Part shown: positions 1-64,000 of the stretch, piece by piece
Layout of the letters: each line of letters begins with the position of its first letter
Numbering within the stretch: the first letter of the stretch is position 1
Assembly: GCF_026914185.1 (NCBI RefSeq)
Contig: NC_070561.1
Span: 6,138,001-6,202,000, forward strand
Length of the DNA: 64,000 nucleotides
Source: Puccinia triticina
Lineage: Eukaryota > Basidiomycota > Pucciniomycetes > Pucciniales > Pucciniaceae
Direction of reading: 5' to 3'
The notes under the pieces: model-generated
What the model was told of the DNA's origin: nothing
Databases searched by the model: none
Seen by the model: only the letters and a program-made list of their open reading frames with translations
Position numbers and translations under genes: made by a program

Positions 1-416
1 GAATGTCCCTCTTGGTCTATCACCTCCTCATTGCCGCCCTCCTTCCTGGCCCTCCACTCATCACTCATTTGTTTTGCTTTCACTTGCTCACCTTTCCATA
101 TCCCAGTTTGTTTAAATTTGGTCTTCCTTTTTCTCTTTTATAGGAGGGGAGACTGTAAGCCCCCCTCCTGTGTTGGACTTACAAGATGTCATCAGACAAT
201 ACAAGCCTGTCACAGACTTTTACATAGCCTTTTCCCCTTCCTTCCTTGGCTCAGCAGAGAACTGACATGCAGTCTCTCTGAGCCAGGTAAGCTCTCTTCC
301 CTTGTCTCTCTTTGCTTTCATTTCTTCTTCCTCTCGGGCAGAGAACTGACATGCAGTCTCTCTGAGCAAGTTGCAATCCAAAAGACCCCCAGTTTGGACC
401 TAGAAGCTTCTTCTCT
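1..416 (+). other. Possible 3' end of an LTR element with a duplicated motif
   Basis: A purine run at 141-152 (TAGGAGGGGAGA) is followed at 154 by TGTAAGCC, the usual layout of a polypurine tract abutting an LTR start. A 27-30 bp motif containing GAACTGACATGCAGTC occurs twice (about 254-285 and 341-370). Between the copies is an intron-like stretch with GTAAGC at about 288 and a pyrimidine-rich run ending CAG. No matching second LTR is visible in the window, so this is a suggestion from layout only. Confidence 0.3.
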
Positions 417-1136
417 GTGCCTGTGCCACCGCTCATCCGCCATCACTCCAGTGAAGGGATCACAACCCTTACACAACCTCTGGCCCGAAACAAGAATGTG
501 GGGAGGCCAGGAAACCCCACCGTTGAAGACATCTCAGCTGCTATCAACAACATTCAACGAGGCAATCATGGCCCAAACGACCCAAGGATTTTTGACGGCA
601 AACCCTGCTCCTACTGTGGGGTATTGAGCCACTGGAGGTCGTCATGCCCGACCCTCCGCAGTGATGCCAAACTGCCGCCGTCCAACACCCCAATCAACAA
701 TCGCCCCGCTTCCGGTTATGCCCGTCAGGCCACACCCCCAAACAACCCTCCTACCCGCTTGGATCAGAATGTTGTGGTTCGTTTGGCCGTGGGAGCAGAT
801 GCGACGGGTGCCGCCGGTGAAGGCACGGTTTTGGATTCTGGGGCGACCCATCATGTGAGCGGATCTTTCCATTTATTCTCTAATCTTCGTCCTCTCTGGA
901 CGGCGTTGAAACTGAACCTTGTCTCGTCTACGGGTTCTATGATGGCTACACACAGTGGTCACCTGCGGATAACCAATGGGGATGGTACCCTAACCATCCC
1001 AAAGGTTCTGTTCAGCCCGGAAACGACCGGAACTCTTCTTAGTCTTGGCCAAATGATTGACTCGGGATTCCGCCCATTTTTCCTCCCTAATCAAGACATA
1101 GTCCTCACTTCTTCTTTTGCTTCCATCACGGCTTGA
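417..1136 (+). pseudogene. Copia gag C-terminus and protease fragment
   Basis: The 239-residue frame has a CCHC zinc knuckle (CSYCGVLSHWRSSC, spacing C-x2-C-x4-H-x4-C) at about residue 64. The Copia aspartic protease signature DSGATHHV lies at about residue 139. In Copia elements the knuckle binds RNA in the virus-like particle and the protease cleaves the polyprotein. The usual 200 or more gag residues upstream of the knuckle are absent. The frame ends with a stop at 1134-1136, and the pre-integrase region resumes after a break. Family assignment is firm; the exact start is arbitrary. Confidence 0.8.
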
Positions 1137-1247
1137 TATCAAAACCAATCGTGGATTATCTCTCCAAATTCATTCCATTTTCTTCAACCTTTGGCTTTGC
1201 AAGTTTCTACACGCTCTCAATCACGATTAACTCCGCCTTCTTATGAC

Positions 1248-2552
1248 TGGCACTGTCGCCTAGGCCACGTATCCAACCCAATAGTGAAAGATTTTCTACG
1301 CCGTTTCATTCCATAATTTGACTTAAAACATTGGCAACCTTTCATCTGCAAGACTTGCAAGCGGACAAAAAGTGAACGGCTACAATCATCCCTCCCAGAA
1401 ATCATACCCCCCGAAAACCGTCTTGATCTCCTTGTTACAGATGTGATGGGTCCTTTCGACCCTGATATCTCAGGATATTGGTTCCTTCTCACTATCCGGG
1501 ATCACGCCACGACTTATTCTTTTGTGTACCCGATGAAGTCTTGTGATGAGGTGGAAGAGTGCTTGTACCGCTACCAAAAGGAGGATTTGATCATCATAGT
1601 CTGGATTCATGTAGATGACGGGATAGTTTTTGGGAATCAACAAGCTGATCTTGATCTATTCCGGCAAAAGATGGAAAAAAGTTTGAGTGTCAAGTGGGAC
1701 TCAAAGCCAGATGAACTAGTTGGTATCCGTCTCAAATACAAACACGACTCAATTCATCTCAGTCAACACCTACTCATTGATCAACTTGTCGAAAAATTCA
1801 AGACAGAAGTCAATCCAAACCTTGTACCTACTCATACACCGTTAACGGGTGATAACCTGACGACTTCTTGGGGAGAGCCGGTCTCAGCGACTCTGTACCA
1901 ATCTCTCATAGGATCTGTCAATTACCTAGCCTTGGGTACTTGGCCAGACATAAGCTTTGCAGTTAACTACTTGGCGCGATTCAGAAATAATCCAAACAAG
2001 ACTCACTGGGAGGCGCTATCACGCCTTGTTCAATACATCAACACAACTAGATCAAAACAACTCAGACTCTCTCCGTCCGGCAACAAGCTGATCACATGGG
2101 TGGATGCAAATTGGTGTGGTGAATTTCAACGGTCCACTTCTGGGTTCGTCATTACCATGTTTGGGAGCCCAATTGCATGGGGCTCACACCGGCAGAAGGT
2201 TCTGGCGACATTGACTTGCGCAGCTGAATTCATATCTCTCGGTTCTTTGGTGGATTTCTTACTTTTTCTCATTCCAATTCTCCAGTCCCTCGATGTGCAT
2301 CTGAGCTTATCAATCAAATGTGATAACCAAGCGGCGGTACTGATATCCAACAACAATGCTTCAAAAGGTCGAATGAAAAGCCATGAACAAAAATTTTTCT
2401 TTGTGAACGACGCAGTCAGGGAACATAAAATCAATCTAGAATGGGTTTTGACAACTTCCAACATTGCCGACTTTCTCACCAAGCCGGTCAAAGCAACATT
2501 ACACCCCAGCGCAATGGCAAAATATCCACTTAGTTTTCTTCTTCAATTTTAG
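1248..2552 (+). pseudogene. Copia integrase-start / RT-end / RNase H remnant
   Basis: A pre-integrase segment begins at 1248 (WHCRLGHVSNP, zinc-binding His residues, with CKTCK downstream) and is cut by a stop near 1315. From about 1443 the frame is open to 2552. It holds the first integrase aspartate region (VTDVMGPFD), then jumps to the RT active site WIHVDDG at about 1600. After that come the Copia RNase H (CAAEFISL, CDNQAAV) and the terminal tail (ADFLTKP). Integrase residues D2 and E and the RT N-terminus are missing. The fusion point near 1560 is therefore an internal deletion, not a functional fusion. Confidence 0.85.
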
Positions 2553-2696
2553 TCCTGTTACTTTGTTTTCATTTTGATTATCACATGTCTCTGTCTATCT
2601 AAAAAAAAAATTTATCCTCAAATCCTCCTTGTTTTTTTTAAGTTGTTTTTTCAGTCCATGATTCATGTACTTGATGGTGTGGAGTTTGAGGGGGGG

Positions 2697-2797
2697 TGTT
2701 GAGATGTGGGGTGGGAAAACTCTACATTTGGAATATGGAGTATCCAAGAGGCGGGCAGGGTGGAGCAATGCACAACCAGGCATTACCAACTACAACA
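2697..2797 (+). repeat. Short Copia 3' LTR with preceding polypurine tract
   Basis: A G7 polypurine tract (GAGGGGGGG, ending 2696) directly precedes TGTTGAGATG. The unit ends CTACAACA, giving inverted TGTTG/CAACA termini. The Copia element at 42680-47686 has the same start (TGTTGAGG) after the same kind of tract, which supports the boundary. Its length, about 101 bp, is short for an LTR, and no partner copy is in the window to prove the end. Confidence 0.55.
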
Positions 2798-3565
2798 AAA
2801 CTAATTCCAAAAAGGCCTTTTATGCATGTAGCACTTCAAGTATGATGTGCAATATCTTCAGGAAGTTCAACCAACCAAATTAACAATGTTTGCAGGATGG
2901 TATCATGAGAGAGGTCAGGGGTCAATGTTTTTCCTTTTTTGACAAAAAGTAGATTTGGAGGCTTTTGATAACATCAATAGTTGAAGTAAAAAAAAAAAAG
3001 AATACAACTTTGAGACCCCTCAGCCACCCTGGATTACTCCTAAAACTTGCATTGTCTTTTTTTCATGAAGAATTGAATGGTGTACGTAGAAATTTATGAA
3101 TGTTATCAGGCAAAAAAAAAAAAAGATTCCTGTGGCTTGAAACTAACACAGGGGGAAGGAGAGAGATTATAGAAGAGTATTAAGGAGACATGGAACACAG
3201 ACAAAGGTATCAAGAGGAATAAAAAAAAAATGATCAATATACGCTATGTTGATCAATATGCAAAATTGCAAAATTCATCCATCTTGGTAGTGAGAAAACT
3301 TGAATCAAAGGAGGAGAGGCAAATTTGACGGGAAATAGTACAGACGGTTTTGAGCTGCGTGTCGTGAAACAGGCCAATGGAAACTCTCTGGGAGGAAAAA
3401 AATTGATAACGGGGGGTTGACGACGACCGTTGAGTTGGTTTCAACGGAAGTGAATGCGGTTGCCTGCACTCAAACTTTGCTTTTCATCAGAATGTTGCCC
3501 CATGATTTGGGTCAGAGAGGAGAGGGACTCACACTCTCTCTTCCCTTCCACGGCGTTCAATAATA
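2798..3565. other. Non-coding interval
   Basis: AT-rich sequence with several A-runs. I see no supported gene, LTR or inverted repeat here. Confidence 0.5.
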
Positions 3566-4600
3566 CTAATCTGGAAACTTGAAGCTTTTTGAGCCGCTTG
3601 GCGTGCGTGGTCTGCCCCAGGCCGGCTTTGGTGCAATTTTGTCTTCCTCCTCTTCTTTGGGTTTGATCTCAACTTCCCCATCATCTTCAGCCTCATCCAG
3701 CGACTCTTCCCCTTTTGTGTCTTTCTCCTTTCCCTTGGATCCGGAGGGGCCAGCCACCGGTGCTATCTTTGCAAAGGTTCTCTTCGCAGGGGAGTGGGTT
3801 GGAGTGGTAGTTGGGGAAGCTAAGTCTTCCAAACCAGGCTTCTATCTGTAGCTTACAAATAATCAGCTCCCATTGACCCCAAATTCTGCAGTTACGTACA
3901 TCTTTCTTCCTTTGCCATGAACCCCCGGTTTTCTGGCAAAGTCAAACCGCTCGCTTGGCTTGGTTGGTGCCCGCTTGTAATACTGCAATCGTTTACCTGA
4001 AAAACATTTCAGTCAGGCAGGTGTGATCTTAAATAATTAAGGGCTCCTTACTAAGATGATAGCCATTTTATTTTCTATGTTGAAGTCTACAAGCACGCCA
4101 GCAATCTTGCACTCCCTCCCAATGACGTAAAGGGAGTGGGTTTTGATGAAGTTTTTTGACCCAGGAATGATGTACTTCACCTTGAACGTTTTGTGGCAGC
4201 TCTCCTGAGTGCAAATGTTTAGTTTTGTGTCATGAAAAGTAGCAGATAAACTTACTTGTGAGTCCCAATCACTATGTTCCATGGTAAATTCGAGGCATCT
4301 GTTGTTGCCGCTTGCGACCTCCTCCCGTGTGAAGACAATCCCAAGGCCAAGCACACTTGCCTTGTTGGCAAATTCAAATCCCTCTTTGCCAATTTCTCGA
4401 ACCCAAGCAACAGAGTGTTGATTGCAAGTCAAGATGGGTGTCTTCCCATCATTTGTCACAATCAATTTGCCTGCCATATAGTAAACGACATTCGCAACCA
4501 AGATGTTTGCAAGGGCAGTGTTTGTTGTGAGAGTAATTTCAAAATAGTGTTGGCCATTCCCGTCAACCCCCGCGCATTGCACAAAAGATTGAGTTGTCAT
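3566..4600 (-). CDS. Unrecognised multi-exon protein gene
   Basis: The best exon is 4600-4037: 187 residues starting MTTQSFVQCAGVDGNG, no stop, protein-like composition with alternating beta-type segments. A GTAAGG donor lies in phase near its end, and a TTTTTCAG acceptor follows about 60 nt downstream, typical for short fungal introns. After it are a Lys/Arg/Tyr-rich stretch and then, at 3832-3566, a low-complexity acidic Ser/Pro/Glu tail ending FKFPD. I could not settle a single splice pattern that joins all three in frame, so the gene may be damaged. I do not recognise the family and assign no function. Confidence 0.45.
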
Positions 4601-4894
4601 GTTTCCATATTGATTTGCGCAAATGTTCTCCGGGAAAGACTAATGGTGTTATCATATAAGTAAACTACTGCTGAATTTGAAACTGAGAAGAGAATGTACA
4701 TCTTTGAGAGGTTTGTACATGCTGGTCATGTGGACGGGGTGGTTTGGATTCCTGTTCATGGCCATCTCAGTGTTTCAAAAGGGCTGGAGAAGATTGAAAG
4801 TAAGTGGTAGATTGAAAGTTACGGAGAGGTTTGGAGGTCAAATCGCGAGCAGGGGAGATGAAGTGAAGTGGGCAGGATGAGTGTTGTCAATTCC

Positions 4895-5480
4895 TTAGCA
4901 GTTAGGTGGTACGGTTAATGGTAAAATTTGTGGAAGGATAGAGGAAGAGCGGCAAAAGTCCCACCTTTTATATTGTTCCTCAAGTCGCATTGCGAGGGGG
5001 ATACCGTGAGTAGTAAGTCTGGCAGCAAGTGGAAGAGACACAAAGTTGCGCAGTAAGTCCTGGTGAGTGCCATCAGGGTTGGAGTAACCATAGTCATGCA
5101 AACTTACTCCTCTGATACATTGCGGTCCAAACCCGGGAGACAAGAGAAGCTGGCTGTTTGAAACAATGTAGAATTTGGGGGCAAGGCAGCTTACGCATCC
5201 TGGTTTCAGGGTAATTGAATGCCACTCCACAACGGAAATCTGTAATTGTTGTTTGGAGAGATTGGTTGAGAACCCCCCGCCCCCATTGGGATCAAGAGTG
5301 AAACGTGCCAATAAAGTTGTATGTGGGCAAGTTTTGGCCACCCAGGAGGTCAGGACATAACCCCTCCTGGAATAGAAGACAACACAGATGAATGCAGGTG
5401 GTAGGGTCCATTTTGGCGGACTTTGTTATCCTCTGCGTTGGAGCCGCGGCGGTGACCAAATACGGAAGGGGCGCCAACAT
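4895..5480 (-). CDS. Candidate fragmentary multi-exon gene
   Basis: Two overlapping minus-strand frames (5480-5292 and 5341-4895) carry splice-like signals. These include TTCTATTCCAG before GAGGGG, GTAAGC after about 5206, GTAAGT near 5108, and a CTCACCAG acceptor near 5060. Composition is protein-like but there is no recognisable motif. It lies just downstream of the target site of gypsy element A and may belong to the same locus as the minus-strand gene at 3566-4600. Treat as a weak prediction. Confidence 0.25.
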
Positions 5481-5772
5481 TAGTAAATCTTCTCAGCGTC
5501 GCAGGCGCCCCAGTAACGGGAACAAAGAAGCGGTGTGGCTGTCAGTAACTGAGATAAAACAGGTACACAAAACATTTCACTTACAGTAATCAGTTTTGCC
5601 GCTATGAGGGTTTCCGATGCCTACTTACTCGGAGAGTCAAGACAAACCGCTGGCCGTCGGCTATATGGATTGAGTGCATTTGCCTTGCAGGGGATTAGTG
5701 GTTCGGACGGTTCCTGCGGAAATACAGAAGTGTTGAAATGGTTTAAACTGTAGAGGAAGGGTTAGCCAACGG

Positions 5773-6569
5773 TGTGGTGGACAGATCAGTACACGGGGCA
5801 AATTGAGGATTTCTTTGCGCATGGCGCGCGCCGGAGGACGTCAAGACTCAAGACAGCAAGATTCAAGCTTTCAGCCCTCAAGGCCTCCTCAAGTTTCAAT
5901 GGCGCGGCGTGGCGCGCATCCTCAAGACGTTTCAGGTTCTTTTCCTTCTTTCTTTTTGTTTCTGTTTTTATGTCTTTGTTCCCTTTCTATTTCACTTTCA
6001 TCATGTTTTGTTATTTTCCTCTTTCATTCTGCGCGCGTTGGATAGGGTTTGGATGAGGAGGGTTGGTTTTTGTCTTGTTTCCTTTTGTTTTGTTTTGTGT
6101 CTGCTGTTTTGTTTGTTGTGGCGCGCGCGTGCGCGCTAGGTTGTGATGAGATGTCTGCTACATGTCACCAACTCCAAGGTTTGAGTTCAGTCCGAACTCA
6201 GGCTTTGGAGTGGCATGGACCAACTCTGAACCGTAATTTTCAGCTCTCCATCAAAGTTTAAAGTCATTGTCTTGGCGCTTTGTCCGCCCGCATTTTCACA
6301 CGTCTTCTGAGCTTATCCCCTCAACGCCGACCTCCTCCAATTTTCTGGTTTAGATCACACCCCACCGGCAGTATCCCCGGCTCTTTTCTCAACAACAAAA
6401 TCGCCGACGCGCCACTCCAGCCGTCGTAAAATCAAAACCCCCCCACGCTTACACGAATCTCAGCGCTCACTCACGGCCAATCACCCCGGAGGGCATACAA
6501 CACATTTTCCTTTCTCTTCCATTCCCCTCCCCCAACTGCCGCCGGCCTAGCACCGGACGGAGTTCCTCA
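5773..6569 (+). repeat. Element A 5' LTR (797 bp)
   Basis: Near-identical to 21428-22224. It contains a pyrimidine-rich then G/T-rich middle and GC-rich flanks. Open frames inside it are shared by both LTRs and look like low-complexity Phe/Leu/Ser-rich translations of LTR sequence, not genes. Confidence 0.92.
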
Positions 6570-6571
6570 TT

Positions 6572-6625
6572 TGGTCCCCCGAGCCAGGATCGAACCAGCG
6601 ACCTCAAGATTTACAGTCTCGCCGA
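6572..6625 (-). promoter_or_regulatory. Primer binding site matching an extended tRNA-Tyr copy
   Basis: Two bases after the LTR, TGGTCCCCCGAGCC is the complement of a tRNA 3' end including CCA. Read on the minus strand, the similarity runs on through a T-arm (GGTTCGATCC), a variable loop and an anticodon arm with loop CTGTAAA (anticodon GTA, Tyr) to about tRNA position 23. A normal PBS is 11-18 nt. The anticodon region has no tRNA intron, although nuclear tRNA-Tyr genes normally have one. It is not a tRNA gene: the 5' acceptor strand is absent. Confidence 0.75.
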
Positions 6626-6717
6626 TTTGAACGGTTTCGAGACGCTTGGCGGTCTTTGTCTTCATTTAAAGTTTCTTTTTTTTAGGTTTCAGCAGCGAGG
6701 GCAAAAGGGGACTAGAA

Positions 6718-6819
6718 GTAAGTCCCTCCAATTGTGCACCTCCGCGGGTTTTCTACTACGAGTCGCAACATTACATTGCCACGTCTGTGAGCCCTTCGGA
6801 TTCGCCGCGTTTGTTTTAG
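6718..6819 (+). promoter_or_regulatory. GTAAGT hairpin / intron-like module A1 (leader)
   Basis: GTAAGT sits across the loop and 3' arm of a hairpin: GGGAC at 6708-6712 pairs with GTCCC at 6722-6726 over a 9-nt loop. Downstream are the shared boxes TGCACCTCC and GCCACGTCTGTGAGC, then TTTGTTTTAG at 6810-6819, 12 nt before the gag ATG. This could be a 102-nt leader intron or an RNA structure. The same module recurs at seven other sites in elements A and B. Confidence 0.6.
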
Positions 6820-6831
6820 GAGTTCTTGACG

Positions 6832-8937
6832 ATGGCCAAAGAAGCTCGCATGGTGAAGATCAAGCCGCAGGATAAGACCCTGGGCTTTGACGGTTCGAAT
6901 GTGGAGCGATTTCTTTCCGAATTCCAATTCGCTGCGAAGCTGGACGGTGCATCAGAGACCAACATGGCGCAGCAAGTGCGCTTTTTCATTCGAAGCGCCA
7001 AAGTGAAGGATGTCGTCGAGACGCTGGATGGTTTTGAACCGCCTAACTGGACGGCATCGAAAGCAGCTATGTTGGCGCATTGGGGCAAGATCGATATTGC
7101 TCGGTTTACAACGCAGGACCTCAAGAATCTGGTCCAGGGATGGAAGGAGAAAGGTGGTGTGGCTTTGGTGGTCGACTTCCAGGAATTCCGGAAGACCTTG
7201 CAGCCCATCCAATCCTACCTGCTGAGGAAGGACCATATCGACTCGGTTGAGGAGATCAAGCGCCTCTATTATCAATCTTTCTCGGCCGGTCTTCAGGAGC
7301 GTATCCGCAATCAACTAATCAAGGATAAGACGATGATTACTACCCAAGATAACCGCTTTAAGCTTTCTTTGTTTGAGATCCTGAAGAAGGCAGTTGAGGA
7401 GGTAATGAAGACTCAGACGGCGCTTACGTTTGAGGGTTCCCGCGCGACGGTTCCAGTTACGTCGGGATCGTTCAAAGAATCGAACGAAGTTATGCAGAAG
7501 ATTGAACTCAACCGCCGTCCTAGGGAAGCTCCCAGTCAAGCTAGGGCTCCGGCTACTGTGGACGAGATTGAGCGGATGTTACAGTCTTTTGAGCAACGGA
7601 TAGAACAGAAGTTAGCGACTCAAACTCGGCCGTCTACGCCTAGAGGACCCATGGTGTGTTATTATTGCCATAGAGAGGGCCACGGTCTGGGTCGTTGCGC
7701 GGAGTTGCAGAAAGATAAAGAGGCTAAGTTGGTGGAGCAGCGTGGAGGGAGTTTTTTCCTCCCAAATGGTGCGCTCATCCCGGTGGACAACCCATGTCCA
7801 ATCCGGCATGTCGTGGCGTCTTATAATCCAAAGGCCGCTACGGCTAGCGCGTCGGAAGCTGAGTTTAGGACTACGTGCGGGTCCCTTGATCCCTGGCAGC
7901 CTCCATCTATTTCCTCCCATTCTTTCTCAGGCGCTTATCAGTCCGACCCCGCTCGCAAGAAGCATGAAGTCCCGAAACCTTTCAAGGCCCCGATAGTACC
8001 TCCATCCGGCACACGTAAGCCGTTGAGGAAGACGGCGTCTGATACTGAAGACATGGAGCATGAACCTGAACTTTTCGAACGTGTGCCAGCCGTCCCCGCT
8101 GCCTCAGAGACGGAAGAGCAGCAGAAGGGCGCTCCGCCGACGTCTGGATCGTCAAAGCCGGTGACGCCGCCGTCCAAGGTGCGCTTCGAGCGCGGCATTG
8201 CCAAAGATCACCCCAATGCGACGGACGTAATGCTCAAAAAGATGTTTGAGGTCACGGTGCCCAATGTTACGGTGTCCGAGTTGTTGGCTGTGGCGCCGTC
8301 GGTAGCCGAGGGGATGAAGAAGTGGGTGGCGCGATGGCGCGTCAAGGTTGGAGCGGATGAGATGAGGGTGTCTTCGGGAACGCTGGCAGAAGATTCAGAG
8401 GGTGAAGGGCGGATTGACGGCATGAGGCTCTACTCCTGTCCGCTGGGTTATATGCCGTGTTTGGTTGGCGACAAGGAGAGTAACTCTCTCCCGTTAATTG
8501 ATTCTGGTTCCCAGCTGAACCTGATTTCCGACTCTATGGCTAATAAGTTAAACATTAGCCCCCGAGTGAATTTTAGCTCCGCGGTATATGGTATCGGAAA
8601 CCAGGCGTGTGAACTTGTTGGAGTCGCAGAAGATGTTCTCATCCGGGTGGGGAAGACAATCGTCGGGTCGTGCCACTTCTGGATCACACAAATGGACGGG
8701 CCCCTCATCTTTGGACGGCCATTCCTTATGGACTTCAATGCAAGCTTAAACTTCGACAATCAGGTGGGCAAGAGGATCCTCTTGCCGGACTCAACAGGCC
8801 GTAAGATTGAGGTGTCGCTGTGCTCGGTGCATTCCGGACGATGGGAGTGCGAGTTTCCAGGGCACGGACGCAAGGCGGTCCTTTCTCACAAAGGAAAGGC
8901 TTGTGACGACCCTTTGGAGGGCCGTCATTTTTTGTAG
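6832..8937 (+). CDS. Element A gag-protease
   Basis: The 701-residue frame starts at ATG 6832 (context GACGATGG); an upstream in-frame extension has no ATG. Residues about 10-180 form the gag capsid-like region (FDGSNVERFLSEF...). The CCHC knuckle CYYCHREGHGLGRC is near residue 274. A Ser/Pro-rich linker follows. An aspartic protease with DSGSQLNLIS near residue 557 and an ILGRP-type flap region (LIFGRPFL) closes the protein. Gag builds the particle and the protease matures it. It ends in a slippery site before TAG, so pol is likely made by frameshift. No internal stop is present, so this frame is potentially functional. Confidence 0.9.
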   Translation: MAKEARMVKIKPQDKTLGFDGSNVERFLSEFQFAAKLDGASETNMAQQVRFFIRSAKVKDVVETLDGFEPPNWTASKAAMLAHWGKIDIARFTTQDLKNLVQGWKEKGGVALVVDFQEFRKTLQPIQSYLLRKDHIDSVEEIKRLYYQSFSAGLQERIRNQLIKDKTMITTQDNRFKLSLFEILKKAVEEVMKTQTALTFEGSRATVPVTSGSFKESNEVMQKIELNRRPREAPSQARAPATVDEIERMLQSFEQRIEQKLATQTRPSTPRGPMVCYYCHREGHGLGRCAELQKDKEAKLVEQRGGSFFLPNGALIPVDNPCPIRHVVASYNPKAATASASEAEFRTTCGSLDPWQPPSISSHSFSGAYQSDPARKKHEVPKPFKAPIVPPSGTRKPLRKTASDTEDMEHEPELFERVPAVPAASETEEQQKGAPPTSGSSKPVTPPSKVRFERGIAKDHPNATDVMLKKMFEVTVPNVTVSELLAVAPSVAEGMKKWVARWRVKVGADEMRVSSGTLAEDSEGEGRIDGMRLYSCPLGYMPCLVGDKESNSLPLIDSGSQLNLISDSMANKLNISPRVNFSSAVYGIGNQACELVGVAEDVLIRVGKTIVGSCHFWITQMDGPLIFGRPFLMDFNASLNFDNQVGKRILLPDSTGRKIEVSLCSVHSGRWECEFPGHGRKAVLSHKGKACDDPLEGRHFL

Positions 8938-9003
8938 ACACAGTTGATTTGGGAGGCGGCAGATCTAATCTAGAGTTCCGAACTCTGTCCGCTGGATCAA
9001 CTG
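8928..9003 (+). promoter_or_regulatory. Putative -1 ribosomal frameshift signal, element A
   Basis: The last gag codons CAT TTT TTG TAG contain the heptamer T TTT TTG in the correct zero frame (8928-8934). After a 6-nt spacer a two-part stem follows: CAGTTGAT (8941-8948) with ATCAACTG (8996-9003), and inside it GCGGCAGA (8956-8963) with TCTGTCCGC (8984-8992, one bulge). Heptamer, spacer and stem match the canonical -1 frameshift layout, and element B has the same with different inner pairs. In A the shifted frame runs only to 9179, so A's downstream frame is damaged. Confidence 0.7.
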
Positions 9004-9297
9004 CACATTCAGGAACTCAAGGCCGCTATTTTTCTTTATCCTCTCATTCTCATCAGGAAAAACAGCCAGAAAACGTCAAAAAACAGTCAGAAAACCCTCA
9101 AAGCATAAAAAAAAATCATTTCTTCCGGCTTCTCAGATTATTCGACGGTTTCCTCTCAGTTTTCTCATTTTTATTTTAAGTTATCTCAAGATTCGGATGC
9201 GGTTCAGGGCCCAGGGGCCTCCCTTTCGATGGACGATTCGAAAATAGCGGGCGGAAAGGAGGAGAAAGGTTTGGCGCGAGGATTGGGAGAACTAGAA

Positions 9298-9403
9298 GTA
9301 AGTTCCTCCCAGTTATGCACCTCCAAGGGTTCTACTGCACCGTTGAAAGCATTACAAGCCACATATGTGAGCCGCAAACATCACGTGGGCCCCGGTTTTC
9401 TAG
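9298..9403 (+). promoter_or_regulatory. GTAAGT hairpin / intron-like module A2
   Basis: GTAAGT at 9298 is held in a hairpin: GGGAGAAC upstream pairs with GTTCCTCCC with one bulged C. It is followed by TATGCACCTCC, GCCACATATGTGAGC and an acceptor-like TTTTCTAG ending 9403. The frame through it is open (peptide EVSSSQLCTS...ATYVS). The possible intron is 106 nt, not a multiple of three. Confidence 0.6.
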
Positions 9404-9681
9404 GTTCGCACTTTTTGTCCACGGTCCCTCGTCTCCGCGACAAGAATAAACTAGGTCACGAATCTAGTCTCCGGAACGAGGATAAACTAGATACGTCCTA
9501 TGGCGTTCTCCGCAACAAGATTAATCTAGTTCAGCTCCGCGATGAGCCTAAACTCCCGAGCCTCCGCGACGAGGGAAAACTAATGACCCTCCGTAATGAG
9601 GTTAAAGTATCTCGTTGGACTTTGGCGATTGAAGGAGGCGAGGTTAGTTTTGCACCACCGTGGAGGCCATTTGGAGTGAAA
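9404..9681 (+). repeat. LRxExKL repeat region, element A gag/pol junction
   Basis: Six imperfect 25-35 bp units of the form CTCCGCRAYGAG-NNTAAACT translate to LRDKNKL, LRNEDKL, LRNKINL, LRDEPKL, LRDEGKL and LRNEVKV. The matching region of element B (14252-14523) keeps unit number and order. Long stretches are identical at nucleotide level between A and B, for example through GATACGTCCTATGGCG, whereas RT codons of A and B differ freely at third positions. It may be a coding linker with a strong RNA constraint, or chiefly an RNA element. Confidence 0.6.
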
Positions 9682-9793
9682 GTAAGTTCCTCCCAATGTG
9701 CACCTCCGAGGCGTGATGCTCTCAACCTAGTTGAAGCCCTACCTCGTGCCACATACGTGAGCAATGGACGTTTTTTTGGGTTCTCTTATTCAG
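9682..9793 (+). promoter_or_regulatory. GTAAGT hairpin / intron-like module A3
   Basis: GTAAGT at 9682 is followed by TGTGCACCTCC, GCCACATACGTGAGC and a TTATTCAG acceptor-like end at 9793. The upstream GGAG...GAA pairs with TTC...CTCC around the donor. Length is 112 nt, the same as module B3. The unspliced frame is open (KVSSSQCAPP...ATYVS). Confidence 0.55.
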
Positions 9794-10541
9794 ACAAGGC
9801 CGCTTTCGAGGACCAGCAGGAGCATCGGACTTGGCTATTGATGGAAAAGGGTTTGACGCTTGGCGGGCAGTCGGCTTTGGTCAAAGCATGGAGGGAGGAA
9901 GGGTTCTTAACCTTTGCGGCGAAGTATAAGCCGGTGGCGCGCAAGGTTAAGCCAGTCAACTTGCCGATGCCTCAGCAGTTGAACCCCCCACTTCAAAGGC
10001 CGTCTCTCTCCCGTGATCCCTACCGAGGTCTTTCTAAATCATTGGCCGGCCCTTTTGTTCCGCGTGGTCGAGTGACAGAGGATCGTCTGCGAGTCGTGAA
10101 TTTCGGCCCCAATGGCTGGTTGAAACCAGATGAGTTTAATTTGATCAAGAACGTGCTATCGGAGAGGAATCGGTCGATTGCTTTCACTCCAGAGGAGCGC
10201 GGCTTGCTCAAGGATTCGTACGGCATGCCGTACATTATCCCGGTGGTTGATCATGAGCCTTGGCAAAAGAAGCGCATCCCTATACCGGCTGCAAAAGTTG
10301 ACGAGTACATCCAGATTATCCGGGAGCGCGTCAAGAATGGACTTTACGAGCAGTCCACCTCAAGCTACACCAGCCCCGTCTTCTGTGTGTTGAAGGGCAA
10401 CGGGAAGTTGAGGGTAGTACACGATCTGCAACCCCTCAATAAGGTGACCATTAAGGACGCGGGCGTACCGCCTGCCACGGAGGATTTTGTTGATTCTTTC
10501 GCCGGACGCGCATGTTACGGACTGGGGGATATTATGGGCGG

Positions 10542-11383
10542 TGTGGTGTTCAATCTTGTACACGCGGGGTCAACTTCGAAACTCGCGACGGCGCGCGGAA
10601 GACATCAAGACGCGTGGAGGATCAATTTTCCCGGATGTAATCCGTTTCAGGACTCAATCTTTCCGGATCTTTGGCGCGCTGGTTCCCTTTCTACAATTGG
10701 TTTTGGATCTTTTCTTTTGTTTCCTTTCTTTCTTTTATTTTTTTGCTCTCAGTTGTTTGTTTCATTTCTCATACGCGCGTGTTGGATGGTTGTGCTATGT
10801 GCTGGGTTGGTTTGGTTTGTGTTTTGTTTATGTGTGGGTTTTTGTTTTGGTTTTGTTTCCTTTTGTCTGTTTTCTCTCTTTTTTTTGTTTTGTTGCGTGC
10901 GTGGGTGTATGATGAAGGTCCTGCTGCGTGCTGTGCCCGGAGTCTGAGTTCAGTTCGAACTCAGATGATGGGACAGCATGGGAGGACTCTGAACCATAAT
11001 TTTCCTATCAAAAATTTTACCAATCACCTTATCAGTGCACTCTGAGCGCCTTCTGAGCCTTATCCATCCCAACGATTGGGATACTCTTTCATCACGCACG
11101 TGGCGTTTTCTTGTCGATCCTCATTCTTCCTGACCCCGCTTTCCGGCGCACTTCGACGACCCCGACATCCCCAAACTTCCCTCATTCTTCCCAGTTTTCT
11201 CCTCCTCCCCTTTTCAACTCACAACCCCGCCGACGCGCGCTCAACGCCGTCGTAAATCAAACACCCCCATACCCCATCGCTCATAGATTCCCCCACTTTT
11301 TCAGCGACCAATTCCCGGAGGGCATTCCCCCAAACTTTTCCCCTCCAACAACTGCCGCCGCTTGGCACGGACGGATTTCCACA
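10542..11383 (+). repeat. Element B 5' LTR (842 bp)
   Basis: Nearly identical to 17985-18826; the differences seen are T/C in GATGTAAYCCG, C/T in CCCATYGCTC, and T/G near the 3' end. It has a pyrimidine- and G/T-rich centre. Low-complexity frames inside it are not considered genes. Confidence 0.93.
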
Positions 11384-11385
11384 TT

Positions 11386-11439
11386 TGGTCCCCTGAGCCG
11401 GGATCGAACCAGCAACCTCAAGATTTACAGTCTCGCCGA
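11386..11439 (-). promoter_or_regulatory. Element B primer binding site with extended tRNA-Tyr similarity
   Basis: The layout matches element A: a TT spacer after the LTR, then the complement of a tRNA 3' end (TGGTCCCCTGAGCC) continuing through T-arm and anticodon arm (loop CTGTAAA on the minus strand). Differences from A (for example GCAACC against GCGACC) show that the long match has been kept in two independent copies. Confidence 0.72.
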
Positions 11440-11540
11440 TTTTCACGGTTTCGAGACGCTTGGCGGTCAACTCTTCAAACTTTGATTTCTTTTCTTTTTT
11501 TTTTTTTAGTGTTCAGTCGCGGAGGCACAGGAGACTAAAA

Positions 11541-11662
11541 GTAAGTCCTCCCAATTGTGCACCTCCTAGGGTTTTTCTACGCTCGTGTCAAAGCATTACA
11601 TTGCCACAATTGTGAGCCCCTCGGAAGCGCTTTCTCTCTTGATTCCAGGCCGCATTTTTCAG
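11541..11662 (+). promoter_or_regulatory. GTAAGT hairpin / intron-like module B1 (leader)
   Basis: GTAAGT at 11541 is in the loop of a hairpin (GGAGAC with GTCCTCC, one bulged C). TTGTGCACCTCC, GCCACAATTGTGAGC and acceptor-like TTCCAG (11648) or TTTTTCAG (11662) follow. The gag ATG is at 11672. Confidence 0.55.
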
Positions 11663-11671
11663 TCAGTCGCG

Positions 11672-13807
11672 ATGGCCGATGCAGGAGGTGGCGTGAGACG
11701 CGTGAAAATCAAGCCACAGGATAAGGCTTTGGGTTTTGATGGTACACATGTTGAACGTTTCTTGTCGGACTATCAGTTGGCCGCGGATTTGGATGGCGCG
11801 TCAGAATACGACATGGCGCCACCAGTGAGGTTTTTTGTGCGCAAGGCCGAAGTCAAGGACGTGTTGGAGACCCTAGACGGTTACGATCCTCCGGTTTGGT
11901 CCTCTCTCAAGGCTTCCATGCTTGCGTACTGGGGTCAGGTCGACACGGCGCGCTTTATGCTGCCGGATTTGGAGGCTTTGACTCATTCGTGGGCCGCGAA
12001 AGGAGGCGTCTCCTCCGTTGTCGATTATCAAGACTTTCGGCGTGTCTGGGAGCCGATCCAATCTTACTTGTCGCGCAAATCTCACATTGACTCCGTGGAG
12101 GAAGTGAGGACGCTCTACTACCGGTCCTTCTCTGCTGGCGTTCAGGAGCGCGTCCGCGATCACCTCATCAAGGCGAAGACCATGATCACCACCCTCAACA
12201 ACAGGTTCAAGCTGCCCTCCTTTGAAATCCTGAAGGAAGCGGTCGCGGATGTGATGAAGGGTCAGACGGCTCTCACTTTTGAAGATCCCAAGACCTCAAC
12301 GTTGGTTCCCGTTGGCCCTTTCAAGCAGGGTAATGATGTCATGCAGAAGATGGAGCAAGATCGACGCCCCACAGGTTCAATTGTGCCCGTAAAAGCTCCA
12401 GCCACTGTTGACGAGATTTCGCAGATGCTGCAGTCATTTGAACAGCGCCTTGAGCAGAAATTCACGGCTCAGTCTTCTCAACCCTCTGGAAAGGTACCGC
12501 CCTCTGAGCGCGGCCCTTTGGTTTGTTACTACTGCCATCGCGAAGGACACGGCACTGGGTGTTGTTTCGAGCTCAAGAAGGATAAAGAGGCCAATCTGGT
12601 GGAACAGAAAGGCAACAATTTCTTCCTGCCCAATGGGGCACTCATTCCTTTCGATTCTTCTTGGCCCATATGACACGTGGTCGCCTCCTTTCAACCTCCT
12701 CCAACCGCTAGCGTAGTGACGCCAGAGTTTTGCGCTACATGCGGCTCTCTCGATCCCTGGTATCCCCCAGCTGTCACCTCTCAATCTTTTTCCGGATCCT
12801 ACGAGGCGGACCCGGCGCGAAAGAAACACGAGGCGCCGAAGCCTTATAAGGCGCCTGTAGTTCCCCTTTCTGCTGCACGGAAGCCTGTAAAAAAATCCCT
12901 GGCGCGTAACTCCACCTCTGATGGAGATGATTCAGACATGGAAGCTGAACTGTTTGAGAGGGTGCCTGCCTCTCCAGTCGTGGACCCTTCTCCCGTCGAG
13001 CAGCCCGCTTCTGAGCAGCCAGCCAAGCCTGCTAGTGCTGCGCCCAAGGTGCGCTTCGAGCGTGGTATCTCCAAGGATCATCCTAACGCAGTCGAGGGCG
13101 TGCTCAAGAAGATTTCCGGCCTCAAGGTTCCAGACCTGTCAGTTTCGGAGCTTTTAGCGGTGGCGCCTTCTGTTGCAGAAGGCATGAAGCGATGGGTATC
13201 GCGCAAGCGCGTCAAGGTTGGATCCGAGGAGCTGAAGGTTTCCTCCGGTACGTTGGCTGAGGGCGTGGATTTCAAGGCGAACGGATTCGAGCCGCGGCTC
13301 TACTCGTGCCCGCTAGGTTACTTGCCGTGCTTGGTAGGAGACGAGGAGAGTACCGCTTCCCCTCTTGTAGATTCTGGTTCTCAATTGAATCTAATCTCGG
13401 ACGCGATGGCTAACAAATTCAACATTAGCCCGCGTGTAAATTTCACTTCTGCTGTGTATGGCATAGGCAATCAGGCCTGCGAGTTGGTTGGCGTCGCGGA
13501 GGATGTTCCGCTTTGCATCGGGAAAACGATTGTGGGCACCTGTCACTTTTGGATCACGAGGATGGCCGGACCCATGATTCTTGGCCGTCCCTTTCTCATG
13601 GATTTCGACGCAACCCTCAGTTTTTCCGCGGAGGTTGGCGAGAGGATTTTGCTCCCAGATTCGACGGGAAGGCGCATTGAAGTTTCCCTCTGCGCGACGG
13701 ACTCTGGGCGATGGGAGCGCGAATTTCCTGGCAATGGGAAGAAGGCAGTCCTGACGCGCTCAAGCACGGCGCGCGACGACCCTGTCGAAGGGCGTCATTT
13801 TTTATGA
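11672..13807 (+). pseudogene. Element B gag-protease with one nonsense codon
   Basis: 712 codons from ATG 11672 (GCGATGGCC). Domain order matches element A gag: capsid-like region, CCHC knuckle CYYCHREGHGTGCC near residue 287, Ser/Pro-rich linker, aspartic protease DSGSQLNLIS, and ILGRPFL. A TGA at 12671-12673 (codon 334) stands where A has Arg CGG, in the context PI-stop-HVVA, so a C-to-T change in an Arg codon is the likely cause. The gag stop TGA (13805-13807) overlaps an ATG in the pol frame as ATGA. Confidence 0.9.
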
Positions 13808-13872
13808 GTAAAGTTGATCTGTCAAGCGGCCGTGTTAATCTAGGATCTCGCCCACGCGCCGCTGGATCAACT
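13798..13872 (+). promoter_or_regulatory. Putative -1 ribosomal frameshift signal, element B
   Basis: Gag ends CAT TTT TTA TGA, which holds the heptamer T TTT TTA in frame (13798-13804), the strongest known class of -1 slippery site. After a 7-nt spacer, AGTTGATC (13812-13819) pairs with GATCAACT (13865-13872), enclosing AGCGGC (13825-13830) with GCCGCT (13858-13863). The -1 frame then stays open into pol. The ATGA overlap also allows stop-restart coupling as an alternative. Confidence 0.72.
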
Positions 13873-14142
13873 CATCATCAAGAGATTCACCGGCCTTGTT
13901 CTATTTTCTCGTCCAATAATCAAAATATCAAATCAAAAAAACATGAAGAAAACACTAAACCTCTCAAAAACATATCTTCAGATCTCAGGTCACTTCTTCT
14001 TTCCGGCTCTCTTGGCGTTCTTTCTCACGGTTCTTTTCCTTTCTCTGGCGCGGCTCTTGGCGCGTTTTCTTTTGGCGATGGTTTATTGGAGCAGGGTGGA
14101 ATGGAGGATATGGGGAATTCGCGGAGGTTTGGGAGACAGGAA

Positions 14143-14251
14143 GTAAGTTCCTCCCAGTTATGCACCTCCCAGGGTTCTACTATGTCGTCATTAGCATTAC
14201 ATGCCACGTCTGTGAGCCTCGCCGGATGTTCGTCTCTATCTTCCGTTTTAG
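14143..14251 (+). promoter_or_regulatory. GTAAGT hairpin / intron-like module B2
   Basis: GTAAGT at 14143, within AGGAA-GTAAG-TTCCT and a wider GGGAG/CTCCC pairing, is followed by TATGCACCTCC, GCCACGTCTGTGAGC and CCGTTTTAG ending 14251. The 109-nt unit lies in the open pol frame (EVSSSQLCTS...ATSVS). Confidence 0.58.
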
Positions 14252-14523
14252 GCGACTTCCCATCTTCTCAAACTCTTCTCCGCAACGAGAATAAACTAGC
14301 GTCTCAATCCCGTCTCTGCGAAGAGAATAAACTAGATACGTCCTATGGCGTTCTCCGCAATGAGATTAATCTAGATAGACTCCGCGATGAGCCTAAACTC
14401 CCGAGCCTCCGCAACGAGGAAAAACTAAAGATCCTCCGCAATGAGGTGAATCTACAATTTTCTTTATCTTGTGAGGGCGGTGAGGTGGAATTTGGGGCAC
14501 CGTGGAGGGACTTTGGACTGAAA
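14252..14523 (+). repeat. LRxExKL repeat region, element B
   Basis: This is the counterpart of 9404-9681. Units read LRNENKL, LCEENKL, LRNEINL, LRDEPKL, LRNEEKL and LRNEVNL. Large nucleotide identity with element A over the DTSYGV and LRDEPKLPS segments contrasts with the more diverged RT and integrase codons. Confidence 0.6.
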
Positions 14524-14635
14524 GTAAGTTCCAACCAAAGTGCACCTCCGGAGCGTGATGCTACACCTAGTTGTCGTACCCTACCGCGTGCCACAGTTGT
14601 GAGCAAAGGACATTCGCCCCGTTTTTCTTTCGCAG
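14524..14635 (+). promoter_or_regulatory. GTAAGT hairpin / intron-like module B3
   Basis: TTGGAC upstream pairs with GTTCCAA (one bulge) around GTAAGT at 14524. Relative to the GGAG/CTCC pairs of other copies this is a compensated change. AGTGCACCTCC, GCCACAGTTGTGAGC and a TTTCGCAG acceptor-like end at 14635 follow. The 112-nt length matches A3. Confidence 0.58.
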
Positions 14636-17600
14636 ATAAGGCGCCCTTTGAAGATCGCGCCGAGCATCGCACGTACAGGTTGATGGAGCATGGCCTGAAG
14701 TTTCAAGAGCAAGTCGCGCTGCTGGACACGTGGACGCGCGGCGAGTTTCTCATGTTTGCGACAAAGTACAAGCCGGTTTCAAGGAAGGTTAAGCCCGTCA
14801 ATCAGGCCATGCCGCAAGGTCTGAACCCCCCTCTGAGTCGACCACCTCTGTCGCGTGATCCTTATTGACCCCTTCCGCGATCACTGGCGGGACCTTTTGT
14901 GCCGCGTGGCCGCGTTACTTCTGAGAGGCTTGAGATGGTAAATTTTGGACCCGCAGGCTGGCTGTGGCCTGACGAGCTGAACTTGATCCGTAATGTTCTG
15001 GCGGAACACAACCTGGCAATCGCTTTCACGGAAAAGGAGCGTGGTCTTTTGAAAGATTCATACGGGCTCCCTTACATTATCCCTGTGGTGGAGCACGAGC
15101 CGTGGCAGAAGAAAAGGATCCCTATACCGGCGGCCAAGCTAGATGAATTCATCAGATTAATCCGCGAGCGCGTCAAAACGGGTCTTTATGAGCAATCTAC
15201 TTCTAGCTATTCATCCCCCGTATTTTGCGTACTCAAGAGCAATGGGAGGCTATGTGTGGTTCATGATCTTCAACCTTTCAAAAAGGTCACCATCATAGAC
15301 GCGGGAGTGCCGCCGGCGACGGAGGATTTCGTGGAGCCTTTCGCCGGACGCGCTTGTTACGGTCTGGGTGATATCATGGGCGGCTACGATGAGCGCGCGC
15401 TGGACCCTATCTCTAGGCCCCTAACCACTTTCGACACGCCTTTGGGGCGCTTTCAACTCACCCGTCTGCCTCAGGGTGCCACAAACTCTGTGGCTGTTTA
15501 TCAAGCCCAGATGATGTGGATCCTCCAGGAGGAGATCTCCAATCACGCTGGGATTTTCATCGACAACGGCGGCATCAAGGGCCCGGTATCTGACTACGAC
15601 AATGAAGTTCTTCCGTGGCACTCCGGAATTCGTTGTTTTATCTGGGAATACGCAACGACGCTGGAGCGGGTTCTTTTTTGGATTGAAGAGAGTGGTCTCA
15701 CTGTTTCTGCGTCCAAGCTCGCAGCCTGCGTTCCGGCCCTCGAGATTGTGGGGCACGTCGTGTGCAAGGAAGGTCGGCGGATGGCAAAGACAAAGGTCAA
15801 CAAGATCCTTTCCTGGCCCACGCCAGCCAATGCAACCGAGATTCGTGGTTTCCTAGGAGTGGTGGTCTACGTCCGGATATTCATTCCTTCACTCTCTGAA
15901 ATCTGTTTACCGTTACGGCGCCTGACGCGGAAAGACGCTGACTGGATATGGTCGGCTGAGTGTGACGCCGCGTTTCAGAAGCTCAAGCTTATAGTGGGTC
16001 ACGATATTGTCTTGGTCAAAATTCAATACGGACCGGAGGCTGGCAAGATCAAATTGGCGGTAGACTCGAGTTTTCACGCGGCAGGCGCAGTTCTGACTCA
16101 AGAAGACGCGAATGGACTTGACAGGCCGGCTCTTTATGAATCCCTTCTCTTTTCCGATGTCAAGTCGCGGTATTCCCAGCCCAAGCTTGAGTTGTGCGGC
16201 GTGGCGCGGATCCTCAAGAAGTTGCAGACTGTCCTCTGGGGGCAGCACTTTGAGCTTCAAGTCGACGCACATTCACTCATTCAGATGATCAATTCCCCGA
16301 GTTTACCCAACGCTCTGATGACGCGTTGGGTGGCGTTCATCCAGCTCTTTTCTTTTGATATTGTACATAGGCCTGGTAAATCGTTCACCATGCCCAATGG
16401 CTTGTCGCGGCGCCCTATGGAGGACGATGAATCCATCCCGGAGTCTGATTTTGATGAGGAGGATCCGCTTATCCGACCACGATACGCCCACGCGGCTAGT
16501 TTGCGAGAATACACGGGGTTTCAGGAGGGCTATTGGCGCGTAATGGAAAGTTTTTTAGCCACTCTTATGAAGCCAGCTGGGTTAAATGCTAAGGAGTTTC
16601 GCGCTCTAAAGCGCAGATCGTCGGAATTCTTTCTACAGTCTGGACGCCTCATGAAGAGAGGAAGCCCTCTGCCAAAGATTGTCGTCACCATTCCCGCAAA
16701 ACAGGACGAGATCCTCATTCAGCTCCATGAAGGTCTGGGCCACCGAGGCACTACGGAAACTTATTGCCGCGTGGTGGAGCGCTTTTGGTGGCCTTCTCTC
16801 AAGCAGGCTGTTGCGAAATGGTGTCAGAGTTGCGACGCATGTCAAAAGAGGGACCTCCGCAGGCCTCAAGAAGTTCATTATCCGACTGGAGAGTCCACAG
16901 TCTTTGGCCGCGTCTCGATAGACGCGGTTCATTTGAAAGCTAGTGGCGCTAAATATCTCATTGTTGCGCGTGATGATTTCTCTGGTTGGGTGGAAGCCAA
17001 AATCCTCAATAATTTAACCTCAGAGGCTGTTGCGACTTTCCTGCAGGAACACTGGACGATGCGCTATGGTCTGGCGCAATCATACTCGACTGATGGCGGA
17101 TCTGAATTTGGAGGCGCGCTGGCCGACATGCTGCGCGCACTTCCCGGACAGCATCGGTTCTCTACTCCTTACTACCCTGAAGGCCAGGGCATGGTTGAGC
17201 GCGGTCACGGGCCACTCAAAGCCGCGCTGGTGAAACTGGCTGGCAAAAGTGGCAAGAACTGCCGTAAATTTCTTCCTTTGGTGCTCTTTGCTGATAGAAT
17301 CTCGACCAAGCGGACCACCGGCTACTCTCCATACGAGCTTGTTTTTGGGCAGCGAGCCGTTCTTCCTTTGGATTTGGAGATGGAATCCTTCCTGGGCGTT
17401 GATTGGGAGTCTGTGAAGAATACTAGCGATCTGTTGGCGGCACGCTCTCTTCAATTGGAGCGCAGCGAGGAAACGCGCGGCAAGGCGTACAAGAAGATGA
17501 TGGAATCAAGGGACGAGTCAGTGCGGTACTGGGAGGAGAAGCGCGCGGGTCATCAGCGGGAACCTCTCAAGACGGGCGAGTTAGTTCTGGCGTACAATCG

Positions 17601-17783
17601 GTCTCTCGAGGTGCAGTGGGGTCAACTTTTCGTGCATAGGTGGAACGGCCCCTATCGCGTTGTGAAGCAAGTTCAGGGAGGATCTTACGTGCTGGCAGAG
17701 TTGGATGGAACTGAGCTTAAACGGCGGTTTTTGGCGGATCAGGTGAAGCGTTATTTTTCACGCAGAGGCACTGGAGAACAAAA

Positions 17784-17913
17784 GTAAGTTCTCTCCAGTT
17801 GTGCACCTCCGGGCAAGATGCTCTTTAAAGTTGTCAAAACTCTACTTTATGCCACGTTTGTGAGCACCGCGGTGGCCCTTGGTTTCTTTCCCCACTTTCT
17901 TTGGACCTCTTAG
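17784..17913 (+). promoter_or_regulatory. GTAAGT hairpin / intron-like module B4, overlapping pol stop
   Basis: The pol stop TAA is the TAA of GTAAGT. ACTGGAGAAC (17770-17779) pairs with GTTCTCTCCAGT (17788-17799), the most stable of the eight hairpins. TTGTGCACCTCC, GCCACGTTTGTGAGC and CCTCTTAG (17906-17913) follow. If spliced, the stop is removed and the frame continues about 14 codons. Confidence 0.58.
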
Positions 17914-17950
17914 GCGCGGATTTCATTCAATTCTTGGCGACCGGCGCGCA

Positions 17951-17984
17951 GCAGTCTAGGGACAGACTGCATTTGGGGAGGAGA
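17951..17984 (+). promoter_or_regulatory. Perfect hairpin and polypurine tract before element B 3' LTR
   Basis: GCAGTCTAGGGACAGACTGC (17951-17970) is a perfect 7-bp inverted repeat with a 6-nt loop. It is followed by the purine-rich TTTGGGGAGGAGA just before the LTR, the expected plus-strand primer. The same 20 bases occur in element A at 21394-21413. Confidence 0.65.
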
Positions 17985-18826
17985 TGTGGTGTTCAATCTT
18001 GTACACGCGGGGTCAACTTCGAAACTCGCGACGGCGCGCGGAAGACATCAAGACGCGTGGAGGATCAATTTTCCCGGATGTAACCCGTTTCAGGACTCAA
18101 TCTTTCCGGATCTTTGGCGCGCTGGTTCCCTTTCTACAATTGGTTTTGGATCTTTTCTTTTGTTTCCTTTCTTTCTTTTATTTTTTTGCTCTCAGTTGTT
18201 TGTTTCATTTCTCATACGCGCGTGTTGGATGGTTGTGCTATGTGCTGGGTTGGTTTGGTTTGTGTTTTGTTTATGTGTGGGTTTTTGTTTTGGTTTTGTT
18301 TCCTTTTGTCTGTTTTCTCTCTTTTTTTTGTTTTGTTGCGTGCGTGGGTGTATGATGAAGGTCCTGCTGCGTGCTGTGCCCGGAGTCTGAGTTCAGTTCG
18401 AACTCAGATGATGGGACAGCATGGGAGGACTCTGAACCATAATTTTCCTATCAAAAATTTTACCAATCACCTTATCAGTGCACTCTGAGCGCCTTCTGAG
18501 CCTTATCCATCCCAACGATTGGGATACTCTTTCATCACGCACGTGGCGTTTTCTTGTCGATCCTCATTCTTCCTGACCCCGCTTTCCGGCGCACTTCGAC
18601 GACCCCGACATCCCCAAACTTCCCTCATTCTTCCCAGTTTTCTCCTCCTCCCCTTTTCAACTCACAACCCCGCCGACGCGCGCTCAACGCCGTCGTAAAT
18701 CAAACACCCCCATACCCCATTGCTCATAGATTCCCCCACTTTTTCAGCGACCAATTCCCGGAGGGCATTCCCCCAAACTTTTCCCCTCCAACAACTGCCG
18801 CCGCTTGGCACGGACGGAGTTCCACA
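17985..18826 (+). repeat. Element B 3' LTR (842 bp)
   Basis: Partner of 10542-11383. It ends at TTCCACA, followed by the target copy GCGG and the resumed RT of element A. Confidence 0.93.
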
Positions 18827-21233
18827 GCGGCTACGACAAACGCGCACTGGACCCGATTTCCCGACCGCTTACCACATTTGATACGCCTTTGGGACGTTTT
18901 CAACTCACGCGGCTTCCTCAAGGAGCTACGAATTCCGTGGCTGTTTACCAAGCCCAAATGGTTTGGATACTCCAGGAGGAGATTCCTGAACACGCGGGCA
19001 TCTTTATCGACGATGGCGGCATTAAGGGCCCTACGTCAGATTACAATGGAGAGGTTCTTGAATGGCATCCGGGCATCCGCCGATTTATTTGGGAGTACGC
19101 AACTACGCTGGAGAGGATTCTGTTCCGCATTGAGGAGAGTGGGCTCACGGTCTTGGCGTCAAAGCTCGCGGCGTGTGTTCCTGCGCTGGAGATCGTAGGA
19201 CACGTGGTATGCAAGGAAGGTCGACGGATGGCAAAGTCTAAGGTCAATAAGATTGTCTCTTGGCCGACCCCGGTCAATGCAACGGAAGTCCGCGGATTCC
19301 TGGGAGTTGTGGTCTACGTTCGAATATTCATACCTTCCTTGTTGGAGATCTGCTTGCCCTTGCGACGCCTTACGCGAAAAGACGCCGACTGGTCGTGGTC
19401 GGCGGAGTGTGAAGCCGCCTTTCAGAAGCTGAAGACGATAGTGGGCCGCAATATTGTTTTGGTCAAGATTCAGTACGGAGTGGAAGCCGGCAAGATTAAA
19501 TTAGCAGTAGATTCGAGCTTTCATGCAGCAGGAGCGGTGCTTACTCAAGAGGATGCAAACGGCTTGGATCGACCTGCTTTGTACGAGTCGCTTCTCTTCT
19601 CCAACGTTGAATCCCGGTATTCGCAGCCAAAACTTGAGCTTTGTGGGGTGGCTCGCGTCCTCAAAAAGATGCAGACAATCTTGTGGGGGCAGCATTTTGA
19701 GCTGCAGGTGGACGCGCACTCTCTAATCGAAATGATTAACGCTCCTAGCCTACCCAATGCGCCGATGACTCGGTGGGTCGCTTTTATTCACCTTTTTTTG
19801 TTCGATATCGTGCACAAGCCCGGGAAATCCTTCACAATGCCCGACGGCCTCTCAAGACGCCCTCAAGGGGACGATGAATCAGACCCCCCTTCAGATTTTG
19901 ACAAAGATCAGCCCCACATCAAAGCGGGGCATTCTTACGCGGTGGGTGAGGAGGAATCTTACTCAGGGTTCCAGCAAGGGTATTGGCGCGACCTCGAGCG
20001 CTTTCTGGCCACCTTGCGCAGGCCGGACGGGATGGACACTAAGGAGTTTTGCGCGCTGAAGCGCCGATCAGCTGATTTCTTCCTACAGGCTGGGCGGCTA
20101 ATGAAGAGGGGAGTTCCCCTTCCTCGCATTGTGGTCACGGTTCCGGCAAAGCAGTATGAGATTCTCTCAAAACTTCATGAGGATTTGGGTCACCGCGGCT
20201 CAACGGAAACTTATCATTGGGTGTCAGAGCGCTTCTGGTGGTTGTCATTGAAGGAAGCGGTGTCGAAATGGTGTCGCAGCTGCGAAGCTTGTCAGAAGAA
20301 GGATCTTCGCCGTCCTCAGGAGATACGTTACCCTACGGGCGAATCTACAGTGTTTGGACGGGTCTCCATGGACGCCGTGCATCTCAAGGCGGGTGGCGCG
20401 AAGTACTTGATAGTAGCGCGAGATGACTTTTCAGGATGGGTTGAAGCTAAAATTCTCAACAACCTGACGTCAGAGGCGGTGGCCTCCTTCCTGCAGGACC
20501 ACTGGACTATGCGCTATGGTCTAGCGCAGGCTTATTCGACGGATGGCGGTTCCAAATTCGGCGGCGCGCTAGCGGATATGTTACGCGCACTACCCGGGCA
20601 ACATCGAGTCTCTACGCCTTACTACCCTGAGGGCCAAGGAATGGTGGAACGTGGCCATGGCCCCCTGAAGGCAGCGCTAGTCAAGTTGGCGGGCGAGAGC
20701 GGCAAGAACTGTTGAAAGTTCTTACCCTTGGTGTTGTTTGCCGATCGAATATCAACCAAGAGGACGACTGGTTATTTGCCGTATGAAGTGGTGTTTGGGC
20801 AGCGGGCCGTGCTCCCCCTTGATCTGGAAATTGAGTCTTACCTAGGAGTTGATTGGGATTCCGTGAAGGATACTGCCGACCTTCTAGCTGCGCGTTCTTT
20901 GCAACTCGAGCGCAGCGAAGAATTGCGCGGCGTTGCCTTCAAACAAATGATGGACGCAAGGGAAGAATCTGTACGGTACTCTCAAGAGAAGAACGCGTCG
21001 CGACTACGGGACCCGCTCAAGGCTGGGGACAAGGTTTTGGCGTACAACCGTTCCTTGGAGATTCAGTGGGGGCAGTTGTTTGCTCATCGTTGGAACGGTC
21101 CCTATCGAGTTGTGAAGCAAGTTCAGGGCGGTTCCTACGTTTTGGAGGAGCTCGATGGCACGGAGCTCAAGCGGCGCTTCGCCGCGGATCAAGTGAAGAG
21201 GTTCTTTTCCCGGGAGGACATTCTTGACCAGAA

Positions 21234-21357
21234 GTAAGTTCCTCTCCAAGTATGCACCTCCCGGGTAGTTGCTACCGCGTATCGTCGAAACTCTACTTTA
21301 TGCCACGCTCGTGAGCACCGCGTACGCGCCCAGTTGGTTTTCTTTCTCTTTCTTTAG
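21234..21357 (+). promoter_or_regulatory. GTAAGT module A4, overlapping pol stop
   Basis: GTAAGT at 21234 contains the pol stop TAA, as in B4. TATGCACCTCC, GCCACGCTCGTGAGC and TCTTTCTTTAG ending 21357 follow. The hairpin around the donor is weak here. Splicing would remove the stop and fuse pol to a frame that runs through the start of the LTR to about 21700. Confidence 0.5.
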
Positions 21358-21393
21358 GACTTGGATTTCTTTTTTGGCACGGATACTTGACAA

Positions 21394-21427
21394 GCAGTCT
21401 AGGGACAGACTGCAAGTCGTGGGTGGA
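21394..21427 (+). promoter_or_regulatory. Conserved hairpin and polypurine tract, element A
   Basis: The same GCAGTCTAGGGACAGACTGC hairpin as element B (21394-21413), then GTGGGTGGA immediately before the 3' LTR at 21428. Confidence 0.6.
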
Positions 21428-22224
21428 TGTGGTGGACAGATCAGTACACGGGGCAAATTGAGGATTTCTTTGCGCATGGCGCGCGCCGGAGGACGTCAAG
21501 ACTCAAGACAGCAAGATTCAAGCTTTCAGCCCTCAAGGCCTCCTCAAGTTTCAATGGCGCGGCGTGGCGCGCATCCTCAAGACGTTTCAGGTTCTTTTCC
21601 TTCTTTCTTTTTGTTTCTGTTTTTATGTCTTTTTTCCCTTTCTATTTCACTTTCATCATGTTTTGTTATTTTCCTCTTTCATTCTGCGCGCGTTGGATAG
21701 GGTTTGGATGAGGAGGGTTGGTTTTTGTCTTGTTTCCTTTTGTTTTGTTTTGTGTCTGCTGTTTTGTTTGTTGTGGCGCGCGCGTGCGCGCTAGGTTGTG
21801 ATGAGATGTCTGCTACATGTCACCAACTCCAAGGTTTGAGTTCATTCCAAACTCAGGCTTTGGAGCGGCATGGACCAACTCTGAACCGTAATTTTCAGCT
21901 CTCCATCAAAGTTTAAAGTCATTGTCTTGGCGCTTTGTCCGCCCGCATTTTCACACGTCTTCTGAGCTTATCCCCTCAACGCCGATCTCCTCCAATTTTC
22001 TGGTTTAGATCACACCTCACCGGCAGTATCCCCGGCTCTTTTCTCAACAACAAAATCGCCGACGCGCCACTCCAGCCGTTGTAAAATCAAAACCCCCCCA
22101 CGCTTACACGAATCTCAGCGCTCACTCACGGCCAATCACCCCGGAGGGCATACAACACATTTTCCTTTCTCTTCCATTCCCCTCCCCCAACTGCCGCCGG
22201 CCTAGCACCGGACGGAGTTCCTCA
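21428..22224 (+). repeat. Element A 3' LTR (797 bp)
   Basis: Partner of 5773-6569. Differences seen include G/T in TGTCTTKTTCCC, two in the GAGTTCA...CCRAACTC box, and a few C/T changes, several at CpG. It is followed by the target duplication ACGG. Confidence 0.92.
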
Positions 22225-22356
22225 ACGGCCACCCCCCGCCCGGTGTTTCGCGGGAGCCCGGCCTGCAAAAAGGTTGCGCCGCGGGGGTCAAATATCTGCA
22301 AGAAAAATGCCAATTTGGGACATCGTCTGAAACGCAAGGCGCCCCCTATTGCATAC

Positions 22357-23460
22357 TGTCAGCCTACGTGATGCCAAGGATATTATCCTTCTAGCTAAAC
22401 GTGGTGCAAAGCAAGAAATTAGAGTTGTAAAACTCTAAGACAATGGTATAAGGGATAATTCCAATGTAAATGTTGGGAATTATGGCGTAAAATAGGGCAA
22501 TTTGGGCCAATTTAGACGTAATAAAATTGGTATAATTAATTTTAAGAGGGGCCTGATAAATCAGGGGTGTTTCATCCCTCTAGAATGAAGAACTGGGGCC
22601 TGTAAACAGGGGTGTTTCAAATCCCAGAAAGAAATAGTGGAGAATCTCAAGAGAAGGGGCTTAAACTTACTAATATAAGACCCTAGAGTCACTTGAGGTT
22701 CTTCAGGCGTGAATTTGGGCAGTTGGAGGCGCTCAGAGGAGGTAATCTTGAGGGAAGGGTGGTTACTGGACAGCTTCAGGGCGGAAATTGGGGCTAAAAA
22801 TCACGAAAGTAGGTATTTTACCTGGCAAATCACAGGTTAATCAGGCTGTTGAAGGCGGGTAAAATTCTAATGGGTAATGTAAAGCTGGGGAATCTCCTTT
22901 TGGGCGGAGAAAGGGCCCTTTTTATAGCCTAGGCAGGCCTCCAGGGGCGCCCAGGGGACAGAGATGCACTTGGGGGCGCATTCTGAGGCAATTTGGTTGC
23001 GCTAGAAGGCGCTGTGGGTCGTGGAACCTTGGGGCTTGGATACAAGGGTTGCCAAGGACCATTTACAGAGGTTCTGTGTGGTTTTACACATGCCTTACAC
23101 GTCATAGGGGCTGGTTTGGGGGTTCTGTGACGCTCATTTCTGTGGAAGTGTGCCACAGAAGGTACTAGAACTGGCTTCTGTGCACTTGTACACGTGCAAG
23201 CAGTACTTCATACATGTTCTGGAGGCGCTGATTTAGTGATCTAGTTCATTTTACCCCTTCTACATATTTACTACAGTTGTAATTTACACATAGTGAGGCT
23301 TGGGAGAAGCTGGGGCGCTTTCTAGTGTCTCCTGTGCACGTTTCAAGAGCCTTTTTCAATCTGGAATGTTTTTATATTGAATGACGTGGTAATAACATCT
23401 TGTTTGGTGATTAATTACATGTGTACAAGACATATGACACATGTAATATTGCTATGGGGC
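22357..23460 (+). repeat. LTR-like fragment starting TGTCAGC
   Basis: The first 40 bases (TGTCAGC...GATGCCAAG...CTTCTAGCT) align with the start of the solo LTR at 59059. Both carry a GGGCCTGTAA-ACAGGGGTG type short hairpin about 200-260 bp in. No second LTR or target duplication was found, and the 3' end is unclear because the hairpin array at 23493 follows. No gene is seen. Confidence 0.4.
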
Positions 23461-23492
23461 AGGCCAAATCCACACCAAAAAATTACTTCATC

Positions 23493-23737
23493 CACTCCAA
23501 AAATGGAGTGAACAGTAGTCCACTCCAACTTTCATTGGAGTGGCCATAGTCTACTCCAAATTTTGTTGGAGTGAACAAAATTACACTCCAAAAAAGCCTG
23601 TTTTTTGGAGTGTAACCATGATGCACTCCAAAAATTTTGGAGTAAACCCAATTCCACTCCAAAAATGTTTTTTCCAAGCAACATTTTTTCATTTTTTTTT
23701 TGGAGTGCACAGATGTTCATTCCAAATTTATTGGAGT
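23493..23737. repeat. Array of seven CACTCCAA/TTGGAGTG hairpins
   Basis: Consecutive inverted repeats share arms CACTCCAA and TTGGAGTG with different loops: 23493-23510, 23521-23542, 23553-23572, 23583-23613 (a perfect 13-bp stem with 5-nt loop), 23625-23643, 23655-23707 and 23719-23737. Spacing is roughly 30 nt for the first four. Arms are kept while loops and spacers vary, so selection or amplification acted on the dyad. Isolated arm copies recur near 24108 and 24136. Confidence 0.8.
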
Positions 23738-24393
23738 GGATTAAGGTTTCTCAAATTTGAAAAAATGCAATTTTAAATCTGTACAATTGAAACTTGCATA
23801 TAACTTTGAAAAATGTATATTCTAAGTTCTTGGGGTGGATCACCAGGAAAACTTTAGGGCAGTAGTAGGCAGGTGACATGAACCAACCAAATTTAATCCC
23901 CTTGAATTTATTTCTGGTTCAGGTTTTAGTCATTCTAGAAATTGAAAATTTTTTACATACATCATTTTTGATGTATTTTAAATACACACTAGAGGCTAAG
24001 GCGGCTGCGCCGCTGCAGAGCCCACATGCCCAGATACACTCTTTTTTAGTCAGCAACAGTGGTTTTTTAGGGGCCCCAAGGTCACTCTAACATTTAGTTC
24101 ATGACTCCTTTTTTGGAGTGCATGTAGTAATTTTTTAGAGTGCATAAAGCCAGCCCCTTTTTTGACTCAGCAGTAAAAAAAATTCACTCAGTGTTGGTCG
24201 GTAATGTGCTCATGCTTTTCAATTCACAATATATAGCACTGAGCAGGTTTTGAGGTAATATATGATCACCCAGGTTAGTTTTATGTTGGGAAAAAAAGAA
24301 TGCCTTCAAAAATATTCACATAGTGATAATTTTTACAACACAACTGAATCACTCAGATAGGTTTACGTGTAAAGCCACAGATATCATAATTTG

Positions 24394-24570
24394 ATCAGCT
24401 TGAGCCTACATACATTATGTGACCTGCAGAGGAGGATATTCAGATTGTTCAGATTACAGGAAGAAGACCCATCTGAATGAATCAATCAGCTTGAACCTAT
24501 AGATTGTGTGACCTGCAGAGGAGGATGTTCAGATTCTGCAGATTACAGGAAGCAGATCTATCTGAAGCCA
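24394..24570 (+). repeat. Tandem duplication of about 90 bp
   Basis: Two adjacent imperfect copies each read TCAGCTTGA-RCCTA ... GTGACCTGCAGAGGAGGAT ... GATTACAGGAAG. The surrounding sequence is AT-rich and non-coding. Confidence 0.7.
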
Positions 24571-25514
24571 ACTGAATCAATTGTCCAAAATTTTTGTGAG
24601 AAATGGAGCAACTAAGATTTGTTTTATTGCTAGTTAGACTCTGTTTAGACTAAGTACAATTCTTAGATATTTGCTAAGTGTAATCTATGGGAAATGGTTT
24701 TTACCTAAGAGCGGATCGTCGTCCTTCTCTAGCCAAAACGGGTTCCTGAGGGGATACTGAATAGTATCTGAGACTACGCAGAGCGTGTACTGTTGAGTTG
24801 GATAAGCTGAGGGATAACTGCGCATGGCGTCAGTATCTGGTCACGGAAGACTGGAGCAGACTCAAGCGAAGTCGCTCTTACGCTTTGCCTTGTTGGGCTA
24901 CAAGCCTACACTGTTGGCGATGCGTTGGGATAGACGGGCAGGAGAACTGTGGTATGCTGTAGCGCATACACGTTCATGTCAGCACCGTCTATTCTGGTGC
25001 ATGGACTCTGCAGAAGGAGCTACTCACCTGCGGTCGATGCCGGGGTTATTTGCTCTCTGAGGCTGCGGCCGTTTTGGCTTGGGTGTGCTTTGGCGCTGTT
25101 TGTACTGCAGAGTTTAACCTTCTATCAGTTATCAGGCCTTAGCTACACCTGGACCAGCCTGAAATACGTACCTTGAAGATTGTTTGCAGTGCTTGGTCTG
25201 TATCGGCTCTTTGTCTGATGACCTGGCTGTTTGGGACAAAGGAATCAGCTGTTAGCTTTATCCATCCGTCTGGGCAGCATGCATATGCATGCGCCTGGGG
25301 AGCGGTCACTGACCTGTCTCCTTGGATGAGTTCGGTTTCATCTGGAGCCCTCTTCGCCTCTTGGGCGCGGGGTCTAAGTCCGGATCCTCACAATTTTAAG
25401 GTAAAAAAATCTGTAGGCATTCAAGTTGAGCTGGGCCTTCAGCACCAATGCTGCTGACAGGTTGGTGCCTAGGATTGAGTTCAGCTTTGAGTTGCACACA
25501 TTGAATGTGTCAAT
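24571..25514. other. Non-coding interval before the left arm
   Basis: Short frames only, no recognisable motif. Some stretches (TGCTGCTGACAGG near 25450) resemble LTR ends, but no matching target duplication was found with the TGTCAGC start at 22357. Confidence 0.4.
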
Positions 25515-26150
25515 GAGGATCCGACACTGCATGGATTATCCCCTCAGACATACCCGTCCAACAAGAGCTCGGACGGGCATGTCCGACCAGATGTCGGAAA
25601 CTGGCGTCTGACAGGTGGTCGAACCCACCCGTCGGATCCTCCTGTCCGAGCAGAACTCGGACATTTCTGCTCGACGGGTTCTCGAGCAGCAAGGCCCAAC
25701 CACTTGTCGGACTTGCCAGTTCGTGCTGCAGTCGGCCATTGTCGCTCGAGCAGTCCTTGGACCAGATTGTCGGACAGCCTTGCCGGAGTAGACGTCGGAC
25801 AAGGCTGCCCGACCAGTTCCCATTGGTCGTTTTCTGCTGTTCAACAGGTCAGCTAGTCGGACAGAGCTGTCCAACAAGCTCACTTGGCGGACAGATTAAT
25901 CCAACCCTCCCATGTCCGACAAGTCCAACTCGTCGGACATGTATGTCCGACAAGTCTGACTGGTCGGACATTTTGGGTTTGACAAGTCTGACTGGTCAGA
26001 CATTTTAGGTTCGACAAGTCAGCAAAAACCTAAACCGCACCCTGAAAATCCCACTAGTGTAAAAAAAAGAAACAATGTTTTGCAACATTTAACAACAAAA
26101 TCTTGTGAACACATAAACCCATGTTCACAACAAGTCAACTGCCTTTTCTG
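25515..26150 (+). repeat. GTCCGAC/GTCGGAC-rich outer block, left arm
   Basis: Dense short inverted motifs (GTCCGAC, GTCGGAC, CGAGCAG) with a sub-repeat TTGACAAGTCTGACTGGTC near the inner side. From 25575 on it is the reverse complement of 63420-64000. The 26041-26150 part is nearly identical in both arms. No coding content. Confidence 0.75.
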
Positions 26151-26160
26151 ATATTTGCAA

Positions 26161-26770
26161 GGTGGAAACTAGGTGTAAACTAACTGTAAACCACACTTTA
26201 CAAGGTGTAAACAGCCATTTACAAGGTGTAAACCACACTTCACAAGGTTTAACCCCAAGTTTACAAGGTGTAAACCATAGTTTACAAGGTGTAAACCATA
26301 GTTTACAAGGTGTAAACCATAGTTTACAAGGTGTAAACCATAGTTTACAAGGTGTAAACCATAGTTTACAAGGTGTAAACCATAGCTTACAAGCTGTAAA
26401 CCATAGTTTACAAGGCGTAAACCACAGTTTACAAGGTGTAAGCCATAGTTTACAAGGTGTAAGCCATAGTTTACAAGGTATAAACCACAGTTTACAAGGT
26501 GTAAACCATAGTTTACAAGGTGTAAAGCATAGTTTACAAGTTGTAAACTATAGTTTACAAGGCGTAAACCATAGTTTACAAGGTGTAAACCACGGTTTCC
26601 AAGGTGCAAACCAGAGCTTACAAGGTGTAAACCACAGTCTACAAGGTGTAAACCACAGTTTACAAGGTGTAAACCACAGTTTACAACATGTAAACCACAG
26701 TTTAGAAGGTGTAAACTAGCATTTACAACATGTAAACCACCGTTTACAAGGTGTAAACTAGCATTTACAA
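26161..26770 (+). repeat. 21-bp minisatellite array, left arm outer
   Basis: About 28 head-to-tail 21-bp units built around TGTAAACCACAGTTTACA, a 7-bp inverted repeat with a 4-nt loop, joined by AGG. Units vary between CCATAG and CCACAG centres. Because 21 is a multiple of three, long frames (NHSLQGV heptads) are open on both strands; these are by-products. Confidence 0.9.
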
Positions 26771-27127
26771 GGAGCGGCAAAAAGCGCCCACCCATTTTGA
26801 GTAGCATTAGCGCGCTGTTAGCGCCGCTACGCTGCCCTATGTTTCAGCGGCGCTAACAGCGCACCAATTGTTTGTTAGTGTTAGCGTGCGGCTACAGTCA
26901 CTACGCTGCGCTACAGCGCTTTTAGGGCCTGTACCACACAAAATCTGTTTTTCTGGTGCAGGGAAAATAGTTTTTTTTTTTGCACTTTTCTGTTTTTTGA
27001 AAAACACATATCTGAAAAAACAGAATGTGAAACACAGGTACCACAAACGTCCCACCAAGACTCCTTATACCCACAATCAACCACCACCGCATCTACATCA
27101 TCAAGATCCAGCACACCCAATACAACC

Positions 27128-28406
27128 ATGGACAACACCCTTTTCGCAACCGTTGCCGCCGCCGCCACATCACTTATGGAGATGAACAAAATCTTGATTT
27201 CAGTTGCCGCTGCCGGTGTCGCTTGCAAATACCTTGGAAGTATGTGGAATACATATGAAGCATACTATGGCAATGGCGGACAAGCAAGGTACACCCGCTT
27301 CCTACTCGACGAAGTCAGACCAGACCTTTTCTGTGAAATTACTCAAATGGAACGTGCCACCTTCAACAATCTTGTTGAAGAGTTGACAATGAACGGGCTC
27401 CTCAAGAATGGCCGATCAATCTCGGTCGAAGAGCAGGTTCTTATCTTCTTGGATATTGTTTGTCACAACAACTCCATGCGCCAGACAGCTGTCAAATTCC
27501 GGCGTGGTTTGTTCACCATTACCCGGTAAGCCCGCTGTTTTTCTCTTCTCAATAGTTTGAAAGATCAAAAATACAACTGATCTTTCTGCAATTAGCTACT
27601 TTGGAAAAGTTCTTGACTCTTTGATAGCAATCTATCCCAACTATGTCAAGTTCGACATGGAATCATGTAAGCAGCCCGAAGAGATAGCAAAAAACCCGAA
27701 GTACCGAGCATTCAAGAACGCGCTAGGAGCCATCGACGGAGTTTTTATCCCAGCAAAAGTACCCGCCGAAGCTCAAAGCCCCTGGCAAAATTGCAAGCAC
27801 TTCATCGCGCAGAACGTCCTCGCCGCTGTAAATTTTGATTTTCAGTTTGTTTACATTCTTGCTGGTTGGGAAGGAAGTGCTCACGACACCCGAGTATTTA
27901 ACGATGCAACCTCAAAAGGGCTCAACATACCGCAAAAGAAATACTTCCTGGCCGACGCTGGATATGGCCTTCGGCAAGGTTTGATGACTCCGTTCCGAGG
28001 AACCCCATACCATCTGAAAGAGCAGGCCGCGGCAGGACTCAGACCAGCGAACAAAAAGGAGCTCTACAACTTGCGACACGCTACACTACGGAATATCGTC
28101 GAGCGCATGTTTGGATGCTTAAAGAGAAAATTTTCAATACTTCAGTCTGCACCCGAGATCAAGCTAAAGAAGCAGGTGCGATTAGTGTATGCACTCTGCA
28201 TGCTGTGGAACTATATTCGCAGTCATGAGAGTGCCGAGAACCTCTTTGACAATCCCAAGGAAGATTTACAAACACTTTTGCATACCCGGATGGGGGAAGA
28301 AGATTCGTTCGATGTTGCTGAGGAGGATGCAATAATGAAGCATCGACGCGAGCGACTGGCAAAGAAGCTTTGGGATCAATATGTAGCATATAAACAATCT
28401 TTTTAG
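27128..28406 (+). CDS. Harbinger (HARBI1-like) DDE transposase
   Basis: Exons 27128-27525 and 27596-28406 are joined across a 70-nt GTAAGC...CAATTAG intron with a CTGAT branch site, giving 402 residues. ATG 27128 has context ACCATGG. The N-terminus has a helix-turn-helix-like region (SVEEQVLIFLDIV...). The DDE_Tnp_4 catalytic core follows: first Asp in GAIDGVFIP, second Asp in GWEGSAHDTRVFNDA, and Glu in NIVERMFGCLKRKF, with LADAGYGL between. Family proteins cut and paste the element at TWA targets and need the Myb-like partner for nuclear import and DNA binding. Length and residues look intact. Confidence 0.93.
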
Positions 28407-28891
28407 ATGTCTATATTTCTCCATTATTTATTCTCACACATTTTGCAGTTTCTTAGTTAGATTGAAAGAGAAATGTTTCTTAGATAGATTGAGAGTGAAA
28501 TGCGATAAGAAGAGGAGCCGCAAGGTCTTTGAGATCAAGCTTTGGATTTTGTTTGTCGGCTGCTAAACACAATCGGAGCTTGGATGTGATTTCAATTTGT
28601 TAGATGGAGTGAAAGAGAAACACAACTAAAAAAGATGATGTGAAAGCAAGTGTGATAGGATGAGCAACCAGGAGGAACCGGAAGGTTGTGAGATCAAGCT
28701 TTTGTTGGTTGCCAAACGCGATTGGAGCTGAACACAATCAGACTCAGAGCTGGACACAAATGGAGCTGAGCTGAGCCAAACGAGATTGGAACCAGAGCGG
28801 TGCAGAATACAATTGGAGCTGATACATATGCGGCAAAAAATTGATTAGCCAGTGCAAAAAAAGGAGATGTCCAATGATTCAAGCTTACATG
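28407..28891. other. Harbinger intergenic spacer
   Basis: Between the two convergent genes; a repeated GATTGAGAGTGAAA / GATTGAAAGAGAAA motif. No gene seen. Presumably holds both 3' ends. Confidence 0.6.
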
Positions 28892-30007
28892 TTACTTGTT
28901 CTTTGCCTCCTCAACCTTCTTTTCGAGCCACATCTGGCAAACTTCATCATTGGAGGTACGACAGAGGGCAATGAAGGTGCGGGCCTTGCTCTTGTTCTCA
29001 AGTACAGATGCAAAATCAATGTAGGTTTCACTGAAGACTCGTCCCAAGTATCGGTCAGCACATAGTTGAAGTGCAATGTCGGAAACATTAGGTTCGCTCG
29101 GTGCAATGGCGGAGGTAGACGGATTGCTGCGTGGTTGAGTGGTACATAGGGCTGAGGAAATCTTGGAGAATTCTCCCATGAAATTCTTCGAGCTTTCCGA
29201 TACTGCATTTATAGCGCTGCTGATGCTCCCCATCTCGCCTTTGATGAGAGCATTCTTTGATTTGCGTACTTGTTTTGTTGTGTTTGAACCAGCGGTCTTG
29301 AGAGAGGATTGGGGTTCAATATCGATGTCGCTATTGCTGTCATCATCACTGAGAGGAACAAACTTTCTCTTGCATGCTGGTGTGAGTTTGACAGCTTCGG
29401 TGGTAGTTGGCACAAGCTCGGTTTTTGCTATTTCTCCAGTAGCAGACTTGCCCAAAAAGACACTCTGGGCAAGATCGTATACCAGAAACGGTTTGTCCTT
29501 CAGTTTTGCAAAGTTTTGACGAGGATGCGCCGCTATCAACTCGTCCCACACGGTATCGTCAGCAGTGACAGTACCTCGATCTTCGTCCCAACCAAAGCCA
29601 CTTTGGTCTCGGAGAAACTTGTAATCAATATAGAGCGTGCGGAGAGCATTCTTCTGGTTTTTGATTTGATCGAGGCTGAGTGTGAGACTGTACTTTGTAT
29701 TCAACTTCTGCTGGACAATAGGCCAGGCTTCCTTCTTCAAGCCACCGTTATCAGTTTCTAAGCCAGCGGCGTACTGAGTTGCAATAGACTCGAGAAGTGA
29801 CATCTTCTGATCGGTGGTCCAAGTGTGGTTGGGGGTTTTGACTTCACTTTCATTGAGTTTCTTGGGTTTGGCTGTCTGCTTTGTGGGCTTGATTTTCTTG
29901 GACTGAGCCATTGGAGTAGGTGTTGTTGTTGGGTTGGCCGTTGATGAGGGTGGTGGGATGGTGTCCATTAGGACAATCGGGTCAATGAGATTGATGGACT
30001 TGGGCAT
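28892..30007 (-). CDS. Harbinger Myb/SANT-like DNA-binding protein
   Basis: 371 residues, single exon, ATG at 30007. A basic Pro/Thr/Lys-rich N-terminus (PKSIN...KKIKPTKQTAKPKK) is followed by a Myb/SANT-like domain at about residues 60-160 (TWTTDQKMSLLESIATQYAA, WPIVQQKLNTKY, ALRTLYIDYKFLRDQSGFGWD, VWDELIAAHP). A Ser/Lys-rich linker and a helical C-terminus end in EKKVEEAKNK. In PIF/Harbinger elements this partner binds the element ends and brings the nuclease to DNA. Its location, convergent with the transposase inside the same TIRs, fits. It may instead be a domesticated-type trihelix factor, but position argues against that. Confidence 0.88.
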   Translation of the reverse strand: MPKSINLIDPIVLMDTIPPPSSTANPTTTPTPMAQSKKIKPTKQTAKPKKLNESEVKTPNHTWTTDQKMSLLESIATQYAAGLETDNGGLKKEAWPIVQQKLNTKYSLTLSLDQIKNQKNALRTLYIDYKFLRDQSGFGWDEDRGTVTADDTVWDELIAAHPRQNFAKLKDKPFLVYDLAQSVFLGKSATGEIAKTELVPTTTEAVKLTPACKRKFVPLSDDDSNSDIDIEPQSSLKTAGSNTTKQVRKSKNALIKGEMGSISSAINAVSESSKNFMGEFSKISSALCTTQPRSNPSTSAIAPSEPNVSDIALQLCADRYLGRVFSETYIDFASVLENKSKARTFIALCRTSNDEVCQMWLEKKVEEAKNK

Positions 30008-30487
30008 TTGATGCTACTGGGATAGCAACAGAGAGAAAAATAGCTTCGAAAAACAGGTTCGGACCTGTTTTTGGAAATGGGTGATTTTCAATGAAATCTG
30101 TTTTCTGGATGTTCCATAAAACAGGTGCTGTGGTACGTGTTTTTTGGTGAAAACTGTTTTTTGCACAAAAAATTGATTTCCGTGGGAAAAACAGTTTTTC
30201 AACCCGCTATGGTACAGGCCCTTAGCGGAAAAAAAGGCCTTTTTTTCAGCTAAAAGCACTGTGGCGCACCGTAGCGTGCGCTCTTTTGCGCCCTGCTTGT
30301 GGAGCGTTAGCGCAATTGCGCGCATCTGCGCTAACTCTACGCTAACAGCTAAATTAGCTGCGCACCCTTTGCGCGTAGAGTTAGCGCAGAGAAGGCGCAA
30401 TTCCGCTAACGCTACGCTAAAATTTAGCAGAATTCCGCTAAGCTATGCCACGCTAACGCTACGGTTAGCGTAGCTGGCCCACCATTG

Positions 30488-31390
30488 GTGTAAACCATAG
30501 TTTACAAGGTGTAAACCACAGTTTGAAAGGTGGAAACCATAGTTAAAAGTGTAAACCACCATTTACAAGGTTTAAACCACAGTTCACCCACAGTTTACAA
30601 GGTGTAAACTAATATTTAGAAGGTGTAAACCACCATTTACAAGGTTTAAACCACAGTTTGCAAGGTGTGAACCCTATTTTACAAGGTGTGAACCACATTG
30701 AAAAAGGTTTAAACCACAGTTTTGTAAACTACCATTTACAAGGTGTAAACTACGATTTACAAGGTGTGAACCAGTATTTACAAGTTGTAAACTATCATTT
30801 AGAAGGTGTAAACTACCATTGACAAGATGTAAACTACCATTTAAAAGCTGTAAACCACACTTTGCAAGGTTTAAACCCCAGTTGACAAGGTGTAAACCAT
30901 AGTTTACAAGGTGTAAACCATAGGTTACAAGGTGTAAACCATAGTTTCCAAGGTGCAAACCATAGTTTCTAAGGTGTAAACCAAAGTTTACAAGTTGTAA
31001 ACCACCATTTACAAGTTGTAAACCACACTTGACAAGGTGAAAACCACAGTTCACAAGGTTTAACACATCATTTACAAGGTTTAAACCACAATTTACCCAC
31101 AGTTTACAAGGTGTAAAATAATATTTAGAAGGTGTAAACACCAGTTTACAAGGTGTAAGCCACAGTTTACAAGGTGTAAGGCACATTTTACAAGGTGTAA
31201 GCCACAGTTTACAAGGTGTAAGCCACAGTTTACAAGGCATAAGCCACAGTTTACAAGGTATGAACCCCAGTTTACAAGGTTTAAAGCACAGTTTACAGGG
31301 TGCAAACCACCATTTACAAGGGGTAAACAATACTTTACAATGTGTAAACCACAATTTACAAGGTTTAAACCACACTTTAGAAGGCTTAAC
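30488..31390 (+). repeat. Degenerate 21-bp array, left arm
   Basis: Variant units of the TGTAAACC/GTTTACA repeat with many substitutions and small deletions. The order of variants is mirrored in 58242-59050, which shows the two stretches descend from one array. Confidence 0.88.
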
Positions 31391-31908
31391 TAGAGATGGC
31401 CAGTGGGTACCCGGCACCTGTTGAGGGGTACCGGCCACTGCCCTTTTACTCGTTTGTAGGTGCCGTGTACGGGTCCAGGTATGCAATTTGGGCGGGAAAA
31501 TCACTGGGTACCCGGGTACCAAACAGGCACCCGCCATTGTCAGCCGCATGAACGGTCATAGAGTGGGGTACCCACCTCCATGACCGGCAATTGTTAAGCG
31601 GAGTACACAACACATCCCACGCAATGACCGGACATCGAGTAAGGTGATCACAATGGCCGGCCACCAAGCCAGGTGTGTACTCCGCTCAATGACCGGCCTA
31701 TGTCCGCACTCAATGGCCAATCATTGGGTTGAGTGCGCATCCCACTCAATGGCCGTTCATTGAGTGGGATGTGTACCCCCCTTAATGTGCGATCATCGAG
31801 TGGGGGTACCGCCAGTACCTGTTGGCAGGTGCAGTGTCCAAAATTGGAGAAATTCATACCAAGTACCCGCACCCGCCACAGATACCCTGACCCGTGTGGC
31901 CATCTCTA
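31391..31908. mobile_element. hAT-type MITE, left copy
   Basis: Terminal inverted repeats TAGAGATGGCCA / TGGCCATCTCTA fit the hAT YARNG start. Flanks GGCTTAAC and GTTTAAAC are a degraded 8-bp duplication. The interior is made of CACTCAATGGCC / GGCCATTGAGTG type inverted motifs and GGTACCC boxes; no transposase. The same element is at 57710-58241 in inverted orientation. Confidence 0.75.
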
Positions 31909-32044
31909 GTTTAAACCACAGTTTGCAAGGTGTAAACCACAGTTTAGAAGGTGTAAACCACAGTTTACAAGGTGTAAACCTCAGTTACAAGTTGTAAACC
32001 ACAGTTTACAAGGTGTAAACCACAGTTTACAAGGTGTAAACCAC
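31909..32044 (+). repeat. Short 21-bp array segment, left arm
   Basis: About six TGTAAACC units between the hAT MITE and the CACCAGG foldback insertion; continuous with 34196-34790 once that insertion is removed. Confidence 0.85.
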
Positions 32045-34195
32045 CACCAGGAAAAATCAGTAGTCACTAGATGACAACTGACATGACACCTGCTCCAGCT
32101 GGCTATCCAGCCTCTAGTGCAATTTTCACAAGCTGATCCTCAGCTTTGTCCCAGGCCCAGCTGCTGCTCAGCCTTGGCCCAGGCCCAGCTGCTGCTCAGC
32201 CTTGGCCCAGGCCCAGCTGCTGCTCAGCCTTGGCCCAGGCCCAGCTGCTGCTCAGCCTTTGCCTGAGCAAGAACGGGCATTGATAAATGCACACCCGTCC
32301 CCCGGGGGCACGCCCACGCCCACCCCCTTTGAAAAGCTTTATCAAGGGCGTGCGAGGGCGTGCACGCCCCCACATAGGCGTGACAAGCGTGCACCGTGCC
32401 TGCTCGCCGAGAGCCCCTCGGTGGGCAGGTGCATGTACATACATATACCTGCTCGCCGAGAGCCCCTCGGCGGGTAGGTGTATGTATCCCTGCTCGCCGA
32501 GAAGGATAACTCTCGGCGAGCAAGTATACAAACACCTGCCCGCCAAGCCTGCTCACCTAGAGCCCCTCGGCGGGCAGGTACAGATCCCACCTCGCCGAGA
32601 GCCTTGCCTGCTCGCGAGAAGGATAACTCTCGGCGAGCAGGGCATGTATACCTGCTCACCGAGAGCCCCTCGGCGGGCAGGTGCATGTATACCTGCTCGC
32701 CGAGAGAAATTATCGGCGAGCAGGCATACAGATCCCACCTCGCCGAGAGCCTCTCGGCGAGAAGGTATACATACACCTGCCCACCAAGCCTGCTCACCGA
32801 GAGCCCCTCGGCGGGCAGGTGCATTTATACCTGCTCGCCGAGAGGAATCCTTGGCGAGCAGGCATACAGATCCCACCTCGCCGAGGGCCTCTCGGGAGCA
32901 GGTATACTTGAACCTGCCCGCCGAGGGGCTCTTGGCGAGCAGGCTCGCCGGGCAAGTGTTTGTATACCTGCTCGCCGAGAGTTATCCTTCTCGGCGAGCA
33001 GGCAAGGCTCTCGGCGAGCGGGGATATGTATGCCTGCTCGCCGAGAGGTGTATGCCTGCTCGCCATGGATTTCTCTCGGCGAGCAGGTATACATGCACCT
33101 CCCGCCGAGCCCGCTCGCCAAGAGCCCCTCGTCGGGCAGGTGCAAGTATACCTGCTCGCCGAGAGGCTCTTGGCGAGGTCGGATATGTATGCCTGCTCGC
33201 CGAGGAGGTATAAATGCACCTGCCCGCCGAGGGGCTCTCGGTGAGCAGGCTCGGCGGGCAGGTGTATGTATACCTGCTCGCCGAGAGGCTCTCGGCGAGG
33301 TGGGATCTGTATGCCTGCTCGCCGAGGATTTCTCTCGGCGAGCAGGTATACATGCACCTGCCCGCCGAGGGGCTCTCGGTGAGCAGGTATACATGCACCT
33401 GCTCGCCGAGAGTTATCCTTCTCGGCGAGCAGGGATACATACACCTACCCGCCGAGGGGGGCGGGCAGGTGTTTGTATACCTGCTCGCCGAGAGTTATTC
33501 TTCTCGGCGAGCAGGCAAGGCTCTCGGCGAGCAGGTGCATGTATACCTGCTCTCCGAGAGGCTCTCGGCGAGGTGGGATCTGTACCTGCCCGCCGAGGGG
33601 CTCTCGGCGAGCAGGTATACTTGCACCTGCCCGCCGAGGGGCTCCCAACGAGCCATGGTGCACGCCCGTGAACGCCCATGTGGGGGCGTGCACGCCCTCG
33701 CACGCCCATACAGCGGCGTGCATGCCCTTCGACTCGCACACCCTTGATAAAGGGCGTGCGGTCCACCTGACCGGTCCGCATATTCCCCCCTTGAAGGATT
33801 GTTCCCGCGCGCGCGGGAGACATCCTTCAAGGGTGTGTTACACCCAACCAGCGCCACACGCCCTTTTCGAAGGGCGTGGGCGAGGGTGTGCCCCCGGGGG
33901 ACGGGTGTGCGTTTATCAACACCCGTTCTTGCTCAAGCAAAGGCTGAGCAGTGGCTTTTCCTGTGCCAAGACTGAGGGGCAGCTGGGCCTGGGCCAAGGC
34001 TGAGCAGCAGCTGTGCCTGGGACAAAGCTGAGGAGCAGCTTGTGAAAAATGCAAGCTAGAGGCTTCAGCTGTGCCAAAATGGGCACTGAGCTGTGCGCCA
34101 GCCAGCCCTTAACTAGCAGATGGAGTAGCTTTGGAGCTGAAACCAGAGCTGTGTTATGTCAGTTGTCATCAACTGACTACTTTTTTTTCCTGGTG
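32045..34195. mobile_element. CACCAGG foldback element with palindromic core
   Basis: A 2151-bp unit with about 45-bp terminal inverted repeats (CACCAGGAAAAA...GATGACAACTGACAT), inserted in the array with a 3-bp duplication CAC. Mirror layers are: four 28-bp CAGCTGCTGCTCAGCC repeats on the left with counterparts near 33950-34045, then ACACCCGTCCCCCGGGGG on both sides, GGGCGTGCACGCCC boxes, and a core of CTCGCCGAG palindromes. It has no coding capacity. The CAC ends and 3-bp duplication suggest mobilisation by a CACTA-like transposase. Confidence 0.8.
32396..33655. repeat. Core array of CTGCTCGCCGAG hairpins
   Basis: Roughly thirty hairpin units read CTGCTCGCCGAGAG then CCTCGGCGGGCAG or the reverse, separated by 8-10 nt GTGCATGTATA-type spacers. 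The two arms of each hairpin differ systematically (CTCGCC against GGCGGG), leaving a defined wobble or mismatch near the base. GC-rich, in strong contrast to the flanking AT-rich arrays. Open frames (LAEK, SPRAPRRAG and similar) are repeat by-products. Confidence 0.8.
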
Positions 34196-34790
34196 CACAG
34201 TTTGCAAGGTGTAAACCACAGTTTACAAGGTGTAATCCACTGTTCACAAGTTGTAAACCACAGTTTATAAGGTGTAAACCACAGTTTACAAGGTGTAAAT
34301 CACAGTTTACAATGTGTAAACCACACTTTACAAGGTGGAAAACACAGTTTACAAGATTTAAACCAACATTTACAAGGTCAAAACCACAGTTTACAAGATG
34401 TAAACCACCATTTACAAGGTTTAAATCACAGTTTACAAGGTGCAAACCCCACTTTACAAGGTGTAAACCACATCTCACAAGGTTGAAACCACAGTTTACA
34501 AGGTGTAAACTACCATTTACAAGGTTTAAACCACAGTTTCCAAGGTGTAAAGCACAGTTTACAAGGTCTAAAGCACAGTTTACATAGGTGTAGACCACAG
34601 TTTACAAGGTGTAAAACACAGTTTACAAGGTGTCAACCACAGTTAATTTTACAGGATGTAAAATCAGGTTTAGAAGGTGAACACCCTGGTTTGCAAGGTG
34701 AAAAAAACTGGTTTACAAGGTACAAAGTCTGGCTTACAAGGTGTCACAAGGTGCAAACCGCAGTTTACAACGTTTAAACCAAACTTCGAA
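34196..34790 (+). repeat. 21-bp array, left arm inner
   Basis: About 28 TGTAAACC/GTTTACA units, degenerate toward 34650-34790, mirrored by 56850-57250. Confidence 0.88.
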
Positions 34791-34874
34791 TTGTAACCAC
34801 ATTTTCCAAGGTGTTCATGTTGCATTGATTTTTTGGGGGGCTTAAATAATTGACTCTCAAAAGTTGAATTTCCT

Positions 34875-37295
34875 GTGCCAGAGGGACTATTAACAGTTCC
34901 TGAGGAACCATTAACAGTTTCGAAGGGACTATTAACAGTTCCGGAGGAACTATTAACAGTTCCAGAGGGACTATTAACAGTTCCTGAGGAACCATTAACA
35001 GTTTTGAAGGGACTATTAACAGTTCCGGAGGAACTATTAACAGTTCCAGAGGAACTATTAACAGTTCCAGAGGAACTATTAACAGTTCCAGAGGAACTAT
35101 TAACAGTTCCAGAGGAACTATTAACAGTTCCAGAGGAACTATTAACAGTTCCAGAGGAACTATTAACAGTTCCAGAGGAACTATTAACAGTTCCAGAGGA
35201 ACTATTAACAGTTCCAGAGGAACTATTAACAGTTCCAGAGGAACTATTAACAGTTCCAGAGGAACTATTAACAGTTCCAGAGGAACTATTAACAGTTCCA
35301 GAGGAACTATTAACAGTTCCAGAGGAACTATTAACAGTTCCAGAGGAACTATTAACAGTTCCAGAGGAACTATTAACAGTTCCAGAGGAACTATTAACAG
35401 TTCCAGAGGAACTATTAACAGTTCCAGAGGAACTATTAACAGTTCCAGAGGAACTATTAACAGTTCCAGAGGAACTATTAACAGTTCCAGAGGAACTATT
35501 AACAGTTCCAGAGGAACTATTAACAGTTCCAGAGGAACTATTAACAGTTCCAGAGGAACTATTAACAGTTCCAGAGGAACTATTAACAGTTCCAGAGGAA
35601 CTATTAACAGTTCCAGAGGAACTATTAACAGTTCCAGAGGAACTATTAACAGTTCCAGAGGAACTATTAACAGTTCCAGAGGAACTATTAACAGTTCCAG
35701 AGGAACTATTAACAGTTCCAGAGGAACTATTAACAGTTCCAGAGGAACTATTAACAGTTCCAGAGGAACTATTAACAGTTCCAGAGGAACTATTAACAGT
35801 TCCAGAGGAACTATTAACAGTTCCAGAGGAACTATTAACAGTTCCAGAGGAACTATTAACAGTTCCAGAGGAACTATTAACAGTTCCAGAGGAACTATTA
35901 ACAGTTCCAGAGGAACTATTAACAGTTCCAGAGGAACTATTAACAGTTCCAGAGGAACTATTAACAGTTCCAGAGGAACTATTAACAGTTCCAGAGGAAC
36001 TATTAACAGTTCCAGAGGAACTATTAACAGTTCCAGAGGAACTATTAACAGTTCCAGAGGAACTATTAACAGTTCCAGAGGAACTATTAACAGTTCCAGA
36101 GGAACTATTAACAGTTCCAGAGGAACTATTAACAGTTCCAGAGGAACTATTAACAGTTCCAGAGGAACTATTAACAGTTCCAGAGGAACTATTAACAGTT
36201 CCAGAGGAACTATTAACAGTTCCAGAGGAACTATTAACAGTTCCAGAGGAACTATTAACAGTTCCAGAGGAACTATTAACAGTTCCAGAGGAACTATTAA
36301 CAGTTCCAGAGGAACTATTAACAGTTCCAGAGGAACTATTAACAGTTCCAGAGGAACTATTAACAGTTCCAGAGGAACTATTAACAGTTCCAGAGGAACT
36401 ATTAACAGTTCCAGAGGAACTATTAACAGTTCCAGAGGAACTATTAACAGTTCCAGAGGAACTATTAACAGTTCCAGAGGAACTATTAACAGTTCCAGAG
36501 GAACTATTAACAGTTCCAGAGGAACTATTAACAGTTCCAGAGGAACTATTAACAGTTCCAGAGGAACTATTAACAGTTCCAGAGGAACTATTAACAGTTC
36601 CAGAGGAACTATTAACAGTTCCAGAGGAACTATTAACAGTTCCAGAGGAACTATTAACAGTTCCAGAGGAACTATTAACAGTTCCAGAGGAACTATTAAC
36701 AGTTCCAGAGGAACTATTAACAGTTCCAGAGGAACTATTAACAGTTCCAGAGGAACTATTAACAGTTCCAGAGGAACTATTAACAGTTCCAGAGGAACTA
36801 TTAACAGTTCCAGAGGAACTATTAACAGTTCCAGAGGAACTATTAACAGTTCCAGAGGAACTATTAACAGTTCCAGAGGAACTATTAACAGTTCCAGAGG
36901 AACTATTAACAGTTCCAGAGGAACTATTAACAGTTCCAGAGGAACTATTAACAGTTCCAGAGGAACTATTAACAGTTCCAGAGGAACTATTAACAGTTCC
37001 AGAGGAACTATTAACAGTTCCAGAGGAACTATTAACAGTTCCAGAGGAACTATTAACAGTTCCAGAGGAACTATTAACAGTTCCAGAGGAACTATTAACA
37101 GTTCCAGAGGAACTATTAACAGTTCCAGAGGAACTATTAACAGTTCCAGAGGAACTATTAACAGTTCCAGAGGAACTATTAACAGTTCCAGAGGAACTAT
37201 TAACAGTTCCAGAGGAACTATTAACAGTTCCAGAGGAACTATCAACAGTTCCAGAGGAACTATTAACAGTTCCAGAGGAACTATTAACAGTTTCC
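34875..37295 (+). repeat. Homogeneous 21-bp GTTCCAGAGGAAC array, left arm
   Basis: About 115 head-to-tail units of GTTCCAGAGGAAC plus TATTAACA. The outer eight units are variant and form an 84-bp higher-order repeat present twice. From about 35035 inward the units are almost perfect, with one ATCAAC variant near 37242. Each unit contains a GTTCC/GGAAC dyad. All three plus frames and some minus frames are open (VPEELLT, LLIVPLE heptads), which follows from the 21-bp period. Confidence 0.93.
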
Positions 37296-37345
37296 TCGCC
37301 GACTTCGACGACTGCTTGAAGATCCCACCCCCCTTCCCCTCCGCT

Positions 37346-37759
37346 TCAGCCATCATCATCTGGGGGAATAAGGCTGGGAAGACGCACGGAGAGACTGCTG
37401 ATCTTTGGCTTGAAGTTGTCGTTCGGGATGCACTCAAACTCGTGCAACAGGTTGATCATTGCTTTCAGGAAGTCTTGCAGGTTGTTGATGTTGAGTAAGG
37501 AGGAGAGCAACATCCCTAGGATGGCGAACTTGGTTGTCCTGTATGTGTGTGTATGGAAATCTTCAGGAGCGGATGGCGGGGCACAACTGGTGCGAGAGAG
37601 GGACAGACCTGATGACCACGCGCTGGTGCTTGAACCATTTCTTGAGTTCGGCTCCGGAGAGGAGAATGGTATTGAACCAGTGGACCTTACCCTTGTGGAC
37701 CTTCTTGAGATAAACAAGGGTAGTGATGCGTTTGTGAGCAAGGGCAAGGAGGGACTCAA
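37346..37759 (-). CDS. Unrecognised fragment beside the left inner array
   Basis: 137-residue frame: a Ser-rich N-terminus, then a helical stretch FLKAMINLLHEFECIPNDN, ending PPDDDG. The array begins about 50 bp past its stop, so an original gene may have been cut by the array. Composition of the second half looks protein-like, but no family is recognised. Could be chance. Confidence 0.3.
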   Translation of the reverse strand: MSPSLPLLTNASLPLFISRRSTRVRSTGSIPFSSPEPNSRNGSSTSAWSSGLSLSRTSCAPPSAPEDFHTHTYRTTKFAILGMLLSSLLNINNLQDFLKAMINLLHEFECIPNDNFKPKISSLSVRLPSLIPPDDDG

Positions 37760-38097
37760 CGGTGTTAGTGGTGGTGGTGCTTGAGGCCCCGGAGTTAGCG
37801 GCGGAGGAAGATGAGTCGCAAATTGTCTAAGGTTTGCCCGCCCCTTGCCCTCCCAACAGGCTTGGGCCCGCCTCCTCGTTTCAGGATCACCGCCTCAGGG
37901 GGCTCCAACGCCTACAGCTATACCCTTGCCCTCGCACCGGGCTTGGGTATCCTCACAACCAGCGCCTCCGCCTCAAGATGCTTAGGGCGCCCCTTGCTAC
38001 GTTTCTTTTCTCCTTGCGTTGCTTCTATGATTGGGCCTTAGGCCCGTATGCCTCACCGATTACTTCTTTTCTTCTTGTCACGCCATGAGCCCCTCAG

Positions 38098-38209
38098 CAC
38101 CAGGAAAAAACAATGATCACTTGTCTGCAGGTGACACAGCAAAGTACAAAGGGGCCTTTGTACTATTTCATGTCACTTGTAGGCAAGTGATCATTGTTTT
38201 TTCCTGGTG
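38098..38209. mobile_element. 112-bp MITE of the CACCAGG family
   Basis: Perfect terminal inverted repeats of about 26 bp starting CACCAGGAAAAAACAATG, flanked by the 3-bp duplication CAG (38095-38097 and 38210-38212). The first 12 bases equal the ends of the 2.15-kb element at 32045, so both belong to one family with 3-bp duplications. Confidence 0.85.
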
Positions 38210-38859
38210 CAGGGCTCTCCCGGAGGGTCCCGGAGGGAGCACCCTCTTTCAGTTGTGTTCTCTGCGCTTTCACATCCATTTCACGTGCCTTTTGCACTCG
38301 TTCCGCTGTGCCTATAGTGCACCCCACTATAGCAACAACACATCATCACATTGATTGCAACACATCTAATTTTAATTCATCACCGCCCTTTTGCCCTTTG
38401 CCAATGGTAAGCTTTCTCAATGTCATAATCATGCGAGATTTCAAGTTCTGACTTCCTTTTATTTTAGATCGCAGTACCAATCAATACAATCTTTGTTATC
38501 TTTTTAAACAAAAGATATATTTAAACAGTTACGGTAAAGTACCTTCTTTACATGACAAAGATCCTGTCAAAAGTCAAAGTTCTATTCATTTACTAATGAT
38601 GAAATATTCTCTATCTTTATTTTCATCATAGTCTTATCAATCAACTGTATTGACAGCCTTTATCAGCTCATTCCGTTTATTCAAAGGGTCGGTTGCTTGT
38701 CTCAATTTTACTTTGTCATAGCTGATCACTATCCCTTTGGGTATAAAATCTTTATCTTGTTCTCTTATCATACATATTATCAGATACTTTTATTTATAGC
38801 AGAATGGCTCATAAGAAATAAAACTTTGGTTGTATCATTTCTTTCAGGATTTTGCCAGA
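38210..38859 (+). other. Non-coding interval, possible 5' leader of the next gene
   Basis: Holds a GTAAGCTTTCTCA donor-like site near 38408 with TTTATTTTAG at about 38466, and CATTTCTTTCAG shortly before the ATG at 38860. These may be leader introns of the downstream gene. AT-rich otherwise. Confidence 0.35.
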
Positions 38860-40490
38860 ATGTCTTCAAATAAACCTGACCATGTCAATCATAAGAAACC
38901 TGGGTTAACGTAAGCTTTCTCATTTATATCTAGGACATAATTTCTGTCTAAATAAACTAACCATTGTCTTTTTTTTTTTGTTTTGATCTATCATCAAGCC
39001 CCCAACAAATGGTCAGAAAAAGACAAAAGCAAAAATACAACAAGGAAAGAAAGCGGGCAAAAGGTGTTGAAGCTGCAAAATCTGTGACAGACAATTTGCA
39101 CCCGGACACAAGCATCATGCGCCGTGGATACAACCCCGTCAGGCTATATCCGCTTCCCAAACCAGCTGATTCGTCCTACAAAGAAATCAAAAAAACCCAT
39201 CCAACACAAGCCGACTATGAAGCTGCAGAGAAAAACATTCAAGAAAATTTCACAAAACTCAACTACGGCCAGATTTTGCTCCTAGAAAAAGGTGGTTTGA
39301 GGAAAATATACTTCCAGAATAATCCGAGTCTTAACAGAAACAATGTTGAAAATGAGGATCGGGAATCTCCCAATGACGACATAGAAGGATCTCCAAATGA
39401 TGACTGCAACAAAGAATCTAGCAATGATGATGCTGAAGGATCTACTGATGATGACTACAACAAAGAATATAGCTATGACAACATTGAAGGGTCTAATAAT
39501 GAAAACCATGAAGAATCTAGCAATGCCAACCGTGAAGAATCCAGTGATGTCAACTGTGAACAATCTAGCAATTTAAATACCAAAGAATCTAGCCCTGCTG
39601 TCAGTGAAACCAACAAAGATCCTTTTGATGAAGATCAATTCATTGCTTACATTGAATTCACCACCTCTGAGGATCTCTCTCAAGAGGACCTTGCCGATGT
39701 TCAATTTGTTGCCGCTTTTCTTCAGAAATCAAAGAAGTTTGTTGGGAAGGTACAAAGTGTTTGCAAAATTTTTCGTGGTTGGATGCTCTCTATAGGTTGG
39801 CGCAAGTCTCAAACCCCTGGCCAAACTGCAGGAATATTTCGCAACTTGAAAGAAATAATCAAGAACACCTGCGCATACCTTGATCATGTATTCAATGGAA
39901 AATTGGCTAGTGAAGCAATTCATTGATTATTCAACTCCATTGCAAATACTGCTGTTGAAGAGGCAAACAAGCAACTTTTGTATTTGAATATGCCAGCTTT
40001 CTCAGATCCAGACTTGAAACCAAAACCCGACAGAATTGACTTTGCAAACAACTTATCATTCACTCGAAATGAATTTTCCAACAGACCTCACATTGACTCT
40101 GACTCATTGAAAAAAGCCTTTTTACTTCTCTCAAACATCAACAAAAAAGACGGTTTGATTTGTCTGACTGCTCACCACAATGAAACTTTCACCGGACCAT
40201 TTTTTGTTTTTCCAGATCACCAAGTTGCGATTGATTTGACAAAGCTAAATGGTATATGTCGGATTTTATGTGATGCGGGAAAGTTCAAGCACTGTACTCA
40301 TAATGCCCAGCCTCGTCATAAAACACTAACAGCATCCGGATTTTCATTACAAATAACCAAGTCTTGTGTAGACGCATTTCAGTGCATCTTCAGTGGCTAT
40401 TACATAAATAAAACTCCTCCACTGGGTACAACATTTCATGTTTCCAACAACACTCATTTAATTGAAAAAATAGCTCAAGCCAGTTCATAA
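38860..40490 (+). pseudogene. Unrecognised two-exon gene with one in-frame TGA
   Basis: Exon 1 is 38860-38909 (MSSNKPDHVNHKKPG). An 89-nt intron with GTAAGC, CTAAC branch site and CATCAAG acceptor follows; exon 2 is 38999-40490. Joined, it gives 514 codons. After a basic segment (MVRKRQKQKYNKERKRAK) there is an Asn/Asp/Ser/Glu-rich repeat region (SSNDD, ESSN) at about residues 120-210, then a globular C-terminus (DGLICLTAHHNETFTGPFF, DHQVAIDLTKLNGICRIL). TGA at 39924-39926 interrupts otherwise conserved-looking coding sequence in the same frame. I do not recognise the family. Readthrough, base error or pseudogene are all possible. Confidence 0.6.
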
Positions 40491-41242
40491 TTGATTTTTA
40501 GTTTGGAGTTTTTTTTTCTCTTTTTATTCAATGAATGCCACTCTTTCCAAACATGAGTATCATTGATATTTTCCAATTGGTCTCTTTTTTCTGAAGTTCA
40601 ACCTTTCCAAAGACCTTGATCAATGGTGGGCCAGCTACCCTAACAGTAGCCTAGTGGAATTTCACTAACTTTTAGTGTAGTGTTAGTGGAATTGCACCAT
40701 CCAGAGCAGCAATGGTTCCACTGCGCTACCGCTGAAAGTGGCAGGTCCCCCCTTCTTGCCTGACCCAAAAAAAGGGTACACCACGGGTGCACTAAAAGTT
40801 TTCTGATGGGGTCCGAAAATAATCTGCTGGTTTTTGGAAATATTTACGCAGAATGTTGGGATAATATTTTCCCAGCCCCTTTGTAAATATTTCCTCCCCT
40901 TTTTTTTTGAAATGAAATATTTCCGGGGATATCTATGGGAAAGAAAATATTTCCTTGAACTTTTTCAAAAAGTCTCAGGAAATATTCTCATTCCTCTCAA
41001 AGTTCGAGGAAATATTTCCTCTCACCATCAAAAGTTCACAGAAATATTTACAGTGATTTTTACTGTTCTGCCGGCTCGGGCGCGGACGGCAACACACGGC
41101 TTTGGCACTGGTGCGTTGCGGACCCAGTTGAGACAACGGGAAATCACCCCCATCGTTGGATGGGTTGGGTCAAACGTTGAGATGTTGAGCCATTGTTTGG
41201 TTTGATGATCATCAAACCCTGCTCCCACTGTCCTCCTGTTAG
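40491..41242. other. Non-coding interval with a hAT-like end and AAATATTT repeats
   Basis: GTGGGCCAGCTACCC at about 40627 matches the end of the GC-rich hAT-like elements in the arms. From 40830 to 41050 there are many GAAATATTT / AAATATTTCC motifs, like those at 52430-52830. No gene. Confidence 0.45.
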
Positions 41243-41806
41243 ATGATGTTCATTCAACGCCGAGAAATGGACAGTCCGTTACCACCCCCCTTGTCCGTCC
41301 TCCACCCCTCCTTTTCCTTTCTCCTCCCTCCATTCCCCACCAACATGGTTGTATCGCAAACGCTCCAGGACAACTTGATCTCACTTGAAGTCAAGTATAA
41401 CTTCTGGCTGTGCGACGAAACATTACAGCTCGCCGCACCTGAGCAGATACCAGCTGAATGGCCTTGTGATCCTTCATCATTCATGCAGATCACCAAACAG
41501 TGCTGCCGGTGCGTTTGGTTCAAGAACGCAGTTCTCAGCCACCTTGATTTGACCCGGGATAATTTCAAACTTGGTGGCATACTCAAAAAAGAAGATGCCC
41601 TTGGCCGACTCGCTTGGGTTGGCCAAATAATCAAACCCACTGGGAGGATCAGGACGTACCCGTTGCCGGCCGGCTACCCGATTTTCCGCCGATCTATGTT
41701 GCATATGCCGAAGGGCGCCAGGGCGGCGGTACGGATCAAGGCGTCCAATGCATACCTTGAAACTTTCCAACCTCAAGTGTGTGATGGATGCTCCCATTCC
41801 GCTTGA
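41243..41806 (+). CDS. Unrecognised protein gene
   Basis: 187 codons from ATG 41243; an internal ATG at 41345 (MVVSQTLQDNLISLEVKYNFWL) is the more likely start by composition. The C-terminal half is Cys/Lys/Arg-rich (ITKQCCRCVWFKNAVLSHLDL, FKLGGILKKEDALGRLAWVG), ending CDGCSHSA. The stop is followed closely by a hAT-like MITE at 41838, so the original 3' end may have been altered. No family recognised. Confidence 0.4.
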   Translation: MMFIQRREMDSPLPPPLSVLHPSFSFLLPPFPTNMVVSQTLQDNLISLEVKYNFWLCDETLQLAAPEQIPAEWPCDPSSFMQITKQCCRCVWFKNAVLSHLDLTRDNFKLGGILKKEDALGRLAWVGQIIKPTGRIRTYPLPAGYPIFRRSMLHMPKGARAAVRIKASNAYLETFQPQVCDGCSHSA

Positions 41807-41837
41807 CATCCCACCAGCGCCATCAACTCACCTGCAT

Positions 41838-42247
41838 CAATGGTGGGTAGTTACAATAACCATGAATCCTCTTCTTTGGTCTTCAATTTAAAATTAGGAA
41901 CCAAATAAAATGTTCTGTCAGCTAGATCAAGAAGTCAGAGCTCTCCTCTAAAAATTGGTGAAAGAATTTTCCATTTTTGTCAAAAGAATAAATTGATATC
42001 CCTTATTCCGTGTCAAATTTTGCAGTTACTAGTAACTAAAACCAGTAACTAAAAACTGGAAGTGTAATCAAGGATATCCAGGCAGTCTTTTTACAAAAAT
42101 GGAAAATTATTTCACCAATTATTAGAGGAGAGCTATGACTTCTTTTGATCTAGCTGATAAAAATCATTAGGTGGTTCTGAATTTTAAATTAAAGACTGAA
42201 GGAGAAAAAAAACTGATAGTAACTGTTATCGTAACTACCCACCGTTG
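41838..42247. mobile_element. 410-bp hAT-like MITE
   Basis: Ends CAATGGTGGGTAGTTAC and GTAACTACCCACCGTTG form terminal inverted repeats; long inner stretches are also inverted (TTTCCATTTTTGTCAAA...TTTTTACAAAAATGGAAA). Flanked by the duplication CCTGCAT (41831-41837 and 42248-42254). Shares the CAAYGGTGGG end with the GC-rich elements of the arms. Non-coding. Confidence 0.82.
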
Positions 42248-42284
42248 CCTGCATGTTTTGATTCAAGAACCCTCTAAAGTCAGC

Positions 42285-42530
42285 ATGACCGACTCGCAGG
42301 GGGACAATCGACCACCACATAGCTCGGATGCCAGCACCCCGCCGCGTATTTTGGACAACGCGGACAGCCCCGCGCCTTGTTCGGACAACGATGCCAAGAC
42401 GAACAACCCGGTTCTTGGAGACATCCCTCCTGCCAAGCGCCAACGCTTGCATCAGGCTAATGTCAATCTGTCTATGAGTTTTTTCTCATTTCACATCTCA
42501 AAGGAAATGACAAACACACTGTTTCCATAA
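42285..42530 (+). CDS. Unrecognised short gene fragment
   Basis: 81 codons from ATG 42285, Ser/Pro/Asp-rich then basic (PPAKRQRLHQ, a possible nuclear localisation signal), ending KEMTNTLFP. It probably continues by splicing toward 42680 (frame with FKGMNAQDLMDPGFKVG), where Copia inserted. Too short for a family call. Confidence 0.3.
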   Translation: MTDSQGDNRPPHSSDASTPPRILDNADSPAPCSDNDAKTNNPVLGDIPPAKRQRLHQANVNLSMSFFSFHISKEMTNTLFP

Positions 42531-42679
42531 TCAAGAAACACTCCATCTACCACTGGTCTGTCTTCAAAGGCATGAATGCGCAGGATCTCATGGATCCAGG
42601 ATTTAAAGTTGGCCCAGCTCATTTAATAGTTTTAGGTGTAGCCTCTGTTGTTGCACAGCTTGAAAATAACTGATCGGTG

Positions 42680-42865
42680 TGTTGCGATAGACTGGAGCAG
42701 CAGAATCGACCGAAGGGAGTGTGTTGGAAGGATGAGGAAAAGAGTCCAACCAACACTGCTGCTCCAGACTAAATAGAGATATGTGAAATGAAAACAATAT
42801 GTCACTGTATCTGACATGTACACAAAGAGAAGATCGAAGCACACAACAGATGAGCCACCTCAACA
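42680..42865 (-). repeat. Copia 3' LTR (186 bp)
   Basis: Minus-strand start TGTTGAGGTGG, end CAACA. Differs from the 5' LTR only at one A/G position near its end. Confidence 0.95.
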
Positions 42866-42930
42866 CCCCCCCTTGCTGAGAACTGAGATGAGAGACAGAC
42901 AGAAGAACAAATAAATGGAAAGAAAAGACA

Positions 42931-45900
42931 CTACACAACACCAAACATGGACCGGTGTTTCTCCAGAAGGACCTGTGGCAGCGGTTTAGTGAGCATATCG
43001 GCTAGCATATCATGAGTGGATACGTGAAAGATTTGTATCTTGCCGTCCTTAACGCATTCACGAACAAAATGATACCGGGCATCAATGTGTTTTGTGCGGG
43101 AGTGGTGCTCGGGATTGTTTGCCAGAGCCTCTGCGCCTTCGTTGTCGACATGCAAGGGAAGGGCTTGCTGGGGACGAAGACGTAGTTCCGTCAGGACATT
43201 GCGGAGCCAAAGTCCCTCTTTGCAGGAGTCGGAGAGGGCTTTGTATTCCGACTCAGTGCTGGATAGTGACACAGTAGCTTGCTTTCTTGATTTCCAGGAG
43301 ATTGCCCCAACACCAATACGGTACGTGTAAGCTGATGTCGAACGTCTGTCCTTGCGATCTTCAGCCCAGTCCGCATCTGAGAAGCCGCTGCATGAAAGTG
43401 TACCGCCCAAACGAAGACGGAGGTCTTTGGTAGAGTGGAGATAATTCAGAACGCGAACCGCAGCAAACCAGTGAGCAGCCGAGGGATCCCTGAGAAATTG
43501 AGATAGTTTATTTACCGCAAACAACACATCAGGTCGAGTACATTGTGCGACCCAGAGAAGAGATCCAATAATTTGATTGTAAGGACCAGGAGATGAAAGA
43601 TCCTCCGGTCTCCGCCGACGGAGATCCTTGAACATTGTATCCGTTGGAGTCAACGTGGACACAGATTTTCCGGGACAGAACCGCGCAACAAGATCATTAA
43701 TGTAGTGAGATTGAGACATGTACATAAGGCGATGGTCGAAATCTCGAGTGAGTTTGATAGAAAGGAAATGGTGAAGCTCTTTGTCCGCGCCTATTTGAAA
43801 CCGCGCCCCGAGAGCAGAGATCAGGTCTGCCACATATGTATTTTCGCCAACAACAGCGAGATCATCCACGTGCACAACAACCGCTCCGATGAGTTTTTCT
43901 TCTTGAAGACGGAAATACAGTGTTGGATCATATTTGGACTGTTGAAGACCGAGATTGAGGAAAGCTGCGTGGAGTTTGTGGTTCCATTGACGGGGAGATT
44001 GCTTCAGACCGTAAAGAGAACGGGAGACCTCACATACATAGTCAGGGTGTTCGGAGTCTTCAAACCCGGCGGGTTGCTCCATGTATACGGGTGTTTCAAG
44101 CTGGCCGTTGAGAAAGGCGGTTTTGAAGTCGACCTGTCGGCCCGTCCACTTACGCACATCTAAAAGACTACATATCAGTCGCAGTGTTTCCATCCGAAGG
44201 GTGGGGGAGAACACCTTGTCGTAATCCTCCCCGCGAATTTGAGAATACCCCATAGCAACTAGTCGTGCCTTCAGCTTCTGGATAGACTTGTCCGGGCGGC
44301 GTTTGATTTTGAAGACCCATTTGGACTTGATGATCTTTCGCTTGTCCGGACGGGGCACAAGACGCCAGGTGTCCATACCCACGAGTGAAGAGAACTCACC
44401 GGCAGCAGCTTTCAGCCAGCGATCTTTGTTGGGGGAGCGCTGGACTTGACGCCACGTTTTTGGAGTATCAACATCCTCCGAAGACACTGCAGCTTTGGAC
44501 CACTGACCGTACCTATCTGGGGCTTTCCGGGACCTGTTAGAGCGACGCGCCGGCGGAGGTGTCAGAACACGAGGCGGAGAGGGCGGGAGAGGGAAAGATT
44601 CAGGAGGAGGTAAGGCAGGTTTGGCGGGGGGAGTTGGGGAGGGAAGACCGCAGGTATCAGAAGACGATAAGGGAGCCGGCGGTGTGGCAGCACAAGACGG
44701 AATAAGGGGGGGTGGCGACACCGGCCGAAAGAAAGGAGACGGTAAAGAAACCGGGGAAGGAGCTGACTTACCCTCCGAAGAAGTCAACTCAGGGGAGCTG
44801 AGGGAAGAGGCGGGGGAGGGATGGCGGATTTGGTTGAGTGGAGCGTGCATTGAAGCGGTCAATCGTCGGTCAAAGCAATCCTTAAGAGGAATGTGGAGTG
44901 GGGGAGAATCCAGGATGGACGGTCGCGGAGCAGGCTCATGAGAGGAGGGGTTAGGAGGGGGAAGGGAACCAGGGGAAAAGCGAGCAGAGGAGTCCTGGGG
45001 CCAAGGAATTTCTACGTGTATCTCAGGTGTCGGGCCAACAATGCGATGGCTGTAGGGAAAAACGGCGTCGTTGAAAAGAACGTCTTGTGACTTGAGAACC
45101 TGCTTGGTCTGAAGATCCCAAAGTCAGTACCTGTTGCCGTCCGAGAGATATGAAAGGAAAAGAGAGGCTCGGGCCTTAGGATCCAGCTTTTTTCGGTTTG
45201 CCTCAGGGACTTTATACCACACCAGGCACCCGAAAGGGTGGAGGTTGTGGAGAGAAACTGGATCAGTACCGAGAATGGAGTTGGGAGCGTGGAAGCCAGA
45301 GGGTGTGGAGAGCGGAATGGAGTTATAAGAGTGAAGGATGTGACGGAGAGCGTCAGCCCAGAATGATTTGGGCAGCTTGGAACCGAGGAGCAGACAGCGA
45401 ATGAGATTTCCAAACGTCCTGTTGGCCCTTTCTGCGACGCCGTTCAGCTCGGGAGAGTGAGGAGGGCCCGGCTCATGTTTGATGCCGGACTCGAGCAGAA
45501 AATTCTCGAAGGCCTTTGAAAGATACTCGCCTCCATTGTCCGAGCGCAGGGAGAGGATTTTGTGACGACCATCTTTCTCAAAAGTGGTTTTGAAGATTTT
45601 GAAGCAGCGAAAAACATCACTTTTACATTTCATAGGCATGATGGAAACTGCCTTGGAACAGTCGTCAATGAAGGTTACAAAGTATTTATATCCTTCTCGA
45701 GATACAGTTTCGAAAGAGCCTACGTCCGAGTGGATCAGAGCACCGGGGAGAGAGGAGCGGTAAGAAGACCAAGAATAGAAAGGGGAACGGTGCATTTTAG
45801 ACTGTATGCAAACAGGGCATTGTTGAACCTCTAACTCGTTCATGATTGAGGGTTTGATCTTGTTCAAACTGAGGAGTCGTTTGAGTGCTTTGAGCCCTAG

Positions 45901-47367
45901 GTGAGATAGGCGGAAGTGGTAACCCAATAGAGAATTGTCAGCCAAATGGGTGGCGCCCAAGGAAGTAGACCGGGACTTCACCTCGGCGGAAGGGAGATAG
46001 TAAAGGTTTCCCTTTCGGTAACCGTGCCCAACAACGGATCCTGTGGTACCGAAATCCTTGGCGTCGTAGACCTCACACGAAGTGGGTGTGAAGACAACGC
46101 GGAGAGAGGCGTCACACATTGCGGCCACGGAGAGAAGAGGTTCGGCCAGATCCAGGACTACCAGGGTTTTGATGGATTTGGGAACGGCGAGAGGAAGAGA
46201 CGAGAGGCCTTTGTGAGTAGCATGAACCACCGAGTGGTCTGCTAGGCGTACGGGAGTGGTGGAAACCTTGATGTTGGTGACCTGAGTTACGTCGGGTGTC
46301 ATGCTCATGGAGCAGCCCGAGTCGATATTGGCGTCCATGGAAGCTTTGTGCGCTTGGACAAGATGGACGGCAGTGGATGCTTTGCTGGCGTATTCAGAGC
46401 CGGAGTGATCCGAAGCACTCTCAGAGTCGCTGCCGAGTTCGAAAACGGTAGTAAGGCCAGCCTTGGCGGCGGGCTGAGACGGTGGATGGCTGCGGTTGGA
46501 AGAGGAACGACTAGTCCCTTCACGGCGGTTGGAACTTCTCTCCGAACCAGAACGGCGTTTGGGATCATTATCCTGGCGTCTTGACTGGTGATCATTCAGA
46601 ATGCGAGCGGCAGAATCGCAGGCAGGTAACTCGTGGCCTCTGATGCGGCAGAAAGAGCAATAGAGAGAGTCATCAAAGGGAGGTCGAATCTTACCCCCAG
46701 AGGAAGTTCTTGCTTTGGAGGCCGAGACAGAGACATTGCCTTCTACACGAGCCTTGCGACAAAGAGATTCCGCCTTGAGCGCTGCCACAATGCGAGCCGG
46801 CGTGACGTTCTCCTCGTTCATCATGGCAGACACACAGTGAAGCCAATCAGCGGGGAGTGAACTTAGGAGAGAAGCCGCGTGAATGTCGTCGACAGTGAGT
46901 GGTTTCTTCGCGGTGATGAGGGAGTTGAGTCGCTCGGCGCATAACGCCATCTCTTTGATATGGTTTTCGACGTCGTCCCCAGCTAGACGGAGGAGGACGA
47001 GCTTGCGGAGCCAGTAGATTCGACCCCCCACGGTGGAATCCAAATGAGCCTCGTGAAGGGCATCCCACATTCCCTTAGCGTCTTCGGGAAATGCTTGAAT
47101 AAGATGGAGATTGTCCTGGTGAATGGTTCGGACAATGAATGAACACACATCGGCATTATCTTTGGTCCATTTGGCGGTACGGTCTTCGGGCTTGACTTCC
47201 TTGAGGAGGTAGCCAAGGTTGATGGAGTTCAGGTGGACAGTGACGACAAAACTCCACTTGAGATAGTCGGAGTCGGCCTCCGGAGCCGGAAGTTGAGGGA
47301 TCCCGGTGACCCTAAGAGACGAGTTGTCTGAAGAGTCGGGAGCAATGGGTTGAGCTTGTTCTGCCAT
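42931..47367 (-). pseudogene. Copia gag-pol polyprotein with a single nonsense codon
   Basis: 1479 codons in one frame. Gag spans about residues 30-200, the CCHC knuckle (CSFCRIRGHELPAC) is near 235, and the protease has DSGCSMSMT near 348. The GAG-pre-integrase domain (HFRLSHLG, CPVCIQSK) precedes integrase with DDE at LIHSDVGSFE, SDNGGEYL and PELNGVAERANRT. TGA at 45124-45126 falls in the run GNRY-stop-LWDLQTKQV, where Copia proteins usually have Trp. Then come RT (VDFKTAFLNGQL, VVHVDDLAV) and RNase H (SSTESEYKAL, DNEGAEALA, ADMLTKPLP). All other key residues are present, so it was disabled very recently or the TGA is a base error or suppressed. Confidence 0.95.
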
Positions 47368-47480
47368 GGTGACAGAATTCGTTGTGATGGTAAAACGAAG
47401 ATAGTTTTGATCCTTGATGATTTGAACACACTGCTGTTCTGGTTGTCTGTTTTTATTTCGAGAGGTTGCGCTGGTTTAAG

Positions 47481-47500
47481 TGCAGCTGGGACTCATAACC
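47481..47500 (-). promoter_or_regulatory. Copia primer binding site, internal tRNA-Met type
   Basis: Directly after the 5' LTR the minus strand reads GGTTATGAGTCCCAGC. Its complement contains GGGACTCATAACC, which resembles the anticodon arm (CAT) of a tRNA-Met rather than a tRNA 3' end. This is the half-tRNA priming layout known from Drosophila copia. Confidence 0.5.
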
Positions 47501-47686
47501 TGTTGCAATAGACTGGAGCAGCAGAATCGACCGAAGGGAGTGTGTTGGAAGGATGAGGAAAAGAGTCCAACCAACACTGCTGCTCCAGACTAAATAGAGA
47601 TATGTGAAATGAAAACAATATGTCACTGTATCTGACATGTACACAAAGAGAAGATCGAAGCACACAACAGATGAGCCACCTCAACA
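47501..47686 (-). repeat. Copia 5' LTR (186 bp)
   Basis: Partner of 42680-42865; on the plus strand starts TGTTGCAATAG and ends CCTCAACA, followed by the target copy CGGTG. Confidence 0.95.
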
Positions 47687-47868
47687 CGGTGTACTTGTTT
47701 TCCTATTCATCAACTGTTTCTTCTTTTGTCCACCTGAAAATGTAACTTGTCTGTCTCAAAATTGAAACTTCTTGAACTGCAAATTATTTCCATCATGAAA
47801 AAACACTGTGAAATAGTTACATGAGTTACATACTTGAAAATTCTAGCAAAACCATATGTCATCAGATG

Positions 47869-49750
47869 TCATATCTCACTCTGCCATACATGAAGTCCCT
47901 GCCTGCAGGCCAGCATTTTTGTACTTTCATTTATGGGGCCAACCCATGTATCAGAATGATTGCGGTGGCATATAGCTACGTGATGAGAGAAAGCATTTAA
48001 GAGGTATCTATTGTTTTTTGCGTGAAATATTTTCCAAATGACAGAAGCACCTTCTTGACGCCCAATGGGTGCTATTGTGGTTTCAATGGTGGAGCAGTTC
48101 CCTGAAAAGCAATCATGCTGTACATTCAAGGTGCATACGATTTTCTGTGTGGCGGTGAAGCAGAGTTATGTATCAGCTGTTGTCCCAGGCATCATCTGAT
48201 ATCAAATACTTCTGACCTCCACTGGGGTGTATACACACCTGTCCTCCTTAGAAAGTATGGTCATACTATTTTCTGGTTGAATTCCCATCTTTATACATTT
48301 GTTTATTTTGGCATAAAATACCAAGGATCCCACTTCCCAGATGGACTCCACAAACCCAATACTTCCGTGAGGGTTTGTGGGTTTTTTTTCCTGTAATTTA
48401 TTGTTTTTTTTTTTTTCAGTAAATGTCGGATTAATCAAATTTATTTTTGAAGATGCTCACCAATACAAATGAGCCTGACCGGATTGTATTCTTCTCATTG
48501 AGCTTGACTGCTGCAACCTTGATGATGTGATAGCTCCTGTGGTGTGTTTGCAGGATTTCTGGTATATCTTCAGGAGGTGGTTGAGGCCCCTTGGGCCCAT
48601 GCAGGCAAGGATATCTGGTGTAACTTGCCAAAGATGATTTTTGGTATCCCATAACCTCTTGAATGAGTGTATTCTTATGAAAGAGGGCAGTGAGCCGTGG
48701 TGATGCTTGGAAGTATCTCTTGGCCTCGTGGTTGTATAATCGGGCACCTGACATCAAAAGCCTCATGATTCTGGCGTCAGCAAAGCCTGTGGCTATATCC
48801 CTCCCAGGGCTCAAGCGGTTTGAGTGGATAGACCTGTTTTGTACAATCCCATTGAAACTTTCAAACTTCTCAGTTGAACACAGACTGGCCGGTCCAAATC
48901 TTCTGATTGATTCTTCAAGGTGAAGCAACATGTGAATTTTTGGCTTGTTGGCCCATCTTCCCGACATCATTACTAGGTGAATTTCAAGGTTCTGAATGTG
49001 ATTCTTCAGTTCATAAATATACATTTCCATATCATCAATGCATGTCTGAAATATGTAGCTCCCAAGGGCGCATAAAGACAACCACAAAGCCTTCTGTTCA
49101 TCTGTCATTAAAGGGAACAGAACAAATGGTGCAGCCTGGAGTATTACCCAAAACTCTTTTCCCACAAAGCTTTTGTAATGGGCAATCATGTATCAAGGTT
49201 GAATTGGTGGAACATTCAGCCCTTCTGTGTCAAATGCCCGCCATCGTGCTTCTAGTTCTGGAAGTTGTGATGCCTTGATTTTCCCCATGAAGTCATGCCA
49301 TAAGTATTTAACTGATCCCAGGAGTATGACATGTAATATTTCAATTGGAGTATCTTTGCACCCATCAAAGGATTCCAAGAACAGCCAGGGGTTCTGCAAT
49401 CGGTCAGGGGTTTTTTCCTCAAGTTCAATAATACGTTTCCTCTCGTTGTAATTGTCATGCTTGCGTTGGGCCAGTTCTATATTAATGCGGTCTCGGAGGC
49501 CATATAATTGAAGTTTTCTCTCATACTCCTTCTGTGTGTCAGATTGTGAACTTTCCCATAGTTTCTTACTGAGTGTTATAGTTGTTTGCCATGTCCGAGG
49601 CTCAGGGAGGTTAGGTATACCAAAAAAGTCTTGAATGTATAGTAGACAATCTTTGTAGGTAGCAGAAACCAATAGGAAACCACTGAAGATGAGAAGGAAT
49701 AAGAGAGTATAGGTGCTTTGTGGCAGAATCCAATAAGAGACCACCAGCAA
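47869..49750 (-). pseudogene. CACTA (CMC)-like transposase remnant
   Basis: The main frame 49750-48431 has a single TGA at 49193-49195 (PPIQP-stop-YMIAHY). It shows motifs of fungal CACTA-like transposases: DTPIEILHVILLGSVKYLWHDF, KPKIHMLLHLEESIRRFGPASL and TEKFESFNGIVQNRSIHSNR. A GTGAGC donor near 48456 and AATTACAG near 48392 lead to a second exon (GSIGFVESIWEV) and on to the C-terminal piece at 48129-47869 (NVQHDCFSGNCSTIE...). The N-terminal catalytic part upstream of 49750 is missing or decayed. No CAC terminal repeats could be tied to it. Superfamily call is by motif memory, moderately firm. Confidence 0.65.
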
Positions 49751-50289
49751 TGAGATGGAAGCTGAAGCTGATTATCAAGTTTTATGAACAAATTCAAATT
49801 GGTGTTATTTTGTATATAAGCAAGAAGTGGATGACTTGCCGGCAGATTTGGTGGCAGAGGTCACTTATTTAAGTTGGTGAGACTGCTGGCAGGGTTCCGT
49901 CTGGCCAAAAAAAAGTTGACGCTGGCAGGCCAAAAAAAGCACGTTGACCCGCTGAACTCCAACCAACCGGAGATTCCAAATTGTTTGCACAAGTCATCTT
50001 TTGTCTCCACATCAACCATCTCGCCTGCAAACACCCCCCAAACACACACACACACACCGCACCTATCTAAACAGGCTTGATTTTGTCTCCATCTCGACCG
50101 GACCCATTCACCCGATTCTGATATAACGGGCCTAGCTACCGGAACCCCTCAATTGACATCATTCTAACTGGCTCATCACCACCTGTACGAAGTTTTACCA
50201 ACCCATCGTCATAGGCTCCTGTTTTCCTTGATACTAACCAAGTTTTATGTGCGTGGACTGATGGGTCCAATGAAACAGGACACTCTCAC
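49751..50289. other. Non-coding interval
   Basis: AT-rich, with a short CA-repeat (ACACACACACAC) near 50046. Possible promoter of the next gene. No motif named. Confidence 0.4.
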
Positions 50290-52313
50290 ATGGCTTCTCA
50301 AGCTAATGGGGACACCTGGTTGTCCATGCAAGACTCTTACCAACCGGATACGAACCCTCACCCGTTTGACACCACCTCTCAAGGTAGGCAACCTGATCCC
50401 CAGGTATACGGATATCAGCACGACAGGCGGTCCTTTCCAGCTGGAACCCACCCCTTTGACCCCAACAACCCAGCTAGTCAACACTCATACTCACCGCACC
50501 AGCCTGGTGGCGGGGGCAGCGGGCCTTTGATGGAAAATGGCCATGTTGGCGGCCCTCCGATCAACTCTCAAGGTAGCGGCGGCCCAGCGATGAGACATGG
50601 CGCCGTTGGCGGCCCTGTCGTGGGACATGGCGGTGTTGGCTGCGCTCCGATTGGGTCTCAAGTTAGTGGCGGCCCTCCGATTGGCTCTCAAGGTAGTGGC
50701 GGCCCTCCAATCAGATCTCAAGTTAGTGGCGGCACTCCAGTGGTTCATGGCGGCGGAGGTGCCCCTTTGATTGGCTCCCATGGCAGCGGTGGCCCAGGCG
50801 GTCATGGCGGCGAGGTGCCCCTGTGATTGGCTCCCACGGCAGCGGCGGCCATACCCACCCCAGTAAGTCCCACCATCACTCGTAAGCAAACATGCGGGGG
50901 ATTAAATTCCTCTACCTCTCCGCCAGACACCCCCCCTGTGGCCCCGCTCGGGCGCCATCGGGCGCCCGATACCGGCGGGCTTGGACCCATGCGCTCACCG
51001 CGACGAGCCAGTCTAGTCCCCTCACCTACTCCGTACGCCAGGTATGAAAGCCGACAACATTTGGGCGACAAGGTGGATTACCAATCCAACTCCAGCGGGG
51101 CACCTCCAAGCTGGATAAGCCAAAATCACACAAGCTCGGACACGTCAACAGCCTCGCTGCGCACTGAGACGGTGACCTGGATCCGGGATAACATTGGCGA
51201 GCTTCAAGCCTGCCTGAAAAAACCCGAAGAGCTGGTGAAGATTGCTCAGCCCCTCTTCAATGTAAGTTCTTTTCCACTTTTTCCTTGCACCTTCTCATGC
51301 TGACTTCGCTGCCCCCGAGCGCTTCGCAGATACCAAAGCAGGAACGCTGGCCAGCAACAGTTGTGTTGCAACTCGCCGCTTTTGAAGCCTTGGCCGCAAA
51401 GCTGGAGACCCAGGAACGACCCGCTGCTGTAGCGGTAGAAGCTCCGAGCAACTCATTAGTGGCCTTTGTCAGCACAACCCTACGACGAGTTCTCTTGAGC
51501 CCTGACCTTGATTCGTTTGGCCGCCAGTCCTCCCTCAAGAATCACGATGCGAAGACACCATACTCCCTTGTCAAAGTAAGTAGGAAGCAATTGAAATCAA
51601 ACCAGCATATTATTCAGCTGACCCCGCATATGTGGCTTGACAGGAAGCCATTGATCAGCAAAGCGAGGAATGGCTCCAAACCCATCTTTCAGTGAAATGG
51701 CGAGACAACGCCGAGCTCGTCGAGAAGGTGGACCAGGCAATCCATAACCAATTGAAAAACCAAAAGAGCGTATTGTTGACTATCATCAAGAACGGTCTAG
51801 CGAACCCCAAAGGAGTCCCCAAGCTCAGCAAACTTGTACCCGAAGTGTATCGGCAGATGACAACTAGATATAAAGACGTCGAAAACCATAAGATAAACGC
51901 CGATTCAAGCATAACCAACGCGGCAAAGGCCAGATTGGCCTACCTCAGGCTCATGATTCACCTGAATCAGCTTCAACAAGCGAAAAGCAAGGGGAAGAAG
52001 AGCTCAGCCCCCCCCCCACTTCTGGACTGCCATTGAGGAAGATCTCGCCACTCGCGCCGATCACTTTGACATGCAAAAATTTGCTTTTGCATCCCTGATT
52101 ATTCGCAAGGACCGGGCTCTCTGGGGGAACGATCGGACGTTGTCCCAGGATGTTGATGAAGAGCAAGCAGCTCTGCCAACCGATGACGAGGTTACAGCAA
52201 GGATTGCCGAGATCAATGCCAAACGAAATGATGGCAACACCAACAATGATACTAACACCAACGCTGATACTAACACCAATGCTGATACTAGTATCAATTG
52301 CAGTCTAGAATGA
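50290..52313 (+). pseudogene. Unrecognised four-exon gene with two frame breaks
   Basis: Exons 50290-50862, 50927-51261, 51330-51575 and 51644-52313 have GTAAGT donors and CAG acceptors with consistent phases. Exon 1 encodes a Gly-rich tandem repeat (GGPPIGSQGSGG type, about eight 12-13 residue units) after a Pro/Gln/Asn-rich start. Later exons are helical and charged (TWIRDNIGELQACLKKPEELVKI, RDNAELVEKVDQAIHNQ, KFAFASLIIRKDRALWGND). Exon 4 ends in an Asn/Thr/Asp repeat (NTNADTNTNAD). Frame breaks lie near 50810 and in a run of ten C at 52008-52017; both could be sequencing errors. No family recognised. Confidence 0.6.
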
Positions 52314-53229
52314 TATACATACCGATCTCCTCTTCTATTCTAGTCTATATCTTTCTGTTGTTCTTGCTATTTTTTTGCCTGCAATGAAAATAATCCGGGC
52401 TTCCCGTTGGGATGATGCCAGATTGATGTGTGTAGTATTTTTGAAAATATTATTGAAAATATTTTACTCAAGAAAAATGAGGCAGCAGAATATTGTGAGC
52501 AATATTTTTGGTTCTCATGAATATTTTGTCCAGCAAACTGTGGCTATCGGAATATTTTGCATTATAAAAATGGTTTATTAGAATATTTTGTGGGATAAAA
52601 CTTGATTAACAAAATATTTTCCTGGATATGTGGTGGGATTTGAGATATTTTCCCAAACATTTTGGTTTTCTCATCAACAATATCCTCAAAAAAATTGTAA
52701 AAACCACTTTGAGTGGTTTCTGAGATATTTTCAAAATATTTGGGGGAAGATATCCCAGAAAATATTTCCTAAATTTATGCAAAATATTTCAAAAACCACT
52801 CAGAGTGGTTCCTGAGATATTCTCAAAATATCCCAAACGCGGATGCTGTGACTCGTTCCTGGCGACGTCCGTTCTGAATGAACTGGAAAATATTTCCAAG
52901 CCGGATTCAATCCGGCTTCGGAATATCTTTTTGCACCCGTGGTGTAGTGCAGCGGGCGGGGCCTCTACTTCCAGTGCAGCGCAGCCACCACCAAAACCGC
53001 TGCACTTTTTGAAGAGCAGCACTTTCACCCTTGGTTGGTTGACATCTTGCAAATATTGGTTTACACGTTTTAATTGTTGTTTTAGAACTTTTAGATGCTG
53101 GTTTACACCTTCTCAATAGTATTTTAGACCTGGAATATGTTTGTTTACATGGGTTTAGCTTAGGTTGACATCTTGGAAACTTGGGTTTACAGTGACACTA
53201 TAGATGGCCGTTTTGCATCAGTGGCAGGT
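52314..53229. other. AT-rich AATATTTT region and array remnant
   Basis: 52430-52830 is full of GAATATTTT / AAATATTTC motifs. It has two direct copies of a hairpin unit (AAAACCACTTTGAGTGGTTT and a CAGAGTGG variant) each followed by CTGAGATATT. 53040-53200 holds decayed TTTACACC units and a TAGATGGCC hAT-like end next to the right array. No gene. Confidence 0.5.
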
Positions 53230-56200
53230 GCCTGACACTGTTAATGGTGCATCTGGCACTGTTAATAGTGCCTAATAGTCCCTCTGGCACTGTTAATAGT
53301 TCCTCTGGAACTGTTAATAGTTCCTCTGGAACTGTTAATAGTTCCTCTGGAACTGTTAATAGTTCCTCTGGGACTGTTAATAGTTCCTCTGGAACTGTTA
53401 ATAGTTCCTCTGGAACTGTTAATAGTTCCTCTGGAACTGTTAATAGTTCCTCTGGAACTGTTAATAGTTCCTCTGGAACTGTTAATAGTTCCTCTGGAAC
53501 TGTTAATAGTTCCTCTGGAACTGTTAATAGTTCCTCTGGAACTGTTAATCGTTCCTCTGGAACTGTTAATAGTTCCTCTGGAACTGTTAATAGTTCCTCT
53601 GGAACTGTTAATAGTTCCTCTGGAACTGTTAATAGTTCCTCTGGAACTGTTAATAGTTCCTCTGGAACTGTTAATAGTTCCTCTGGAACTGTTAATAGTT
53701 CCTCTGGAACTGTTAATAGTTCCTCTGGAACTGTTAATAGTTCCTCTGGAACTGTTAATAGTTCCTCTGGAACTGTTAATAGTTCCTCTGGAACTGTTAA
53801 TAGTTCCTCTGGAACTGTTAATAGTTCCTCTGGAACTGTTAATAGTTCCTCTGGAACTGTTAATAGTTCCTCTGGAACTGTTAATAGTTCCTCTGGAACT
53901 GTTAATAGTTCCTCTGGAACTGTTAATAGTTCCTCTGGAACTGTTAATAGTTCCTCTGGAACTGTTAATAGTTCCTCTGGAACTGTTAATAGTTCCTCTG
54001 GAACTGTTAATAGTTCCTCTGGAACTGTTAATAGTTCCTCTGGAACTGTTAATAGTTCCTCTGGAACTGTTAATAGTTCCTCTGGAACTGTTAATAGTTC
54101 CTCTGGAACTGTTAATAGTTCCTCTGGAACTGTTAATAGTTCCTCTGGAACTGTTAATAGTTCCTCTGGAACTGTTAATAGTTCCTCTGGAACTGTTAAT
54201 AGTTCCTCTGGAACTGTTAATAGTTCCTCTGGAACTGTTAATAGTTCCTCTGGAACTGTTAATAGTTCCTCTGGGACTGTTAATAGTTCCTCTGGAACTG
54301 TTAATAGTTCCTCTGGGACTGTTAATAGTTCCTCTGGAACTGTTAATAGTTCCTCTGGAACTGTTAATAGTTCCTCTGGAACTGTTAATAGTTCCTCTGG
54401 AACTGTTAATAGTTCCTCTGGAACTGTTAATAGTTCCTCTGGAACTGTTAATAGTTCCTCTGGAACTGTTAATAGTTCCTCTGGAACTGTTAATAGTTCC
54501 TCTGAAACTGTTAATAGTTCCTCTGGAACTGTTAATAGTTCCTCTGGAACTGTTAATAGTTCCTCTGGAACTGTTAATAGTTCCTCTGGAACTGTTAATA
54601 GTTCCTCTGGAACTGTTAATAGTTCCTCTGGAACTGTTAATAGTTCCTCTGGAACTGTTAATAGTTCCTCTGGAACTGTTAATAGTTCCTCTGGAACTGT
54701 TAATAGTTCCTCTGGAACTGTTAATAGTTCCTCTGGAACTGTTAATAGTTCCTCTGGAACTGTTAATAGTTCCTCTGGAACTGTTAATAGTTCCTCTGGA
54801 ACTGTTAATAGTTCCTCTGGAACTGTTAATAGTTCCTCTGGAACTGTTAATAGTTCCTCTGGAACTGTTAATAGTTCCTCTGGAACTGTTAATAGTTCCT
54901 CTGGAACTGTTAATAGTTCCTCTGGAACTGTTAATAGTTCCTCTGGAACTGTTAATAGTTCCTCTGGAACTGTTAATAGTTCCTCTGGAACTGTTAATAG
55001 TTCCTCTGGAACTGTTAATAGTTCCTCTGGAACTGTTAATAGTTCCTCTGGAACTGTTAATAGTTCCTCTGGAACTGTTAATAGTTCCTCTGGAACTGTT
55101 AATAGTTCCTCTGGAACTGTTAATAGTTCCTCTGGAACTGTTAATAGTTCCTCTGGAACTGTTAATAGTTCCTCTGGAACTGTTAATAGTTCCTCTGGAA
55201 CTGTTAATAGTTCCTCTGGAACTGTTAATAGTTCCTCTGGAACTGTTAATAGTTCCTCTGGAACTGTTAATAGTTCCTCTGGAACTGTTAATAGTTCCTC
55301 TGGAACTGTTAATAGTTCCTCTGGAACTGTTAATAGTTCCTCTGGAACTGTTAATAGTTCCTCTGGAACTGTTAATAGTTCCTCTGGAACTGTTAATAGT
55401 TCCTCTGGAACTGTTAATAGTTCCTCTGGAACTGTTAATAGTTCCTCTGGAACTGTTAATAGTTCCTCTGGAACTGTTAATAGTTCCTCTGGAACTGTTA
55501 ATAGTTCCTCTGGAACTGTTAATAGTTCCTCTGGAACTGTTAATAGTTCCTCTGGAACTGTTAATAGTTCCTCTGGAACTGTTAATAGTTCCTCTGGAAC
55601 TGTTAATAGTTCCTCTGGAACTGTTAATAGTTCCTCTGGAACTGTTAATAGTTCCTCTGGAACTGTTAATAGTTCCTCTGGAACTGTTAATAGTTCCTCT
55701 GGAACTGTTAATAGTTCCTCTGGAACTGTTAATAGTTCCTCTGGAACTGTTAATAGTTCCTCTGGAACTGTTAATAGTTCCTCTGGAACTGTTAATAGTT
55801 CCTCTGGAACTGTTAATAGTTCCTCTGGAACTGTTAATAGTTCCTCTGGAACTGTTAATAGTTCCTCTGGAACTGTTAATAGTTCCTCTGGAACTGTTGA
55901 TAGTTCCTCTGGAACTGTTAATAGTTCCTCTGGAACTGTTAATAGTTCCTCTGGAACTGTTAATAGTTCCTCTGGAACTGTTAATAGTTCCTCTGGAACT
56001 GTTAATAGTTCCTCTGGAACTGTTAATAGTTCCTCTGGAACTGTTAATAGTTCCTCTGGAACTGTTAATAGTTCCTCTGGAACTGTTAATAGTTCCTCTG
56101 GAACTGTTAATAGTTCCTCTGGAACTGTTAATAGTTCCTCTGGAACTGTTAATAGTTGCTCTGGAACTGTTAATAGTTCCTCTGGAACTGTTAATAGTTC

Positions 56201-56750
56201 CTCTGGAACTGTTAATAGTTCCTCTGGAACTGTTAATAGTTCCTCTGGAACTGTTAATAGTTCCTCTGGAACTGTTAATAGTTCCTCTGGAACTGTTAAT
56301 AGTTCCTCTGGAACTGTTAATAGTTCCTCTGGAACTGTTAATAGTTCCTCTGGAACTGTTAATAGTTCCTCTGGAACTGTTAATAGTTCCTCTGGAACTG
56401 TTAATAGTTCCTCTGGAACTGTTAATAGTTCCTCTGGAACTGTTAATAGTTCCTCTGGAACTGTTAATAGTTCCTCTGGAACTGTTAATAGTTCCTCTGG
56501 AACTGTTAATAGTTCCTCTGGAACTGTTAATAGTTCCTCTGGAACTGTTAATAGTTCCTCTGGAACTGTTAATAGTTCCTCTGGACCTGTTAATAGTTCC
56601 TCTGGACCTGTTAATAGTTCCTCTGGAACTGTTAATAGTTCCTCTGGGACTGGTCCCTCTGGCACTGTTAATAGTTCCTCCAGAACTGTTAATAGTCCCT
56701 CTGGCACTGTTGATGGTTCCTCCAGAACTGTTAATAGTCCCTCTGGCACT
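53230..56750 (-). repeat. Homogeneous 21-bp GTTCCAGAGGAAC array, right arm
   Basis: About 167 units in opposite orientation to the left array. A few isolated variants (GGGACT near 53370, 54273 and 54315; TCGTTC near 53549; GTTGATAG near 55898; TTGCTC near 56156) sit in otherwise identical units. Both edges are degenerate. Long frames on both strands (SSSGTVN, VPEELLT, LLIVPLE) are by-products of the period. Confidence 0.93.
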
Positions 56751-56849
56751 GGAAATTCAACTTTTGAGAGTCAATTATTTAAGCCCCCCAAAAAATCAAT
56801 GCAACATGAACACCTTGGAAAGTTTGGTTTTAATTTGAAGTTTGGTTTA

Positions 56850-57709
56850 AACAATGTAAACTGCGGTTTGGACCTTGTGACACCTTGTCAACCAGGCTTT
56901 GTACCTTGTAAACCAGTTTTTTTCACCTTGCAAACCAGGGTGTTCACCTTCTAAACCTGATTTTACATCTTGTAAAATTAACTGTGGTTGACACCTTGTA
57001 AACTGTGTTTTACACCTTGTAAACTGTGGTCTACACCTATGTAAACTGTGCTTTAGACCTTGTAAACTGTGCTTTACACCTTGGAAACTGTGGTTTAAAC
57101 CTTGCAAATGGTAGTTTACACCTTGTAAACTGTGGTTTCAACCTTGTGAGATGTGGTTTACACCTTGTAAAGTGGGGTTTGCACCTTGTAAACTGTGATT
57201 TAAACCTTGTAAATGGTGGTTTACATCTTGTAAACTGTGGTTTTGACCTTGAAAATGTTGGTTTATACCTTGTAAACTGTGGTTTACACCTTGTAAACTG
57301 TGGTTTATACCTTGTAAACTGTGGTTTACACCTTGTAAACTGTGGTTTACACCTTGTAAACTGTGGTTTACACCTTGTAAACTGTGGTTTACACCTTGTA
57401 AACTGTGGTTTACACCTTGTAAACTGTGGTTTACACCTTGTAAACTGTGGTTTACACCTTGTAAACTGTGGTTTACACCTTGTAAACTGTGGTTTACACC
57501 TTGTAAACTGTGGTATACACCTTGTAAACTGTGGTTTACACCTTGTAAACTGTGGTTTACACCTTGTAAACTGTGGTTTACACCTTGTAAACTGTGGTTT
57601 ACACCTTGTAAACTGTGGTTTACACCTTGTAAACTGTGGTTTACACCTTTTAAACTGTGGTTTACACCTTGTAAACTGTGGTTTACACCTTGCAAACTGT
57701 GGTTTAAAC
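56850..57709 (-). repeat. 21-bp array, right arm inner
   Basis: About 40 TTTACACC/GTAAACTGTGG units; 57290-57700 is nearly perfect while 56850-57280 is degenerate and mirrors 34340-34790. Confidence 0.9.
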
Positions 57710-58241
57710 TAGAGATGGCCAGACGGGTCAGGGTATCGGTGACGGGTGCGGGTACTTGGTATGAATTTCTCCAATTTTGGACACAAGGACCCGGACACTG
57801 CACCCGCCAACGGGTACCGGCGGTGCCCCCACTCGATGATCGCACATTAAGGGGGGTACGCATACCACTCAATGAATGGCCATTGAGTGAGATGCGCACT
57901 CAACCCAATGATCGGCCATCGAGTGCGGACGTAGGCCGGTCATTGAGCGGAGTACACACCTGGCTTGGTGGCCGGCCATTGTGATCACCCCACTCGATGT
58001 CCGGTCATTGCGTGGGATGTGTTGTGTACTCCGCTTAACAATTGCCGGTCATTGAGGTGTGTACCCCACTCTATGACCGTTCATGCGGCTGACAATGGCG
58101 GGTGCCTGTTTGGTACCCGGGTACCCGGTGGATTTCCCGCCCAAATTGCATACCCGGACCCGTACACTGCACCTACAAACGAGTAAAAGGGCAGTGGCCG
58201 GTACCCCTCAACAGGTGCCGGGTACCCACTGGCCATCTCTA
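57710..58241. mobile_element. hAT-type MITE, right copy
   Basis: Ends TAGAGATGGCCA / TGGCCATCTCTA, flanked by GTTTAAAC and GTTTAAGC (8-bp duplication, one change). Inverted counterpart of 31391-31908. It predates the duplication of the arms because both arms have it at the same place. Confidence 0.78.
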
Positions 58242-59050
58242 GTTTAAGCCTTCTAAAGTGTGGTTTAAACCTTGTAAATTGTGGTTTACACCTTGTAAAG
58301 TATGGTTTACCCCTTGTAAATGGTGGTTTGCACCCTGTAAACTGTGCTTTACACCTTGTAAACTGGGGTTCATACCTTGTAAACTGTGGCTTACACCTTG
58401 TAAACTGTGGCTTACACCTTGTAAACTGGTGTTTACACCTTCTAAATATTAACTGTGGGCAAATTGTGGTTTGAACCTTGTAAGTGATGTGTTAAACCTT
58501 GTAAACTGCGGTTTTCACCTTGTGAAGTGTGGTTTACACCTTGTAAATGGTGGTTTACATCTTGTAAACTGTGGTTTACACCTTGGAAACTATGGTTTGC
58601 ACCTTGGGAACTATGGTTTAAACCTTGTAAACTATGGTTTACACCTTTTCAACTGGGGTTTAAACCTTGCAAAGTGTGGTTTACAGCTTTTAAATGGTAG
58701 TTTACATCTTGTCAATGGTAGTTTACACCTTCTAAATGATAGTTTAGAACTTGTAAATACTAGTTTACACCTTGTAAATGGTAGTTTACACCTGGTAAAT
58801 TGTAGTTTACAAAACTGTGGTTTAAACCTTGTTCAATGTGGTTCACACCTTGTAAAGTGGGGTTTACACCTTGCAAACTGTGGTTTAAACCTTGTAAATG
58901 GTGGTTTACACCTTCTAAATATTAGTTTACACCTTGTAAACTGTGGGTGAACTGTGGTTTAAACCTTGTAAATGGTGGTTTACACCTTGTCAACTATGGT
59001 TTAAACCTTTGAAACTGTGGTTTACACCTTGTAAACTATGGTGTACACTA
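58242..59050 (-). repeat. Degenerate 21-bp array, right arm
   Basis: Variant-by-variant mirror of 30488-31390, including the CAAAACTGTGG junction. Confidence 0.88.
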
Positions 59051-60495
59051 ACGGTGGGTGTCAGCGGCGGCGATACCAAGACTACTGTCTTCTAGCTACG
59101 CCGGCTGCAACTTTAGGCGCTATAGTTATAGCGGAAGGATGACGAGCTCGGATTCAGAGGGTAAAATTCCGGCAACTTAAAGAAAGAATTATATTTAAGC
59201 ACGGAGGGGCTTAACTCAAAGAGTTAAGGGTATTTAAGTGCCCTCCGTAACTATTCAGGGCCTGTAAGACAGGGGTGGTGGAATGCCTGAAGCAGCGGGG
59301 GCCTGGAATTCAGGTTTGGTTCGCTGGGATACCCCGGTAGAAACTTTCAGAGGAAGGGTTTCTATGAGAGAGAAACTAGGGAGACTCACTGATTAGTAGG
59401 CAATACTTTCACCTACAAAGAGTCCGGGCTGAGTTTCCTAGGAGAGAACCGCGAGCGCTTCGTAGAGTAGCGCTGAAGAAGTTTTTCTTTTCGAACTTCA
59501 AAGAAGTCGGACAACGGAGTAGAGAATCTTTCGGTCGAAGGTGTGTTTTGATGGAAGGCGCTATGGTCAATGTCAGGGAGGATGAAGATGTCCTTTCCCC
59601 TTTGGCGGAGGAGGGTCTCTTTATATAGAGTTTTCTATGGATCTCTCGTAGAGATCCAGGTCTCTAGGGATCCTTTGCTTTTTTCCGCGGGAGCTCATCT
59701 CTTCGTCATGACTTCTTGTCACGGAGATGAGCCCTTCTCTTTTAGGGGAAGCTAAGATGAGCATTTTCTATGCTACCGCGAGTCTTTTCGTAATGTTTCT
59801 TGCTCATGCTTTCTTGTTTTAGCGATTAGTCGCATGTCTCCCGTTGCGAGTGTAGCCTCTTTCTTGAGCTATCTTAGTCTCAAAACTTTCCTTTGGTATT
59901 ATTTGTATTTCTGCGCCTCCTTTCTTATTTTAAGGAGGCGCTATTTATTTATGTATTTTTCTTTTCATACTTAGATTTTTTGTACGCTAAAAAAAAAAGC
60001 GCTTTTCATTTATTGTCCAGCTAGCTCTGGTACAGTAGCTAGCTGACAGTGGGCCAGCTACGCCAACCGTAGCGTAGCAGAATTCCGCTAAATTTTAGCG
60101 TAGCGTTAGCGGAATTGCGCCTTCTCTGCGCTAACTCTACGCGCAAAGGGTGCGTAGCTAATTTAGCTGTTAGCGTAGCATTAGCGCAGATGCGAGCAAT
60201 TGCGCTAACGCTACACACGCAGGGCGCAAAAGAGCGCACACTACAGTGCGCCACAGTGCTTTTAGCTGAAAAAAAGGCCTTTTTTTCCGCTAAAAGCGCT
60301 GTAACGCAGCGTAGTGACTGTAGCGGCACGCTAACACTAACAAACAATTGGTGCGCTGTTAGCGCCACTGAAACATAGCGCAGTGTAGCGGCGCTAACAG
60401 TATGCTAACGCTACTCAAAATGGGCGGGCGCTTTTTGCCGCTACGCTAACGCTAAGTGGCCCTGTAGCGTAGTGTAGCGTAGTGGCCCACCGTTG
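59051..60495. mobile_element. GC-rich hAT-like element, right copy, split by a solo LTR
   Basis: Ends (T)AACGGTGGGCCAGC and GTGGCCCACCGTTG; flanks GTGTACAC and GTTTACAC are an 8-bp duplication with one change. Interior is dense GCTAACGCTACGC-type inverted motifs, non-coding. This copy retains the terminus lost from the left copy. Confidence 0.68.
59059..60048. mobile_element. Solo LTR (990 bp)
   Basis: Starts TGTCAGC, ends GCTGACA, flanked by a perfect 5-bp duplication GTGGG (59054-59058 and 60049-60053). No internal genes, so it is the product of LTR-LTR recombination. Related at its start to 22357. It is inserted in the terminal repeat of the GC-rich element, only in the right arm. Confidence 0.88.
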
Positions 60496-61256
60496 TTTAC
60501 ACCTTGTAAACTATAGTTTACACCTTTGAAACTGTGGTTGACACCTTGTAAATGGTAGTTTACACCTTGTATACTGTGGTTTACACCTTGTATACTGTGG
60601 TTTACACCTTGTAAACTGTGGTTTACACCCTGTAAACTGTGGTTTACACCTTGTAAACTGTGGTTTACACCCTGTAAACTGTGGTTTACACCCTGTAAAC
60701 TGTGGTTTACACCCTGTAAACTGTGGTTTACACCCTGTAAACTGTGGTTTACACCTTGTAAACTGTGGTTTACACCTTGTAAACTGTGGTTTACACCTTG
60801 TAGACTGTAGTTTACACCTTGTAGACTGTGGTTTACACCTTGTAAACTGTGGTTTGCACCTTTTAAACTATGGTTTACACCTTATAAACTGTGGTTTACA
60901 CCTTCTAAATATTAGTTTACACCTTGTAAACTGTGGGTGAACTGTTGTTTAAACCTTGTAAATGGTGGTTTACACCTTGTTCACCTTGCAGTAAACTGTG
61001 GTTTATACCCTGTAAACTGTGATTTACACCTTGTGGATGGTGGTTTACACCTTTTAAATGGTGGTTTACACCTTGTAAACAGTTGTTTACACCTTGTAAA
61101 CTATGGTTTAAACCTTGTAAACAGTTGTTTACACCTTTTAAACTGTGGTTTACACCTTTTAAATGGTAGTTTACACCTTGTAAACTGTGGTTTACACCTT
61201 GTAAACTGTGGTTTAAACCTTGTAAACTGTGGTTTAAACCTTGTAAACTGTGGTTT
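60496..61256 (-). repeat. 21-bp array, right arm
   Basis: TTTACACC units; 60600-60780 has a homogeneous CACCCTGTAAACTG subset. Continuous with 62456-63413 when the foldback insertion is removed. Confidence 0.88.
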
Positions 61257-62452
61257 CACTTCAAGGATAATTAAATTTCCCAAAAAAATTACTCAAAGTT
61301 TGAGGTTGGGAAAATCATTGAAAAAAAATCACTTCGTACTGAAAAAAAATGCAAACTGAGCGTGCTCAGCCAAAAGAATAAAAATGTGTCAGACTGAGTG
61401 AAAAACAATGGGGCACATTTTTGGGGTGATTTGTTGGACAGGCCTGCACAAGGCCCGCATGGGCCCATTGAAAATGTAGCATTTGTTTGGAATTCCGATG
61501 CTCTGCTAAAATGTGAAATGGGTCAAACTGAATGAAAAACATGGGGGTACATTTTTGGGGAGATTTTTTGGACGGGCCTGAATGAGGCCCACATGTCCCC
61601 CACAAAGCCCACTGGGCCCATTGAAAGAGTAGCCTTGGTCAAGAATGCCTATGCCCAGCTAAGAAACAAAAATGTGTCAACCTGAGTAAGAAACATGGGG
61701 CCACACTTTTGGGGAGGGCTTATTGACAGACCTGCATCAGGCCCATCAGGGCCCACCCAAAGCTGGTTTGGCCAACCCAGAAGTAGTCTTGGTTAAGAAT
61801 GCCCATATGATGTTTCAGAACAGCACCAATTGACCACTAATCAACAGAAGATATTGAAGGGCTTCTGACATCTGTATGACATTTGTGCACTCACAGAAAG
61901 TATGTCCAGGCCATTTCCTTTTCCTTGAAACCCTGTTGGCCTGTATGGGCCTGATGCAGGCCCGTCCAAAAAGCCTCCCCAACAATGTGCCCCTAGGGTT
62001 TTTACTCAGTCTGACACATTTTATTTCTTAGATGAGCATATGCTTTCTTGACCAAGGCTACTCTTTCAATGGGCCCAGTAGGCTTTGTGGGGGCCATGTG
62101 GGCCTCATTCAGGCCCGTCCAGAAAATCTCCCCAAAAATGTACCCCCATGTTTTTTATTCAGTTTGACCCATTTCACATTTTAGCAGAGCATCCGAATTC
62201 CAAACAAACACTACTTTTTCAATGGGCCCAACGGGCCTGTTAGAGGCCCATGCAGGCCTTGTGCAGGCCCGTCCAACAAATCACCCTAATAATGTGCCCC
62301 ATTGTTTTTTACTCAGTCTGACACATTTTTATTTTTTTGGCTGAGCATGCTCAGTTTGCATTTTTTTCAGTACAGAGTGATTTTTTTTCAATGATTTTCC
62401 CAACCTCAAACTTTGGGTATTTTTTTTGGGAAATTCAATTCTCCTTGAAGTG
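61257..62452. mobile_element. CACTT foldback element (1.2 kb)
   Basis: Nearly the whole unit is two inverted halves (about 61257-61850 and 61870-62452) with ends CACTTCAAGG / CCTTGAAGTG. It inserted in the array with a 3-bp duplication TTT (61254-61256 and 62453-62455). The halves share GTGTCAGACTGAGT, GGCCCGTCCA-type and GGGCCCATTGAAA motifs. No coding capacity. The CACT end and 3-bp duplication fit a CACTA-type non-autonomous element. Confidence 0.82.
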
Positions 62453-62455
62453 TTT

Positions 62456-63413
62456 AAACCTTGTAAACTGTGGTTTACACCTTGTAAACTGTGGTTTACA
62501 CCTTCTAAATATACACCTTGCAAACTGTGCTTTAAACCTTGTAAATGGTGGTTTAAAACTTCTAAATATTAGTTTACACCTTGTAAACTGTGGTTGAACT
62601 GCGGTTTAAACCTTGTGTATGGTGGTTTACACCTTGTAAACTGTGGTGTTCACCTTGCAGTAAACTGTGGTTTACACCTTGTAAACTGTGATTTACACTT
62701 TGTGAATGGTGGTTTACACCTTTTAAATGGTGGTTTACACCTTTTAAATGGTGGTTTACACCTTGTAAACAGTGGATTACACCTTGTAAACTATGTTTTA
62801 CACCTTGTAAGCTGTGGTTTACACCTTGTAAACTGTGGTTTACACCTTGTAAACTGTGGTTTACACCTTGTAAACTGTGGTTTACACCTTGTAAACTGTG
62901 GTTTACACCTTGTAAACTGTGGTTTACACCTTGTAAACTGTGGTTTACACCTTGTAAACTGTGGTTTACACCTTGTAAACTATGGTTTACGCCTTGTAAA
63001 CTATGGTTTACACCTTGTAAACTATGGTTTACACCTTGTAAACTATGGTTTACACCTTGTAAACTATGGTTTACACCTTGTAAACTACGGTTTACACCTT
63101 GTAAGCTATGGTTTACACCTTGTAAACTATGGTTTACACCTTGCAAGCTATGGTTTACACCTTGTAAACTATGGTTTACGCCTTGTAAACTATGGTTTAC
63201 GCCTTGTAAACTATGGTTTACACCTTGTAAACTATGGTTTACGCCTTGTAAACTATGGTTTACACCTTGTAAACTATGGTTTACACCTTGTAAACTATGG
63301 TTTACACCTTGTAAACTTGGGGTTAAACCTTGTAAAGTGTGGTTTACACCTTGTAAATGGTTGTTTACACCTTGTAAAGTGTGGTTGACAGTTAGTTTAC
63401 ACCTAGTTTCCAC
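62456..63413 (-). repeat. 21-bp array, right arm outer
   Basis: About 40 units; 62810-63310 is homogeneous, with CCACAG and CCATAG centre variants grouped in blocks. Mirror of 26161-26770 but longer. Confidence 0.9.
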
Positions 63414-63419
63414 CTTGTA

Positions 63420-64000
63420 AACATCAGAAAAGGCAGTTGACTTGTTGTGAACATGGGTTTATGTGTTCACAAGATTTTGTTGTTAAATGTTGCAAAACAT
63501 TGTTTCTTTTTTTTACATTCATGGGATTTTCAGGGTGCGGTTAAGGTTTTTGCTGACTTGTCAAACCTAAAATGTCCGACCAGTCAGACTTGTCAAACCC
63601 AAAATGTCCGACCAGTCAGACTTGTTGGACACACATGTCCGACAAGTTGGACTTGTCGGACATGGGAGGGTCGGACTAACCTGTCCGACAAGCTCACTGG
63701 TCGGACAGCTCTGTCTGACTAGCTGACCTGTCAAACAGCAGAAAACAACCAGTGGGAACTGGTCGGGCAGCCTTGTCTGAAGTCTACTTGGGCAAGGCTG
63801 TCCAACAATCTGGTCCGAGGACTGCTCGAGCGACAATGGCCGACTGCAGCACGAACTGGCAAGTCCGACAAGTGGTCGGTCCTCGCTGCTCGAGAACCCG
63901 TCGAGCAGAAATGTCCGACTTCTGCTCGGACAGGAGGATTCAACAGGTGGGATCGACCACCTGTTGGACGCCAGTTTCCGACATCTGGTCGGACATGCCC
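63420..64000 (-). repeat. GTCCGAC-rich outer block, right arm
   Basis: Reverse complement of 25575-26150 with high identity, including the stretch ending ACAAAATCTTGTGAACAC. Truncated by the window edge. Confidence 0.78.

What the first reader, a model, noticed from the sequence alone, without database searches (positions are those of the whole stretch)
25515..64000. Giant (more than 38 kb) mirror-image structure: candidate giant foldback transposon
Seen: at least seven modules recur in reverse order and opposite strand around a 16-kb centre, with shared private variants in degenerate repeats. Each arm has different later insertions (Harbinger and CACCAGG foldback on the left; solo LTR and CACTT foldback on the right), so this is not a simple assembly reflection. 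Known: Drosophila FB elements have long inverted termini made of short tandem repeats. Inference: this may be a very large FB-like or TIR element whose centre carries a CACTA-like transposase and several unknown genes. Alternative: a segmental inverted duplication.
Basis: partly seen in the sequence, partly recalled or inferred. Interest (0 to 1): 0.88.

Follow-up and report, generated by a model that had tools for sequence, protein, structure and literature searches.

The report
Giant mirror-armed TET-carrying CACTA-type transposon
A 38.5-kb stretch of a rust-fungus chromosome is one jumping-DNA element whose two long mirror-image arms are built from thousands of bases of 21-base repeats, and it carries a DNA-demethylase-like gene but, as far as seen, no jumping enzyme of its own.

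Summary
The mirror is real and is a transposon. Outer ends are window 25525 and 64050 (50 bp past the window): inverted CACTGCATGGATTATCCCC termini and a 3-bp target duplication (CGA). The genome has 23 paired ends of this kind; all 13 pairs whose two flanks I read carry matching 3-bp duplications. This rules out a segmental duplication or assembly reflection. What remains (about 18.7 kb) is a TET/JBP-like dioxygenase gene between mirror arms of about 6 and 9 kb. The arms consist largely of two kinds of 21-bp repeats; repeat A has a conserved core, GTTTACACCTTGTAAA, and a variable linker. Termini and duplication place it with CACTA/EnSpm elements. Apart from the nested one, no listed CACTA-transposase hit lies in any pair (capped lists), so it is presumably moved in trans. 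TET-carrying EnSpm elements are already described from Puccinia (Kojima 2025). New here, as far as I read, are the foldback-like arms, the transposase-free TET cargo, and one repeat unit filling both arms. Verdict: new variant of a known kind; the binding-site role is inferred.

The parts
25525..26184 (+). left outer terminal inverted repeat (660 bp, unique sequence), starts CACTGCATGGATTATCCCC; TSD CGA at 25522-25524
26185..26772 (.). array A, left arm (21-bp units)
26773..26924 (.). unique spacer shared with right arm 60290-60442
26925..30221 (.). nested Harbinger element (not part of the giant element): DDE_Tnp_4 ORF 27621-28406, Myb/SANT ORF 28892-30007, TSD TTA
30222..32044 (.). left arm continued: spacer, array A (30487-31384), unique anchor (31391-31911), array A (31912-32044)
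32045..34195 (.). nested CACCAGG foldback element, TSD CAC (not part)
34196..34872 (.). left arm: array A and spacer shared with 56752-56880
34875..37292 (.). array B, left (115 units; 106 identical AACTGTTAATAGTTCCTCTGG)
37293..40778 (+). centre of the element, including the TET/JBP-like gene; matched in the C8, C17 and C16 copies
38961..40490 (+). TET/JBP-like 2OG-Fe(II) dioxygenase, ORFs 38961-39926 and 39927-40490 (Pfam PF20515), divided by an in-frame TGA
40779..52944 (.). nested transposon CACCACGGGTGCA..TGCACCCGTGGTG, TSD TA (40777-40778/52945-52946); carries the CACTA-like transposase ORFs 48431-49771(-); not part of the giant element
42680..47686 (-). Copia retrotransposon nested in the nested transposon, LTRs 99.5% alike, TSD CGGTG
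53237..56751 (.). array B, right (166 units; 150 identical to the commonest left-arm unit)
56752..59058 (.). right arm: spacer, array A (56980-57706), unique anchor (57707-58241), array A (58242-59048)
59059..60048 (.). nested solo LTR, TSD GTGGG (not part)
60049..61256 (.). right arm: spacer and array A
61257..62452 (.). nested CACTT foldback element, TSD TTT (not part)
62453..63390 (.). array A, right outer
63391..64000 (-). right outer terminal inverted repeat; continues to 64050 (G000:C4:6202050), then TSD CGA

Best explanation
A non-autonomous CACTA/EnSpm-type DNA transposon with foldback architecture, about 18.7 kb before later insertions. It has CACTG..CAGTG ends, makes a 3-bp target duplication, and carries a TET/JBP-like dioxygenase gene as its only recognised gene, between mirror arms of about 6.3 and 8.6 kb built largely of 21-bp repeats. 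SHOWN: ends, target duplications, copies, a centre without transposase in the copies read, TET-like gene, arrays. INFERRED: a CACTA transposase encoded elsewhere moves it in trans; the conserved 16-bp cores, spaced two helical turns apart, are multiple binding sites for that protein; the TET-like protein, where intact, removes methylation from this element and its kin. Arrays grow and shrink by unequal exchange, and in this copy one unit variant has taken over both arms.
For: Shared ends and CGA/CGA duplication. 19-bp terminus, up to 2 mismatches: 32 forward and 23 reverse hits, backwards control 0 and 1; 23 of 23 reverse ends face a forward end 7.3-69 kb away, 9 of 32 forward ends are orphans (lengths). 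Matching 3-bp TSD in 13 of 13 pairs with both flanks read, about 9 independent sites; 10 pairs untested. Empty site of the nested element in C8, C17 and C16. TET inside at least 4 of 23 pairs (150 listed hits). No PF18759 hit (0 of 29) and no listed PF02992 hit (0 of 150) inside any pair; of the listed hits of the nested transposase's protein only the nested one itself (by inspection). Array probe: 791 hits, control 0; of the 100 listed (exact and one-mismatch hits, the latter only up to contig C5), 84 lie inside pairs and 16 within 23 kb right of an orphan left end (hand count). Repeat A: 365-398 distinct units from 6 copies, mismatch 0.12-0.14 per site in the 16-bp core and 0.28-0.32 in the 5-bp linker at four parsing phases. 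The core is kept, with one base changed, in the C7 subfamily, whose ends are only about 61% alike.
Against: No autonomous partner was identified and no transposase shown to bind the arrays. Dyad symmetry of unit A is not beyond shuffles (0.10 reach it); unit B 0.0135. The TET frame here and in C8 and C17 holds TGA inside the domain, so this copy's protein may be inactive. In 19 of 23 pairs no TET hit is listed, so TET seems not needed for spread. Hit lists are capped. Six of the 23 pairs were read whole, one (C16, 69 kb) in part and 16 not inside, so a transposase could have been missed.
Confidence: 0.78

Rival explanations
1. Segmental inverted duplication or assembly reflection.
For: Two arms about 93% alike in mirror order.
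Against: Ends are exact, carry inverted termini and 3-bp duplications, and recur in 23 pairs; each arm has different insertions with their own duplications.
Confidence: 0.01
2. An autonomous giant element whose own transposase is the CACTA-like gene at 48431-49771.
For: The gene lies between the arms and is CACTA-like: its homologues with an organism name are from rust fungi, one from Atractiella, and one carries the name DUF4218-containing.
Against: It is inside a separate transposon with termini CACCACGGGTGCA and TA duplication; C8, C17 and C16 have the empty site.
Confidence: 0.03
3. The 21-bp arrays are passive minisatellites, expanded by slippage in an element that needs only its outermost bases; they bind nothing.
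For: Array length varies greatly between copies and arms; unit dyad symmetry is weak against shuffles.
Against: Conserved core against variable linker independent of parsing phase; the core is kept, one base changed, in a subfamily with diverged ends; two unrelated units share the 21-bp period; the C2 and C14 copies, mostly ends plus arrays with no gene recognised, have moved.
Confidence: 0.3
4. A foldback-type element of another superfamily (P/Galileo, Mutator or KDZ).
For: Foldback arms of tandem repeats are known in Galileo and, by a title in a search listing, in Mutator-like elements; KDZ and TET genes are abundant in this genome.
Against: 3-bp duplications in 13 of 13 pairs; KDZ elements make 7-8 bp ones (PMC12730594) and Mutator-type longer ones (recalled); none of 126 KDZ places taken from the list falls in a pair.
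Confidence: 0.05

Closest known systems
TET+ EnSpm transposons of rust fungi (Kojima 2025, PMC12730594; abstract, sections 3.1 and 3.4, figure legends and found passages read)
   Same: Puccinia host, CAC..GTG termini, 3-bp TSD, TET/JBP gene inside the element
   Different: Those are classified by an encoded transposase; in the copies read here none was recognised. Array-built mirror arms are not mentioned in the main text ('tandem repeat', 'subterminal', 'foldback' and 'giant' each 0 occurrences); its tables and supplements were not seen
Galileo and other foldback elements (PMC3573991 passages; PMC3688188 abstract)
   Same: Long inverted arms with internal tandem repeats; the copies with the longest arms are non-autonomous; the repeats contain extra transposase binding sites (shown for Galileo)
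   Different: P superfamily; arms up to about 1.3 kb in D. mojavensis; here 6-9 kb arms, 3-bp TSD and a TET gene
Plant CACTA elements with subterminal repeats (PMC8978399 passages)
   Same: CACT termini, 3-bp TSD, closely spaced direct and inverted subterminal repeats
   Different: Subterminal zones there are several hundred bp; here kilobases, with two different 21-bp units

Membership tests
CACTA/EnSpm | CAC..GTG termini in inverted repeats | tested here: met
   CACTG..CAGTG at both ends
CACTA/EnSpm | 3-bp target site duplication | tested here: met
   13 of 13 pairs with both flanks read, of 23 pairs
CACTA/EnSpm | subterminal direct and inverted repeats | tested here: met
   21-bp arrays in both arms, opposite orientation
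CACTA/EnSpm | encodes an EnSpm-type transposase | tested here: not met
   no PF18759 (29) and no listed PF02992 (150) hit inside any of 23 pairs (lists capped); hence called EnSpm-type and non-autonomous, not an autonomous member
TET+ transposon (Kojima) | TET/JBP gene within termini and TSD | tested here: met
   PF20515 in the window and in at least 4 of 23 pairs
TET+ transposon (Kojima) | PU-type dioxygenase by tree | not tested
   no tree made; the 10 of 13 homologues with an organism name are Puccinia proteins
Foldback/Galileo | long inverted arms of tandem repeats | tested here: met
Foldback/Galileo | longer TSD (length recalled) and P-superfamily transposase | tested here: not met
   3-bp TSD; the P transposase itself was not searched for
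KDZ | 7-8 bp TSD and KDZ transposase | tested here: not met
Segmental inverted duplication | no defined transposon ends or TSD | tested here: not met

The most novel reading that the evidence does not exclude
A transposase-free family that carries a TET/JBP demethylase as cargo and is moved in trans by CACTA transposases. Its kilobase array arms are many-site landing platforms that outcompete the autonomous elements for transposase, while its TET-like protein reopens silenced kin, so that it is at once parasite and helper. The mirror arms pair or exchange so that array units spread from one arm to the other (in this copy 106 of 115 and 150 of 166 units are one and the same, unlike the arms of C8 and C17).
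Probability: 0.2. Interest if true: 0.75.

Novelty: new variant of a known kind. Interest (0 to 1): 0.55.

Why it matters
It shows that TET cargo can sit in an element without a recognised transposase, a case not covered by the parts of the published TET+ survey that I read. It extends foldback architecture to CACTA-type elements at kilobase scale. A family of 23 paired copies, from array-only (7.3 kb) to TET-bearing, makes array growth and arm-to-arm homogenisation measurable. It also warns that genes between two mirror arms need not belong to the element.

Tried and rejected
Dyad symmetry as a strong argument: 10% of shuffles reach unit A's value, so dropped as proof. CpG depletion of the arms as a sign of methylation or TET action: arrays have CpG observed/expected 0.00-0.20 against 0.92 in the left flank, but a 21-bp unit of this composition lacks CpG about half the time (my estimate, no call), so not used. 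Wholesale arm conversion: trees of outer ends and of an inner anchor show that the arms mostly keep separate lineages (outer ends of one element group together in C8, C16 and C15, not in C4, C17, C14, C2, C7, C10 or C11; at the inner anchor only C2's two arms group, weakly), so homogenisation is claimed only for array B of C4. Solved-structure search of the TET-like ORF gave only one chance-level match, E 0.52. Reading two large copies failed for the same reason. Literature: the listings showed no title or abstract start on foldback TET or EnSpm elements in Puccinia other than Kojima 2025; the library lacks most subscription journals, and Iyer et al. 2014 was not read (recalled, and as cited by Kojima).
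Full report
WHERE IT IS. The window is G000:C4:6138001-6202000 of an unnamed 122.8-Mb genome in 18 contigs. The TET-like ORF of the C16 copy is 97% identical, over 57% of its length, to a Puccinia triticina protein. With 18 contigs and this size a P. triticina haplotype is likely (inference; chromosome number recalled).

IS THE MIRROR REAL. Yes. With arrays masked, five unique anchors recur in reverse order and opposite strand, and the arrays between them do too. After fetching 20 kb to the right, the match stops at 25525 on the left and 64050 on the right. There both arms read CACTGCATGGATTATCCCC inwards and the flanks carry CGA on both sides.

OTHER COPIES. The first 576 bp give 59 matches in the genome. 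The 19-bp terminus with up to 2 mismatches gives 32 forward and 23 reverse places, against 0 and 1 for the backwards control. All 23 reverse ends pair with a forward end 7.3-69 kb away (median 13.85 kb); 9 forward ends are orphans. I read both flanks of 13 of the 23 pairs: all 13 have the same 3 bp on both sides (CGA, AGG, TGG, CCC, CTG, AAG, AAT, TAA, and CCA five times). The five CCA pairs have identical flanks, so there the element sits at one place of another repeat that has spread; independent sites number about nine. Ten pairs were not tested. Single flanks were read for 13 further ends, which cannot be tested alone.

WHAT BELONGS TO IT. In the C8, C17 and C16 copies, sequence matching the window up to 40778 runs straight into sequence matching 52945 onwards. 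In the window, 40779-52944 begins CACCACGGGTGCA, ends with its inverse and is flanked by TA on both sides; the three other copies show the site with a single TA. It is therefore a separate transposon, possibly of the ESTA or EnSpm kind that Kojima describes (TA duplications for ESTA; PMC12730594), but I did not test that assignment. It holds the CACTA-like transposase ORFs 48431-49771 and a Copia element, 42680-47686, with CGGTG duplications. The arms hold four more insertions, each with its own duplication. Without these, about 18.7 kb remain (one search gives 18,743 with slightly different borders). The only recognised gene left is a TET/JBP-like dioxygenase at 38961-40490 (Pfam PF20515, E 2.5e-10 and 2e-30 for its two ORFs), divided by an in-frame TGA. 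The C8 and C17 copies also have TGA in the domain, while at least one other copy is open through the domain.

COPIES WITH LESS. The C14 (7.3 kb) and C2 (9.8 kb) copies are mostly ends plus arrays: 64% of each matches a 21-bp unit with up to 5 mismatches, no listed TET hit lies in them, and their longer ORFs read, by eye, as repeat. The C7 copy (13.6 kb), of a subfamily with ends about 61% alike, has arrays of 21-22 bp; its five ORFs of 150 aa or more are short, and one of them, 177 aa, that by eye resembles a tyrosine recombinase matched no Pfam family. TET falls inside 4 of 23 pairs (C4, C8, C16, C17), counted on the 150 listed hits, so at least 4. No PF18759 hit (29) and no listed PF02992 hit (150) falls inside a pair; of the listed hits of the nested transposase's protein only the nested one itself does (by inspection). 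The C8 copy has a Helitron in its left arm (Pfam Helitron_like_N and PIF1).

THE ARRAYS. Unit A is GTTTACACCTTGTAAACTGTG, unit B AACTGTTAATAGTTCCTCTGG; both repeat every 21 bp. A 27-bp probe of unit A (one base off the commonest form, up to 2 mismatches) has 791 hits in the genome and 0 in the control. Only 100 are listed (exact hits, then one-mismatch hits up to contig C5): 84 lie inside pairs and 16 within 23 kb right of an orphan left end (hand count; distances). Across 1205 A units (365 distinct) from six copies, the 16-bp core GTTTACACCTTGTAAA varies less (0.12-0.14 mismatches per site among distinct units) than the 5-bp linker (0.28-0.32); the linker is the most variable 5-bp window in each of four parsing phases. 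The same core, with one base changed, stands in the C7 subfamily. This is what repeated binding sites would look like; mutation bias or exchange between copies is not excluded. Dyad symmetry is weak for A (0.10 of shuffles reach it) and better for B (0.0135).

ARM EXCHANGE. In this copy one B unit makes up 106 of 115 units in the left arm and 150 of 166 in the right. In C17 it makes up 2 of 71 and 19 of 37; in C8 0 of 11 plus 32 of 44 on one side and 2 of 33 on the other; in the single arrays of C14, C2 and C16 1 of 9, 2 of 45 and 0 of 15. So one unit has come to fill both arms here. Independent expansion of a unit present in both arms is not excluded. Outside the arrays the arms are not homogenised: an inner anchor keeps two arm lineages across C4, C8 and C17, with C4 in reverse orientation, and outer ends of one element group together only in C8, C16 and C15.

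HOW IT LIKELY WORKS. Shown: it moved (exact ends, duplications, copies), and copies in which no transposase was recognised moved. Inferred: a CACTA/EnSpm transposase from elsewhere acts on the ends. The genome has many candidates: 150 PF02992 hits listed, and among them 37 pairings with a TET hit on the same strand 8-30 kb downstream, against 1 upstream and 9 on the opposite strand, either side. No terminus like ours (up to 2 mismatches) lies within 30 kb of these 37 (nearest 33 kb), so their ends differ. By analogy with Galileo, where transposase sites were found in tandem repeats of long arms (PMC3688188, abstract), the cores may be such sites. In Galileo too the copies with the longest arms lack the transposase (PMC3573991, passages). 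Kojima suggests that transposon TET proteins help escape methylation (abstract); whether this copy's gene works is doubtful.

KNOWN OR NEW. TET+ EnSpm elements with CAC..GTG ends and 3-bp duplications are known from Puccinia. The foldback arms and the transposase-free TET cargo were not in the parts of that paper that I read nor visible in the listings. Supplements were not available. I file this as a new variant of a known kind.

Noticed in passing
genome-wide, G000 (e.g. C2:5485150/5500253, C17:1256117/1240934): 37 CACTA transposase (PF02992) hits have a TET hit on the same strand 8-30 kb downstream, 24 of them at 14.5-15.8 kb; controls 1 (upstream) and 9 (opposite strand, either side). This looks like a large family of TET-bearing CACTA elements with fixed spacing (on capped lists of 150 and 150).
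   Followed up: partly
window 23456-25524 and 64051-66364 (C4:6161456-6204364): The giant element sits inside a 4.4-kb element with about 290-bp inverted ends and a 9-bp duplication TATTGCTAT (Mutator-like by that length, recalled), itself inside a repeat that the C7 copy shows without it.
   Followed up: partly
C2, C7, C11, C12, C13, C14, C15, C16 copies of the C7 subfamily: Eleven elements (five with both flanks, six with one flank read) share the same 12-bp flanks (ttgttggagcca / ccattccaaatg, in either orientation), so this element spread as a passenger inside another repeat, or hit one site repeatedly.
   Followed up: no
G000: At least 152 TET-like (PF20515) and 185 KDZ (PF18758) matches in one 123-Mb genome.
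   Followed up: no
window 32045-34195 and 61257-62452: Two further small foldback elements with CAC..GTG ends and 3-bp duplications (CACCAGG, CAC; CACTT, TTT): mirror structure may be common among CACTA-type elements here.
   Followed up: partly
L033:2667-3200 (-), inside the C7 copy: A 177-aa ORF that by eye resembles a tyrosine recombinase (RLAEL-like motif, recalled); no Pfam family at E up to 1.
   Followed up: partly
window 5773-22224: Large direct repeats left of the element, e.g. 5773-6569/21428-22224 at 99% and 10542-11383/17985-18826 at 99.6%, offsets 15.7 and 7.4 kb; may be tandem or nested LTR elements.
   Followed up: no
C16:3812480-3881466: A 69-kb copy with matching CCC duplications, probably swollen by nested insertions; interior only partly read.
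   Followed up: partly
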